Source: Terramyces sp. JEL0728
Taxonomy: Eukaryota; Chytridiomycota; Chytridiomycetes; Rhizophydiales; Terramycetaceae
Reading direction: 5' to 3'
Length of the DNA: 64,000 nt
Assembly (NCBI GenBank): GCA_027603945.1
Contig: JADIIU010000002.1
Span: 1-64,000 of the forward strand
Part shown: positions 1 to 64,000 of the stretch, in pieces
Layout of the letters: each line of letters opens with the position of its first letter
How positions within the stretch are numbered: position 1 is the first letter of the stretch
Position numbers and translations under genes: made by a program
Notes under the pieces: generated by a model
Databases searched by the model: none
What the model saw: the letters and a program-made list of their open reading frames with translations, nothing else
What the model was told of the DNA's origin: nothing

Positions 1-256
1 CGACTCTCGAGTCTGAACATCCAATTACAATTGAAGATGGTGTTTGACTGTTTTGTAGATTATTGTATACGTCGGGATTATTTTTGAAGTAGTGATTGTG
101 GAATCTCTGATAGCCAGTGAGGTATTTGGTTAGATTACGCTTGTTGGTTATTTCCGGAGTCAACTTTCCATCCACAACTATTTTGCTTGATGAATGGCGA
201 GCTGTCATCCAAGTACCTCTGAATGAATTTGTGATTCCTTTTTTTAAACTGAGCAT
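1..256 (-). CDS. beta-class carbonic anhydrase, N-terminal part (runs off the left edge)
   Basis: Reading the minus strand from ATG at 256 gives 85 uninterrupted codons up to the window edge. The last part matches the start of the beta-carbonic anhydrase fold: a GYQRFHNHYFKNNPDVY stretch (family pattern G-x-x-x-F-x-x-x-x-F-x-x-NP) followed by VIGCSDSRV, which carries the first zinc-ligand Cys and the Asp-Arg dyad. The family interconverts CO2 and bicarbonate. The first 30 or so residues are basic and Ser/Thr-rich, so a mitochondrial presequence is possible (inference). The His and second Cys zinc ligands lie outside the window. The gene is divergent from nothing and sits downstream of INTS4 on the same strand. 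Confidence 0.85.
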   Translation of the reverse strand, partial: MLSLKKGITNSFRGTWMTARHSSSKIVVDGKLTPEITNKRNLTKYLTGYQRFHNHYFKNNPDVYNNLQNSQTPSSIVIGCSDSRV

Positions 257-402
257 AGATTCCAAGTTCTTTTCAAAAATTTGATTGGTCGAAACCCTAA
301 TGGAGCGGAAATTACAATTTCAAAAAACACCGTTGAGAGCGGAATTAAGAGCCTCGTTGGGGTTCAAATGAAAGGGTTGGTAAATATGCAACATTAATAT
401 TA

Positions 403-2766
403 TCAATTTACAACCACTGATAAGAAATGGAGATTATCCAGGTGATCAAAAAGTAACCATTTCCTGGTGCCAGATAGCACCGTCAATTTTAGATAAGCAT
501 TGGATGCAGACAATGTTAAACGAGGCAGAATTAGAAAAAAGTTACCTGTTGTTTTTGGCAAGATAATTGTGCAGTCATCTGCTTTGAGAACACAGTCCGC
601 ATCTATATCTTCAATCCGTGCTTCATAATCTTCCTCTCCAACCTATATCAGCAAAGGTTACTCTAAAATACAGGGTTTCAGGGCTTGAAATGTTTTTCAA
701 ATTCGCAGTGATATATACTGCAGGATATAAAGAGTTCAAACTGCGGAACTCCAACTGGAATCTAATAGCAGGGATTTTTACTTCCCACGGAATCGACTTT
801 AACAGCTACATTAGTCGAGAGTACATCTAGGGTAACAAATGACTTTGGGACTGAAATAGAAGTGTCATCTTTCAAACTTTTCACACACTGCCCTAGCTGA
901 TCTAATTTCGGTTTGAAATTCCTGGGCATTCCAAAGGACTCTTTTAATATCAAGATTCCTCTCTGCAAATACTGAATATCATTCAAGATTTTGTCTGTGG
1001 TAAAAAACTTTACATTCTCAGATCGTAAATGTAGCTCGTTAGCAATAGATTACATTTCGGAAAAGGAGTTCACAATTTAATAAGGTTTTGCAATAGTACA
1101 ACGAGCCCAGATTTGCTTTATCCATCTTGTACAGTTCATCTAGGTACCTAACTTGAGCAAAAGGTACTGAATTTGCGATATCAAAGCGGATTCAGAGCAG
1201 ATGGAGCCGCTCTCCCATCTGTTAATTAGTTCTTTTAAAATATCTTCAATATGTTGACGGTCTATGTCAGCATTTCCTTACAATTAATTTCTTCAGAGAC
1301 ATCATAGTCCGATAGGTATTTAGGAAGTAACTCAGGGATCTGGATCAAGTGATTGCTTACTGTTGGTATATGCAAAGGCAGTTTTTTGATAATGTATCCG
1401 TATTTTGCTTTTATATATTGCGGGAGAGAGGTTTTCAAGCGACTATCCACATTGCAAGCATTGAATATCAATACTAAATATGCCAAAACTAATATCAGCA
1501 CAGTTTACATCTCTTATCGTCCAATTTGTACTCTTTTGGCAGATACCCATTTTCATTCTCGAAAAAGGCTGGAATCATATCATCTGTGTCAGTTCTAAAC
1601 TACGAATCATCCTTGGGTAATTGGTAGCGATACCAGCAAGACATCCGTAAACAAATTCTTGATCTTTACTTTCAGAAACCAGTGTATCAATGATAACTTT
1701 TAAAATCATTTTCAAAGTCACAGTGGAGTGAAACCGCAAAACTCTATCGTTATCACTAGTTACTTTAACATGTCATATGCCAGTTTTCTAACTTTCATGT
1801 CCTTGTCCAGCAAAATCAAAATCACAGATTTAATACAGTCATCATCCAAATACAGTGCCCATTTTTTACCCAATTCGCCAATGCAACGGATGGAATCTTT
1901 GCGGATATCAGAATCTTCATCATTAAACATGTCTATCAAGAACCCCAAAGCAGTTGCTGCAAACGTCTTGTTTACCAAGCCTAACGAACACATCGAATCT
2001 GAATTAGCATGAATTACCAATTGTAGCTTTTCTGATGACCGCAAATTCATCTTCAGATCTATGTAAGCGCAACTTACCCATGGATAAAAGCGCCAAACGT
2101 GGATGATAATACAACCTTGTCCTCCAAATCAACATCGTCGTCTTCAACCTTCACCTTTTTAATTTTGTGGTCATGATCGTCAGTTAGAGGTTTTTTAGTT
2201 AGAGTCTGAAGCATCAAGTGCTCTGATGCTGTTGTGATTGTTCCTAGTAGCTTTGCAGCCTTAGTTAGAGTTGAAATACTCTCTCCCTTACTAAAGGACT
2301 CTTGTCATTCAATCCGTCGCACAATAAAATGAATAATTTATCCTGCATCCCTCCCGGTGCGTGGTTATCCAAATGTACCGTAGACCTAGATTGAATCACA
2401 ATTACCTAGGTTACAGCCGAAATACCACAGTAGCTGCATCGCATCCAATCGTATTTCATCATTATAATCTTTAAGCAATGGCAATATTTGCTGCCACGCT
2501 ATATCTGATTTTGAGGCCAGAACCAACTTTACCGCAGTTAGTCTGGTATCAATATCAGGATCATTCAAAAATTGATAAATATTCTTGACAGGATATCCCA
2601 AATGAACGGCGACTTTTAAACCCTTCATTCTAACCAGAGGATGTGGATCTGATAATTTGCCAATCACACTCTGAAGTATATTTTCACCCTCCATTTTATC
2701 AACCTTTATCACTTGCAAAATTTCATCAAATGATTGCAATACCCTGCTGGTGTCATTCTCGTCCAT
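403..2766 (-). CDS. INTS4: Integrator complex subunit 4 (INTS4)
   Basis: The predicted product is a HEAT-repeat protein of about 700 residues. After removal of 19-20 nt introns it aligns along the whole INTS4 family: EIRLDAMQLLW, AAKLLG...TLTKKPLTDD, GAFIHG then EDE, FLIDMFNDEDSDIR and LAYLVLIFNA. INTS4 is the scaffold that binds INTS9/INTS11, the endonuclease of Integrator, which processes snRNAs and ends promoter-proximal transcription. Introns that restore the frame include 643-661, 806-824, 1489-1508, 1584-1603, 1744-1763, 1999-2017 and 2059-2077, plus three more between 990 and 1285. The join near 2386-2425 is ambiguous (see findings). The first ATG is at 2766, only 32 bp from the start of the divergent RPC1. 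The stop is at 403, or at 446 if one more intron is removed. Confidence 0.88.
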
Positions 2767-2798
2767 GATTTCCTTTTTCTTTTTTCTGTCCAATCCAA

Positions 2799-7206
<4,408 letters not shown>

Positions 7207-7258
7207 AGTCGATATTTATACACGGTTTAGTCAAGAAAATCTTTACGCGACTTGAATA

Positions 7259-7596
7259 ATGAGCGGTACCGTAAACTCTAACATTAAGCAGCAGCAGGTA
7301 GATCAGATACACACACTTTCCCTGATCTGGAATCAGTAACCGGATTAAAAAATATAGAAGTAGCATTCGTTAATTCCAGGATATTATTGCAGCCGCACCA
7401 TCTCAAGCAACAGAGAAAGTAAATTTAAATTCTCTGCCACTCAGAGCTTACATTGATCAAACAGTCTTGCCAGTGCTGGTTGAAGGTCTGAAATTAATCT
7501 CCAAAGAGCGGTAAACGTTACTAATAAAGACCGCCAAACCCTATTGAATATCTAGGAGTATTCTTCCTCAAGAACAGCGAAAATGCCAATAAATAA
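7259..7596 (+). CDS. DPY30: DPY30-family protein
   Basis: This small gene is nearly invisible to ORF finding. Its three introns (7266-7288, 7360-7379, 7511-7529) leave a 91-aa product. The C-terminal half carries the Dpy-30 dimerisation motif: [20 protein letters not shown], then [18 protein letters not shown]. In other eukaryotes DPY30 is a core subunit of COMPASS/MLL H3K4 methyltransferases, and Dpy-30-like helices also occur in flagellar radial spokes. The short N-terminus and the exact PPNPIE motif fit the nuclear subunit. The last two exons are certain; the first intron join is less sure. Confidence 0.85.
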
Positions 7597-7646
7597 GTTT
7601 GGAGTTTTAATTTTCGGTTCGTCTGGACAAATCTGTTTTAATCTCA

Positions 7647-10055
7647 ATGGTCAGCATAGTTTCGATTTGTCAAGATGCAGCGGCAAAGAAAAAGAATCAC
7701 CATAAATGCTTGAAAGCTTTAATGGAATTGGAGGATTTACAAGACTTTTTTCAAGTGATTTTCCAGTATATCAGTTTGAAAAAGGAAGTTGGAAATACAG
7801 ATACTTTTCTTAAATTCCTCGCTCTATTTTTTACAGAATACTTTGCTTCTGGTATGGATAGATTAACGTTTGATAAAGGCCATGTACAGTTCCAGAATCA
7901 ATTGTTTGATTATTTGATTGAAGGGTTGAAAGCCGGTGATAAATTAGTTCGATTACGGTGTTGCCAGCTGATGACCCTGCTGTTGAATGCTGTGGAAGCT
8001 ATCAGTGATAACCATTATGAAATGATCAGGAAATCTCTGTCAGAAAGGATTAATGACAAGGATGCTGCAGTTAGATTGCATGCCGTCCACGGATTGTGTA
8101 GATTCCAGGTATCTATCATTAATGCAAGGATTGCGGAACCGATCAAGAAAATTCCATGGTGTTGGCACAATTAGTTCAGCTATTGAAGTATGATCCTCGA
8201 AGCGATATGAGAAAGTCGATTCTAGAAAACATTGTTTTTTCCAAAGATTCGATTTCAGCGATATTAGAAAGGGCCAGAGATGCAGATCCAGGTATTAGAA
8301 ATATTAATCCAGGGATTCGGAAGATGGTTTATCACAAAATCAAAGCTGAAGCGGTTTCTTACCAAAACTTTACCAATGCTCAGATTTCCAGCCTGATTAG
8401 TTTCGGGTGTGCAGATCGCGATGAATCAGTCAAAAGTTCCTGCCTGGAAATGGTATATGACACTTGGTTGGTGGATTACGAGAAGCTCAACCAGGTAGCT
8501 GTTTCTAAAATAGTTTTTTCACTTCATGTCTATGGAGACTGAGTACGAAAATCAATTTCTATACGTTGAATTTTTCAAGAGAAATCCAAAACAGAAGCTG
8601 AAGGAAAATGGTACTCTAACGCTGATGTAGATTTTAATTGGGACGAATTAACTCTATCGGATTTGCTAGCAATTGAAGCCTATACACAGCTGTATAAAAA
8701 TGTACTTGCTAATTAACTTTGAATGATGACAGAATTGAAATCCTGATTCCAACTCTAAGTTTCTGGGTTGCATTGATTGAAAATACATATGGAATACATG
8801 AAAGTATTGTCACTAATGATGACTGCAAAGGGCTATTGTATATGTTCAAGATTGCGCAGAATTTGGATATGTGTGACGAGACTGGAAGACGGGCAATGAC
8901 CAATTTGTGTAAAATCTTGCTGGTGGACAATTATTTACTCGAAGAGAACCAAAAAATATGTGTGGAAACCATGTTCTCATTAATTGGCGATGTGTCCAAG
9001 TTCTACGCTACAATTTTAGGATACGTAAACAGCATTAACCTGGAAAGTGGCATCGATAGATCGAATGGAATCAGATCTCTACAATTATTGGCAGTGTCAT
9101 TTGAGTCTCTCGGGATATGCTACAACAGCGCTGATCTTACCGGATACTTTGAATCTACTGTAGTGAAGAGCGTAGATTCAAAAGACCAAAAGGAAGTTTT
9201 CCTTGGATTAAAATGCTTATTGTTGTACAGCCTTCAATGTCCAGCCTTTGGGAAGGCACACATGGACTTATTCTTTGAAGCAATTGAAAGCACCAAGAAA
9301 GAAGTCGTGCTACTGGTACTAATGTTTTTCTTTGACTGGATTCTGCTACACGGATTTGATTTCACCCCCGAGCAGGTAAAATTTGCGTTAACTTTGACTC
9401 CGATCATGACAAAGTTATTGGTGAGTTATTTGGATTATGACTACAGCAAATCTGTTACGGTTGAAGGGTTGTGTAGATGTATGCTACTCAAGCATATCAC
9501 CGACGAAAATGTACAATTTACTTAAATCAGATTCTTTCAGAGTTGATTGTCCAATATTTACTTCCTGAAACTGCTCGCTTTCCTCTGGTTATGCAATGCA
9601 GCAGCTACTTTTTTGATATATTCACAAAGGCCTCCATCGAAAACCAGATAATGGTCCAGAAGGCAAGTTTTGATTGATGGCAGGTTTTCTACAAAGTATT
9701 GTTTGCCTTGGAAATGAAATCGCTGGAAGGAGTTTCAATCTCGTATGCAAGTGTAATCAGTCAACTGTTGGAGTTTACTAATCCTAAGCTGCTGCTGAAA
9801 CCAATTGAAGACCGCAACTTGCATTTAGAAATTGCTATTCAAGGATTAGAGTTGGCAGCGAACGAAAGTCCAAACTTTAGGAAAACCGTTTGCAATATGT
9901 TGACAAAAATGGATCTTCCAAAGGGAGGATCATCTGAATTGTTGGAGGCAGCATCTAGTTTTAAGCAAAGCTGTCAATCAGATTTAGTATGTTCTCGTGC
10001 CATGGAAAAGTACCTTGCTGTTGACTTTAGATTTATTCAGCAACAAAGCGAATGA
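7647..10055 (+). CDS. NCAPG: Condensin complex subunit 3 (CAP-G/Ycg1)
   Basis: The spliced product is 762 aa, shorter than human NCAPG (about 1,000). It is an all-helical HEAT-repeat protein; the repeats around FDYLIEGLKAGDKLVRLRCCQ and ERINDKDAAVRLHAVHGLCR match the Ycg1/CAP-G signature. CAP-G is the HEAT subunit that, with the kleisin CAP-H, clamps DNA in condensin I during mitotic chromosome compaction. Introns: 8109-8128, 8495-8513, 8611-8630, 8702-8721 (TG acceptor), 9511-9530, 9663-9683 (GC-AG). The ATG at 7647 is 50 bp past the DPY30 stop. The gene is convergent with UPF1. Confidence 0.88.
8702..8721 (+). other. 20-nt CAP-G intron ending in TG
   Basis: GTACTTGCTAATTAACTTTG lies between codons for AYTQLYKN and NDDRIEILIPTL. 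It starts with a normal donor and has a CTAAT branch-like motif, but it ends TTTG. Its removal eliminates an in-frame TAA and keeps the frame. No AG exists in a suitable position. Confidence 0.6.
9663..9683 (+). other. 21-nt GC-AG intron in CAP-G
   Basis: The segment begins GCAAGTTTTG and ends GATGGCAG. It joins IMVQK to VFYKVLFALEMK. The nearest GT, three bases in, would give the wrong frame, so a GC donor with the strong GCAAGT context is the consistent reading. Confidence 0.75.
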
Positions 10056-10171
10056 TTGGAAACTATTTTAATAAATTCCAAAGTATTGATTTACAAAGCC
10101 AGAGTTAACATTCAGAGCAAAGTCTTGGAAATACTGTCCAATTAATTTTATTCAAGCAACATACATCCGCT

Positions 10172-13100
10172 TTAAAACTGGGTGAATTCACCTTGGCTTT
10201 TCATTCCAGAATCATAATAGTCATATTGCGATTTATAGTCATCTAGACTACCATCAACTGTAATTCTATCAAACTGGTTAAAGATTTGAGATTGAATATC
10301 ATCTACGTCCAATTGGGAGAGCTGAGAGTTTTCTACTAAACCCGCATCCGACGAAAAGGATAATTGGGAAATCAGAGATTGCGAGGCAAACTGGGACTGG
10401 GTGCTGGCGAAATCACTATCTTGCGTGAACTGAGATGTTGGAATCAGCGGAATAGAAGTTTGCGAGAAAAAATTAGAAGAGTCGATTTGAGAATTGAAAT
10501 CATACAAATTGACGGCTGGCTTTTTCTCTTTGGCAGGTTCCTTCCTAGAGTCGCGCTCGCGCGGAGTGTAGGTTCTTGGTTTCATCAACTGGATCATGGA
10601 TACTTTGAGTGCATGCAGCGGTCCTTCGACTAAGCAATTCTTTTCTTTAAAATCCATTAGTAGCTGGTACCACAATGGGTTTTTACCCAATACTTTTGGG
10701 TTTCCAACTACGACAAGTCCATATTTTGCTCTGGTGAGCGCAACGTTCAATCGTTTAGCGTTGGACAAGAATCCGATTCCCTGATGTTCATTCGAACGCA
10801 CACAGGTAACAATGATATAATCCTTTTCACGGCCTTGGAAAGCATCAACAGATGCAACTTCTACTTCCTTGTATAATTCCTTTTTAAGAGACCCGTTGAA
10901 TTGCATGTGCTGGACCACGTACGACCTTTGGCCCTCATATGGAGTGATGATACCAATCTGGTGCGGGGCTACACCAGCTTTCAACAATCTAGTTACACAT
11001 TTTTCAACAAAGGCTGCTTCAGTCACATTCAAGTATGACGATCCAGAAGATGAAATTTCTTCCTGTCCAAAACACCCATGGAACATGGTGGGTGTCTCTG
11101 GTACTGGCCAAGGAAAGTCGATATTTGATCTCGTTCTTTCCTGCACCGTGACTCCGTTTTGCAAACTTCCTTCGTAAAACATGTTGGACGGAAACTCGGA
11201 AAGACATGGGTGCATTCTGTATTGCACTTGAAGACGCATTGGACGTAGCCCTAAAGCAATCAATCTTTCGAATAATGACTGATTTAAACCAGCTTTGGCA
11301 GCTTTCTTGTTGAGGATGACAGGCCCCAATTGCTGGTGGTCTCCTACCAATACCACCTGTTTAGATCCCAAAACTAGGGGAATCAAGGCTTCCGGTTCGC
11401 ATGCTTGGGTTGCTTCGTCTACCAAAACACTCCTAAATGAATATTTGGCTAATCTTGGATCTCCCGCACCGGTACAGGTACAACAAATAACATCAGCATT
11501 TTCCAGCAATTCCTTTTCAGCCTTCTGTCGGAGTCTGATATATGTTTTTTCGTCAGCAGCAGACAACTCTCCTAATTCATTTTTCAATTTAATCAACTTT
11601 TGCAAAAGCGGGTTGGAGTCATTGTTCTTGACTTGTTCATGAAGAGTTAGGAACGAAACCGACGATTCAAGATCTTCCCTGGACTTTGCAGCAACTCTGA
11701 CAACCTTTAATCCAGTCAAGTGGATTTTTGCAGTCAAATGGTCCACAGCAACGTTACTAGGTGCACATACTAATACTTGTCCTCTATTCATCCTCGCCAA
11801 ATGATACACAATTGTCGCAGAAGTCAATGTTTTACCAGTTCCCTAACGTTAAGTTATTCTAACCGGCGGTCCTTGAATCAGAGATAAAGGCTTTTGTAAA
11901 ACAGATTTGATGGCATTAACTTGAGAATGATTCAGTTCTGGTAAATTTGGAGCCGCAATTCTTTTTGGAATGTTAACTTTTAGTACTTGAGGCTCGACAT
12001 CATGCCCGAGCAAACGATGGTAAATGTAACTACTGACCGAATTTTCATCCACAGCAAAGGTTTTCATTGCTTTTTGCATTCTAAATTAGGTGGAAATACC
12101 TGTCAAAGGTAGTTGGCTTCCAGACGTAATCCACTGTAAAGTTGTGAGAACATTCAGTTGGGGCATTGTCGTTTTTCTTTAATTCCAAGCACACTTCGTC
12201 TGAAACATCTATGGTTAATTTCAATTACTGTCAGGTACTTTAAGGACATGTCCTTTTCTTTCCCAATACGGGTGTAATTCGCCTTTATATTTCAGGAATA
12301 ATTCGTCACCAGGCGCTAATCTAATATCTCCTAGTTCGAAACTAGGTAGGGTAAAGTATGCAAGACGCTTCATATTTAGCCCCATTCCCCATCGAACAAC
12401 TACATTCTCTTGAGTCTGGGATTCTTTCATTTTCTGGTCATAATCTGCTTCTAATTTAACCAGCGGGCCGAATATATTTTGATACAAATATGCATCATCG
12501 TACTTTAATAATACAGCTTGCGGATCTTCGTCCATGCCAGGTTTTTCCATATCTTCCAAAGTTAAATTTGCATTTTCTCTCCACATATCTTCAAGTCTAG
12601 CAATCTGTGTTTTTGTTATTTGTCTAGCACGCATTTGTTCTTGATCAGTGGGCACTTTGACCAACCAAGGGAGGAAACATCGGTCTTCAATCAGCGGTTG
12701 CCATTGAGTTAAATCCCAGTTTGCATCTTTGTTACTGGCTGAATTTGCACAGGGCTGTCTGCATAGCAATACTACAACAGTGTCGGACTTTGCTGGAACA
12801 AATCCAAGCATAAAAATATTTCTAAATCCACAGTTGTAGCATTCTAAAGTTGAATCTCCCAATGGCGAATCGGGGTGTAATGCAACTTCTTTGTGTCTAG
12901 CTTTCACCAGGTGGGAAATAATGTGGGCACCACTTGTATTGCCTCTTCCGTTACAAAACCACTTTTGGCAGCCTATACACTTTACAACTGAAGATGTAGA
13001 GTGGATTCCGCAATAATTACAGCTGTGTGGAAAGGTTTCCAGTGGAAATTCCCCAACTTCTTCTCCGTCAACATCATCATTAATGTCTTCCAGATAGTCG

Positions 13101-13208
13101 TTCGCTACATCCTGAGTGAAATCCTCATCATAATCGTATTGTGAACCCTGAGTATCTTGAAACTGGAATCAACAATTAATTTACCTCAAAATCGTACTGT
13201 GAGTTCAT
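10172..13208 (-). CDS. UPF1: UPF1/RENT1 RNA helicase, nonsense-mediated decay factor
   Basis: The spliced product is 984 aa. In order: SQ/TQ-rich N-terminus; the cysteine-histidine domain ([36 protein letters not shown]); regulatory 1B region; and an SF1 helicase core with Walker A GPPGTGKT, Walker [14 protein letters not shown], a QYRMHP motif and [16 protein letters not shown]. The C-terminal 110 residues (10172-10500) hold about ten SQ or TQ dipeptides, resembling the animal/plant tail phosphorylated by SMG1-type kinases; yeast Upf1 largely lacks it. Introns: 11843-11863 (splitting Walker A), 12081-12099, 12209-12228, 13163-13184. The ATG at 13208 is the first clear start. The frame stays open upstream to about 13376, so a longer N-terminus is possible. 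Confidence 0.97.
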
Positions 13209-13464
13209 ATTTTTTGTAAACTTTTTTTGACTCATGAAATCCTCATGTTGTAAACTTACCATTCCAAATGGCCTTGGAATGTTGGCTGTATTATCATTAC
13301 GCATAGCTTGGCCAAAGTGATCAAGCGCATTCCGAATTTCTTTATTTAAATTCACCCGGGTTGAAAGATTACTTGTGGACTATTGGCAGGCGGTACGACT
13401 TGCAGTGCAGCTTTAATTGGGGTCTGTGGAAGTCGAAAATTCAAGATCAGTGAAAACTCTACAC

Positions 13465-13906
13465 ATGGCTTCACAAGAGGAACAAGTTGCAAAGGCATTC
13501 ACTGAATTCTACTATGCTGCATTTGATAGAAATCGTTCAGAACTATTACCATTATACGTAAATATGAATTGACATCAGAGACCATTCTCTATGCTTACTT
13601 TTGAAGGACAGAGATATTCTGGCGATCAAAAAATTGTAGAGAAATTGGCTGGACTGCCATTCCAAAAAGTGCAGCATCAAGTTGTGACTGTGGATGCGCA
13701 ACCGTCCAATCCACAGCCAGGGCCAATTTTGGTGTCGGTTACTGGCCGTCTGCTCGTAGTTTAGAGTTAACATAGGTGGACGAAGAATCCAATCCTCAAT
13801 TCTTTTCGCAAACTTTCCAATTGATTCCAGAGGGCGGCAGCTACTATATTTTCAACGGTAATATCTACTTGATCCAGATATCTTTAGATTAAACTATGGA
13901 TATTAA
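13465..13906 (+). CDS. NTF2: Nuclear transport factor 2
   Basis: The 126-aa spliced product is a standard NTF2, the homodimeric carrier that returns Ran-GDP to the nucleus. Motifs: VAKAFTEFYYAAFDRNRSEL at the N-terminus, MLTFEGQRYSG, and the yeast-like ending FNDIFRLNYGY. Three introns (13558-13578, 13756-13775, 13858-13877) restore the full family length. The ATG at 13465 is the only candidate. The region between it and UPF1 (13209-13464) has no other convincing gene. Confidence 0.95.
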
Positions 13907-13972
13907 TTTGCGATTCCTCAATAAAATTATCTTAAGATTTTAAACTGTTATACACGTCAACTGCAATTTCAG

Positions 13973-15694
13973 ATGTTGACGTAATCAGACAACTTTACTC
14001 GCAAATGAAAGGTAACCATCAACCAGATGTTGTAAAAAAGACAGTAAGAATATTAATTCATATCAGACCCAAAATATAGACCAATTGATTGTGGAAGCAC
14101 TAGTGGCAGAACGGTATTCGCTCCTGACTGTCATCTGCAATAGCGTAGTCGCAGGAGACGCAGCGGCAATTGTATCGAAAGGAATACTGAAAATACTGAA
14201 TAGACAGCCGTTAGGATCTACGGAAGAATTCTTAAAATATATTGTCAGGAATCGGATTATTGAATATAGTAACTAGTCGTTAAATTAGAAAAAAAATCTA
14301 GAGACTTGTCGGACGTTACAAGGGATAACAGGTATTCATTACTTACGCAAAGCTTAGTTACAATGCTACTGGTTGCATACGCTAGATACGAAGGGTCGGC
14401 CTATCTATCATTAACCCTGTCAAAACCACTCAATACTGTACATAACTATCTTTCTAATTGTGAAATTGATCCACAGAAAATTACCAGCACAGAAGTTCAA
14501 AAAACCATCAATGAAAATAGAAAGAATCTAGAGGAAGCTTGCAAAATATTATTTTCACATATTTTCGACAATCGAAAGAGAATGCCAGCAACTATCTTGG
14601 ACATGTGTGCGTTTTTGTCGCAGACGGTGGAAGAGTTATCGGAAAAGAGCAGTACTTCTATTGCCTTTCTTCCCGCTAGTGTAGAAAGAAAACTATCCAG
14701 AGTTGGAAAGAAAAAACCAGAATTTTCAGAGTCTCCTTCTGCAGCAAACTTTTCTGGAGAGCATACTCCTTTCGGGTCGATAAAAGCCAAAGACTCGCCA
14801 TTGCCAGCCAGTCCTGGGATGGGATTCCCCATAATCGGACTACCCTCAAGCCCGTCACATCACTCAAAGCTGTCCACTGCAAGCGCCAAAAATCTTGGTA
14901 ATCTTACAGTGGCAGAAAAGATTGTTGGGTCGTTTCTGTTTCTACGCTTTCTAGTTCCTGGTAACTTGCATTAATGTAGCAATAACAACCCCAGAACCAT
15001 CGACCTTTACCGAAAAAATTACACCACCAATCAGAAGAGGTCTGATTTTGTGTGGGAAGATGTTGACATCCTTATGCAACGACACTGAATTTGGCCATAA
15101 AGAACAATCGCTGATGGATTGCAATGAATTTCTGATACCTTATAGACAAAATATGAAAGAATTCTTGTATAAATGCTGCAATTCGGGACAGGTAATATAT
15201 GTTTAAAGTAGTTGATCCAATCGCCCTTGCGGCAATCGCTTCAACCAGACGGAAAGGCATATTCAAACCCTAACCTACTTGAACACTCTAGAGATTATTC
15301 CCATAAAAGAAACTGCAGTCAACCTCAGCTAGCAAACTCAATACAAGAGAATCAGAGGTCAATATCCTATGCCAGAAAGCTACAATCAATGTCTGCTGAA
15401 AATTTGCGCTTGGATTACAGATCGCTCACCAATCCTCCCCCACCAGACCCTGATATTGTGGCACTATTTCAATCACTGTACAGAAATTTAGATAAGTTGG
15501 AAAAAGATATAATTGAAAAGAAAAAGACTATGGATGCAGCTGGCGGAGAAAAATTGGTGGTGCAGTTCCATGATCTGAAAATGCTACTAGATAGTGGCTC
15601 ATATGGGACTGATTCCAGCCATGAAGCGAATGCAGCGACATTCAAAAAGAAAAAATCTTGGTGGTTGAGGATGATTACGATTTTTAACAAGTAA
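13973..15694 (+). CDS. Ras GTPase-activating protein (5' exon not found)
   Basis: About 546 residues are visible. A RasGAP domain spans roughly 14306-15190: DNRYSLLTQSLVTMLLVAY holds the candidate arginine finger, and FLFLRFLVPAI the second conserved FLR arginine, followed by ILCGKMLTSLCN. The family switches off Ras by speeding GTP hydrolysis. A Ser/Pro-rich insert (14700-14900) interrupts the domain before the FLR motif. The C-terminus ends with a short coiled coil and lysine-rich KKKKSWWLRM. Introns: 14044-14066, 14279-14298, 14961-14979, 15192-15211. No ATG is in frame upstream of 13973, so a short first exon must lie in 13907-13972. Confidence 0.85.
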
Positions 15695-16136
15695 TTAAAT
15701 CTATAATGGCAAATAAAATGTTGTGGATATGTAGATATTGGCATTTCTTTTTGCTCGACCGATATTTCCAGTCAGTCACTATGAAGGCAATTAATCGAAT
15801 GCCGGTAGTCGCCACAACTTTACAGTATCAAAACATCTCGCATGAAGCTGAAACTCGGAAATATTCGCAAGAGCTTTTCTTGGTGTGCTGACAATTAAAC
15901 GATTGACCTGCCAAAATCAAATAACCAAAAATTGCGGCAATATTGTCAAAGTCAATGCAGCTCGCCATAATAGCATCGCAGTTCAATCAAAATTATCGAT
16001 ATCTTATCTTGTGATACGCCATTGTCAAACAGTAGCAATACTTTCAACTGTCAACAAAAATCTGTTTAGCCTTTTCACTACATCATTTTATCGTTGCTAT
16101 AGGTAATCCCCTTTCAACTAAAGTAACGTTTTGGGA
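15695..16136 (+). other. intergenic stretch, no supported gene
   Basis: This is 440 bp between the RasGAP and a small membrane-protein gene. Short ORFs occur (15706-15891, 15885-16106) but show no family resemblance, no intron-like signals and no compositional bias typical of the neighbours. No tRNA-like or terminator-like structure was recognised. Confidence 0.5.
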
Positions 16137-16397
16137 ATGATGTCAGTCGAAACAACTTATATGAATAGAAAACACGCGCGAATCCATCCGTTGCAGGAAG
16201 AAACGGATCATGCGGGAAAGGTTACATTAGTTCCCATAAGAGACCCGTCAGTAAAGTTGAAAATGGCCAAATCGATAGATAATCTTACAACGGATGAGGT
16301 CAAGTGGTATAGGGGCAATTGGATGTGGGGATTGGTGGTGGCATTTGCAGCTGGAACGATTATATTCGCAATATTTATAATAGCATCTCCAATTTAA
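16137..16397 (+). CDS. small single-pass (tail-anchored?) membrane protein
   Basis: This 86-aa ORF starts at ATG 16137. The first 60 residues are polar; a single hydrophobic span (WGLVVAFAAGTIIFAIFII) sits at the very C-terminus, followed by three residues. That layout fits a tail-anchored protein inserted post-translationally. No family was recognised. It is convergent with SRP19, with only 24 bp between the stop codons. Confidence 0.6.
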   Translation: MMSVETTYMNRKHARIHPLQEETDHAGKVTLVPIRDPSVKLKMAKSIDNLTTDEVKWYRGNWMWGLVVAFAAGTIIFAIFIIASPI

Positions 16398-16421
16398 TTC
16401 ATTCATGAAATATAATACCAT

Positions 16422-17129
16422 TTATTTTCTCCCTTTTTTCTTGTTTTTCTTTTTGTTATTGGCGGTAGTGGACTGAACAGGAGCTGCCGGTTCTATAGCA
16501 CTTTGGGTAGATTCTATAGACTGTTTTGGCGGTTCAGGACGTGGTGGTAATACGGATCTTGAAGCATCCGCAAAATTCCTGTTTTTGCCTTCCGAATCAT
16601 TCATTACATTTATTGCCTCTGGCATTTTTTCTGCAAGCCGGATCAGCAATTCCCGCTTGTTTGTAATATCGGAAATAAACGGAGCACCACTATCATTTTT
16701 GAATTGAAGTCGGAGTCTCCCAAAAGTAAACGGATCTCTTGGATGTCTCTTATTTAATTCCAAAGCAACATTGTAACCTAATAGTTTTGCTGCTTGCCCC
16801 ATATATATAGTAGCTGGATCTTTAACAGCAAACTCTGAAGGAATTCTCCTGCCTTGCTTTAATGATTTTTCGCAATTAATGTACACAGGATATAGTGAAA
16901 TCCAATTCTTGATTAATTCTTTTTGTTTTTCCATTTCTGCAGCGTTTGGCGGTGCCATCCCAGCTGGAAATTGGCCCATTCCTTGCATTCCAAATCCTTG
17001 GGGCAAACCTCCCATTCCTTGTGTTCCTAATCCTTGTCCAAGTGCTGACAAAGGATTTGATACGGGTATTTGATCGTCTGTTGGTAAATCAAAGTCCATG
17101 TTATCAATATCAAAGTCGTCGTCTGCCAT
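16422..17129 (-). CDS. SRP19: Signal recognition particle subunit SRP19/Sec65
   Basis: Single-exon, 235 aa. The central part carries the SRP19 RNA-binding fold: LYPVYINCEKSLKQGRRIP, LGYNVALELNKRHPRDPF and GRLRLQFKND. SRP19 binds the tips of SRP RNA helices 6 and 8 and enables SRP54 loading, for co-translational targeting to the ER. The N-terminus has a Gly/Met/Pro-rich low-complexity segment and the C-terminus is a lysine tail (NNKKKNKKKGRK), both common in fungal Sec65. ATG at 17129 begins MADDDFDIDNMDF. Confidence 0.95.
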   Translation of the reverse strand: MADDDFDIDNMDFDLPTDDQIPVSNPLSALGQGLGTQGMGGLPQGFGMQGMGQFPAGMAPPNAAEMEKQKELIKNWISLYPVYINCEKSLKQGRRIPSEFAVKDPATIYMGQAAKLLGYNVALELNKRHPRDPFTFGRLRLQFKNDSGAPFISDITNKRELLIRLAEKMPEAINVMNDSEGKNRNFADASRSVLPPRPEPPKQSIESTQSAIEPAAPVQSTTANNKKKNKKKGRK

Positions 17130-17836
17130 TTGTTGATTGTGATTACTTTTAAAAAATTTTGGGTCAGGAAATCAAAAGGAATATACAGAAAGAATCTTTG
17201 AACCCAGTTCTAACGTAAGGCTCTGGTCTTTGCGCTTGACGCTGATGGGTTGCCAGCCAACTTGAATCGCTTATGTTCAACTTTAGATTGTATTTCACAT
17301 TGGTGAGAATGTTTATACAACGATTGTATGCAATTTCGTACCAGAGTTCTTTAGGACATGTTGAATAATTCGTTCATTTTCCTGACAGGTTCTTCGTCTT
17401 GATTAGCCTCAGGCTCCCAATCTGCTCAACTTGATACGTGGAAATTCTCATTCAATCTCCTTGAGCTTGCCAAAAATAACCATAGGGCCGACGGTTTTTC
17501 CACGTAGATCTAACGAAATGCAATTCTAGGATTCTTTAAAAATTTGATCCACGGATATGGATTCCGCCAAGTTTTGTAAACTAAAATTCTTTAAATTAAG
17601 GCTATTCTGCTCTTTGGTTGATCTCGTTTTGTCCAATGTTGAATCACACTAGAGTTCACCGACTCTTTGTACCCACTAGATTTTCGGAAACTCTTTGAAA
17701 GAAAAATTATGAAAAGCTCATTCATTCATAGCTTGCAAGGCCAACTTTCAATTGTTGACAGCTCTAAATTTCCCCCCATTCAATTGACAGGTTGATTCAA
17801 CATTTCCACTGTCAATCAATTCATTTTATAAATCAG
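17130..17836. other. unassigned 0.7-kb stretch
   Basis: No gene can be assembled here with confidence. The minus strand has short open stretches that look weakly coding (around 17640-17530, 17515-17450 and 17350-17170), but I could not join them in frame with the intron pattern used by neighbouring genes. Possibilities are a decayed gene, an ncRNA (the locus is next to an SRP protein gene, which proves nothing) or spacer. Confidence 0.35.
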
Positions 17837-18210
17837 ATGCCCCTCACTGGTCCGCATTTAGACAAATCCAAAGACTTTTCTGCGTGGTGGTTCCAGCGTG
17901 CGGTTCGTATAGACAAACGAAATATGCCCCTTACTCTTCCCAAATTGGCTGCTTTTATTGACGCCCCTCACAACTGCAAGTATTTAAACAACGGCGTTTC
18001 AGAAAAAGTAAGAAAATGTTTGAAGACACACCACTAGTTAAGCCAGTACCTAAGAGGCTGTATAGATCCTCTTCAGAAGACTCGCTGCCACAATCAAAAT
18101 TAAATGTAATAGAAATATTTGAAAATGACGAGCAGGAGGATATTGGATTCTCTAGAAAAAGAAAAAGAAATGATATGGAGCACAGTCAGGCTATGGCATT
18201 GATTATGTAA
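17837..18210 (+). CDS. small basic, probably nuclear protein of unknown function
   Basis: Two short ORFs join into one 116-aa protein if a 23-nt intron at 17980-18002 (GTATTTAAAC...CGTTTCAG) is removed. The N-terminal half has an aromatic patch (FSAWWFQRAVRIDKRN). The C-terminal half is acidic, then has a likely nuclear localisation signal RKRKR near the end. No family was recognised. The start ATG at 17837 is the first in frame. Confidence 0.5.
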
Positions 18211-19003
18211 GACTGTTTCTCCGCTTGTATGTATTGTGTATTATTTCTATAAATATATATTTTAATGATCTTTAATTAGTGCCTTGTCATTGTGCGATAC
18301 AGGCGATCAACTAGGTTGCTATTCTAATTGATTCTCCCGAGTTGCGCTGTATCAATGAATATGAAACCAGCCAGACTCTTGCCGCAGAACACTGGATGAA
18401 AATAGCATACTGACTAGCCAAGAATTGACTATACATTCAATCCCATCAATAGAAATATATCGTCTAGTAGAGCTTTGCGGTGAATTGGTGCTCGCAGTCA
18501 GATTCTCACCTGTAGAGTTGAAGGAACTTATGCTTTTGATCAATGTTTGACAATGAAAGAGTCTGTCAAAGCGTGCACATGCCACGCACTTGAATTAGGA
18601 TTCAACTTGCAAAGAAACCAGAAAAATGTGCCGTGTCATAGAACCGCACAGGAAGAAATATTTTAGTGCAATCTTGCCACCTAATTGTAATCTTGGTCCA
18701 AGATGTAATCCTTGTGTCACCAAGAAGACGGCGCCTGACTGACGCGGGAAAACCAGCACTGCCAAACCAAAAATCAATTGAGCTGTTTACGTTTCATACT
18801 GTATTCAACCTGCAAATCAATCAATAAAAATATTTTAGCAATTGATTTCCCGCTTGATTGGGACAAAACGGAGCAAGACCAGCACCAGCCGCTTTTAAAA
18901 AAAGAGAAACCAAGTGGCGGCAATCACATGATGATCGATTTAAAAAATTCAAATTTCACATTCTCCTTCCACAATATTTTTGACACACGCACAGCAGTAG
19001 AAT
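18211..19003. other. unassigned 0.8-kb stretch with weak coding traces on both strands
   Basis: On the minus strand, ATG 18797 to stop 18319 can be made continuous by removing intron-like segments, including GTTGAATCCTAATTCAAG at 18586-18603 and one at 18348-18368, giving a Ser-rich protein of about 140 aa without known relatives. On the plus strand, open stretches at 18419-18547 and 18554-18664 also look coding. Neither model has homology support. Confidence 0.25.
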
Positions 19004-20303
19004 ATGAATAATTCAAGTAAGATAATCTGTTTAACATTAAGCTTTCCATTCCATTCCATTCGAACAGGATCAGAATACTCTATTCGACGATACTGAAAAG
19101 GCCTTTTTCTCTGAATTCTTGGATGGATTAATGGATGGACCAACTTCTGCCTCCTATTCAAAGCCGATATCTCCATTCTCTCCGCCTCTACCTCCAGTAG
19201 AACATACCCCTTTCGATTCTGCAAATGGATACAGAATTGGCGAAACAAAGCTGCAAGATGCGAGGCTGCAGCATATTCAAATGAATAATTATGCTGCCCT
19301 TGGTATAATCCCACCCAGACATGTTGCACCTTCTGCCGAGGATCTTAAACAAGGAAAAATCGATCAAGAAAACAAAGATAATAGATTATCGCCCCCTTCC
19401 TCCAACAGTTCTATGGTGAATGCTACTGTTCCAAAGAAAAGAGGACCTGGTAGACCTAGAAAAAATCAAGAAGAGCCAAACAAGAAAGCTGCTTTGACAG
19501 GATTAGACATGAAACCAAAAAGATCTACCGCATTAGCTATTGACACTAATATCAAAAAGCGTTTAGAGGAAGATGAAGAAAACCATGTTAAAAAGCCAGC
19601 TAGGAGAGATTTGTTGACCGAAGATGAAAAGCGAGTAAATCATGTCGTATCCGAGCAAAGGCGGAGAAAATTGATTAGAGAAGGGTTCCAAGTGTTAGTA
19701 GACCTAACTCCTTCCCTCTCCAATTCCCCACCAGTGTCTTCTGGTCCTGGCAATACCGGTGGTGGCCACTCTAAAAGCACAATCCTGTTCAAGGCTGCTG
19801 ATTACATTAGCGAATTGAAAGCGCAAGTGGAGAACTTAACAAGCCAACTGCACGGCGTTCCTATCAATCCTCATCCAACCCCCCAAAGTCAAATTCAACA
19901 GCCAAACTATACTCCGCAGAAACCACAGGACTCTTCCTACTTGATGCATCCTGCATTCCCAGACAAGAGCCCAGAATCACAAAATATCTATTCGAAACAG
20001 CCGTATCAAAATAATGTCCAGCAGCAATTTCTGCAACCCCAAAGACCAAACTACCCGCCTAGTTTCCAGCAAACCCAACCATTTATGCAGTCCAATACAC
20101 ATAATTTGCACAGCTTAATTCAACAGCGAATGAATAATCAGTCAACTTATAACTCCAGCTTCTCTGATGCTCAGTCTAATACTAATGTTCCGCCATCCTT
20201 CTTGAGCACTCCTGGCAACTTTCCTTCTGTACCAACGGAAACTCCTAAATTCCCATCCGAAAGAGCAAAAGAAGAGAAACCACAGGAAGCCTCTGATAAA
20301 TAA
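19004..20303 (+). CDS. bHLH transcription factor, INO4-like, with AT-hook
   Basis: The 424-aa product comes from a 13-nt first exon, a 25-nt intron (19017-19041, the longest simple one traced) and a long second exon. Residues near 19440 form an AT-hook (KKRGPGRPRKN). The basic region and helices follow: EKRVNHVVSEQRRRKLIREG, then a loop, then STILFKAADYISELKAQVE. The basic region resembles fungal INO4-type factors that with a partner bind E-box-like sites in phospholipid genes; that role here is inference. The C-terminal third is Gln/Asn/Pro-rich, a likely activation region. Confidence 0.85.
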
Positions 20304-20360
20304 TTGGTTTGTTCCTTGTAACCTTAATAAATTCAATTTTTTTTTACAAAATATTTTGGA

Positions 20361-21602
20361 ATGAACTGCCTGATATTAGGCGACGGCAACTTTTCGTTCT
20401 CATTGGCATTAGCCCAGCTACTTAAAATCCCAGATTCGCATGCATACAGCCTATTTGAATTCTCAAACAAGCCCAAAAATATCAACTTGGTTTGCACTTC
20501 ATTTGATCCCCACTCTGAATTACTGGATAAATATGGGGATGCAGAAGAAATATTAGAGAAACTTTCTCACTTTAAAAATGTTCAGATCCTACATGAAATC
20601 AATGCTTGGGAACTATCATCCCACTTTTCCCAAAAGTTTGATGTAATTATTTGGAATCACCCTCACCTAGGAACTGAGGATTTCCGGCTGCATCAATTCC
20701 TCATGGCCCATTTTTTCCATTCAGCAGCACAAGTACTGGAGCCTGAATCTGCAGTTCAAATATCTTTGGTTCAAGGGCAGGAAGTTCGATGGAATGTTCA
20801 TGCGCAGGCTCAAAGATCGCATTTAAACATCAAATCTATCGAACTGTTCAATGAATTATTGTGGCCGGGATATGTAGTAAAGAGAAACAAGCACGGTGGG
20901 TCGTTCAAAAATGTCCATACCAGACGCCATGTTCGTACGTGGATGAAATCTTGTGTGCATACCTTTGGTTTCGGCGAATCTGTTATCCCATTAGAGAATG
21001 TACATTCTTTATTGGAATCTATATTTGGCGATTCGTTTGATTCCACGTTCGATCAGAAACCGGTGGTGGATCCAAAAGGAGATTTAACACCTGCCAAGAA
21101 ATCTACAGGCAGGAAAAAGAAGCTGCATCCAGCTGATTTAGTTTGTGTCCACTGTAAAAAGGAATTGACCTCACCAAGAGCGTACCACCAGCATGTCCAT
21201 ATGGTCCACGAATTGCAACAGTTTGGAGAAAACTGGGTGCCTAATAGACCAAGAAATATCAAATGCTCAGTTACTGGTTGTGATAAAGCATTTGCAGAAG
21301 ATGTGGCCCTGAAACAGCATTTGATCAGCAAGCATACACAGATAGACGTTATGGAATTGCCTGAATCGCCAGATGCAAAGTATTCAACTACAAAGAATGA
21401 TTCCGACTACGATTATGTACCTTGTGAAGTCTGTGGCCAATCATGCATCAAACAGCCGTGGGGGGAAGAATTGCACTTGGAAAGTTTGAAGCCAGCGCTC
21501 GGGTTAAGAATGAAGTGTCCTCTATGTCCTGGGGTTTTCATCGAACAAAGGGCTTTGTATCAGCACTTTAAATTCTGCAAAGCTAAATCCGCCAATAAAT
21601 AA
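20361..21602 (+). CDS. BMT5-like 25S rRNA uridine-N3-methyltransferase fused to zinc fingers
   Basis: Single-exon, 413 aa. The N-terminal half is the DUF2431/BMT5 Rossmann methyltransferase: MNCLILGDGNFSFSLALA opens it, NLVCTSFDPHSELLDKYG and FDVIIWNHPHLG follow, and LLWPGYVVKRN closes the domain. Yeast Bmt5 methylates a uridine of 25S rRNA. From about residue 250 the protein adds zinc-finger-like modules: CVHCKKELTSPRAYHQHVHMVH, CSVTGCDKAFAEDVALKQH and two CxxC...H/C units (CEVCGQ, CPLCPGVFIEQRALYQH). C2H2 fingers on this enzyme family are unusual and may add RNA or ribosome binding (inference). Confidence 0.85.
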   Translation: MNCLILGDGNFSFSLALAQLLKIPDSHAYSLFEFSNKPKNINLVCTSFDPHSELLDKYGDAEEILEKLSHFKNVQILHEINAWELSSHFSQKFDVIIWNHPHLGTEDFRLHQFLMAHFFHSAAQVLEPESAVQISLVQGQEVRWNVHAQAQRSHLNIKSIELFNELLWPGYVVKRNKHGGSFKNVHTRRHVRTWMKSCVHTFGFGESVIPLENVHSLLESIFGDSFDSTFDQKPVVDPKGDLTPAKKSTGRKKKLHPADLVCVHCKKELTSPRAYHQHVHMVHELQQFGENWVPNRPRNIKCSVTGCDKAFAEDVALKQHLISKHTQIDVMELPESPDAKYSTTKNDSDYDYVPCEVCGQSCIKQPWGEELHLESLKPALGLRMKCPLCPGVFIEQRALYQHFKFCKAKSANK

Positions 21603-22895
21603 TTACGCATTGAATTTATTTGAAGCTCTGGAACTAGCTCGTTCAAAGAGTTCGTTAGCCAATCCCCAAGTCTTTCCCTCTACTGCGTAATGTCTCTTTT
21701 CATGATCCTTTATAGAGCTAGATTCAGTTCCTGCTGGAGGCTTGTTGAGATTGTGGTAGATAGATTGCACTTTAGTAAAATCTAGCGGTTCCTTTTCGCT
21801 TCCCTTTTTCCTTTTATTTTCTTGGTGCCTTAGTTTTTGGTTCGCAGAAGTGTGGGGTTCGATCGGCTTTAATTCTCTCTCCTTGTCTATTGGCATTTGC
21901 TCTGCCAGCTGCTCCTTGATTTTCGCGAATGGTAGATTCCAGTTGAGAAATTGCCGCTCATATTCTGTTTTGTATCGTAGCTGAATGGTTTTTACAAGGT
22001 CGCGTGCATTTATGTACTGTTTCAGTGCTATTTTTGGATCTGGAAAGTCTGCTGGGGCTTTCTTTTGTACCGGTCGCAATTCATTTTCGTCAAATTCACG
22101 GATTCTTATTCCTCTTTCCTTCGTGTGAGCGAATACCTAATGTTATGGCGAATTACTTGAGATGGAGGTGCTTTCACATTGAAAGTCTTGAGATAGTTTT
22201 TGGGTACAGTTGGATTAGTGTTACCAATTCCAAATGATGCTGACATTATAGGTTTTTCGATAGATGTCGGACTAGCATTATTATTCTTACTTTCTGGTCT
22301 TTCTGAAGTAGGTGACGATACCGATTTCTGATCCGTTATTACAGGCTTTGCTTCTGGAGAGGGTTTTTCAGTATCTTTTTCTTTTGCAAAAGTTTCACTT
22401 TTCGATGGCGATGCACTGCGAGTTGGAATCTTTGTTGGCGAAAGTCTTCCAGATTCTTTGCTGGGAGATCCAGGTCTATCAACATCTGTTTTAGTTGGTG
22501 AAATCAGTCCAGCAGGTTGTTTAATTTCACTCTTTTCTCCCCATGCCTGCTTTACTGGCGAAGGGATTCTTGTCTTGTGATTTTCATTAAATTTAACATT
22601 CTTATCTACAGTCTGCTGTTGATATAACCCAACCTGGCTAGCCGTATCTAACCTTGCCATCGTATCCACTTCTGGAATACCTTTATACCCATATTGCGTC
22701 TTGTTTACTGAAATGTACCTTGTATTCACTATCATATTGCAGTGGAAATGGCTGCACTCTCTTTCCTTGAAAATGGTCAACTACGAGTTTCGCAACATCA
22801 ATGTCATTCGTTGGCGCTGTTTTCCATGTGAATTCTCGCTACTGTGAGTCCGGTAATACAATATACTCTGTTTTGAAATCTTTGAAATCTACCAT
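21603..22895 (-). CDS. Ser/Pro-rich protein, possibly microtubule-associated
   Basis: The 411-aa product needs introns at 22107-22126 (approximate), 22718-22736 (approximate) and 22825-22842, the last ending in TG. The middle is disordered, with many SPTK/SPSK-type motifs that suggest proline-directed phosphorylation. The ends carry short motifs, SEYKTQYGYKG and RYKTEYERQFLNWNLP, that resemble the (S/T)EYxxxFxxW modules of MAP6, SAXO and MDM1 microtubule proteins. That likeness is short and the assignment tentative. It is convergent with the methyltransferase gene. Confidence 0.5.
22825..22842 (-). other. 18-nt intron candidate ending in TG
   Basis: Minus strand GTAGCGAGAATTCACATG interrupts the reading frame right after VDFKDFKTEYIVLPDSQ. 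Removing it deletes an in-frame TAG and continues into KTAPTNDIDVAKLVVDHF. No protein homology supports this one, so it is weaker than the RPC1, CAP-G and NIPA cases. Confidence 0.4.
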
Positions 22896-22925
22896 TCGCG
22901 TTTCAAAAAGGAGAAAATAAAAACA

Positions 22926-24437
22926 TTATATTGGCTTAACAATGAGTACCATTTCTTCCTTTGGATAGGCAATAGGAAAGTACGTGAACTCTGTATGAGG
23001 TGTTTCTTTTTTATAGTCGACCATTCGAACAAAGGTGGAAATTACAACTTTCAATTCCATTTGCGCAAGAGGTTTGCCAATACATGCGTGCTTGCCATAT
23101 CCAAAAGGCTGGAAGGCAGGGGACGCAAAGGAATAGTTGGTGTCGTATGTATCAACGGTAGCCTTTTCGCTGTGAGAACCAGCTTGCAAAAACCTCTCTG
23201 GGACAAAATCTGAAGGTGCAGCAAAGTCAGATCCGTAATAATAGCCACTGCCAGAGAGATTGAAAGCAAGGATGGAGTTTGCAGGGATGTGATATCCATC
23301 AAATGTGAGATCAGCAGTGGATCTCTTTAAAACGCGACCCACAGCAGCACGAGAACGAATGGATTCCTTGATGGCAGCATCAAGGTAAATTAGCTTGTTT
23401 AAATCAGAATATTCCACCGGTTTTCCTGCATCATTTCCAAACAAGTTGAAAGACTCTTGGCGGACACTATCTAGTGCTTCTGGATTATCGTGCAACAAGC
23501 TGATTGCCGAAATGATGGTGGAGGCAGTCGTATCATGGCCAGCAAATAGCATGAGCACGCCTTGATCTCCAATAGTGCTTTCATCTAATGGTCTACCATT
23601 CGTATCCTTTGAGTTATATAATTGAACGAAAAAGGTTTCAAGCTCTGGCTTTCTGCCTGACTGTTCCCATTGTAGTACTTGCTCTTTCATCAGCGCGATA
23701 GATTTTTGTTTCAACCACTCTTTGGAAATCTTTCCCTTGTGGAAAGCAGTGAATGGCAAGTCAATTGGAATGCTGAATAGCCCAGCTTGGTATTTATCAA
23801 AATGAACTCTCCATTCGGCCAATTCTGATTGGAATTCTTTGCTGGTAATATTCTTGATTCCAAAGATACAGCCCAGCATAATTGAAATGGTAATTCTTTT
23901 TGCGATATCAACGGTATTTACCGTGCCTTTTACAATTTCTCTTCCTACAAGTACACGAGTGATTTCTTCAATTTGCGGTGCATAAGATCCTAATAATGGC
24001 TGTTTGAATGGACCTGAAATGAGGTTTCTGTGGTGTGTGCTTTCCATTCCATCTTTGACTGCGGCTACATTTCCCAAATAGCTTACTACAGATGGGGGCC
24101 AATTTTGCACCAAGAGTTTTTGTCTTTCACAAGCTGACAAAAAATCCAAAGCTTCAGTGCCTCCCAATTCAATCATTGGTAATCCAAGAAAAGACATTCT
24201 TGATATAGCGCCTTTTTCTTTGACCAGGTAAACAGGGTTGTCTACTGCAAACATCCTTGGTAGCCATTGCAGTATTTCAAAGAATGTAGATGTCGGGATC
24301 GGTACCGATTCAGGATGGACGGTAAATGAGGTGATTGGCTTGCGTTTGCGCACTTTCCTTGCTTTGATTTCGTTGGAGATTATCCATGCAATCAGAGGCA
24401 CAGCTGCAATTCCAGTCCAAAACAAATGGTTCGTCAT
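22926..24437 (-). CDS. cytochrome P450 monooxygenase
   Basis: Single-exon, 503 aa from ATG 24437. Class signatures are complete: I-helix AGHDTTAS, K-helix ExxR (KESIR), and the haem-binding loop FQPFGYGKHACIGKPLA with the proximal Cys. An N-terminal hydrophobic anchor (HLFWTGIAAVPLIAWII) followed by basic residues predicts the ER membrane. The closest resemblance is to a CYP4/CYP52-like general fold; the substrate cannot be told. An alternative start at 24538 would add an upstream exon. Transcribed toward the gene at 21603. Confidence 0.92.
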   Translation of the reverse strand: MTNHLFWTGIAAVPLIAWIISNEIKARKVRKRKPITSFTVHPESVPIPTSTFFEILQWLPRMFAVDNPVYLVKEKGAISRMSFLGLPMIELGGTEALDFLSACERQKLLVQNWPPSVVSYLGNVAAVKDGMESTHHRNLISGPFKQPLLGSYAPQIEEITRVLVGREIVKGTVNTVDIAKRITISIMLGCIFGIKNITSKEFQSELAEWRVHFDKYQAGLFSIPIDLPFTAFHKGKISKEWLKQKSIALMKEQVLQWEQSGRKPELETFFVQLYNSKDTNGRPLDESTIGDQGVLMLFAGHDTTASTIISAISLLHDNPEALDSVRQESFNLFGNDAGKPVEYSDLNKLIYLDAAIKESIRSRAAVGRVLKRSTADLTFDGYHIPANSILAFNLSGSGYYYGSDFAAPSDFVPERFLQAGSHSEKATVDTYDTNYSFASPAFQPFGYGKHACIGKPLAQMELKVVISTFVRMVDYKKETPHTEFTYFPIAYPKEEMVLIVKPI

Positions 24438-24689
24438 AAAATTCGATACTTTTTCTGACCCTGATGTGTGGATATGGGAATACCTGGGTCTCCCCCATTT
24501 GTCCAATATGTGCCTCTGGCCCGAAAGGTAGATGGCATTGTTCTCTTAAACAGCCCACACAAAAGACTCGACACACCAAATCTTGGCCGGCATAATATAT
24601 ATTAGACACTGCTAGATTTCTCTAGATACTAAACATAAATTCCCAGAATTCAAAATTTCTCCCACAGAATGAGCCAGTTACACAAACAT

Positions 24690-25917
24690 TTATTGGTTTA
24701 TTAATAATCGCATATCTCTAATGTAGTCAACAACATCATCTTCCTTTCCTTCCTCCAAATATCCATCAAGGTAGCTCACAATATAATCCAAATTTTGATT
24801 TTTTTGAATGAATTCTTTAAATCCTTCCTTGTCATCTAGCACACCGTAGCAATAAGAAATACTCTTGTATGCTGTTGCTGGCACATTTAGTTTTAGTGCC
24901 ATTTCAGCTCCTTGTCTACCAAATGATTTGTAATATTCAACCATCAGATACTGATACTCCTCAGGAAGAATCGTCTCTATCATTTCTCTCCCCGCAATCG
25001 GATTAGGAGAAAGCATTTTGCAAGCATCCAGTAAATATCTGATGCTTTGAACAGTTACAGGCAGCCTTTTGCCCATAGATTTCTTTAGTATTTTAAAACA
25101 AGGATTTGGCTGATTTTGAAATACCCAGAATCTACATTAGTTGAAATTACTTTATGATGCGCTCTACTATGTAAGGATCCAAATCATAATCCAAATGAAT
25201 TTTCGTCAGCAATTTCGTGTCGTTTAAAACAAGCGCAGCATCCAACATTGCATAGTGGAGGCAAACATCAGAGTCAGGCTTTTGACTCCTGATTTTATTG
25301 ATGATCGATTTGACTGCTTTCGCATCGTTCAACAGACTGAAATGGATTAACAAGAGTGTGAAAGTTTGCGAATTTGATTTAATCTGATTTTTCTGTAGTA
25401 TTGATACCAGTTTCCACAGTTTGCTCTTTGTTACTTTGAACTGAAGGTTGTCGGGTTTATTTTTATCCATCAATTGTCTCAAGTAGATTTTCATTGTAAC
25501 ATTAACTGATTCCAAATCTGCAGGTTCCAAATCCAAAGCCGACTCATCTTGCTCCATTAAATAATATTTCTGAATTAAAGTTGAATCGTCCAATTTCAGA
25601 CCCAGTATTTTCAAATCCTCTTCAATTGATTCAATTTCTTTTAATTTGGCATCCTTTTCAAAAATACCTTTTTCTGCACTATCCGGCTTTGCTTCTGGTA
25701 TCCAGTCAAAGCCGAAATGTTTATAATCCAAGTTGAATGTTTTACAAGTGTAGTATTTCTGAATCAAATTATCAGCGGGGATGTGCAGGAATGGCTTGAA
25801 ATGGTGATATTGTAATTCCAACCGCCTGCTGGCCTTTTGCATGAATAGCTTGTATAATTTAAATGAAGGATTCGTCAGAGATAAGCTGAGCAATTCTTTT
25901 ATTCCCAAGTGCGACAT
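24690..25917 (-). CDS. helical-repeat (PPR/TPR-like) protein, possibly mitochondrial
   Basis: The 402-aa product has one 19-nt intron (25132-25150). Sequence is Leu/Lys-rich with recurrent paired-helix units (SNSQTFTLLLIHFSLLNDAKA, DVCLHYAMLDAALVLNDTK), similar in style to PPR/TPR proteins of mitochondrial gene expression, though no canonical repeat is clear. The MSHLGIKELLSLSL start at 25917 is the first ATG. The gene shares a 57-bp divergent spacer with the LRR gene. Confidence 0.55.
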
Positions 25918-25974
25918 TGAAAAAAACAAAAAAAATGTTTGTTTGTTTTGAACGCGCTCTAATTTTAACCAATT

Positions 25975-26562
25975 ATGCAAGAAATTTCTGATTGTCAACG
26001 AGCCGCTATTTCATGGAGAACTATGAATGGACAAGGAAGCGTAGATAGCAGCACCTCCACCTCCTGCTGTACCTTTGCAGGGATAACCTGCAATGGATCC
26101 GCTGTTACTGGGATTTCATGGTCGCAGAAGGGTCTCTATGGCCAGATTGATGCTAATTTGGCGTTTTTGGAAAATTTGACTTTGTTGGATCTGTCCTACA
26201 ACAATCTTTATGGTGTATGGAATACAAACAGCTCTGGCGCGGACCCAACAAACTTTGATTCGTTGATGCACTGCAATGTTGTAGGAACTACCGTTTGCGA
26301 AAATAGACTGTGTAGTATGGAATGCATCAATGAAGTCCCGCGTGTTTGTAATGTCGGCAAATGCTTTAACGGAATGGGCAGTGTTAATACAGCGCTCACT
26401 ACGTCCACAGTCACTACTTCCACAGCCGGGGCTTCAGAGGCGACCTTTATTCCAGATTGTTTCGATACTGCATCATGGATGCAAGGAAACCAAAATGCCA
26501 ACACCGCTCTATCCGCACTGCCAAATTTATTCCTATTGGCGGCACTTTATCTTTTTCATTAA
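25975..26562 (+). CDS. small leucine-rich-repeat surface protein, likely GPI-anchored
   Basis: 195 aa. The N-terminal part resembles the cysteine-capped LRR domain of extracellular receptors (SCCTFAGITCNGSAVTGISW, then LTLLDLSYNNLYG). Further Cys pairs, a Thr/Ser-rich stalk (TALTTSTVTTSTAGAS) and a hydrophobic C-terminus (LSALPNLFLLAALYLF) suggest a GPI-anchored surface protein. No signal peptide is encoded after ATG 25975, so a short first exon upstream may be missing. Confidence 0.6.
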   Translation: MQEISDCQRAAISWRTMNGQGSVDSSTSTSCCTFAGITCNGSAVTGISWSQKGLYGQIDANLAFLENLTLLDLSYNNLYGVWNTNSSGADPTNFDSLMHCNVVGTTVCENRLCSMECINEVPRVCNVGKCFNGMGSVNTALTTSTVTTSTAGASEATFIPDCFDTASWMQGNQNANTALSALPNLFLLAALYLFH

Positions 26563-26641
26563 ACTGTAATTCGTTTTCATTCTGAATTGTTCATTTCATG
26601 TATGCTCAATTTGGAAGCTTAATTTTCTTTCCGAATTCGCA

Positions 26642-27256
26642 ATGACTTTAACGATATCTGTGCTAGGAGCAACAGGAGGAACAGGATTGCAAGTAGTCAA
26701 ACAAGGGCTGGAAAAGGGGTATTCTTTCAAGCTCCTGTCTCGTTCAGTACCTCCAAAAGGTGTCCCCAGTTCCGATAGAATTACAGTAATCCACGGAGAT
26801 GCTCTCGATCAGCAAGCTATTAATGAAACTATTAAAGATACTGATGCCTGTGTAGTCACACTTGGAGGTAGTGTATGTCCTATCGCTCAGCCGTTAATCA
26901 ACAAAGCCATTGAGGAAAACAATGTGAAAAAGCTGGTAGTAGTAACTTCCTTAGGCTGCGGAGAATCATTTGACGAGTGCAGTCTTGCCACCAAAGCTCT
27001 GCTCATGATGTTCATCCGTAAGCCAATATTGGAAAAGAACATTCAAGAAGATGAAATCAAGAAATCCAAGGCGGATTGGACTATTGTCAGGCCAGGTGGA
27101 TTAACTAATGGGAACTTGACTACCCAGTATCAAGCGCAGACAAGTGGTCTTGGTGGTGGTTCGATTTCAAGAGCCAGTGTTGCCCATTTCATACTTGAAA
27201 AAAGCCTGACCAACGATCCAGAGTACTCAAAGAAATCCTTTACTGTAGTTCAATAA
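26642..27256 (+). CDS. atypical short-chain dehydrogenase, NAD(P)-binding (BLVRB/NmrA type)
   Basis: Single-exon, 204 aa. It begins with the Rossmann dinucleotide loop VLGATGGTG and has LVVVTSLGCGES and DWTIVRPGGLTNG motifs typical of atypical SDRs such as flavin reductase/biliverdin reductase B and NmrA-like proteins. It lacks the YxxxK catalytic pair of classical SDRs. The role is probably a small NAD(P)H-dependent reductase or redox sensor; the substrate is unknown. The 3' end overlaps the convergent gene by 30 bp. Confidence 0.8.
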   Translation: MTLTISVLGATGGTGLQVVKQGLEKGYSFKLLSRSVPPKGVPSSDRITVIHGDALDQQAINETIKDTDACVVTLGGSVCPIAQPLINKAIEENNVKKLVVVTSLGCGESFDECSLATKALLMMFIRKPILEKNIQEDEIKKSKADWTIVRPGGLTNGNLTTQYQAQTSGLGGGSISRASVAHFILEKSLTNDPEYSKKSFTVVQ

Positions 27257-27680
27257 AGATTGTTTTGTTGTGCTTTGGCCGATCAAGACTGGTTTACAAT
27301 ATGGCGATTCTCTTGATTTGCGAGTAAACAAAAGTGCCTCTTGAAACAAAGCTCCTACCGGTATTTCAGTTAACTCACTGTCACCAATATTGCAGATAGT
27401 AACGACAGCCTCAATATCTACCGAGAGGACACGCAGGGCTGGGTATTTACAATTACGATCTTGGCAAAAGAAACTACGCATGCCATTTCTTTGATGGGGT
27501 TCCTTCCCAGTATCCGTCCCAGCGTCAAAACTTTTAATCTTAAGCGTCAGATGATACGTGAGAGAATCGATGACATTGCAAAGGTAACAACCCAAATGAT
27601 AATACATACCACACAATGGCCACTGTAACGAATCTAATAATGGCCTTGTCAAAAGAAACACTTACGTCAAAATCTTCACG
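27227..27680 (-). CDS. hypothetical membrane protein with N-terminal hydrophobic span (5' end unresolved)
   Basis: The reading frame ends at 27227 within the 3' end of the SDR gene. With two intron-like segments removed (about 27542-27560 and 27645-27665) the upstream exon encodes a clear transmembrane span (FVTVAIVWYVLSFGLLPL) followed by a soluble part with several Cys (FFCQDRNC). No ATG was found for the first exon, which lies very close to the start of the divergent NIPA gene. No family recognised. Confidence 0.45.
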
Positions 27681-27690
27681 CGTTAGACAA

Positions 27691-29136
27691 ATGTCAGATT
27701 ATAATTTTCAAACGGTGGGCATTACTTTGGCTTTTTTGGCTGGATTCTTTGTCGGATGTTCATTGGTATTGCAAAAGAAGGGACTGTTAACAACAAGGCA
27801 TATCGTGTTGGAAACTGGGAATGAGCACGCATACTTAAAAAGTGGATATTGGTGGATGGGGATGGGTTGCAGTACTTTAGTTTTTATTTCTAGTGATTTT
27901 AGGAGAAGGAGCGAATTTTGTAGCGTACGCATTTGCACCTGCGATTATTGTAGCGCCGTTATTAGCAGTCAGTGTCGTTGTGAGGTACGTTAATCTTGAT
28001 TCAGTTCCGTGATGTCAGTATTGGTACTAAAAGAAAAGTTAAATTTCACCGCGGGGTCAGGAATAGTTTTGTGTATAATAGGAGCAGTCATAATCGTACT
28101 CCATGGACCCAGCAGCACCGAAACCAACACTATACCAGATTTCTTTGCGAAGGTGTTGGCACCAGGTTAAAGTGGGTTAATTTGTAGGATTCTTGGTATA
28201 CTCTGCAATTGTTTTGATTTTACTGCTATACATGGTGATTAAAGTCGGACCAAAATATGGACATGTTCATCCTGCCGTATTTCTTACAATTACAGCAATT
28301 GGTGGCTCATACTTAGTTTCATCTGCCCAAGGTAATTTTAACTAACCTCTGGTTTCGGAGCTGCCATAGTGCATTCCATTGAGAATTGGACAACCGACAA
28401 TCAGCTACTTTTGTGGCCCATCTATCCTTTGGGGGTCTTTGTAGTCTGCACAGCTTTATTCCAGGTGAATTACCTCAACAAAGCGCTAGCACACTTCTCT
28501 GCCTCTATTGTAACACCGCTTAATTATGTATTCTTTTCATTCGCAACGATGGCGACAACAGCAGTTCTTTATCAAGGATTTGATGTGCAGGATGCGAAAA
28601 CTGGAATTACGCTTTTGCTGGGATTCCTTGTAATTGTCATTGGAGTTTCCCTGCTATTCCAATACAACTTGAAAGTAAACAAAATGACAATATCAAGAAA
28701 TATCGAAGATATTAACGATGAAGAGTTTAATATTGAACAGCTTGACGTTAACCCAATCAGTCTGATGGCGCAGACATTCCCATTACATCCAGAAACTAGT
28801 AGGAGAAACTCGAAAATGTCCCAGAGGAAAGCATCGCAGATTGAGAATTCATCAGTTTTAGAAAAAAGTGAATATGTGAGACACGAATCCACGCTTAAAC
28901 CGCCAATAGTTGTTAGTGAACCAACATCGGTACAGCCAATTCTTCCTGTCGTATCCATATCCCAGCAAATCCAACAGAGGCTGGAGATGAATAATATTCA
29001 CCATATGCCCCGTATTTCAGAAAGCGCCAGCAGTCAGTCTGAACAACCCCCTTCAGTAAACAGTACCCCAGCATTCAGTAATTTCCCAGATGTACGCGTA
29101 GATATCAAGCCAGATTCTGACAACCCGCAAAATTAG
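27691..29136 (+). CDS. NIPA-type magnesium transporter, copy A
   Basis: The 453-aa spliced product is a multi-pass membrane protein of the NIPA (DUF803) branch of the drug/metabolite transporter superfamily, which carries Mg2+. Landmarks: SLVLQKKGL in TM1, FAPAIIVAPLLAVSVVVSS, LNFTAGSGIVLCIIGAVIIV, NYLNKALAHFSASIVTPLNY. A long cytosolic Ser-rich tail follows the last span. Introns: 27872-27893, 27985-28004, 28166-28187, 28332-28351 (TG acceptor). Copy B follows 387 bp downstream in the same orientation; the second and third introns are absent there. Confidence 0.9.
28332..28351 (+). other. 20-nt NIPA-A intron ending in TG, at the same site as an AG-ending intron of NIPA-B
   Basis: GTAATTTTAACTAACCTCTG separates codons for SSAQG and GFGAAIV (Gly split). 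The paralog has GTACGACTGATTTAACCCAG at the identical place (30133-30152) between SAQG and FGSSVV. Donor, branch motif, length and codon phase agree; only the acceptor dinucleotide differs. Confidence 0.8.
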
Positions 29137-29523
29137 TATTCAAAATATAGCATTGAAACTAACGAATCTGAAGCTGATCTCACCTTGTACAATGTATAAT
29201 CTAGTGCAAAATAAAATAGAAATGAAATGTATAAATATAATGATTCAAAAGATAAAGGTATGGCTTGTTCGACATTGATGTATTCCATTCTGGGCTGCAT
29301 CTCGCTTTGATTGTAAAAGACAAAAATTTGGCTAGCTGAGAGCTCTCTCTTAATTCATTCGAATTCGAAACCCCAAGTGGAGCGTAATCTTTATCGTGAT
29401 TATGGACTCCCATTGTTGCATCTTGCTATCCAAGTCCGCAATCAATGAATTAATGATCCCAGTTTTTGTTGATTAACGCCACAGTTATGGTGGAGAGAAA
29501 AAGCGTTTGCAAATCTTTACTAA

Positions 29524-30868
29524 ATGTCAACTGATGTTGTCCCTGCCTGGTTTCAAACAGTTGGGATCATTCTCGCATTATCATCTGGAATATTCAACGG
29601 AATGGCGTATGTCCTTCAAAAAAAGGGATTGATTGAAACTTCGTCAGAATCAGAAGCAACCGGAAATGATTATACATATTTAAAGAGCAAATCATGGTGG
29701 TTTGGGATATCTTGCAGTAACTTTATATTAATTCAGTGATTATGGGTGAAATTTCCAATTTTGGAGCGTATTCATTCACTCCGGCGATTATTGTTACACC
29801 TTTAGGTGCGGTAAGTGTTGTAGTATCCGCAGTGCTGTCAGTTATATTTTTGGGCGAAAAGATGAATTTCAGTGGAGGCTGCGGCATCATTTTGTGTATT
29901 ATTGGATCCACAGTCATTGTTTTACACGGCCCTCCTTCAACCCAAACCGATACGATTCCTCAATTCTTTTCTTATGTTTTTCAGCCTGGATTTCTTGTAT
30001 ACACATTTTTATGCGCGGTGTTGGTGATCTGGCTGATATTTAAAGTTGGACCGGTGTATGGACATGTGCAGCCCATCGTCTATTTGTCAATTAACGCATT
30101 TGCAGGTGCTTACCTTGTGAATTCGGCTCAAGGTACGACTGATTTAACCCAGGGTTTGGCTCATCAGTAGTATATACAGTTAGAAATCCAAGCGATAACC
30201 AGTTTTTAGAATGGAAGATTTACCCACTCTTCGTATTTATGTGTCTCGATGCAGTATTACAGATCAATTACTTGAACAAATCGCTGCAACACTTTTCCAC
30301 TTCAATTGTTACACCAGTGTCATATGTCTTTTTCTCGACCACCACAATTATCACATCTGCAATTTTGTATCGAGGTTTCAATGTAGCAACACTAGTAGAT
30401 GGCATGACCATTATCTTGGGGTTTCTTGTCATTATAATCGGAGTGGCGCTTTTATTCCAGTACAATTTGAAATTGAACAAATTAGCCCAAGCACAAGCAG
30501 CAAATGATCCGGAAGTGCTTGAATTGCAAAGTGCTATAGATGAGCCGCGAACTGATCAAGATCCTATTACTCTCATGCTGCAATCTTTTCCAACGCTCAC
30601 CAGAGCAAATTCATTACCAGTGCAATCGCGAGCCAAGACACAGTGGTTTTTCAGGCCGACACAGACGACTATAGACGAAGCAAAAGAACCAAGAGTATCT
30701 GAAAACTCTTCCATGTCTTCGATTGTCGGTGTTGGTGTGAGAGCAAATACATACCCTAGAGCTCGCCAGTCTCCTGTTGAGGTTGATGATATAGAAAATG
30801 GGTTATCTGCCCAGAGCGGTCAAACAATCAATGACGAAAAAACCTCTGACGAAATACGCAGACAATAA
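29524..30868 (+). CDS. NIPA-type magnesium transporter, copy B
   Basis: 434 aa, paralog of the preceding gene. Shared motifs: YVLQKKGLIETSS, SFTPAIIVTPLGAVSVVVSAVLS, VIVLHGPPS, NYLNKSLQHFSTSIVTPVSYVFFS. Introns at 29717-29736 and 30133-30152 match the first and fourth introns of copy A. The C-terminal cytosolic tail has diverged strongly from copy A. Tandem orientation and shared intron sites indicate local duplication. Confidence 0.9.
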
Positions 30869-30911
30869 TAATAATGTGTTTAATAATAAAATTAGCTACT
30901 TTCAAAATATA

Positions 30912-31771
<860 letters not shown>

Positions 31772-31786
31772 CTAATGATAAAAGGC

Positions 31787-32878
31787 TTAGTTTCCAATTA
31801 CGGCGCAAAGCGATTGCCAAGTTGAATCGTCCATGTGCTCCAAATCTACCTTGGCATCGCGCTTGTTCTTCAAAGCCCTCTTGAACTCGTCATTCTCCAA
31901 GGGTTCGAGGATGCATAATACTTGCGCAAGCTTATGGATTGGCATATTTGACAAATGTTCTGATAGATACTTTTTGCGTTCGTCGATATTTGAAATCGTT
32001 GAAGGAGACGGGTAGAAATGATGAGGAATGTCATCTTCGTTTGTACAGGCAGGATAGGTGAAACGGGTAGGAAGGGGCAGTTCAAAGGTAGATACGTAAG
32101 GCTTGTGCAGATGTGAATCCAACGACTCTTCCAATATAGGTACAACAGGTTCTATTTCAGCTGATTTAAAGGATTTGTACTCTGTGATGGGGATCAATCT
32201 TGCACAGCGCTCTTCCTTGGTTTCTGGAGTCAAATCTGGTACAGTAGTGATAAATAGGTCCAGTTGAGGTTCAAGGGAAGCAAGTAGCGGGGAAACTGGC
32301 GAGAGCGGTTCAATAGCCTTTTTAGCCGTTTTTAACTCCTTTGTGGAGATCTTTTTAGGCAAGGCTTTTTCATTGAGAATTCTGCCACGCTTCCATTTAA
32401 CTCCACAAGAATTGCACAATGTGTCGTATCCGACTGGCCCATGCCTCCACATCGGGGTGGTAGACGTAGCGCAATAGCTGCATCTGCGTGCCGTTTTCTT
32501 TTCAGATTTGGCTACAGGCACAACCATATCGCAGCTAGTCTTGCGCTTCTTTGGCTTTTTAACCACTTCGTCAGTTGAAACAGACCTCTTTCTTAATTTC
32601 CGAAGCTGGCCGTTGCTGGGAACAATATCTGTTGATTGCATGTCCAGAGGAAGGTCTGAATCTTCAGGCACCAGATGTTCATCTAGTGAACTGCATAGAT
32701 CAGTACCTCCACAATGCTCTTCAGTGGGACAAAGTTTAGGTGATTCGTTTAGCAAGTGTGGTGTAGAAGCTTCAACAGCAATATTCTTTTCGATAATCAT
32801 CTGTAGATCTGTAAGCCAACCTGCTAATTCCACTAAACCATTGTCCACGACTAATGAAGATTGTTTCTTTGATTGCAT
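31787..32878 (-). CDS. GATA-type zinc finger transcription factor with NET-like C-terminus
   Basis: Single-exon, 363 aa. One GATA finger lies at about residues 129-165: CSYCATSTTPMWRHGP, then CNSCGVKWKRG (C-x2-C-x18-C-x2-C). Basic residues flank it (KKPKKRKTSCD). The last 60 residues form a predicted helical unit (KKYLSEHLSNMPIHKLAQVL ... VDLEHMDDSTWQSLCAVI) that follows the pattern of the NET domain of BET proteins. That resemblance is by eye. The target genes are unknown. Confidence 0.88.
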   Translation of the reverse strand: MQSKKQSSLVVDNGLVELAGWLTDLQMIIEKNIAVEASTPHLLNESPKLCPTEEHCGGTDLCSSLDEHLVPEDSDLPLDMQSTDIVPSNGQLRKLRKRSVSTDEVVKKPKKRKTSCDMVVPVAKSEKKTARRCSYCATSTTPMWRHGPVGYDTLCNSCGVKWKRGRILNEKALPKKISTKELKTAKKAIEPLSPVSPLLASLEPQLDLFITTVPDLTPETKEERCARLIPITEYKSFKSAEIEPVVPILEESLDSHLHKPYVSTFELPLPTRFTYPACTNEDDIPHHFYPSPSTISNIDERKKYLSEHLSNMPIHKLAQVLCILEPLENDEFKRALKNKRDAKVDLEHMDDSTWQSLCAVIGN

Positions 32879-33013
32879 ATCGTTGTAAGAGGATGCTGTA
32901 CGTTTGTACAGTATTTGTCTCTTCAGTTTTGTGGAAAACGGTTGGGGGAAAGTTTTGGAAATTTAAAAGAAAAAACGCCACGCCTTAAGTTGATGACTCT
33001 TTTTCATCATATA

Positions 33014-33339
33014 ATGAGAGAAAAACGGTGAGTCAGCAATCTGCCAGCCAAATTAATGTTGATTGTCTCCACGAAATAGTATTTTTCCATCAGAGGTATG
33101 AGCTGTGTTCTATTTGTGCGTGGGCTCTACAAGCCGCAGTTGAGCTATGACTCAGAATTGATTAAAGTAGTCTGAACGTGTGCTACCACATTGCAATTTG
33201 TGAACATCTGCTGTACAATACGTTGATACCAAGGATATTTACTTGGCTGGTCGATGTGATCGGTAGGGATAATGATTGTACTGGCAAATCCAAAGAATAT
33301 GAGCCTGATGAGAATGACATAAGTTTCTGCGCGTTATAG
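33014..33339 (+). CDS. small hypothetical protein, two or three exons
   Basis: A first exon MREKR (33014-33027), an intron at 33028-33047 and an exon encoding QINVDCLHEIVFFHQRYEL (33048 on) can be joined to a final exon (NVCYHIAICEHLLYNTLI ... EPDENDISFCAL) ending at 33339. The second junction is unsettled; a GC-AG segment of 24 nt near 33144-33167 keeps the frame. The result is about 93 aa, with no recognised family. The stop is only 4 bp before the CFAP73 start. Confidence 0.4.
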
Positions 33340-33343
33340 AAAA

Positions 33344-34368
33344 ATGGATGAATACTTTAAATCAAATATTGAAAGAAAATTACTAATGTAAATCGGATAA
33401 TTTACGTAGAAAACTCCCAAAGCAGGAAGACTATGATTTGACACCTGCCACCAAACTCTTGGAAAGGAGGCGAGAGATGCTCGAGGTAGAATCAGGACTA
33501 CAGAAACAAAAAGAGGAATTTTCAATGAAGATGGAATCGCTTTCACAAAGAAGAGAAGAGCTGGCTCGGAAAGAGATCCAATTAAAAGATTCACTCGTTA
33601 AATTTGACAAATTCTTGCAAGAAAATGATGCCAAGAGACTGCGCGCATTAAAGAAATCTCATGAAGAGCGCAAAATCAAAGAACAGAAAGAGAATGAAAT
33701 GATAGAATTGAAAGATTTCACCCAGAAATTGGCAATCAAAAAAGATCGCCAAGCGGATGCGATAGAGACAAGTAAATTTCTTTAATTCAGACCTGTCATT
33801 TCACAGATATTTGGAAAGCTTGCTAGAAGGAAATAATGAGTTTGTCGAAGTTAAAGACATCATTTCAAGATACGACACTCTCTCCGAAACAAATCACGAA
33901 CTGATAGAAAGAGCTAGAGCTGCGCAAGAAAAGACTGAACAAGACCGCTTGTCTTTCCTTGCCGCTTCTGAAGTAATATTCGCTAATCAAAGGAAAAAAA
34001 TAACATGATTTTGAATTACAACAACCAGATTGCCAAGCTACAAACAAAATTGGAAGAAACCCAGATGAATAGCGCAAAATGGCAGGCAGAGTTGGATAAC
34101 AGCTTGAAGAATGCTTCACAGGTATTTTATTTTGATTTAGAAATCCTTGTTGCTGGGCCAAGTCAAAATGGCGACAAACAACTTGTTTCAAATTGTGAAA
34201 AATCATTTGAATAATCGACTGAACGCAACTTCGGGAACGATTGCTCAATTGGATAAAATTGGACAATTTATAGTAGATTTGAACCAGATTACTGTTTTTT
34301 ATATTAACGATAGGGAGAACAAGATTCTAGTTGACTTGCATATGAATAATTTTTATTTAAATCAATAA
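33344..34368 (+). CDS. CFAP73: CFAP73/CCDC42-family flagellar coiled-coil protein
   Basis: The spliced product is 314 aa, the family's usual length, and coiled-coil almost throughout. Diagnostic segments: LERRREMLEVESGLQKQKEEF, QRREELARKEIQLKDSLVKF then DKFLQENDAKR, ISRYDTLSETNHELIERA, EKNNMILNYNNQIAKLQTKL and LLLGQVKMATNNLFQIV. CFAP73 with CFAP100 forms the MIA complex that tunes inner-arm dyneins of motile axonemes. Its presence implies a motile flagellum in the life cycle. Introns: 33388-33409, 33772-33790, 33973-33992, 34122-34140. Confidence 0.9.
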
Positions 34369-34373
34369 AGCTG

Positions 34374-35325
34374 CTATTTACCCAACTCTACCTGCAAAAA
34401 ACTGTTAATATCACCGACAGAAATAGAATCATAATTAGTGTCCTGGATGTTCAAGTTTAAGCATTGTATAAGCGATCCATTCAAGAAAGCATCTGCAATC
34501 GCGTACACACCATCTGGTGGAGGGGGCTTCTTTGGACTTTGGCTAGCAAAGGTAGAGTTTACATTGAGAGGAGTCGCTCTACCGGTAATCGTATCTAAAG
34601 ACTTTATATCGGATTCTGTGCTCTTTTCCAATATATCTGATAATTTATTCAGTGAATCTGCAGACTTGGAAACAACCGATCTAGATTCTTTCACGGTATT
34701 CTTTAAAGGCTCCTTTTTAGCCTCTTTCTCAGCCTTGCTTGCGGTTTCTGATCGTTTTGGTACTTTGACTTTGCGAACAAATGTAGTGTTCTTGATTGGA
34801 GATGCTTGAAAAGGTTCCTGATTTTCTACATTCTCCAAATCCTCATTTCCAAGCGCATCAAAGTCTATGGGAACATTCTGGTATCCACCACCATAATTGA
34901 TATATTGAGAAGCAGGCTGGAGTGCTTGTTTTTTTACGGGAGAGTCTTTTCTAACTGGTATTTTACTATTGGTTTGAGTGGTTTCGTCTATTAGTTTCTT
35001 TGCAACTAGTGTTATTCAAACTATTACATGACTCTTTGATCGGATGGAATGGAGGCTCGCGGACAGTTTGAACACCAGCGGGAACAGTCGGTATTTCCTT
35101 CCGTTTAATTCTTTCTGGTATGTGCTCATCGTGTCCCCACCAATCGGGATATAGACATTCGTTGATTTTCGATGGATGGGTTTTAAGCTGCTGTTAACTG
35201 TTTATTACATGGGAAACATGTAGCTCCGGCTTCAAGAGTGTATCTCTTGGTTGTGCTTTCCAGTGCATCTGTCTCATCCTGCCAAGTGCGCTGTAAATAT
35301 TGGGGTTTTGTTTGTTTTGATTCAT
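34374..35325 (-). CDS. hypothetical protein with conserved-looking N-terminus
   Basis: 303 aa after removing an 18-nt intron (35191-35208, GTAATAAACAGTTAACAG) and a 22-nt intron (35006-35027). The N-terminal segment has an unusual aromatic motif (NECLYPDWWGHDEHIPERI) that looks like a folded or binding element. The rest is Ser/Lys-rich and disordered, with a short ordered C-terminus. No family recognised. Convergent with CFAP73 with 5 bp between stop codons; a ciliary role is only a guess from position. Confidence 0.6.
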
Positions 35326-35389
35326 GGCCAAAATGTAAAAAGAAACCAACCAACCTGAAAATCATTAGATACCGAAGTCATTATAATAT

Positions 35390-36363
35390 TTATTCATCAT
35401 TAGATCCTTCCTCATCTGCAACCGATTCCTCAGCCTTGCGCTTCAATCCCTTCATCTTTCTAGTTTGCATCTTGGACAAGTCTTGTTTTTCCATCCAGAC
35501 TCTACCAGTCTTCTCTCCAAATTCATTCTTTTCAATATTCTTTTCCTTTTTAGGCTATTGTTAACGGGTAGTTACTTTGTTTAAGGTTGGCATTCTCAGA
35601 GATTCTTTCATCATGTCAGCATTGGCCAATGTGACTCTGCGTTTGCTGAATTCAAGGACTGGACCCATTTCTTCCAACTCAACCCTTGGCAAACGAACTC
35701 CGGATTTTTTCAACAGGATGTTGTAGACTTTCATGATAATTTTTGGCTTTTCGACAGGTCCTGAGACTGTGAATACCATCGCATGCGTAATGCCTTTAAG
35801 ATTTAGCTGGTTCATGGAAGTATCGCCAGTGTATAAATCCAAAAACATTGACTTGATGGTGCGCAACTCATCGTTTGCATCCCAATTTTCCCCATTAAAC
35901 AACACCAGAGGTCTGTTCCCTAACGCTGCTTTAATATCCTTGAACTCCTTTAATCCTTTGTAATTTTCTATCCCCAATTCAACCATATCCATCATTTGGT
36001 AATCAAACAATCGAACAATAGTCAAATTGTGCGGCCTCTTCTTTGAATGCGTTCCAAATACAAATAACGAAGAGTCGTTCTTTTGTGAAAAGAATTCAAA
36101 TGGCTTGTGGTCTTCAAATGGATGGATATCATTTCTTTTTGAGAACATTACTGCATCTGGCTTCTTTAGAGCGTACTGGGTCAATTCCAACTTACCAAGT
36201 CTTTCAAGGCATCACTTACAACTTGGGAAGTTGTTGTACCCTTCAAAAATACTGCAGTCTTTGCTCCTTCCTCTGCCACTGGTTCTTTCTTCTTTTGAGC
36301 CCTGTGTCCTGCAGCTGTCTTTGGCTTTCTACGGTTAATTATCGTATACGATCGCTTGAGCAT
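35390..36363 (-). CDS. RPF2: Ribosome biogenesis protein RPF2 (Brix domain)
   Basis: 310 aa (human 306). Brix-domain motifs: YALKKPDAVMFSKRNDIHPF, LFVFGTHSKKRPHNLTIVRL, ELGIENYKGL, LLKKSGVRLPRVELEEMGP. The C-terminal exon encodes QDLSKMQTRKMKGLKRK, the conserved basic tail. RPF2 with RRS1 brings the 5S RNP into the pre-60S ribosome. Introns: 35555-35575 and 36176-36195. Confidence 0.96.
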
Positions 36364-36406
36364 TGAAAATTTTTGTCAAAAAAAAAGAAAAAAATTGTGA
36401 ATAAGT

Positions 36407-37382
36407 TTATTTTGAATATTCGTATAATCTGGCCAAGTTTCTTTCCAACATGGCAATAGTTACTTTACCGACTGAAGGGACAAAGATTGAAGCTTTTTCT
36501 TGAACGTCTTCCCCCATATTCTTGAAAGTAGAGAAATTCACAGCGATAACACCTTCTTTCAATTTTGCAGCCGGTAGTTTATAGTTTGGAGACGGTACGC
36601 CAGTAATTACCACATCACTTTGACGCAATGCCTCGTCTAGAGTAACCTTTGTTTCAATCACCTAGGGTTAATACGCAATTACTTGATGACGGACCAGCTT
36701 GATGCTTTCTCCTCTGTGGAACTCTAAAATTCCATGTTCATCTACGGAAAAGACTTTAGCTCCATCGTTTGCCAACAAAGCAGCTAGCGGTCTCCCAACA
36801 ACTTCACTGCGATTGATAATTGTTATAGTTCTGCCGTGTAAACGGTTGCCATAAGGCAGTATCTTGTTGTAAGCGCCAATATATTCCAGGATTTTGACGA
36901 TGGCTAACGGGGTGCAAGGGATAATACATTTCTGTTTCTCTTCCTTGTCCAAATATCTAATATTGTGATACATGTTGTAAATGTATTTGTGATTCAGTCC
37001 TTCAACATCCTTCTTGTAGCTAACAGTATTTTGAATATATTGGTCTTGAGTTCCGCCGAATACTGGGTAGTAGACCATGATACCGTGGACTTTACTGTCT
37101 GGTTGCTAAAAATATATTTACCTTCATTAGCCTCAACAACGGCGGATTCCAAATCGTTCCTATCGACCTGACGCAGTTCGAATCTGATACCGGTAGCCTC
37201 GCAAGTCTTTCCAGTCCACAAAGCATACTTCTTGGCAGCAGGATCGTCGTTGGCAAGGAATCCGACTAAAACAGGTTTTTCATCGAAATTAGCGTTCGTG
37301 AGGGTAATTTCCTTGCTAATATTAATTTTTATTACATGAATTCTTCGGCAACCTGAGAAGCTTGGACAATGTGAGTTGGCAT
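36407..37382 (-). CDS. MTD1: NAD-dependent 5,10-methylenetetrahydrofolate dehydrogenase, fungal MTD1 type
   Basis: 303 aa. It aligns end to end with yeast Mtd1: LVGFLANDDPAAKKYA, GIMVYYPVFGGTQDQYIQ, KDVEGLNHKYIYNMYHNIRY, CTPLAIVKILEYIGAYN, INRSEVVGRPLAALLANDGA, SDVVITGVPSPNYK. The enzyme oxidises methylene-THF for purine synthesis in the cytosol. This monofunctional NAD enzyme is characteristic of fungi; most other eukaryotes use the NADP-linked multifunctional MTHFD1. Introns: 36662-36682, 37099-37121, 37316-37335. Confidence 0.96.
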
Positions 37383-37451
37383 TTTTCTGTAAAAAATTTT
37401 TCGTGTTAGGTGCGGTGCAAAATGCATAAAAGGAAATTTTCATAAACTTTA

Positions 37452-40400
37452 TTAAGATTCTCTTGGTCCAACAAGCAGGAACCATTTCCCTCTGCTGTTC
37501 GCCGCTTCTTTGCGGACTACCCTCTTTGGATCATCTAAAAATCTACCTAGTTCGTTGATCACATTTGTTTTGAATGGAGCTAGAATAGAATACTCAATCT
37601 TTCCAGGGAATAAGCCCAAAATCTTTAATGCTTCCACTCGCACATACTAGGTTATAGAATAATTACTGCATTGTTTCCTTGAGAAACGGTATTATAGTCA
37701 GACATCTTCAAAAGCGATGCTACCATTGTATCGACATGGTCGGCAATAATCTTTGGGTTTTCCTGGGCAATCAAATTCAAGGTGGTTAGAGTAGCGAGTT
37801 TTAATTTAGGTTCGTTCAAAGTCAATGACTGAATCAACATTGGGAATAGCTTTGTTAGAAATATGTACTTTTGGTAGCTCTGTTATCAATGAATTGTTGG
37901 AGATATTGGTCAATATGTGTGACAGAGCCAATAAATAATACTTTTTAGTAGATGTTTGGGCACTGTGGAATTTTGTGATTAATAGTGGAAGGCAAAGGTT
38001 AAAGAATTTTTGTTTGACCAAAAGCTGAGGTTAGAAATAGTGCACCTTCGTAACAGCAAACGAGTGTTTGGTCAACGCACCTTCCTTGTCTTCCTGCACG
38101 ATAATTTGAAGCGCGTCGGAAGCAAACTGGCCGTATGCCTCGCTATTCATATATCCAACCATTAAAGTTGTAATTTCGGTCCCCTTGAGATCTGATTTTA
38201 CAACCAACGCTTTAGCTATCCATCCATAGAACGTAAACAACGCCTTTTGAACGTCAGCAGAGGAGTTTGAGATTGTCTGGAAACGGCGTTCAAAGTATTG
38301 AATGTATGTGCTTGATAATTGCTGTGTGCCCTTGTTGATAATCGAAGCAACAGCCGCTGCAGCAGATGTAACATAGAGCGAATCATTGAATTGCAGAGCT
38401 GTTTCAGTAAACTTTTCCAGGAATCCTGCTAAATCACCTGCATATGGTACAACTGCCCGCTTCAGATTGCAAATCAAGATTTTAAACAGGTAACATAAAT
38501 TTGCAGTTGTAATTGGGAAATCTGCAGAACTGGATTTATCATAAAATGTGTCAAGCAAGGCAGTTTGTGATCTAGATTAACAAAAAGTACTCTTCACTTG
38601 AATTTCTGATGATAATACTTGCAAATTTTTCAAATTCCTCCAAGTTTGGTTGGCTAGTCAACAGTAAGCCCAAAGAGTTGTCGTTGCTGATCCATCTCTT
38701 CAGAAATTCAACTCGGCCTTTCAACAAACTTTCATTTCCTTCAGATTCGAATTTTTGCCTTGCAATAATGATTTGCTTCGCACATTGTAAAAGCCAGGGA
38801 TTGATCTCTGAAGGCATCCCAGAGTTGACGATTTGAGAAATGATCCAGTCCAGCGCGTCTACGAATATCAGGTCGACTTTGGAAACAGTTGAAATAGCGG
38901 TTAAAATGTAATGAACAGATTCCAAACTAGTTTCTTGAGTAAATTTTCCTTGAAAGAACGGAATAGAAACTGATTTAACTGCTACTGGCTGTTCCTCGCT
39001 CAATATCTCCAGGTATTTCAGGGCATCTTTCGATATATCTTCATCTTTTTTAATCGCCAAGGCATTTAGATGGTTGAATAACAGAGTAGCCTATATAAAC
39101 AATTCATTTACCTCGTTATTATCCAGCAAGCCTTTTGAGGATATTAAAATATAGATTGCCTCCACAATTCTCTTTTTAATTGGTACATAACTATCGGAAA
39201 CCAGCGCAGTCACGAACAGTTCAATTGAAGCTTCTTTGTATGGCGTTGCTGCGGTCTTTGTGAGCATATCCGCTTCGGATGGATCATTCAAAACTTTTGC
39301 TCCATTCGTTAGTTTCGACGAAAGAAGTAAATCAACTATTACATCCAGAATAATCTTTTTCTTTGCTGGGGCCGCTTCGTTGGTGAACTTTTCCGTCAAC
39401 TCTGCAAATGTATTCTTTAACACTATTTCGGATGCTGTATTAGAAGCAGAAGCAGCCGAGAGCAAAATCTTTCCACATGGCTTTGCGTATTTAAGCTCTT
39501 CATCTTCCAAATATCTAATACAGTCTGAAATAACCATATCCAAAAATCTCTCCAATAAATTTTTGTTGTCTTTTGAAAACACAATTGCAGTTCCCATTGA
39601 TTTCGATAATTGTAAAATACACTTTAATGCAGCCAGCTCAGTAGCTTCTTCAGATCCATCAGCCATTGTTTTCTTTAATATTTCCCAAATTTTGGGCAGC
39701 TGTTCCAGGAATGCTGCCCCGCCATACACTGGCAAACACACTGCGATGGTGTCCATTGCATCACGTTTTGCACTTGCTGAACTAGAATCGAGTTTTTCAA
39801 TCAACACCGGAATTGCAAGTTTTGCAAAGGCAGATGTTGAAGCAATGACATTACGAAGCAATTCCTTCAACTGTTCAGCTGTTACACCGTAAGGATCGTC
39901 TGGAGGCGGCCGGAATGTAATCGGAAAGTAACAAAACACAACTTCAAATAGTTCCTGGATAAAATCCAACTTACCTGGGCATGTTTCTTGTAATCCAAAT
40001 GCAAAACAATCAATCTTGCCAATTCAAACAAAAGTACCAAGTTCCGTGGATCCTTTTCAGCATCCATTACATGGACGAATCCAACAACAAATTCTGATCC
40101 CAACATTTTCACTCCTTCCAAATTGTTAATCATTAGAAAATTGAATATTTTAAAAACTGTGTTCCTGACTGCCTGGGGATAATTTTGAACATTCAATTCA
40201 TTAAAGATTCTTGGTGGGATTGCCAATTGCTCTGTCTTTGTAACTTTTTGCGATTCTAATAATGAATAGACTCCGTTCAGGATATCCGCTACACTTGGCT
40301 GATCATCCATCCTCGATAAAAAGAATTCCATCAAAACTGTTGTGGATTGGGTTGAAAGGCTATTAGAGCACTGACTTATTATTTGTGATAATAATGACAC

Positions 40401-40614
40401 TCCTGGTGTTAAATTCAGATACCTAGCGCTCTTTTGAATGGGTCGGTATTAGTCAGTAGGATTTCGGCATCTTGAACTACTTGAAGGATTGTGCTTGTCC
40501 CGGCATTGATTTCTGAATGAATAACTGAATACCTTTTGCAATATTGGCTATGCATTCAATGGATTCAGCACTTTCCGGCACTGCATTCGAAAATTTCTTT
40601 ATTTCTTTTTCCAT
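37452..40614 (-). CDS. MMS19: MMS19, cytosolic iron-sulfur assembly targeting factor
   Basis: The spliced product is 1,000 aa (human 1,030), HEAT-repeat throughout. Family anchors: FVVGFVHVMDAEKDPRNLV, ELFEVVFCYFPITFRPPPDDP, and the C-terminal LDDPKRVVRKEAANSRGKWF. MMS19 with CIAO1 and CIAO2B delivers Fe-S clusters to DNA polymerases, helicases and primase. Introns: 37647-37666, 37850-37868, 38025-38045, 38572-38590, 39091-39111, 39955-39974, 40403-40422, 40513-40532. Its client list plausibly includes XPD- and RTEL1-type helicases, none of which are in this window. Confidence 0.95.
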
Positions 40615-40658
40615 TTTTTGGGGAAACTTTATGGAGATGAATCGATTGAAAATATTTA

Positions 40659-41680
40659 TTATAATTCTGCATTATCTCTGGTGCATGAACCGGATTTAAG
40701 ATGGTGCAAGAGCGATACCATGTCTTGGTCATCCCCAGCGATTTCACACCATTTAGAAATTTCCAAATCTTCACTATTGAGGTAATCCTTGACATCAACC
40801 AGGAAGTTTAAAATTCTCTTCTTTAGTTTCGTGCTGAATTTTGAATTACCAGCATTTTTGCAAGACTCCATCAACACTGGGAATGGTTTCAATTCCTTCA
40901 ACTCCAAAAATGCTTGCTCGTTAGACCTTGTCACTGATGAGATTAAGTACATTAATCGATATCTGACTTCCAGCATATCTTGGTTTTGGAATGCATTGAA
41001 TATTATAGAAATGAAATTCGGAATACCCGCTATTCTGGAGATTGCTTCGTGATTATTCTAAATTAAAGCAACTCTTACTGAATAAATGGTACCCAAGAGA
41101 ATCGCAGTTTCTGATCTTACTTTTGATTCTGGATGTTCCAAGAAATTTAAAAGGAATTGAATTTGATCCGTGTTGCTTGCTAATCCGATACCAACATCGA
41201 CTAAATTAAACCCCAAATACCTTGATGAGCAGCCTCGGCCAACTGTTCTAATAATTGCAATTGCACTTTTGTGGACGAGTTGTTTAACTGCTGGAATATT
41301 TCTGATAGCGAGCCTCGTTCTTCCCATGTCAAAGCACTGTTATTTGTAGATTCTGGTGGATGAATAATAGCATCTTTTATCTCTTCCTCAGCCTCTGGTG
41401 TAACATTTACCGCTGTATTTCCTTCATTTTCATTCTCATCCATTAGCTTTGCTTCCTTCAATCCTGTTGCGTAATCGATTCTAATATGCAGCCCTTTTGG
41501 AATTCGCTGTCCCGGATATATTGGCTGGAATTGGTCGGTTGGCTGGAATATTAATGGGACGCACATTTGCTCGTTGCAGATTTGATCCCCCTTAACAGAA
41601 TCCCCTTCTTTCAATTCATCAAGGGAAAAGAAATTGCTTCCCGAAAGCGCAAATCCAAGTAATAATGATATAAACTTCAT
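40659..41680 (-). CDS. SIL1: SIL1, ER Hsp70 (BiP) nucleotide-exchange factor
   Basis: 326 aa. Signal peptide MKFISLLLGFALSGSNFF at the start; then the Sil1 N-terminal segment (IFQPTDQFQPIYPGQRIPKG, LHIRIDYATGLKEAKL) and an Armadillo-like domain. SIL1 promotes ADP release from BiP in the ER lumen. The protein ends DNAEL, which may work as a degenerate HDEL-type retrieval signal (inference). Introns: 41058-41078 and 41201-41220. Tandem with MMS19, 44 bp upstream of its ATG. Confidence 0.9.
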
Positions 41681-41921
41681 TAATTTGTCTTGTTTTTTAT
41701 ATTTGGGAAAATGCTGTTCGCTTGTGATTGGACCACATGGTAGCAATCTAGTAAATTCAACTAGAATCCTACAGATATATTCATAACACTAGCTTATTAA
41801 TTGAGTGTATTCGCCAAAAACCAATTCAGGCTAGAAATTACGTTCTCCAGTGAATAACTAAATTAGGCGGATAAGAGACTGTTGATGTTTTCAACGAGTA
41901 GCAATTTTCAAATCTCGAGAA

Positions 41922-43889
41922 ATGCCAAAGGAGTGTGTAAATCACCATATTGTTAATTGGCTTGAAGAATGTAAGTTCAGCTTCACCTAGTTGTTAATCA
42001 AGAATATCAATCCAGACCAGATTCAAAATTGGTATTTGTCTACAAAAAAGCTATTCCAGAAGTTCGAAAATATCCAATACAGTTGGTAACAGGATTTAAT
42101 ATCAGAGGACTTTGGCGCATCTAAAAGGAATCAAAGGCATTGGAGATACGATTGCCAAAAAGCTGATAAAGAAGCTGGAAGAATACAACAAGGAAAATGG
42201 AATAAATGAGCCAGATCTGTATTCCTCTAGTGTAGCAGGATCACAGCCAGAGAGTTTATCTCAATCATCCCAAGAATCGAAAAAGAAACGCACTAACCGC
42301 AAATATATTCCGAGTGCAGAGTCTGGAGGATATGCGATAATGCTGGCAATACATCGCCATGCTGGCCCAACTAGATTCATGAGCAAAGCCGAAATTATTA
42401 CATCAGGACAGCAGTATTGCAACAGTTCATTTACAATGTCCAGTAATCCGAACAATACTGCCACTGCGTGGAACAGCATAAATACGCTAGAGAAGAATAA
42501 CCTTGTAGCAAAGACTGGACGACCTGCAAGGTACACCTTAACAGAAGAAGGAGAAGAGCTGGCTAAAAAATTATACATGGTACATACTGGAGTCGAAAGT
42601 ATAATTTTCTAATATAGTTCCAAGAGGAGAAACAGTATCGCCAGCCCCGAATCCTGCTAAAAAACAAATCCCGATTCCAATTACTGTTAGGCCACCAATG
42701 AGGCAGGACATGCCAAGTTCGTCAGACGACGAGCTAGATATTGTGCCTTACCGTGAACCACTGAGGCAAATAAGGAAATCTAGAACCTGGGCTTCCGGCA
42801 ATTTTAGAGAATTTATAGAAGCTACTGCTAAATCATCCAGCCAGGAATTGAAACCCGTCATAGCTGGTTCAAACGTTTTTTCAAAATCAAAAACAGCAAA
42901 TGTAGAGATAGGTAGCACACCAAATGAAATTTCCAATATCCATTCATTCCATAGCAAAAAACATCACAGTCAACATAAAGCTGAGCAGGAATTAATGGAT
43001 GCGTTCAGTAACCAATGGAAGACATATCAGCCAAGCTCATTCGAAATCTATCTTGTGGTGGATAATAGAGAAATGAGAAATCAAAAAGACAGAGATTACT
43101 TTTACAATGAACTACAGCAGCTAAAGATTAATGTGATCAAACAGGTATTGGAAGTAGGGGATTTTTGTTGGGTAGCAAAGCTAAACGACTCTCAGGAATA
43201 CATCATGCTCAACCACGTTGTTGAACGTAAAAAGAACGACGATTTGGTAGCGAGCATAATGGATGGCAGATTCAAAGAACAGAAACACCGCCTGGGAAGA
43301 AGCGGAGTGGAAAATATTATTTACTTGGTGGAAGAATTTAATCCAACTGCATTCAATCCTGAAGCAATGGCAACGTCCTTGACCCAAACTCAAATCCTGA
43401 ATAATTTCTTCTTAAAACAAACTGCGAATGTCCAAGAAACTGTCAAGTACTTGAGGGATATGACTAGTGTGTTGACGGTGGAATATAAAGTAAGCTTCAT
43501 ACTTATTATAGAAACGGCCATTGCATGTTCTGGAATCAGCCGATATCCAAAAAGACACGCACCTATTGCTAAGGTCTGCCTTGCAAAAGAAACATGGCCA
43601 TCCATTTTTACTTCCGCTCATCACATTTAACGAATTGATGACCAAAACGAAAGCCTTTACTATTGGCGATGTATACATGCGCCAGATTCTATCAATACGA
43701 GGTGTATCTCAAGATAAAGCCCTGGCGATTGTGAAAAAATACCCAACTTTGAAATCGCTATACCAAGACATCCACAGTGCAGAAACTGAAAAGGAAAAAA
43801 TAGCACTATTCGCAGACATGGGAAGCAATGCACCTCGCAAGCTGATTGGACCTGCACTAGCGAAAAAAATAATACAGATATTTTCTTGA
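41922..43889 (+). CDS. MUS81: MUS81 structure-specific endonuclease
   Basis: 628 aa. N-terminal helix-hairpin-helix (HLKGIKGIGDTIAKKLI); a winged helix (GGYAIMLAIHRHAGPTRFMSKAEII); the XPF-type nuclease centred on VVERKKNDDLVASIMDGRF (ERKxxxD, essential metal-binding residues present); and a C-terminal (HhH)2 region (RQILSIRGVSQDKALAIVKK). With EME1 it cleaves replication forks and recombination intermediates. Introns: 41971-41990, 42086-42105, 42599-42617, 43490-43511. Confidence 0.96.
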
Positions 43890-43894
43890 TAAAA

Positions 43895-44173
43895 TTAGGC
43901 TTTTTTATTTAGAGAATTAGAAACAATCTTTTTCTTTGATAGCGATCGCAGATATTTCAGAGATAGCTTTTCATGCTCTGCAAACTGTGTCTTTTTTGGT
44001 TGATTAAGAGTCCAGAGCCATGCAGGATAGTCCTCGTCTTTCATTGCTACTGGGTCTTTTGTGCCTGCAAAAACTGCCAATCCTTTCAACACAGTTCCTT
44101 CTTTGACTGATGATACTGGTATTTTAGTTGAAGTTGAATTCGTCCTAAACAAAAACTTGCAGGTTCTAATCAT
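43895..44173 (-). CDS. MRPL54: mitochondrial large-subunit ribosomal protein mL54
   Basis: 92 aa, starting with a basic, Arg/Ser/Thr-rich presequence (MIRTCKFLFRTNSTSTK). Core motif: VKEGTVLKGLAVFAGTKDPV, then DEDYPAWLWTL, as in mL54 (yeast Mrpl37). Convergent with MUS81, 5 bp between stops, and divergent from uL24m with only 20 bp between the two ATGs. Confidence 0.9.
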   Translation of the reverse strand: MIRTCKFLFRTNSTSTKIPVSSVKEGTVLKGLAVFAGTKDPVAMKDEDYPAWLWTLNQPKKTQFAEHEKLSLKYLRSLSKKKIVSNSLNKKA

Positions 44174-44193
44174 TTTTTTTTGCAAAAAACACA

Positions 44194-44817
44194 ATGACAA
44201 AATTCAAGTTTAAAGGAGCGAATTTCATGAAGAAAAAGATTGGAAATACTCATCCAAAGGATTTAATCAAGACTCAGAGGATATTTCCGGGAGACTTGGT
44301 GCAAGTCGTTTCTGGAAAAACAGATGTGGGAAAGCAAGGAAAGGTTCTTGAGGTTTTAAAAGATAAAAATTTGATTGTCGTAGAGTCAATCTCAATGGTA
44401 ATTTGTATTAACCAAGGCCGTGAAGCACATGAAGCCAAACCCATTCTACCCAAAAGGTGCGAAAATCACAAAGGAAACCCCGATTCATTATTCCAATGTG
44501 CAGCTAGTTGACCCAATATTAAACAAACCAACAAAAGTGCGATTTGAAATGGTTCACAACCCAATTAAAGAAACTACGGAATACACCAGATTGGCACTGG
44601 AAAGCAGAGAGTATCTCCCCATCCCAAAAAAAGAAGATAAATTCAAGAAACAAGACGGTAACAGTCGCTAATAGTAGAAGGACCACACGACACACCAGTA
44701 GATTTAGTAGAGAAAATCACATGGACTCCAAAGCTTGATGTTTGTCCCTTCCCAAATTCCCTGATGAATGAACTGGAAAGAATGAAGAGAAAGAATAAGG
44801 AATCTGCCGCATTTTAA
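44194..44817 (+). CDS. MRPL24: mitochondrial ribosomal protein uL24m
   Basis: 194 aa after removing introns 44398-44416 and 44658-44677. The KOW region reads IFPGDLVQVVSGKTDVGKQG, then KVLEVLKDKNLIVVE; the downstream KHMKPNPFYPKGAKITKETP and HYSNVQLVDP segments are typical of uL24m. It contacts the exit-tunnel side of mitoribosomal large-subunit rRNA. Shares a 20-bp spacer with mL54, so both mitoribosomal genes are probably driven from one compact bidirectional promoter. Confidence 0.93.
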
Positions 44818-44896
44818 TCATCTGTATTTCAGACCATTGAGCAATATATTTTAAGATACTTTTTTTGTTGATCTGCATTTTTTTCATTGAATGACT

Positions 44897-46291
44897 ATGG
44901 GTAAGCAACACTAATTTTAGATTATTCGAGTTCATACAGAGGATTCAGACGGGACGGAAGAGACAGGGAACGAAAACGATCCCGCTCTCCCAGAAGAAGA
45001 AGAGAAAAGACACCTGATGAACCAATACCTAATTTGGTCCCACTACATGAGCGACCTAGGAAATTAAATTACTGGGATCAAAAACCTAAAGGCTACGAGC
45101 AATTGACTGCTGATCAAGCAAAAGCTACAGGCATGTTTTTATTGCCATGCCACTTGTTGAAAGGCACAGGATCATTTGGCACTCCAGCTGTGCCAGAATT
45201 TGGATATGGTGCTATTCAGTACGGTGCAATTGCCGCTATTGTTGATACAAGTGCTGGAAGAAGTCAAAAGAAGCTGTACTTTGGAGATTTGCCTGCAGAT
45301 ATTACAGAAGTGCATTTTGCTAATACTAGGAACAAGTAGTCGAATGGGTTAACAGTTCATATGAAAAGATGGGATTGGAAAAGGGCGAAGGCAGACCTGC
45401 GCTGACTGCTAAATTTGAAAAGAACAAGGAACACTGCCATGTTGAAGTAATTAACATTAATCTAGTTCCGTACAGTGGATGAAACTACAACCGCATTGTC
45501 ACTGGATGGAGTTGAATTCAAAGGAAAAACTGTCAAAGTAAGAAGACCGAAAGACTATGTTCCTGGGCAAGAAGATCCTAATTATATTCCAGGTGTTGTT
45601 TCTAACGTTGTTGCAGATACCATGTTCAAAGTATTCATCGGCGGTTTGCCAACATATGTTACAGATGATCAGGTTATGGAACTACTAACTCCCTTTGGAG
45701 AATTGAAATCATTTAATTTGGTTAAAGACACCAATGGAGTGTCGAAAGGATTCGCATTTTGCGAATATCTCCAGCCAGAAATAACAGATCTGGCTTGCGA
45801 AGGTTTACATGGATTGGAACTTGGAGACAAGAAATTGATAGTACAAAGAGCAAGCGTTGGAGCGGCTAAATTACCAATGATTGACGGTGCATTGCCAGGA
45901 GCGGGATTAGGGAGGCCAATTCTCCCTATTGAGATTTTAGGTGCAAACGGAATGAAACCAGCAGAGCCAACCCATGTCCTGATGATGTTGAATATGGTAA
46001 CTGCTGACGATCTTGATAACGATGGAGACTATGATTCTATACTCGAAGATATTAAACTTGAATGTGAAACATTTGGTCCAGTAACGGAAATTCACATTCC
46101 AAAGCCCCATCCACATAAATTTGTTGCTGGTGTTGGAAAGGTAGCTCTTACTAACGTAGGTGTTTGTAAAATTCGAGAATATAAAGGAATGCGAACGCGC
46201 ACAGAGAGATCTAGCAGGGAGAAGATTCAACAAGAGAACAGTCTTGACTACTTTCTTTGACGAAATGAAATTGGAGGCAAGATTCTTTTAG
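44897..46291 (+). CDS. U2AF2: U2AF large subunit (U2AF65)
   Basis: 438 aa. An Arg/Ser-rich N-terminus (RDRERKRSRSPRRRRE); the U2AF35-binding ligand motif around LNYWDQKPKGYEQLTADQA; RRM1 (KKLYFGDLP ... FRTVDETTTALSLDGVEF); RRM2 (KVFIGGLPTYVTDDQVMELL, SKGFAFCEY); and the UHM, atypical RRM3 (HVLMMLNMVTADDL ... VFVKFENIKECERA). U2AF65 binds the polypyrimidine tract and hands the branch point to SF1/U2 snRNP. Introns: 44901-44920, 45310-45329, 45447-45465, 46141-46159. Its presence is notable because these introns have no room for a pyrimidine tract. Confidence 0.96.
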
Positions 46292-46319
46292 TCATAATAT
46301 ATTCAAAACAAAATTTTTG

Positions 46320-46937
46320 TTAAAACTCCAAATTTAGAGTCGTGTCGATTTCAAATTCTATTTTAGCACTATACTTGCCTGCTGGAGGGATATCAGGGAA
46401 GTCAAGATAGAGTCTCATATCGTCAAATACCCCCTTTTCATCCATAATCCTGTCGAAAATCTCGGTATCTTTTTTCTTGTATGGATTGAACACCGGCAGC
46501 TGAAGGTGATCAATGTCAATAATATCATCTGGATGTGGGACAAATTCAAGTTCCTTCGCAGTAGGAGGACAATATTCCACCTCCTGGATTTCCATATCTC
46601 TGGTTTCATTTTGAACTTGTCCTTTGCGTTTAACTTTTTCGCGTGTTTTTTTGGTTGTGGTATTTACTGAAGGCGTGTTGGTATCCTTGAGTCCAAGTAT
46701 TTTTGGCATCGCAGGTGTATTGAGATCTTTCAAGCCAAGCTTTTTGGGCATTGATGGTGTATTTACATCTTTCAAACCAAGTTTCTTTACTGCAGGTGTG
46801 TTGACATCCTTTACTCCAAGCTTGCCTGTGCGTAACTTGGGAGTCGCAGTCTTCTTTACCGAGGGTGTGAACAAATCGGTTCTCTTGCCAATGCCCAAGT
46901 TCTCCTTTTCGTTAAAAGGATTTCCAGTAATTTGCAT
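46320..46937 (-). CDS. securin-like protein with KEN box and TP repeats (tentative)
   Basis: Single-exon, 205 aa, mostly disordered. A KEN motif stands near the N-terminus (FNEKENLGIGKR). Residues ~35-85 contain four near-identical modules with the consensus KLGLKDxNTP, spaced 13-14 residues apart. The C-terminus is acidic and ends with a short hydrophobic segment. A KEN box with a basic N-terminal half and acidic C-terminal half is the layout of securins (Pds1/Cut2/PTTG), the APC/C-degraded inhibitors of separase. No sequence homology is strong enough to be sure; another APC/C substrate is possible. Confidence 0.4.
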   Translation of the reverse strand: MQITGNPFNEKENLGIGKRTDLFTPSVKKTATPKLRTGKLGVKDVNTPAVKKLGLKDVNTPSMPKKLGLKDLNTPAMPKILGLKDTNTPSVNTTTKKTREKVKRKGQVQNETRDMEIQEVEYCPPTAKELEFVPHPDDIIDIDHLQLPVFNPYKKKDTEIFDRIMDEKGVFDDMRLYLDFPDIPPAGKYSAKIEFEIDTTLNLEF

Positions 46938-46962
46938 CTTGTCCAAAAGATTGAATCAAAAA

Positions 46963-47436
46963 ATGGATTTTCATTCACTGAAAAGAAAAGAGCTGCAGTA
47001 AGTCATTTTTAAATAAGGGATCTGTGCAAACAAAATAATATAAAAGCGAACGGCAAAGTAATCGTGGTTAATCTAGAATGTTGAAATGATTACGCGGTTG
47101 GTTGAACATTTCGAACGATTGAATATGGAAAAACTAACTGAGGACAAAACGGAAGAAAAATCAAGAGTGCAAGAGGATAAACTCTTTTCCCAAGGATCGG
47201 AGGTGACATTGGAGGATCAATCTGAAGAAAAGAAACAAGCTGTTCAGCTAGAGGAGCCAACAAAGGATGATAAATATGAGCAGGTGGAAAAGGATGAGGA
47301 GACTGATGCCCCCAAAGAAATCAGAACTAAAGAAGAGACAGGGGAACCTGAAGCGAAATCAAAAGAGAAGGAAATAACACAAGAAATGCCAAAGGTAACA
47401 GAGTTGAAAACCTCCATTCCACAACCTGCCAAGTAG
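46963..47436 (+). CDS. SAP-domain protein
   Basis: 144 aa after removal of introns 46998-47017 and 47058-47076. Residues 1-36 form a SAP DNA-binding helix-extended-helix (FHSLKRKELQDLCKQNNIKA then NGKNVEMITRL). The rest is a Glu/Lys-rich disordered tail. SAP domains bind AT-rich or scaffold-attachment DNA; the specific role is unknown. Divergent from the securin-like gene with 25 bp between ATGs. Confidence 0.75.
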
Positions 47437-47525
47437 AAATAATTAACCAAGAACTCCTCTTAAAAGACCAAATTTCGATGCGATTCACAACAGACATTTC
47501 CAAAAGTATCTATCACTAACGCAGC

Positions 47526-47856
47526 ATGTCTAGCATTACAGATTCTGTGAAAAAACAGAGAATCGAGCCGGAAAAACAGTTAAAGAAAACAAAGAATCCC
47601 ACTTATGCTGGTATTTGATTGATAACCAAGGCATACTAACAAAGAACGGGACGCCAGTGCGCAAGATGATTCCAATTAAATCTACAAAGAAAGAAAAAGC
47701 AGAATGCGTTCCAGATAATGCCGAATTTACTATGGAAGTCCCACCTCGTAATTAAAACGTAACATAGCACCCAAATTTGATCTGAAGGAAAGTTTGAAAA
47801 AACCATTAAATTATGTCCCCCACAAAGGACCGTTGAAGCCTTTTAAGAGTACTTGA
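47526..47856 (+). CDS. small basic hypothetical protein
   Basis: 96 aa after two introns (47611-47630 and 47748-47767). The sequence is Lys/Pro-rich, with a central KNPTYAGILTKNGTPVRKM and a C-terminal NYVPHKGPLKPFK segment that look conserved in style, but no family came to mind. It sits tandem with and 72 bp before NUFIP1. Confidence 0.55.
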
Positions 47857-47928
47857 AAATAACAACTTTTTTTGTTTCCCAAATTTTTTGTTCAGTCTAA
47901 AAAAGTTGTTGACTTTGAATCACCTCAA

Positions 47929-49039
47929 ATGGAAAAGAAAGACGAACCTAAGCCAGAAATTATCCCATATGTAAGACCTCCAGTCCCTCCTCCAAAGCAG
48001 CAAACTCTTTCCGAACAATGGCAGGAGTATACAAAATCAAGAAGTACAGTTCCAGCGCCAGTCAGTTATTCTGCCCAGCCATTATCTCAAGCACAATTGC
48101 AAGCTCAATATCAACAGCAATGGATGCATTACCAGGCTCAGGTGGCAATTGTGCAACAGTATGCGCAAGCTCAAATGTCTGGCAATCCTCAAATGTATGC
48201 AGGATATCCATATGACTATTCACAATACTACCAGCAGGATTACAATCAAAGCTATGTTCCGCCACCGCAGTATCCACCACTAGAACAACCATATCATAAA
48301 GGAAAAGGGCAGAGGGGAAAGAACAAACCAAAGAGAGGAGGAGCGACACATCCTCAGGCACCCGCTAAACCTCCTCCGCCAATCAAGACATGCGAAAACT
48401 GCGACAAAGAATTTAATAATATAACGGTATATGAACAGCATATGGCAGCACATAAAAAATGTGACCATTGTGATTTTGTAGCAATACCCAAAGTACTTGC
48501 TATGCATGAACAAGACGAGCATGGAATTAATTTAGAGATCAAGTATTTGCTTGTTAATCAAGGGTTCCAATGATGAATACAGAAGTAGAAATCGCTGCAT
48601 GGATCGCTGAACGAAAAAAGAACTTTCCAACAAAAGACAGCATCAAAGAAAAGGTATTTATCGCTAAAATAGAATGAGAAATTCAAATTGAAGAGAGATC
48701 GGGGAGATGTGATTGTAGAGTCTGGAAAGCTGAAAAAACAGAAACCTGTAAGTCTCCAAACAGATTTGACTGAAAAATCTGATTCAGAATTAGCGAATGA
48801 TTCTGAAAAAGTTTGCAAATATTTTTTAAAGAATCGCTGCAGACGGGGTGATTCATGCCAATTCAAGCATGAATCTGGTAATACTCCAAGTATTATACAA
48901 ACTGAGGGGCGGAAACCACTGCTGGATATGGTAAATTGGTTATTAACATCAGCTGCTCGCTAACGATATTAGAAGAGATCGTAATAAGGTGTTGCAAGCC
49001 ATCAAGCATATTATTAAGAGTGATTTCTTGCAAAAATAA
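47929..49039 (+). CDS. NUFIP1: NUFIP1-like box C/D snoRNP assembly factor
   Basis: 349 aa. A Pro/Gln/Tyr-rich N-terminus leads to a C2H2 zinc finger (CENCDKEFNNITVYEQHMAA HKK), then the NUFIP1 PEP motif (EIAAWIAERKKNFPT), a CCCH finger (CKYFLKNRCRRGDSCQFKH) and the C-terminal block KPLLDMLLANDIRRDRNKVL with KHIIKSDFL, all diagnostic. NUFIP1 (yeast Rsa1) bridges 15.5K/SNU13 to the R2TP chaperone during snoRNP assembly. Introns: 48543-48562, 48654-48672, 48931-48952. The start ATG is 47929. Confidence 0.93.
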
Positions 49040-49173
49040 ATTATAATTATCACAACTCTAGATTTTAGTCGAATCCGAGCTGGCACTATTCAGACCGCTT
49101 TTGCAATCACTGCAACTGCAAATGGTTGTTGGAAAGAAATCAGATATATTCAGCGGTAATACTTACCAGATAT

Positions 49174-49806
49174 TTATTTGCTGCCTGCAATGTAACCGCA
49201 AATATCCATATCTTTAACAATCATTGAAAAACAAACTTTGACTGAACCTTCGCTTTTCACTCTTGTCATTTCCCTTCCTTGGCATTTCGCAGGAAACTTT
49301 GAATCCAAAAATTCTACATTAATTAAACCAACCTGGGAGTCTTCCCATTGCCCATCCATAAAAAGAATAAAACGGGCTGGTTGCTGTTGGAGCGTATAGA
49401 TTTACGTACTCTGTATGTCTTGTCAATTTATTTTTACTTGCCAGATGTTGTAGGCAGTCGCAGTGCTCCATAGCCTCTAACAACATCTCGTCCAAGAAAG
49501 TCAAACCCGTAAACAGCCACTATAATTGTCGGCCATCCGTAAACATTCGTAGATTTAAAAGCAACATCCAAAGGGAAGTTCCATACACATGGCCCTACTT
49601 GATCAAACGTTGTAAAAGTGGATGGCTCTGCTTGCCTTGCTAGTTGAGAAATTCCCTCTTCTAATCCATGCAAGAGCGACCAGTCTGGTCCGTAATCAAA
49701 TCCAAATTTAACGTACAAATTATCGTATTGAGATATCTGGATTAGCTTAACGTACATGTGCCGATTCTATTTGCCCAGATAGTACCACTGAGAATATGTT
49801 TGTCAT
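49174..49806 (-). CDS. B9D1: B9 domain protein B9D1 (ciliary transition zone)
   Basis: 191 aa (human 204). The B9 (C2-like) domain is intact: YDNLYVKFGFDYGPDWSLLH, GLEEGISQLARQ, VWNFPLDVAFKSTNVYGWP, DVVRGYGALRLP, and the tail GREMTRVKSEGSVKV. B9D1 with B9D2 and MKS1 forms the transition-zone gate of cilia. Together with CFAP73 it shows the organism builds a flagellum. Introns: 49314-49332, 49419-49437, 49737-49755; the ATG at 49806 lies on a short first exon encoding MTNIFSVVLSGQIESAH. Confidence 0.95.
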
Positions 49807-50075
49807 TTGAATGTAAACAACGCGTGTTGTTGTCAAGCGCAACTTGCCTTTTATCTATTACTGAGGAATTGATATTCACGGATATTTCTGATGCGTTACT
49901 TAATGAAATCAGCGTATCATTAGCTTCTGATGCAAAACAAAGGAACTGTCTCGAAAAACTTTAAAGACTGTATGCGCATTATACAAGCAACCGGATATGT
50001 TCTTTACAAGCATTTGGAATTATTACATATCGAGTTGAACTGAAAAAAGATAACGAATCGTAAAATTTTTTTCCA

Positions 50076-51452
50076 ATGATGTTGAGGTTGAGAAATTTTA
50101 GAAAGTTGAATATAAGGATTGCCAAATTCGCATCACAGTCAAACTCATCACAGATTCCTGATTTGCCAGATATAGTCCCAGAAAAACCACAGCCAGGAAA
50201 ACCAATTGAAAAGCAAGTCGAATTCAAGGAAGAATCGATTGAATTGATTGAAGATATGACGATTGAAAAATGGGATTCAGTATTTAATTATTAACAAAGA
50301 AATCTTCATTGTCAGAATCAATCGGCAAAGTATTTAGTGTTGGTGATTCCATTATGGAAAAGTTCCCCTCTGCAACTGCATCAGCATACCTGAACAAACA
50401 GGTATTTGCTAATTAACAAGTTTAAACTTACCGCAAATTCAGGACTGTTATTCCGTGCAACATCGCACTCGCTCTTGAACGAATTGGATGCAGATTCATC
50501 TAAAAAGAATGAAAGGACAATTTTGCTTTGTACTTTTACTTAACTGTAGCCGGACCAAAGGGAAGCGGGAAAAGTACGGCAATGTTTCAAATGGTAAATC
50601 ATTATGCGAATAACGGCTATTTCGTATTGTACTTCCCCAAATTATCTGAATGGACAAGTGGTATCTTTTCTTACGAATCAGCTGGCAGTACTTATCACCA
50701 ACCAGAATTGGCTTGCAAATTATTACAAACTGTATTAGCTGCAAACGAAAGCCATTTGAAGAAATTGAAATCACCAGATGGGAAAACCACACTACTTGAA
50801 TTTGTATCTGCTGGCTCAAAGAACCCAAGAATTTCGCATCAAACTCTGGCTGATTTCTTGGATCATCTATTTAAACTTCCAGAAAGGTAGTTTGTGCTAA
50901 TTCAGACCTAAAATATTTTTGGCAATAGATCAAATCAACGCTATTTACACAAAAACTGCATATTGCGACAAAGATTCGGCTCCATTAACTGCAGACAAAT
51001 TCGCAATTGCAGCCAAATTCCATTCTCTGTTGCAAACTGAATTGCAAAATGTTGCGCGATTGATAGCAGTGGACAATTCTGTTACTCAAATCAAAGCTCC
51101 ATATTTGGACATATTGTCAAAGAAATCTCTGTCGTTGAACAAAGATCCGTTACAATTGAATATCAAAAAATACAAGCAAGTCGCTGCTGAAGAATTAGAC
51201 GCGATCCTTCCAAGGGCTACTCTAAATAATGGGTTCCCTACAGTAGAAATCAAAAATCTCTGCAATTACGTAATACCAGCACTTGATAAGGCTGAAACGC
51301 ATAGCATTCTTGATTTTTATAGAAAAACTGGTGTTCTTCGCCAAGGTAAGATATTTTTAATCGTAGCTTCTGTCGATGAAAATTATACAAAGAAGCAGTG
51401 GATGATCTCGCAGGGAAATGCATTGGAACTGTTCAAAGCTTCTACATTATAA
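50076..51452 (+). CDS. DAP3: mitochondrial ribosomal small-subunit protein mS29 (DAP3)
   Basis: About 425-432 aa. The P-loop reads SGPKGSGKSTAM, followed by the mS29-specific LYFPKLSEWTSGIFSY and YHQPELACKLLQTVLAAN. mS29 is the GTP-binding component at the mitoribosomal small-subunit head. The N-terminus (MMLRLRNFRKLNIRIAKFAS) is a typical mitochondrial presequence. Introns: 50280-50299, 50402-50420, 50530-50549, 50887-50905, and probably 51346-51366, a 21-nt intron-like segment without a stop. Confidence 0.93.
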
Positions 51453-51805
51453 TAAATCATAGTCTTACAATGAATTGAGTAACCCGGAAGCCGGATTGTT
51501 GTCCAATTAGTTAAACCGGCCTTTGACTAGATCCCACATCAATAAAATTAACCGTGAGAAATCCAAAGAGTTGCCAAAATATTTACAACAATGGTAGATA
51601 TTTGGGCACTGCTACTTTTCTCATAATAAAGATTGCGTTGCAATTTGGGAATATTTGTTGCAAGTTCTTCCCTTTGTAGTTCAACCACTTTGGTAATAGT
51701 AATCAACTAAACCCCGCACTTAAATACTCTACTTGGTTACCATTAGCAAAAAATGGTTTCTGCTTAATTGAAGCAAATTGGTGACGTTTCCAAATTATCC
51801 CAAGA
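51453..51805. other. 350-bp intergenic stretch upstream of the GPCR pair
   Basis: No ORF, RNA gene or repeat was recognised. It is one of the longest spacers in this compact window and may hold the regulatory region of the first GPCR gene. Confidence 0.5.
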
Positions 51806-52850
51806 ATGAACATTGAAAGTTTGGGCTCGTCGATAATACCATTTGAATCACAAAGTGAACTGATTCTCAGTGTACTTCATTCTACAATCGCGACAATTGG
51901 ATTAATAGGTGGAGTAGTGGTGTTTATCCCAACTCTGGTCGCAAAGAATACACCATCGTCACTACTGTTACTCTCCTTATGCTGGGCAGATTTAGTTGTT
52001 TGCTTTTGCTGCGCGTATCTAGGAATTAAAGATGTGATTCATGGTGGATGGTCTTCAGGAGTATCAGGATGTATAATTGACGCAATTATGATTGACGCAG
52101 GCTGCTTTGCGTCCATATTTTCTATATTCGCTATTACTTGGGAGAGATACAATTCAGTGACAAAGCGGACTGTGTTAACATTTAAGAGTAAGATTTGCTA
52201 ATTGCAGCAGCTATTCTCTGGATTATCGTTGTATGGGTGGCGACAATGATGATTGCCGTGTTCCCTTTCTACACACTTTCATCTGCTTATAGTGTTGCCT
52301 TACAACCGGCAAAGATCGTCTGTGTAATTACTTGGTGGGACCGACATCCTGGAACAATAGCGATCGTCACATTATGCATATTTATATTGGTAACTACGCT
52401 ATGCTTTATGCTCTATGCTTATAGTATTTGCAGGCTTAACTGATAGTGAAAATTATATGGAATCTCAAGCGCGTTATAGATCCGTTGAAAAAATTCCAGC
52501 CTAATGCTCCAAGCATAAAGAAAAGTGTCACTTCCGAGGTTCTAAGCATGTCGGTTGCGACAGATAAAATGCTCAATAACCCGAAATTGGACACTGAAAA
52601 GGCATTGTTTATAAAATGCATCATTATTTGCGGCACTTATATTGCATGCTGGACGCCTTACATGTCAATGATGATTTACATGGTAGTGTTGGGCAAACCA
52701 GCTCCTTGGGTTTACGACGCGATTTGTAATTGAAAGTTAATGGTAGCGTGCTTGGCGTGTTTAAGTAATAGTGCCATCAATCCGTATCTACTTTACTTTC
52801 TATACCCACAAATCAAGCATAACGTTCAGAATTTCTTTCGATTTCCTTGA
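51806..52850 (+). CDS. rhodopsin-like (class A) G-protein-coupled receptor, copy 1
   Basis: 326 aa with seven predicted spans. Class A motifs: LCWADLVVC in TM2 (SLxxAD type), WERY at the end of TM3 in the D/ERY position, CWTPY in TM6 (CWxP) and NSAINPYLLYFLYPQI in TM7 (NPxxY). The N-terminus is short (about 25 residues), so the ligand is likely small. Introns: 52189-52208, 52424-52446, 52726-52746. A second copy follows in tandem. Class A receptors are rare in fungi. Confidence 0.88.
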
Positions 52851-52979
52851 TTTCCAATAGTATTTACACGCAAGTGACTGAATAAATCTCATTTGCAAAG
52901 TTGACTGCTGTCTTGTATACCAATTTCAACTCAACAATGGCCAGTTGGCATGGATGACGTTTTTGATATTTTTGGTTAG

Positions 52980-54068
52980 ATGAATATCAGCAGTCTAGAC
53001 GGCTCTCTGGTTCCGTTTAATAATCAAAGCGATGTGATCATCAGCATTATCCATACAATCGTTGCAGGAATTGGGCTGATGGGAGGTATTGCAGTGTTCA
53101 TACCCACTATCCTGTCAAAAAACACGCCTTCATCATTACTTCTCCTTTGTTTGTGTTGGGCAGATTTAATAGTGTGTCTTTGCTGCACGGTATTGGGAGT
53201 CAAGGGTAAATCAATAATAATCCAGATTTGATGGACGGAGGCTGGTCGACAGGAGTTTCTGGATGTATAATTGATTCGATATTGATAGACTCTGGATGTT
53301 TTGCTTCCGTTTTTTCAATCTTTGCAATTACATGGGAAAGGTACAACTCAGTTACCAAATTAACCACATTGACATACCACAGTATATGTATTTAAATTAG
53401 CGGCATATTCCTGGATTGCGGTTGTATGGACTTTGACGTTTTTAATCGCCTTATTTCCATTCTATACGCTGTCCTATGGGTATAGCATATCTCTTCAACC
53501 GGGTATGATAGTGTGTGTCATCACCTGGTGGGACAGACACCCAGCTACGATTGCAATAGTCGCCATATGCGCAGTGATGCTCTGTACAACTATATTTTTC
53601 ATCCTGTACGCATACTGTAACATATAACTGAAAGTAGTTAAGATTGTAATGGTGTTTAGAAAAGTTATTCAGCCGTTGAGAAATAGACAGGCGACCATGC
53701 TACCCGCAACCACCAATGGTATTGAATCAGAGTTACCAGCTTCTGCAACAGCTGGCGGAAAGGGCAGCACACCGCACATATACGATTCAGAAAGAAAGTT
53801 ACTTTTCAAATCAGTCATCATATGCTGCACTTACATTGCTTGCTGGACACCGTATATGATTCTAATAATTTATTCAATCGTATTGGAAACACCGATAAAT
53901 TCAACTTATGACGCGTTTGGTAAGCTATCACTGATATTAGCATGCTTGGCGTGCCTCTGCAACAGTGCCGTTAATCCATACTTGCTTCTAACGTTATATC
54001 CACAAATCCAGCAGAATGTAGTGAATTTCTCCCATTCAATTCAACGAAAACTCGGGTTGCCAATTTGA
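52980..54068 (+). CDS. rhodopsin-like (class A) G-protein-coupled receptor, copy 2
   Basis: 335 aa. Clear paralog of copy 1: LCWADLIVCLCC, TWERYNSVTK, VCVITWWDRHPATIAIV, CWTPYMILIIYSIV, NSAVNPYLLLTLYPQI. Introns: 53206-53225 (absent from copy 1), 53382-53400, 53618-53638, 53920-53940. The last is 21 nt without a stop codon; the equivalent intron of copy 1 contains a stop, which shows that it is an intron and not seven codons. Confidence 0.88.
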
Positions 54069-54078
54069 TTTATTAATT

Positions 54079-54876
54079 TCATAATTTCGAGGATGACAGG
54101 TTCTTATGCTTGTTGTAAATGTATTTCCCAATAAAACTAGAAATTAATTCTTCGTATTTGACTGGATGCGATCGCATATGTGCTACATGATCAGAGTGTA
54201 ATCCGAAATCAAAGGATTCAACCGCAGTTCCTTGCTCTTTGCATTGTTCAATTACCTCTTCAACGTCCTGGCTAGACACGAATTTATCTCCTTCAGAATA
54301 CAGGAATAGCTTTGGGATATCTTTATAGCCTTCAACAAGCAACTTTCTGTTCCTTTCAAACATGGTGTTTTGCGGAAACATTCTTCCATACCATCCAATA
54401 AAGATTTCTAGCGGTCTGATCAGGTAGGAAATCAATGTTCTCCAGAACGGTGAATAGTGCACGTAAAAGGCAGTTAGTCGAGCTTCTCTTTCTGGTCTGT
54501 GCAATGTAGGGCATGAATCCAGCACCATTGCTTCAATTTCAACAGGTGCTCCAAACAATTTTTCATATTGCTTTGTAAATCCAACCCATGAACCAATTCC
54601 TCCATTCGACATTAAGTGTGGAATAAATCTGCATCCCCCAAGGCCGACGGTTGTAGGGATATGCGGCTTTGAAGATAATAAAAATGACTTTGAAGTAGAA
54701 GTAAGTACTAACACCCTGTACCCCAAGGATGTGTACATGCTTGCGTACTTGAGAACTGATTGGGCTTTCCCGTTCATCCATCCGCAAACTACGACAACAT
54801 TAGAAGTATTCGTAAGAAACCCTGGCGAAATGAAACAATTTCCTTTCATTTGCTGAAAACCTTGCTTTTGGGCCAT
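54079..54876 (-). CDS. TMEM53/DUF829-like alpha/beta-hydrolase-fold protein
   Basis: Single-exon, 265 aa. Matches the TMEM53 (DUF829) pattern: VVVVCGWMNGKAQSVLKYAS, IPHLMSNGGIGSW (nucleophile-elbow position with Ser), LDSCPTLHRPEREARL, and a late FLYSEGDKFVSSQDVEEVIE then SDHVAHMRSHP, supplying the Asp and His of a putative triad. Human TMEM53 sits in the nuclear envelope; activity is unknown. The ATG is 48 bp from the divergent POT1 start. Confidence 0.8.
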   Translation of the reverse strand: MAQKQGFQQMKGNCFISPGFLTNTSNVVVVCGWMNGKAQSVLKYASMYTSLGYRVLVLTSTSKSFLLSSKPHIPTTVGLGGCRFIPHLMSNGGIGSWVGFTKQYEKLFGAPVEIEAMVLDSCPTLHRPEREARLTAFYVHYSPFWRTLISYLIRPLEIFIGWYGRMFPQNTMFERNRKLLVEGYKDIPKLFLYSEGDKFVSSQDVEEVIEQCKEQGTAVESFDFGLHSDHVAHMRSHPVKYEELISSFIGKYIYNKHKNLSSSKL

Positions 54877-54924
54877 TGTAATGTTTGAAATTTCGGAATT
54901 CAGAAACAAAATCTGAACCTAAAA

Positions 54925-56476
54925 ATGACGGTGGTTGATTCGGCCCAATATCAACTGACAGTTTCAAATGCAAATCAAAATAATCCGCAAATACCTGTAC
55001 TATATTTAACCAAGCTCGCACAGCACATGAACCGAAAGGTGATTTTATTTGCAGTAATTACATCAATCAAACCTCCATTCAAGACTAAAGGGACGGACTA
55101 TTCAATGACAATTGTGGTTCATGATCCTACCGTAGCTCTGAACCATGATGGGCTGTCAATCAACATTTTTGATTCAGATATAGACAAATTCAGTGCATTG
55201 AATGCAGGCGATATAGTTAAATGCAGATTCATAGTAGTTTTTTGTTTGATCTAGGTAAGAATAATGTTGATATATAGGTTTCGCATTTTGGAAGCAAGGT
55301 TCAAGCTGTTATCAACAAACGAAAGGAAGGGGCAGTCGTTAATGTCGAAACGATTGAACTTGATACCCACGAAAGTGAAATCGTAAAGTTCTTGGCCAGA
55401 CATAAAGGAACCAAGAGAAACGAAAAGGTTTACGCGAATGTTAGGCCGATAACACACATAAAGGAGATTGCCGACAGTGGATACTATGATTTATTCGGAA
55501 AGGTACTTGCGAATAAACCAGGTTGTGCTATTGGAGAAAAGTCATGGTTGCTACCTCATTGGGCTAACAGATTATACGGCGAACAATAAATTAGCGGCTC
55601 CCCTGGAAAACTTTAAGGAATCACTGCCAGAATCGATTCCAAATAATATGTTGATCGTCGTCACATGCTGGGACTTGAGGTGCAACGTTGAGTTGGGAAT
55701 GTATGTATCTCTACGAAACGCGAGGTCGAAATTGAATTCCAAAGGAAGACTTGAATTGGTTGTTCACGAAGATACACGCTACCACGACCGCTTGGCAATT
55801 AAAGAAGCTGACAGGACAAATGAATATGTTATGGCCATCAAAAAGTAATTTGAATTAACGCAGACGAGAACATGAGAATTTTGTCGCAGCTCCCATTGCT
55901 GTCAAGATTGAGGAAACAGAACAAGAAATAGCAACGCCCACAAGCGATATTACGCCAATCATAACGGTGAAAGAAACCAAAGAACAGGGAAAGTTTAAAG
56001 TCAAAATCAAAGTTGTGGATTACATGCCTTTCAAATTAGAGTACTTTGCTCGCCCATATTGCCATTATTGTAAGCAAGCGTAAGTTGCCCCTGATTTAGG
56101 TTGAATTTGACTGAAAGTGTGGTAGACTATTCATGCCCAAGCTGTCACGATGAAATATCGGATTATATATGGCTATTTACCCTGTTGGTAACTGACGACA
56201 ACCAAAACTTTATCCCGCTCATATTCAGCGAGATGCACGCAGTAATATCTACTGACATAGATTGAATTTCTTGGTGATTTTTACCCTGCACCGCTAACGA
56301 ATGATCAAGCAAAGGTCAGGGAAATGAAGGAGAAGTTGGCCAAGTATTTCTCCTTGGTGGGATTAGATAGAATCAAGGAATCAAAAGAAATCGAGTGCTG
56401 GATAAAGGCGTTCTACGTGGAGCACAACGATGAACAAGCTCTGAGATACAAATTTCTCTCCGTTACAAATAAATAG
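54925..56476 (+). CDS. POT1: POT1, telomere single-strand-binding protein
   Basis: 476 aa. The first OB fold carries the Telo_bind signature SIKPPFKTKGTDYSMTIVV. A second OB-like region (VVTCWDLRCNVELGMYVSLR, GRLELVVHEDTRYHDRLA) follows. The C-terminal part has CHYCKQ and CPSCHDE, a zinc site like that in the third OB fold of human POT1. POT1 caps chromosome ends and controls telomerase. Introns: 55234-55277 (44 nt, compound), 55503-55521, 55845-55863, 56080-56099, 56242-56260. Confidence 0.93.
55234..55277 (+). other. 44-nt compound POT1 intron: two unit-length introns joined at AG|GT
   Basis: The segment is a 21-nt unit (GTAGTTTT...GATCTAG) directly followed by a 23-nt unit (GTAAGAAT...TATATAG), each with its own donor, branch-like motif and acceptor. 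Only removal of all 44 nt restores the frame between GDIVKCRFI and VSHFGSKVQAV. Either unit alone leaves a frameshift. Confidence 0.75.
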
Positions 56477-56498
56477 TGTCAACTCTGAATGAATTTAT

Positions 56499-57192
56499 TT
56501 AAACTGAAGCAGTCAATAAGCTGTTGAGCTTGGTAATCTTTGAAGAGACTGACATGTCAATGGTGCTGTCGCCAACTTCAATGACAAGTCCACCGAGAAT
56601 TTTTGGGTCAATCTACCATTATAAACAAACAAACCTTGTTGGTTACCAACATCTTTCCTTCTTGGGCCAACTTTTGCTTGACCAAAGTTTCCTTGATCTT
56701 TGTGAGAGTTTTTTGGTCTAATTCCTAATGTTATAGCCAATTACTTTAGCAGAAGTAACGGTTACTGCAACTTCTCCTCTGAAGGCAGTCATTAAAGTTT
56801 GGAATGAATTGATAATCTTTGTGGTGTGATCCAATCTTCCATTTTCTGCCAAAAGGTTAAAGAAATTGACGGTAGTTTGGTTTGCACCTTTTCCAAGAAT
56901 TACTTCCAGTCCTCTCTTTTTGGTTGCTCGATCATATATTGGTGTTTCCAAAAACTGCTTTACTCCGGCATCCTTTCCAAGTAAAGTTTTGAGTGCAGTC
57001 AAATCTTGTTCGATTTTTGGTAATGCGTTTTCCTTTGATGCAGCAGAGAATAATGCTGAAGCATAACGTCCTTCAATACCGTGAAGTTTAACAGGAATCT
57101 GGTTAATAATCAATTACTTGGACCGTCTTTGCGGTTGCCATTGAGCGAACAATCTAGAATTAGTCGTTATTTACCTGGTGGATTCCTTTCAT
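56499..57192 (-). CDS. ATP5: F1Fo ATP synthase OSCP subunit (Atp5)
   Basis: 203 aa. OSCP/delta family: IEGRYASALFSAASKENALP, FFNLLAENGRLDHTTKIINSF, GEVAVTVTSAKELDQKTL, and the C-terminal signature IDPKILGGLVIEVGDSTIDM. OSCP links the F1 head to the peripheral stalk, which shows that the organism has respiring mitochondria. Introns: 56613-56634, 56725-56744, 57099-57117, 57154-57174; the two exons closest to the start encode the presequence. Confidence 0.96.
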
Positions 57193-57243
57193 TATTGCTT
57201 CTGATGAGAAAAAAAAGTTGGATTGAGAATTTGAAATTAAAAT

Positions 57244-57435
57244 ATGACAGAAAGCAGTTTTAAAGCCCAGTTCAAAGTTCAAAAACAGCGACAAGACCAT
57301 CTCATAAAAGAAAAGATAAGGTTAAAAAACAAGCTGAAGGAAATCAAAATCAAAGTCAAGGCTTTGAAAACAGAACGCAATTTTATCCTTGATTCAATGA
57401 TGCAGGGAAAAGAAGGGCCAGAGGAGGAAGACTAG
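57244..57435 (+). CDS. small coiled-coil protein
   Basis: Single-exon, 63 aa, almost entirely a basic coiled coil (HLIKEKIRLKNKLKEIKIKV then KALKTERNFILDSMM) with an acidic end. The pattern of paired Lys/Glu with a final LxxERxFILDxM recalls small subunits of chromatin remodellers such as the INO80 family, but this is a weak visual likeness. Confidence 0.5.
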   Translation: MTESSFKAQFKVQKQRQDHLIKEKIRLKNKLKEIKIKVKALKTERNFILDSMMQGKEGPEEED

Positions 57436-57647
57436 TATTATAATAAAGTGTATAGCCATCAGAATTGATATTCATCGCAGACACACAAGCTACAGCTTGG
57501 GTCAATTATCATCATTTGGCAAGTTTCTCAGATTAGAAATTGTGATCATTATAATCATAATTGGCTAATGGGAATCATCATTTTCGTGGAACAAATCAGA
57601 TTTGGAAAAAAATCTAAACGTCTGAAAAAACAGCATTCACTTTGGAT

Positions 57648-58492
57648 TTATTTTCTCTTCTTGGAGGTTGTTCTGCCTCTAGTTCTTCCAGTACTCGGAG
57701 AACGTGTAGTACTTGGAGATCGAGGAGTGCGGGGCTCCTCTGCAGCTACAATTTCCTCTCCAATCTTGTACAAAAATCCAAGCGCCAAAATCAAGCCGTT
57801 AAATGCCTTCAATTCGTTAAACCCAAAGCTGCTGGTATCAATGTACTTTTGAAGTGGCGAAATGATTTTATGAATAGCTCCAGGCATATCATCGTTAATT
57901 TCCAATATAAAAATTGAGGATAGCGTTACAGCCAAAATCAATGGGAAGAACCGCAGTTTGTAAGGCTGATTCCTGAAGAGCCATCCAAATATAATTCCTC
58001 CACCAGTGATAGACAAGTATCCCAGAACGATTTGCCCCGAGAACGAGTTTCTGCCGCTAAATGGCCCTACTTGAATCGATCTAAACATCAACAAAAATCT
58101 AGAAAGTGCAGCTCCCCTTGCGAATCCATCTACGATTGTAAACACTGGGTCAAATATCTCGTTGTTCAAATCCAAAAATTCAAATATATGATAATGAACC
58201 AGGACTGCACAACTGGTATAAATTGGAAGCAAGATTGGGTTGAAAAATAATTTAATCGGCTCTCCAAGAACTATGTGCGTTAGAATTCCGCCTCCAAATG
58301 CAAGACAGATTGTACAAACTTGGTTAGGAACGAAATACTAATCATTCGCAATAGAGAGTCGTTGGGAGTACAAGTCTTTTGTACGCTGTAAGCATTTGCG
58401 ACGGCGTATGCTACTTCAAATGGGACGGAGCCAACTATTGAGTTTACAGATTCGACAAATGCCATTTCACGCGTTGGAGAAACATTTTTCAT
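57648..58492 (-). CDS. TRIC-type trimeric intracellular cation channel (TMEM38 family)
   Basis: 274 aa with seven predicted spans and one intron (58319-58338). The joined exons give MIICTICLAFGGGILTHIVL followed by GEP, the hallmark FGGG...LGEP of TRIC channels; GFARGAALSRF and YLSITGGGIIFGWLF follow. Family members are K+ channels of the ER/SR that balance charge during Ca2+ release. The C-terminus is a basic Ser/Thr/Pro tail (TPRSPSTTRSPSTGRTRGR), possibly a phospho-regulated segment. Confidence 0.85.
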
Positions 58493-58752
58493 GCCAAAAT
58501 CTCACTTGGTATTAGTTCACTATAAATCAAAGTCGATTCCCTCCTTTAGTCAAAAATAAAAAAAGACAACTGCCAAAACCTTTCTGGGAAGATAATCAAT
58601 TGCGGCTCTTGTAACCCTTTATCTGGTAGATGTTGAAGGGCTGCACACCCTTTGATTCTTTATCACAGCAAAGCATCAGCTGAAGTGAACCGCAACTTGT
58701 GACTTGTAATTTCCCAAAAATTTTTAAACGATTCTTTCTGCAGCATATCAAA

Positions 58753-61700
58753 ATGAAATTTCATACTTATCCAGTGGAAGGATTGTTACCAAAATTAGTG
58801 AGTGTGGTATAATAATAGGAAACTGAAGCCGCATCATTTCAATCAATTAATCCGGAATACGACGGAAGGGGAACCATTGTTGCCATTCTAGATACTGGTG
58901 GATGATATTTAACCTAGGGGTCGATCCTGGAAGTCCTGGTTTGGCGATTACTACTGACGGAAGGCCAAAGCTTATTGATATTGTCGATTGCACTGGGTAA
59001 GAAAATACCTTACAAAGATCTGGCGATGTTGATTGCTCCACAATTATCAAAGACACTACAAAGGTTACAGCTGAAGACGGTTCAGTATCAGAGACAATTG
59101 TTGGATTATCCGGACGCACACTTAAACTAGGAAAATGGACCAACCCAACCGGAGTTTATCGAATTGGGATGAAGAACTCCAAGGAAATCTTTCCAAAGGA
59201 GCTGGGAAGAATTGAGAGGGTAATTACCAGCTAATTATAGGAACGCAAGGAAAAATTCCTTGAAAAACATAGCACTTTGTTGACCAAAGTACAAAAACAA
59301 GCGATTGAATATGATAAAACCGAATCGCCGGATCCATTAATGAAGGCAGATCATGAAGCCCGGTTTGATGTGCTTCGTGATTCAATGAAATCTTACCAAG
59401 ACCCTGGCGTCATTATGGATTGCGTTGTATTCCATGATGGAGTTAAATGGAGAGCTGCTATCGACACCAACGAAACTGGAGACTTGACTAAAGTGCCATT
59501 ATTGACAAACTATCGTGACGAATTACAGTATGCAACCTTTAGTATTGAAACCATGTTGAACTACTCTGTCAATATCTACGACAAAGGCCAAACACTATCT
59601 ATCGTCACTTGCGGCGGAACTCATGGCAACCACGTAGCTTCGATTGTTAGTGCCCACTTCCCAGAAGACCCTCGTTTGAATGGGGTTGCGCCAGGATGTC
59701 AAATCATTTCTTTAAAAGTTGGTGATCATCGATTAGGGACTATGGAAACTGGGACAGGGTTGAACAGAGCTGCTATTGAGCTGGCAAGGTGGAAAGTAGA
59801 TGTTGCCAATTTGTCGTATGGCGAAGCTGCCCATGTTCAGGAGTTTGGTAGATTTATTGACCTTTTAAAAAATGAAGTAATTAACAAGAATGGAACTATT
59901 TTTGTTTCTTCAGCCGGCAATGCTGGCCCTGCTTTAACTACTGTTGGCGCTCCAGGTAGGCTAAACTAATTTTAGGTGGTGTTAGCAGCGAAATAATCAG
60001 TGTTGGCGCGTACGTTAATCATTCAATGATGGAAGCTGAATATGCTATGCTGGACAAGGTACCTGAAAGAGCGTACACTTGGTCGAGTCGCGGGCCTGCT
60101 CTTGACGGTGATGTTGGTGTGGATGTATTTGCACTTGGCGCGGCTGTCACAAGTGTCCCGCAATATACGATTCAGAAAACCCAATTAATGAACGGAACTA
60201 GTATGTCTAGCCCTAACTGCGCCGGGTGTGTTGCGTTGCTGGTCTCTGGATTGAAAAGAGAAAAGATTGACTACACCCCATATAAAGTTAAAGCTGCTTT
60301 GAAGCACACAGCCAAATCAATCAACGATCCAATGGGAGTTGGGTTAGTCCAGGTTGAAAAAGCTTGGAGATACTTGACTAACACAGCCAAAGACTACTTT
60401 CCATCCAGTTTACATTACACGGTAAAATATTACTAATTTAGATTTCGGTTGCTGAAAGAAAGGATGGAAGGGGTATTTATCTAAGAGAAAGTTACGAAAC
60501 CAATTCCCTACAAGAATTAACCGTGAAGGTAAACCCTAGATTCCCAAATGCAAAAGATCCACATCAAAATTTGTCAAAGCTGGGATTGGAGCTTCAAGTT
60601 GCTTTAGAACCTTCCGAAGATTGGATTAGTGCACCAGAATATGCAGTCCTCAACAATGCAGGAAAAGACTTTAAAGTAAGGGTAGATCCTAGAAATCTGG
60701 CTCCTGGCTTCCACTTTGGAACAATTGCTGGGTATGACGCGAATAACAAGTCTGTTGGCGCGCTGTTCAAAGTCCCAGTGACCGTATGTAAACCAGACAC
60801 TCCAAGTATTAGTCCAGAAGGAGCTTATGTTATTTATGAAGGTCTAAAATTCAACTCTGGCGATATTATTCGTCACTTTGTTCAAGTGCCTGCAAATTCA
60901 AATTTTGCAGAAGTTATTGTCTCAACGAAAGGTCGCAAGACTCCAGGAAGATTCATTGTGCATCTGATGCAGCTCAATCCGCAATCTCCTTACACCAAAT
61001 TTGAAAATGAACAAGCATATGGCATTGAAACTTCGGGAGTCGAAGGGGAAATCAGCAACTACAAAACTTTTGTTCCTGTAATTCCAAATGTTACTCTGGA
61101 GGTGTGCCTAGCCCAATTCTGGTCTAGTTTAGATCCAAGCTCCGTCACGATTGAAATCAAATTCCATGGACTACTGGTTGCAGCAAGCTCAATTACCAAC
61201 AGTACCTATGGTATTTGTGGGGCTCCTGGCGGCCATCTAATCCCGATCAATTCTGGTTTGAATGGATTCGCCCGTCTTGATGTCTTTGCCCCACTTCGCA
61301 GAGAGGAATTTGACCCAAAGATTACATTTAGTAATACAGTATTTAATTGTAGCTGCTGTTAGACAAACCTTGAGACCTTCTGATTGCCAAATTGCACCTC
61401 TTCAGTCAAGAGATGTGCTGCCAAACAGTCTGCAGGTTCACGAACTTGTTCTTACTTACAATGTCAAGATTACCGAACCTTCAACCGTGTCATTCCTAAC
61501 CCCAAGGTTTGCAGGTGTAATTTACGAGTCTTCATTTGAAAACTTTGCAATTGCAGGTAATTTGTGATTAATAAGTATTCGACACAAACAAGAAACGAGT
61601 CCATTATCAAGATGTCTCAGCAAAAGAGTTGAAACTAAATGAAGGTGATTATGTTGTAAAGGCTCAAATTGCTTCTTCTGATGTTAATACTTTGGTAGAC

Positions 61701-62804
61701 CTTAAACCAGCTTCTTTAATTGTTGAAACCAAGCTATCAAAACCAGTGTCGCCTCCTCTTTCAGCTACCCTTGCAGATCTTCCAAAAGGAAATTTCAAAA
61801 AGGCAATTCTATCCAGAGGCGAAAAGTCAGTCGTTTGGGTGGGAGATATGGCATCTCTCCCCAAAGAAGCCAAAGGCGGGGATTTGCTGGTTGGTACTTT
61901 GCAAGTTACAGGCGCCTCCGTCAAACTACCAGTCGACCTGTACACAGTGTCTTATGTTGTGCCTCCAGAATACAAACCCAAAACGGCTGAACTTGGAATT
62001 AGAGAGCCCCCAAAGGAGGACGCTGTGTTGCTAAAGGAAGCGGTCAGAGATGTGGAAATTTCGTGGATCAAAAAAACCAAATCAGACGAAGGAAAGAGAG
62101 AGTTGATTAAAAAATTGGAAGCATCTTATCCTAGCCACCTGCCTTTATACATTGAAAAGTTGGAGGTGTTGGCTGAGCTTGCGCAAAAGGAAGTAGAAGC
62201 TGGAATTAAATCCCTTGAGCTCTCTTCTGAACGAATTGATGTTGCAAGCAAGATTTCCACCCTGTTCAATGAAGGCGACGTAGCAATGTACTTTGGTGTT
62301 CAGCAAGATCTTAGTCAAGGGAATGACAAAGACAAGGATATCAAAAAAGATATGGATCTCAAAAAACAGCTTCTTGGGTTAGCATATCGCTCCAAAGCTT
62401 CCGCTTATATCACAGCTATCAAGTTCAAGGAATCTGGCGTTTCTGCACCAGAGAAAGTAACCACGGCACTTGATTCTGTTACTGTTGCTGATTTGACGGA
62501 TCAATTCAATGCCGCATTGGCTAAGGTTGGTAACTGGTCGAGTGAAGCACCATTAGACAACGGGCACTATCTTTTGTTATGGACTTGGAAGCAGAGAAGA
62601 TTGGGCTACCTCGGAACTGCTTTGAAAGCGCTGCAAAAGTATGTTTCTTCATCAAAGAACGCTTACAAAGATGCAACTGGCGCATACAAGGAATGTGTTA
62701 AAATCAAGGTTGAGATTTTGAAGGAACTAAAGTGGGATATTTGGAATGAGCTTGATGAAAAATGGAAAATCTTGAATTTCCCAAAGATTCAGGCCCGTTT
62801 CTAA
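58753..62804 (+). CDS. TPP2: Tripeptidyl-peptidase II (subtilisin-family giant protease)
   Basis: 1,295 aa (human 1,249). The catalytic triad is visible: Asp in [13 protein letters not shown], His in [10 protein letters not shown], Ser in [12 protein letters not shown]; the large insert between Asp and His is typical of TPP2. The long C-terminal half includes [20 protein letters not shown] and the helical end. TPP2 forms megadalton spindles that remove tripeptides from proteasome products. Introns: 58798-58818, 58898-58917, 58997-59017, 59220-59240, 59956-59975, 60422-60441, 61331-61352, 61557-61575. The second intron splits the catalytic-Asp motif. Confidence 0.97.
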
Positions 62805-62857
62805 TAAAAGATTATAATAATCAATTTATATTACGTATGCTATTGTGAGAATGGAGA

Positions 62858-64000
62858 CTAATTCCCTTTTTGCTCGCTAATTGCTGGTGTTCTTTGTGGA
62901 TTCACTTTGGGACTTTGATTTAACCTCGCAGGTTTTCCATACAGTGCATTCTTTAACGATCTAACAGCAAATACAGTTAATCCCCTGGTGTTAGTGCGAA
63001 ACTTACAGACTGTGCCAGTCTTCCTCTTGCAAATCACGCAAATCTCCAACCGTCATGACATCTTGCGCATTTAACTTGGTCAGCCATTCCTTTGCCTTTT
63101 CCATTCCTCTTTTTGTTGCGATTGCAGTGTCACGAACCAACTCTTCTATGTTGTAATCATCAGGGTATTCTTTAATTGGGAAATCCTCCATATTATCGAA
63201 CGGAGTTATTTCAGCCATAGAACCCTTCCTCGATAACGATAAATGGCCTTCAGATCCGGAATCGCGACCAGCGCTTTCTAACCGCTGCAAACTGTTCCAC
63301 TGTCTATTTTCTTCCTTGTTCTTTTCGTCGCTTGCTGGTTTGCTCAATTCACGAATAATTCTGTTAATTTCTCCGGTAATTAAGTGTTGGTATTTTGCTG
63401 GAAGGACCTCTTCCGATATCATTTCATTCACGACTTCCTCAGCAGTATCAGTATCAACTAGGATTAGCAAGAAATTGCCATTAAAATCAAATTTAACAGA
63501 TAAACGATCCATTCCTTTAAATACAACCTGCATTGTCAAATGTGTTTTGTCAGGGTTGTTAATGATGACCACCTCTGGTTCAACTGCTAAAAACGGATGC
63601 TCAACGATTTGCTGCGCACTTAATCTGCCGTTAGTTGCTATTAACCTTTCTGATTCATGTCCGATGCAATTACAGATCAAATCGTAAACTTCAGGGTCGG
63701 TGACTTGCTGCAGACAATCTGGCTTGATCCCCTAAAGTTAAATAAACAGACCTGAATGACCTTTCTATAAATCTGAGGCGCATTTTTGCATTCGCTATAA
63801 GGGTATTGTCCAGTAACCATTTCCAACAACGCCATTCCGAAGGCGTAAATGTCAACCTTTTCACTGTAGCCCTTTTCTTCATACATTTCCTGGGATTAAT
63901 ACATAGAATACAGGCGCCATAAACTCTGGGGTGCCAATCACTGTATATTTTTTGCCCAGCTTCATCTTTGCGGTGCCCATATCGCCAATCTTTACTTCGC
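62858..64000 (-). CDS. WNK: WNK-family protein kinase, C-terminal part (runs off the right edge)
   Basis: The visible part starts in the activation segment: [10 protein letters not shown] (DFG position), [49 protein letters not shown], all WNK-specific. An OSR1_C/PF2-like domain follows ([20 protein letters not shown] ... [20 protein letters not shown]) and then a C-terminal SAM-like helical region ([20 protein letters not shown]). WNKs control cation-chloride cotransport and osmotic response in other eukaryotes. The ATP-binding lobe, which would show the displaced lysine, is outside the window. Introns: 62985-63006, 63732-63751, 63890-63911. Confidence 0.9.

Follow-up and report, generated by a model that had tools for sequence, protein, structure and literature searches.

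In the window, the 64,000-nt stretch at the start of contig JADIIU010000002.1 of Terramyces sp. JEL0728, the reading frames of many genes appear to be broken by segments of about 20 nt. This raises the question of whether these segments are spliceosomal introns, and whether the whole genome carries them. The original prediction had proposed about 125 such introns with a mode of 19–20 nt.

Intron census and chance controls

The sample comprised 21 loci on 21 contigs, i.e., the window and 20 further 10-kb loci (264 kb of the 15.0-Mb genome). An earlier scan for dinucleotide pairs with coding frames to their left and right yielded too few matches (at 17–24 nt, 9 for GT-AG against 2.3 expected, rank 2 of 256 pairs behind AG-TA), an order-2 coding model proved insufficient, and a gene finder was used instead. 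In a control run it had a flat length prior from 10 to 300 nt and no intron-length information. With GT-AG, 122 introns of 18–23 nt were called, compared with 13–27 (mean 18.2) for each of nine decoy pairs, and the peak at this length was present for GT-AG alone among the ten pairs. Enrichment was absent from the other length classes, and at 30–49, 50–99 and 100–300 nt GT-AG gave fewer introns than every decoy. When splice-site profiles were added, still without a length preference, the count was 259 of 400 for GT-AG against 15, 21, 21 and 34 for four decoy pairs.

The trained gene finder called 393 introns, of which 374 had lengths of 18–24 nt (103 of 19 nt, 158 of 20, 73 of 21 and 30 of 22), with a density of about 1.8 introns per kb of coding sequence. 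Tiny introns were present in all 21 loci, with 4–29 in each of the 20 loci outside the window, as expected from the proposed genome-wide occurrence. The length distribution in the sampled 264 kb thus had one narrow peak, under about 25 nt, as in an ultra-short-intron genome. The window had 116 called introns, 109 of them of 19–23 nt (31, 46, 18, 12 and 2 at 19, 20, 21, 22 and 23 nt, respectively), the first at 643–661 and the last at 63890–63911. This agrees with the predicted number and mode, and it is a lower bound, as the gene finder overlooked, e.g., the RPC1 introns at 3000–3018 and 3169–3188. The other seven calls were of 30, 57, 111, 153, 173, 222 and 245 nt, one each.

The claim that the longest simple intron has 25 nt was nearly right, but 19 of the 393 called introns had at least 30 nt. 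Several of these look like gene-model joins. A few may be real, because when introns longer than 30 nt were forbidden the model scored 6812 in place of 6895 and genes were split (153 became 163). An apparent second class of 44–46 nt (10 calls in the profile run) mostly dissolved, two 45-nt calls being left after training; one 44-nt call consisted of two tiny introns back to back.

Junctions in conserved genes and duplicate segments

Four genes of the window allowed the splice junctions to be compared with homologous proteins (slashes mark junctions).

3351..7206, + strand, RPC1 (RNA polymerase III largest subunit), gene model W01, 5′ end incomplete, 6 tiny introns
3000..3018, + strand, RPC1 intron, 19 nt, seen by eye, overlooked by the gene finder
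3169..3188, + strand, RPC1 intron, 20 nt, seen by eye, overlooked by the gene finder, frame NICK/TCSKLL as in Boothiomyces P0121
3668..3688, + strand, RPC1 intron, 21 nt, called, no gap to P0121
5175..5194, + strand, RPC1 intron, 20 nt, called, no gap to P0121
5910..5931, + strand, RPC1 intron, 22 nt, called, no gap to P0121
6117..6137, + strand, RPC1 intron, 21 nt, called, no gap to P0121
6342..6361, + strand, RPC1 intron, 20 nt, called, no gap to P0121
6518..6537, + strand, RPC1 intron, 20 nt, called, no gap to P0121
58753..62804, + strand, TPP2 (tripeptidyl-peptidase II), gene model W19, 8 tiny introns, product equal to P0241
58798..58818, + strand, TPP2 intron, 21 nt, called, matches P0241
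58898..58917, + strand, TPP2 intron, 20 nt, called, matches P0241
58997..59017, + strand, TPP2 intron, 21 nt, called, matches P0241
59220..59240, + strand, TPP2 intron, 21 nt, called, matches P0241
59956..59975, + strand, TPP2 intron, 20 nt, called, matches P0241
60422..60441, + strand, TPP2 intron, 20 nt, called, matches P0241
61331..61352, + strand, TPP2 intron, 22 nt, called, matches P0241
61557..61575, + strand, TPP2 intron, 19 nt, called, matches P0241
10172..13304, − strand, UPF1 (NMD helicase), gene model W36, 4 tiny introns, UPF1 chain 2wjv_A with 1298 bits
13163..13184, − strand, UPF1 intron, 22 nt, called, junction at aa 40, beyond the aligned part
12209..12228, − strand, UPF1 intron, 20 nt, called, fits the alignment
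12081..12099, − strand, UPF1 intron, 19 nt, called, fits the alignment
11843..11863, − strand, UPF1 intron, 21 nt, called, interrupts the Walker A motif QGPP/GTGKT, fits the alignment
36407..37382, − strand, MTD1 (methylenetetrahydrofolate dehydrogenase), gene model W29, introns 37316–37335, 37099–37121, 36662–36682

All 20 testable junctions fitted homology (TPP2 8, RPC1 6, UPF1 3, MTD1 3), and at the 12 junctions of RPC1, UPF1 and MTD1 the nearest alignment gap was at least 6 residues away. For RPC1, no gap to P0121 lay within ten residues of any of the six junctions; against more distant relatives 3 (P0148, incomplete), 5 (P0123) and 4 (P0124) of the six were gapless. With UPF1, for which the first 882 of 1016 aa were the query, the three junctions inside the aligned part fitted, while the fourth fell outside. 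MTD1 matched chain 1edz_A with 363 bits, and the nearest gap was 6 residues off. The spliced TPP2 product was identical to the published Terramyces sp. JEL0728 protein P0241 over 1295 of 1295 aa, an agreement that would be partly shared reasoning if the published model came from ab initio prediction; against the more distant P0243 and P0244, 7 of the 8 junctions were gapless. Together with the 95% identity of RPC1 to Boothiomyces sp. JEL0838, this match showed that the host had rightly been taken for a flagellated opisthokont, as it is a zoosporic chytrid (Terramycetaceae). An aphelid, rozellid or sanchytrid host, which had also been weighed, was discarded on the strength of the TPP2 match.

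Seven pairs of near-identical duplicate segments (98.0–99.1% identity) were also compared. They differed by no indels in 19,665 exon bp, whereas the 911 bp of tiny introns had three, all of a single base (Fisher p 8.7e-5). Substitutions were likewise more frequent in tiny introns (20 of 911 bp) than in exons (181 of 19,665 bp; odds 2.4, p 7e-4).

These results bear on the possibility that the gene finder merely bridged frameshifts, caused by sequencing errors or pseudogenes, with any chance GT...AG. The decoys, too, yielded false introns of 18–23 nt, flat-prior introns of 30–300 nt were no commoner than with decoys, and the cruder first scan had not put GT-AG first; however, the peak was unique to GT-AG, the profiles settled on donor and branch-site motifs, and both the junctions and the duplicate indels stand against an artefact. 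For the whole class this explanation is refuted, even if individual introns may still be wrong.

Further gene models of the window carried tiny introns as well.

54925..56476, + strand, POT1-like (W18), Pfam POT1 and POT1PC, called introns 55234–55254, 55255–55277 (these two back to back), 55503–55521, 55845–55863, 56080–56099, 56242–56260
403..2766, − strand, HEAT-repeat protein (W37), 12 tiny introns including 2406–2425 and 2386–2405 back to back, 153-nt gap 995–1147 doubtful
49434..49806, − strand, B9-domain ciliary basal body protein (W24), Pfam B9-C2 with 116.5 bits, intron 49737–49755
41922..43889, + strand, MUS81-like (W13), Pfam ERCC4 and MUS81-like_WH, introns 41971–41990, 42086–42105, 42599–42617, 43490–43511
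50076..51452, + strand, mitochondrial ribosomal DAP3 (W17), Pfam DAP3, introns 50280–50299, 50402–50420, 50530–50549, 50887–50905, 51346–51366
56499..57300, − strand, ATP synthase OSCP (W22), Pfam OSCP, introns 57154–57174, 57099–57117, 56725–56744, 56613–56634
33344..34368, + strand, DUF4200 coiled-coil protein (W11), Pfam DUF4200, introns 33388–33409, 33772–33790, 33973–33992, 34122–34140
37452..40614, − strand, gene model W28, introns 40513–40532, 40403–40422, 39955–39974, 39091–39111, 38572–38590, 38025–38045, 37850–37868, 37647–37666
46963..49039, + strand, gene model W16, introns 46998–47017, 47058–47076, 47433–47451, 47506–47524, 47611–47630, 47748–47767, 48543–48562, 48654–48672, 48931–48952, and a doubtful one of 57 nt
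44891..46291, + strand, gene model W15, introns 44901–44920, 45310–45329, 45447–45465, 46141–46159
7647..8716, + strand, gene model W02, introns 8109–8128, 8292–8312, 8495–8513, 8611–8630

Among the gene names given earlier, RPC1 was confirmed by homology and POT1 by its Pfam domains. The back-to-back pairs of W18 and W37, which have no exon between them, would have to be removed one intron after the other.

Splice signals, geometry and the spliceosome

The splice-site profiles converged on the consensus that had been read by eye (GTA, then TAAY or TGAY, then 3–6 nt, then AG). The commonest donors were GTAATT, GTAAAT, GTATTT and GTAATA, and a YTRAY-like branch site was found in 370 of the 374 tiny introns; introns of other fungi also have GT-AG ends and a YTRAY branch site. 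The branch-site A was preceded by 13–15 nt in 308 and followed by 4–7 nt in 312 of the 374. These two spacings add up to the intron length of 19–22 nt, so that the distribution is narrow and has little tail. U12-type donors have the sequence (A/G)TATCCTT, which the commonest donors do not resemble.

Length-blind controls, motif spacing, homology junctions and duplicate-segment indels all support the spliceosomal interpretation, and the segments are almost certainly U2-type introns compressed to a near-fixed signal spacing, genome-wide where sampled. They would be ordinary introns near the physical minimum, each with a GTAATT-like 5′ site, a YTRAY whose A is preceded by 13–15 nt, and a YAG 3′ site ending 4–7 nt past that A. 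Because a polypyrimidine tract has no room between branch site and AG, we infer intron definition: the whole intron would be recognized at once, with SF1/U2 and U1/U6 binding neighboring sites almost simultaneously, and the first AG past the branch point would be used. Removal from the mRNA is deduced here from the DNA sequence.

Removal of the segments as DNA, or their bypass in translation, has very little probability. Ciliate internal eliminated sequences are likewise short, AT-rich, frame-breaking insertions, but they are TA-bounded and missing from expressed DNA, whereas the Terramyces segments are bounded by GT...AG, carry a branch-site motif at a near-fixed distance and are present in the assembled genome. 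DNA elimination is not known from chytrids, and the genome encodes a U2 snRNA and second-step splicing factors.

The components found were Prp8, Prp18, Slu7, SF1 (a match to the SF1-HH domain) and the U2 snRNA of the major spliceosome (140 bits, with GTGTAGTATC). The genome search for U1 snRNA gave no matches and that for U6 snRNA only chance-level matches below the gathering score; these searches scored 41 of 233 and 48 of 1328 first-look candidates, respectively. Two U6 matches (E 6–8e-4) fell in a single region that two contigs share and that adjoins or lies within a predicted gene; they were not accepted, and a search for a 22-base U6 core with up to three mismatches found nothing. Human cells require RED and Smu1 for short introns, according to the accessible part of PMC6692369. 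RED and the LisH domain (a proxy for Smu1) had no matches in the Terramyces genome, which means nothing firm, because the control genomes gave none either. Judged from its genes the splicing machinery looks conventional, and it would act on the tiny introns.

In Paramecium, stop-less introns of length 3n are depleted. In Terramyces, retention of 21-nt introns would give an in-frame stop in 61 of 73 cases, compared with 47.2 (s.d. 3.6) expected when phases were reassigned; none of 5000 simulations reached 61. In predicted exons, hidden 21-nt motif matches were not in excess (11, compared with 11, 12 and 16 at 19, 20 and 22 nt). Stop-less 3n introns escape the gene finder, however, and including 11 hidden ones would lower the fraction to 0.73 against 0.65 expected. 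The depletion is thus suggestive only. Of the 22-nt introns 8 of 30 had an in-frame stop, below the expected fraction of 0.47, which counts against a simple NMD story.

Other ultra-short-intron systems and the meaning for Terramycetaceae

With nearly all introns at 19–22 nt, Terramyces comes near the lower limit of intron length recorded for any organism. Of the systems originally named for comparison, Stentor and chlorarachniophyte nucleomorphs are of the same kind, as are mikrocytids, and Paramecium is a further close case, as far as excerpts of PMC10245619, PMC9505925 and PMC5014332 describe them. Nucleomorph introns (18–21 bp, more than 800 in about 300 genes, cited in the excerpt of PMC10245619) have an almost identical length range and are likewise narrowly distributed and numerous, but the nucleomorph is a remnant endosymbiont nucleus and not a 15-Mb nuclear genome of a fungus. 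The heterotrich Stentor coeruleus is also a free-living cell with a near-fixed tiny length, which is shorter (15–16 nt; PMC10245619, PMC9505925, in part); Slu7 and Prp18, both encoded in Terramyces, are listed as not found in Stentor in the available part of PMC9505925. The 224 introns of Mikrocytos mackini (16–17 nt) are as extremely short and uniform, but this rhizarian parasite has a highly reduced spliceosome (PMC10245619, sections available), in contrast to about 1.8 introns per kb of coding sequence. The ciliates Paramecium and Nyctotherus have ultra-short introns only, of about 25 nt, i.e., about 5 nt longer (PMC5014332, excerpt). In the cases quoted, other fungi have much longer introns, e.g., a mean of 63 bp in Cryptococcus neoformans, which an excerpt of PMC8476143 calls relatively short; some microsporidia, unlike Terramyces, have none. 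Judging from taxonomy, this state presumably evolved separately from that of ciliates, rhizarians and nucleomorphs.

It is possible, if somewhat improbable, that the state is old and common, with Terramyces one of many Rhizophydiales or chytrids that share it. The TPP2 proteins of Boothiomyces sp. JEL0866 and JEL0838 were gapless at 8 and 7 of the 8 junctions, respectively, making their gene models compatible with shared tiny introns. Against this, the excerpt of PMC8476143, a study that sampled two chytrids, quotes means of at least 63 bp for fungal introns, and the inferred fungal ancestor had 137 bp (PMC11649378, partial text). On balance we lean towards the view that Terramycetaceae are the first known opisthokonts, in a culturable fungus, to run a whole gene set on introns of about 20 nt, some in back-to-back pairs, with Slu7 and Prp18 kept and perhaps not RED/Smu1. 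That such introns were undescribed in opisthokonts stood insofar as no description of introns of about 20 nt in fungi or animals was found in the open-licence literature; they are already in the databases, however, because the public TPP2 gene model of Terramycetaceae omits them exactly.

Ordinary gene callers can fragment such genes, and the public annotation of Terramycetaceae may be incomplete. If the view is true, an otherwise ordinary fungal spliceosome would be available for measuring how closely 5′ site, branch point and 3′ site can be spaced and still work, and a relative of well-studied fungi would serve as a testbed for minimal spliceosome geometry and for the factors that short introns reportedly require. 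The earlier cases of ultra-short introns all come with unusual nuclei or reduced genomes: ciliates, a parasitic rhizarian and the relic nuclei of algae. Their occurrence in a zoosporic fungus with a genome of 15 Mb would uncouple them from a parasitic way of life, from nuclear dualism and from a reduced spliceosome.

Gene finding and abundance of the tiny introns

The 15.0 Mb assembly of Terramyces sp. JEL0728 (231 contigs) was sampled with the window (C2:1-64000) and 20 loci of 10 kb, each on a different contig, 264 kb in all. The gene finder used a three-periodic order-3 coding model with explicit stop handling, and introns were modelled as GT...AG segments. In a first run the intron-length prior was flat from 10 to 300 nt, so that short introns were not favoured. 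Under this prior 340 GT-AG introns were called in the sample, including 122 of 18-23 nt, while nine decoy dinucleotide pairs yielded 13-27 introns of this class (mean 18.2). At 10-17 and 24-29 nt the GT-AG counts were inside or under the decoy range, and at 30-49, 50-99 and 100-300 nt (28, 34 and 130 introns) they were below all nine decoys. For a second run, donor and acceptor profiles were taken from the 17-26 nt class, again without any length preference. Now 259 of 400 GT-AG introns were 18-23 nt long, compared with 15, 21, 21 and 34 for four decoy pairs, which received five training rounds instead of six and otherwise the same treatment.

After full training the 264 kb yielded 153 gene models, with 393 introns and a total of 212 kb of coding sequence. 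The numbers of introns with lengths of 18, 19, 20, 21, 22, 23 and 24 nt were 2, 103, 158, 73, 30, 6 and 2, respectively, and 19 introns had at least 30 nt. The original prediction, which put the introns of 18-23 nt at about 125 for the 64-kb window, was confirmed; 109 tiny introns were called there. It had also been claimed that they occur genome-wide, and indeed they were present in 21/21 loci, each from a different contig, with 4-29 in every 10-kb locus. Scaled by length from 264 kb to 15.0 Mb, a rough extrapolation is about 20,000 tiny introns in the whole assembly.

Proteins and duplicate segments

The TPP2 model, with eight tiny introns spliced out, was identical to the published Terramyces sp. 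JEL0728 protein (1295/1295 residues) and 84% identical to that of Boothiomyces sp. JEL0866; its junctions were gapless in 8/8, 7/8 and 7/8 cases in three relatives (P0242, P0243 and P0244). RPC1 was 95% identical to the Boothiomyces sp. JEL0838 protein, without a gap within ten residues of the six junctions, and in more distant relatives 3/6 (P0148, an incomplete protein), 5/6 (P0123) and 4/6 (P0124) junctions were gapless. UPF1 matched the solved chain 2wjv_A, presumably human UPF1, with 1298 bits. None of the three junctions covered by the alignment had a gap nearby; the fourth, at residue 40, had no aligned counterpart. A 21-nt intron of this gene interrupts the Walker A motif (QGPP|GTGKT). 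MTD1 aligned across its three junctions to chain 1edz_A, which we take to be a yeast protein, and the nearest gap was six residues off. Eight spliced models, MTD1 included, were compared with Pfam, and each of them reached a curated cut-off; the families included POT1, MUS81-like, DAP3, OSCP and a ciliary B9 protein.

The assembly contains near-identical duplicate segments, and seven pairs with 98.0-99.1% identity were compared (L002/3, L004/5, L036/37, L039/40, L041/42, L043/44 and L045/46). With exons and introns labelled by prediction on the first copy only, the exons (19,665 bp) were free of indels, whereas the 47 tiny introns (911 bp) had three, each a single base; the remaining sequence (5,321 bp) had 22. 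Under equal rates the excess in tiny introns over exons has a p of 8.7e-5, and substitutions were 2.4 times denser in tiny introns than in exons. This remaining sequence had a substitution rate near that of exons and probably includes some coding sequence that went unrecognised. In one pair the two copies of an intron differed in length, with 21 and 20 nt.

Long same-strand duplicates, 98-99% identical and 11-62 kb apart, were seen within contigs C18, C3, C26, C42, C44 and C90, and a further long near-identical pair has one copy on C111 and the other on C199. Perhaps they represent two haplotypes joined in the assembly, or real segmental duplications.

Anatomy and putative recognition

The tiny introns had a GC content of 0.31 and a density of 1.76 per kb of coding sequence, and the median exon had 246 nt. 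Phases 0, 1 and 2 were represented 171, 113 and 90 times. The commonest donor was GTAATT (52/374), and the 3′ ends were TAG (231), CAG (95), AAG (43) and GAG (5). A YTRAY-like branch-site match was present in 370/374; 13-15 nt preceded its A in 308 introns and 4-7 nt followed it in 312. Intron length is made up of two nearly constant distances, one on either side of the branch site, and this explains the sharp length peak. No polypyrimidine tract fits into the 4-7 nt after the branch-site A, so recognition would have to rest on three short motifs jointly. We infer that conventional spliceosomal machinery recognises donor, branch-site and 3′-site motifs together.

Prp8 was represented by a single open frame, 1409 aa long, that surrounds the PROCN domain. 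Prp18, Slu7, SF1 and a U2 snRNA carrying the usual GTAGTA for pairing with the branch site were also present. A Stentor study, in contrast, lists both Slu7 and Prp18 among the factors not found (PMC9505925). The genome search gave no match for U1 snRNA (41 of 233 first-look candidates scored). For U6 snRNA (48 of 1328 scored) the whole genome yielded family matches only below the gathering score, none of them convincing, and the 22-base core had no match even when 3 mismatches were allowed; U6 may not be in the assembly, or an intron may interrupt it. The RED_N domain and the LisH domain, a proxy for Smu1, had no match in the genome, and the controls likewise gave none, so that these results do not demonstrate a loss.

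Among 277 internal exons, four pairs of tiny introns without an exon between them were called by the gene finder:

Window 55234-55277, + strand: back-to-back introns of 21 and 23 nt
Window 2386-2425, - strand: back-to-back introns of 20 and 20 nt
Stretch L024 3842-3884, + strand: back-to-back introns of 22 and 21 nt
Stretch L026 646-689, - strand: back-to-back introns of 23 and 21 nt

These may be twin introns removed sequentially, or single introns of 40-44 nt split by the model. When motifs were scanned strictly, there was one pair at zero gap, a number equalled or exceeded at gaps of 6, 19 and 27 nt. The 21-nt introns (n = 73, 264 kb) had an in-frame stop in 61 cases, compared with 47 predicted by phase reassignment, as would be the case if selection favoured retained 3n introns that trigger NMD; the excess is partly detection bias. 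Upstream of KNISFG at the RPC1 5′ end (window 2767-2900, + strand), no solution with GT-AG tiny introns was found by eye, and this region still lacks a start or an unusual splice site.

Public gene models and known systems

At least one public gene model, that of TPP2, already has the tiny introns spliced out. For UPF1 (window 10172-13304, - strand) the best identity was at most 75% among the 120 database matches listed, and no Terramyces RPC1 was among the 120 RPC1 matches listed. Complete UPF1 and RPC1 models may thus be missing from the database, as would be expected if tiny introns break gene calls. The low best UPF1 value among the matches listed, versus an identical TPP2 and 95% for RPC1, suggests that public gene models of the family are incomplete.

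According to excerpts of the literature, introns have 15-16 nt in heterotrich ciliates, 16-17 nt in mikrocytids and 18-21 nt in chlorarachniophyte nucleomorphs (PMC10245619), and around 25 nt in Paramecium and Nyctotherus (PMC5014332). Mean intron lengths quoted for fungi lie between 63 bp, for Cryptococcus, and 469 bp; some microsporidia are intron-less (excerpt of PMC8476143). Excerpts of PMC6784888, PMC5701793 and PMC8371127 gave no intron lengths, and no comparable fungal or other opisthokont case was recognised in titles and abstract beginnings of the open-licence papers listed. Terramyces is a chytrid (Chytridiomycota, Rhizophydiales, Terramycetaceae), and the results support the proposal of ultra-short introns in a flagellated opisthokont. 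Taken together, the introns are of an already known kind, here in a lineage where they were unexpected.
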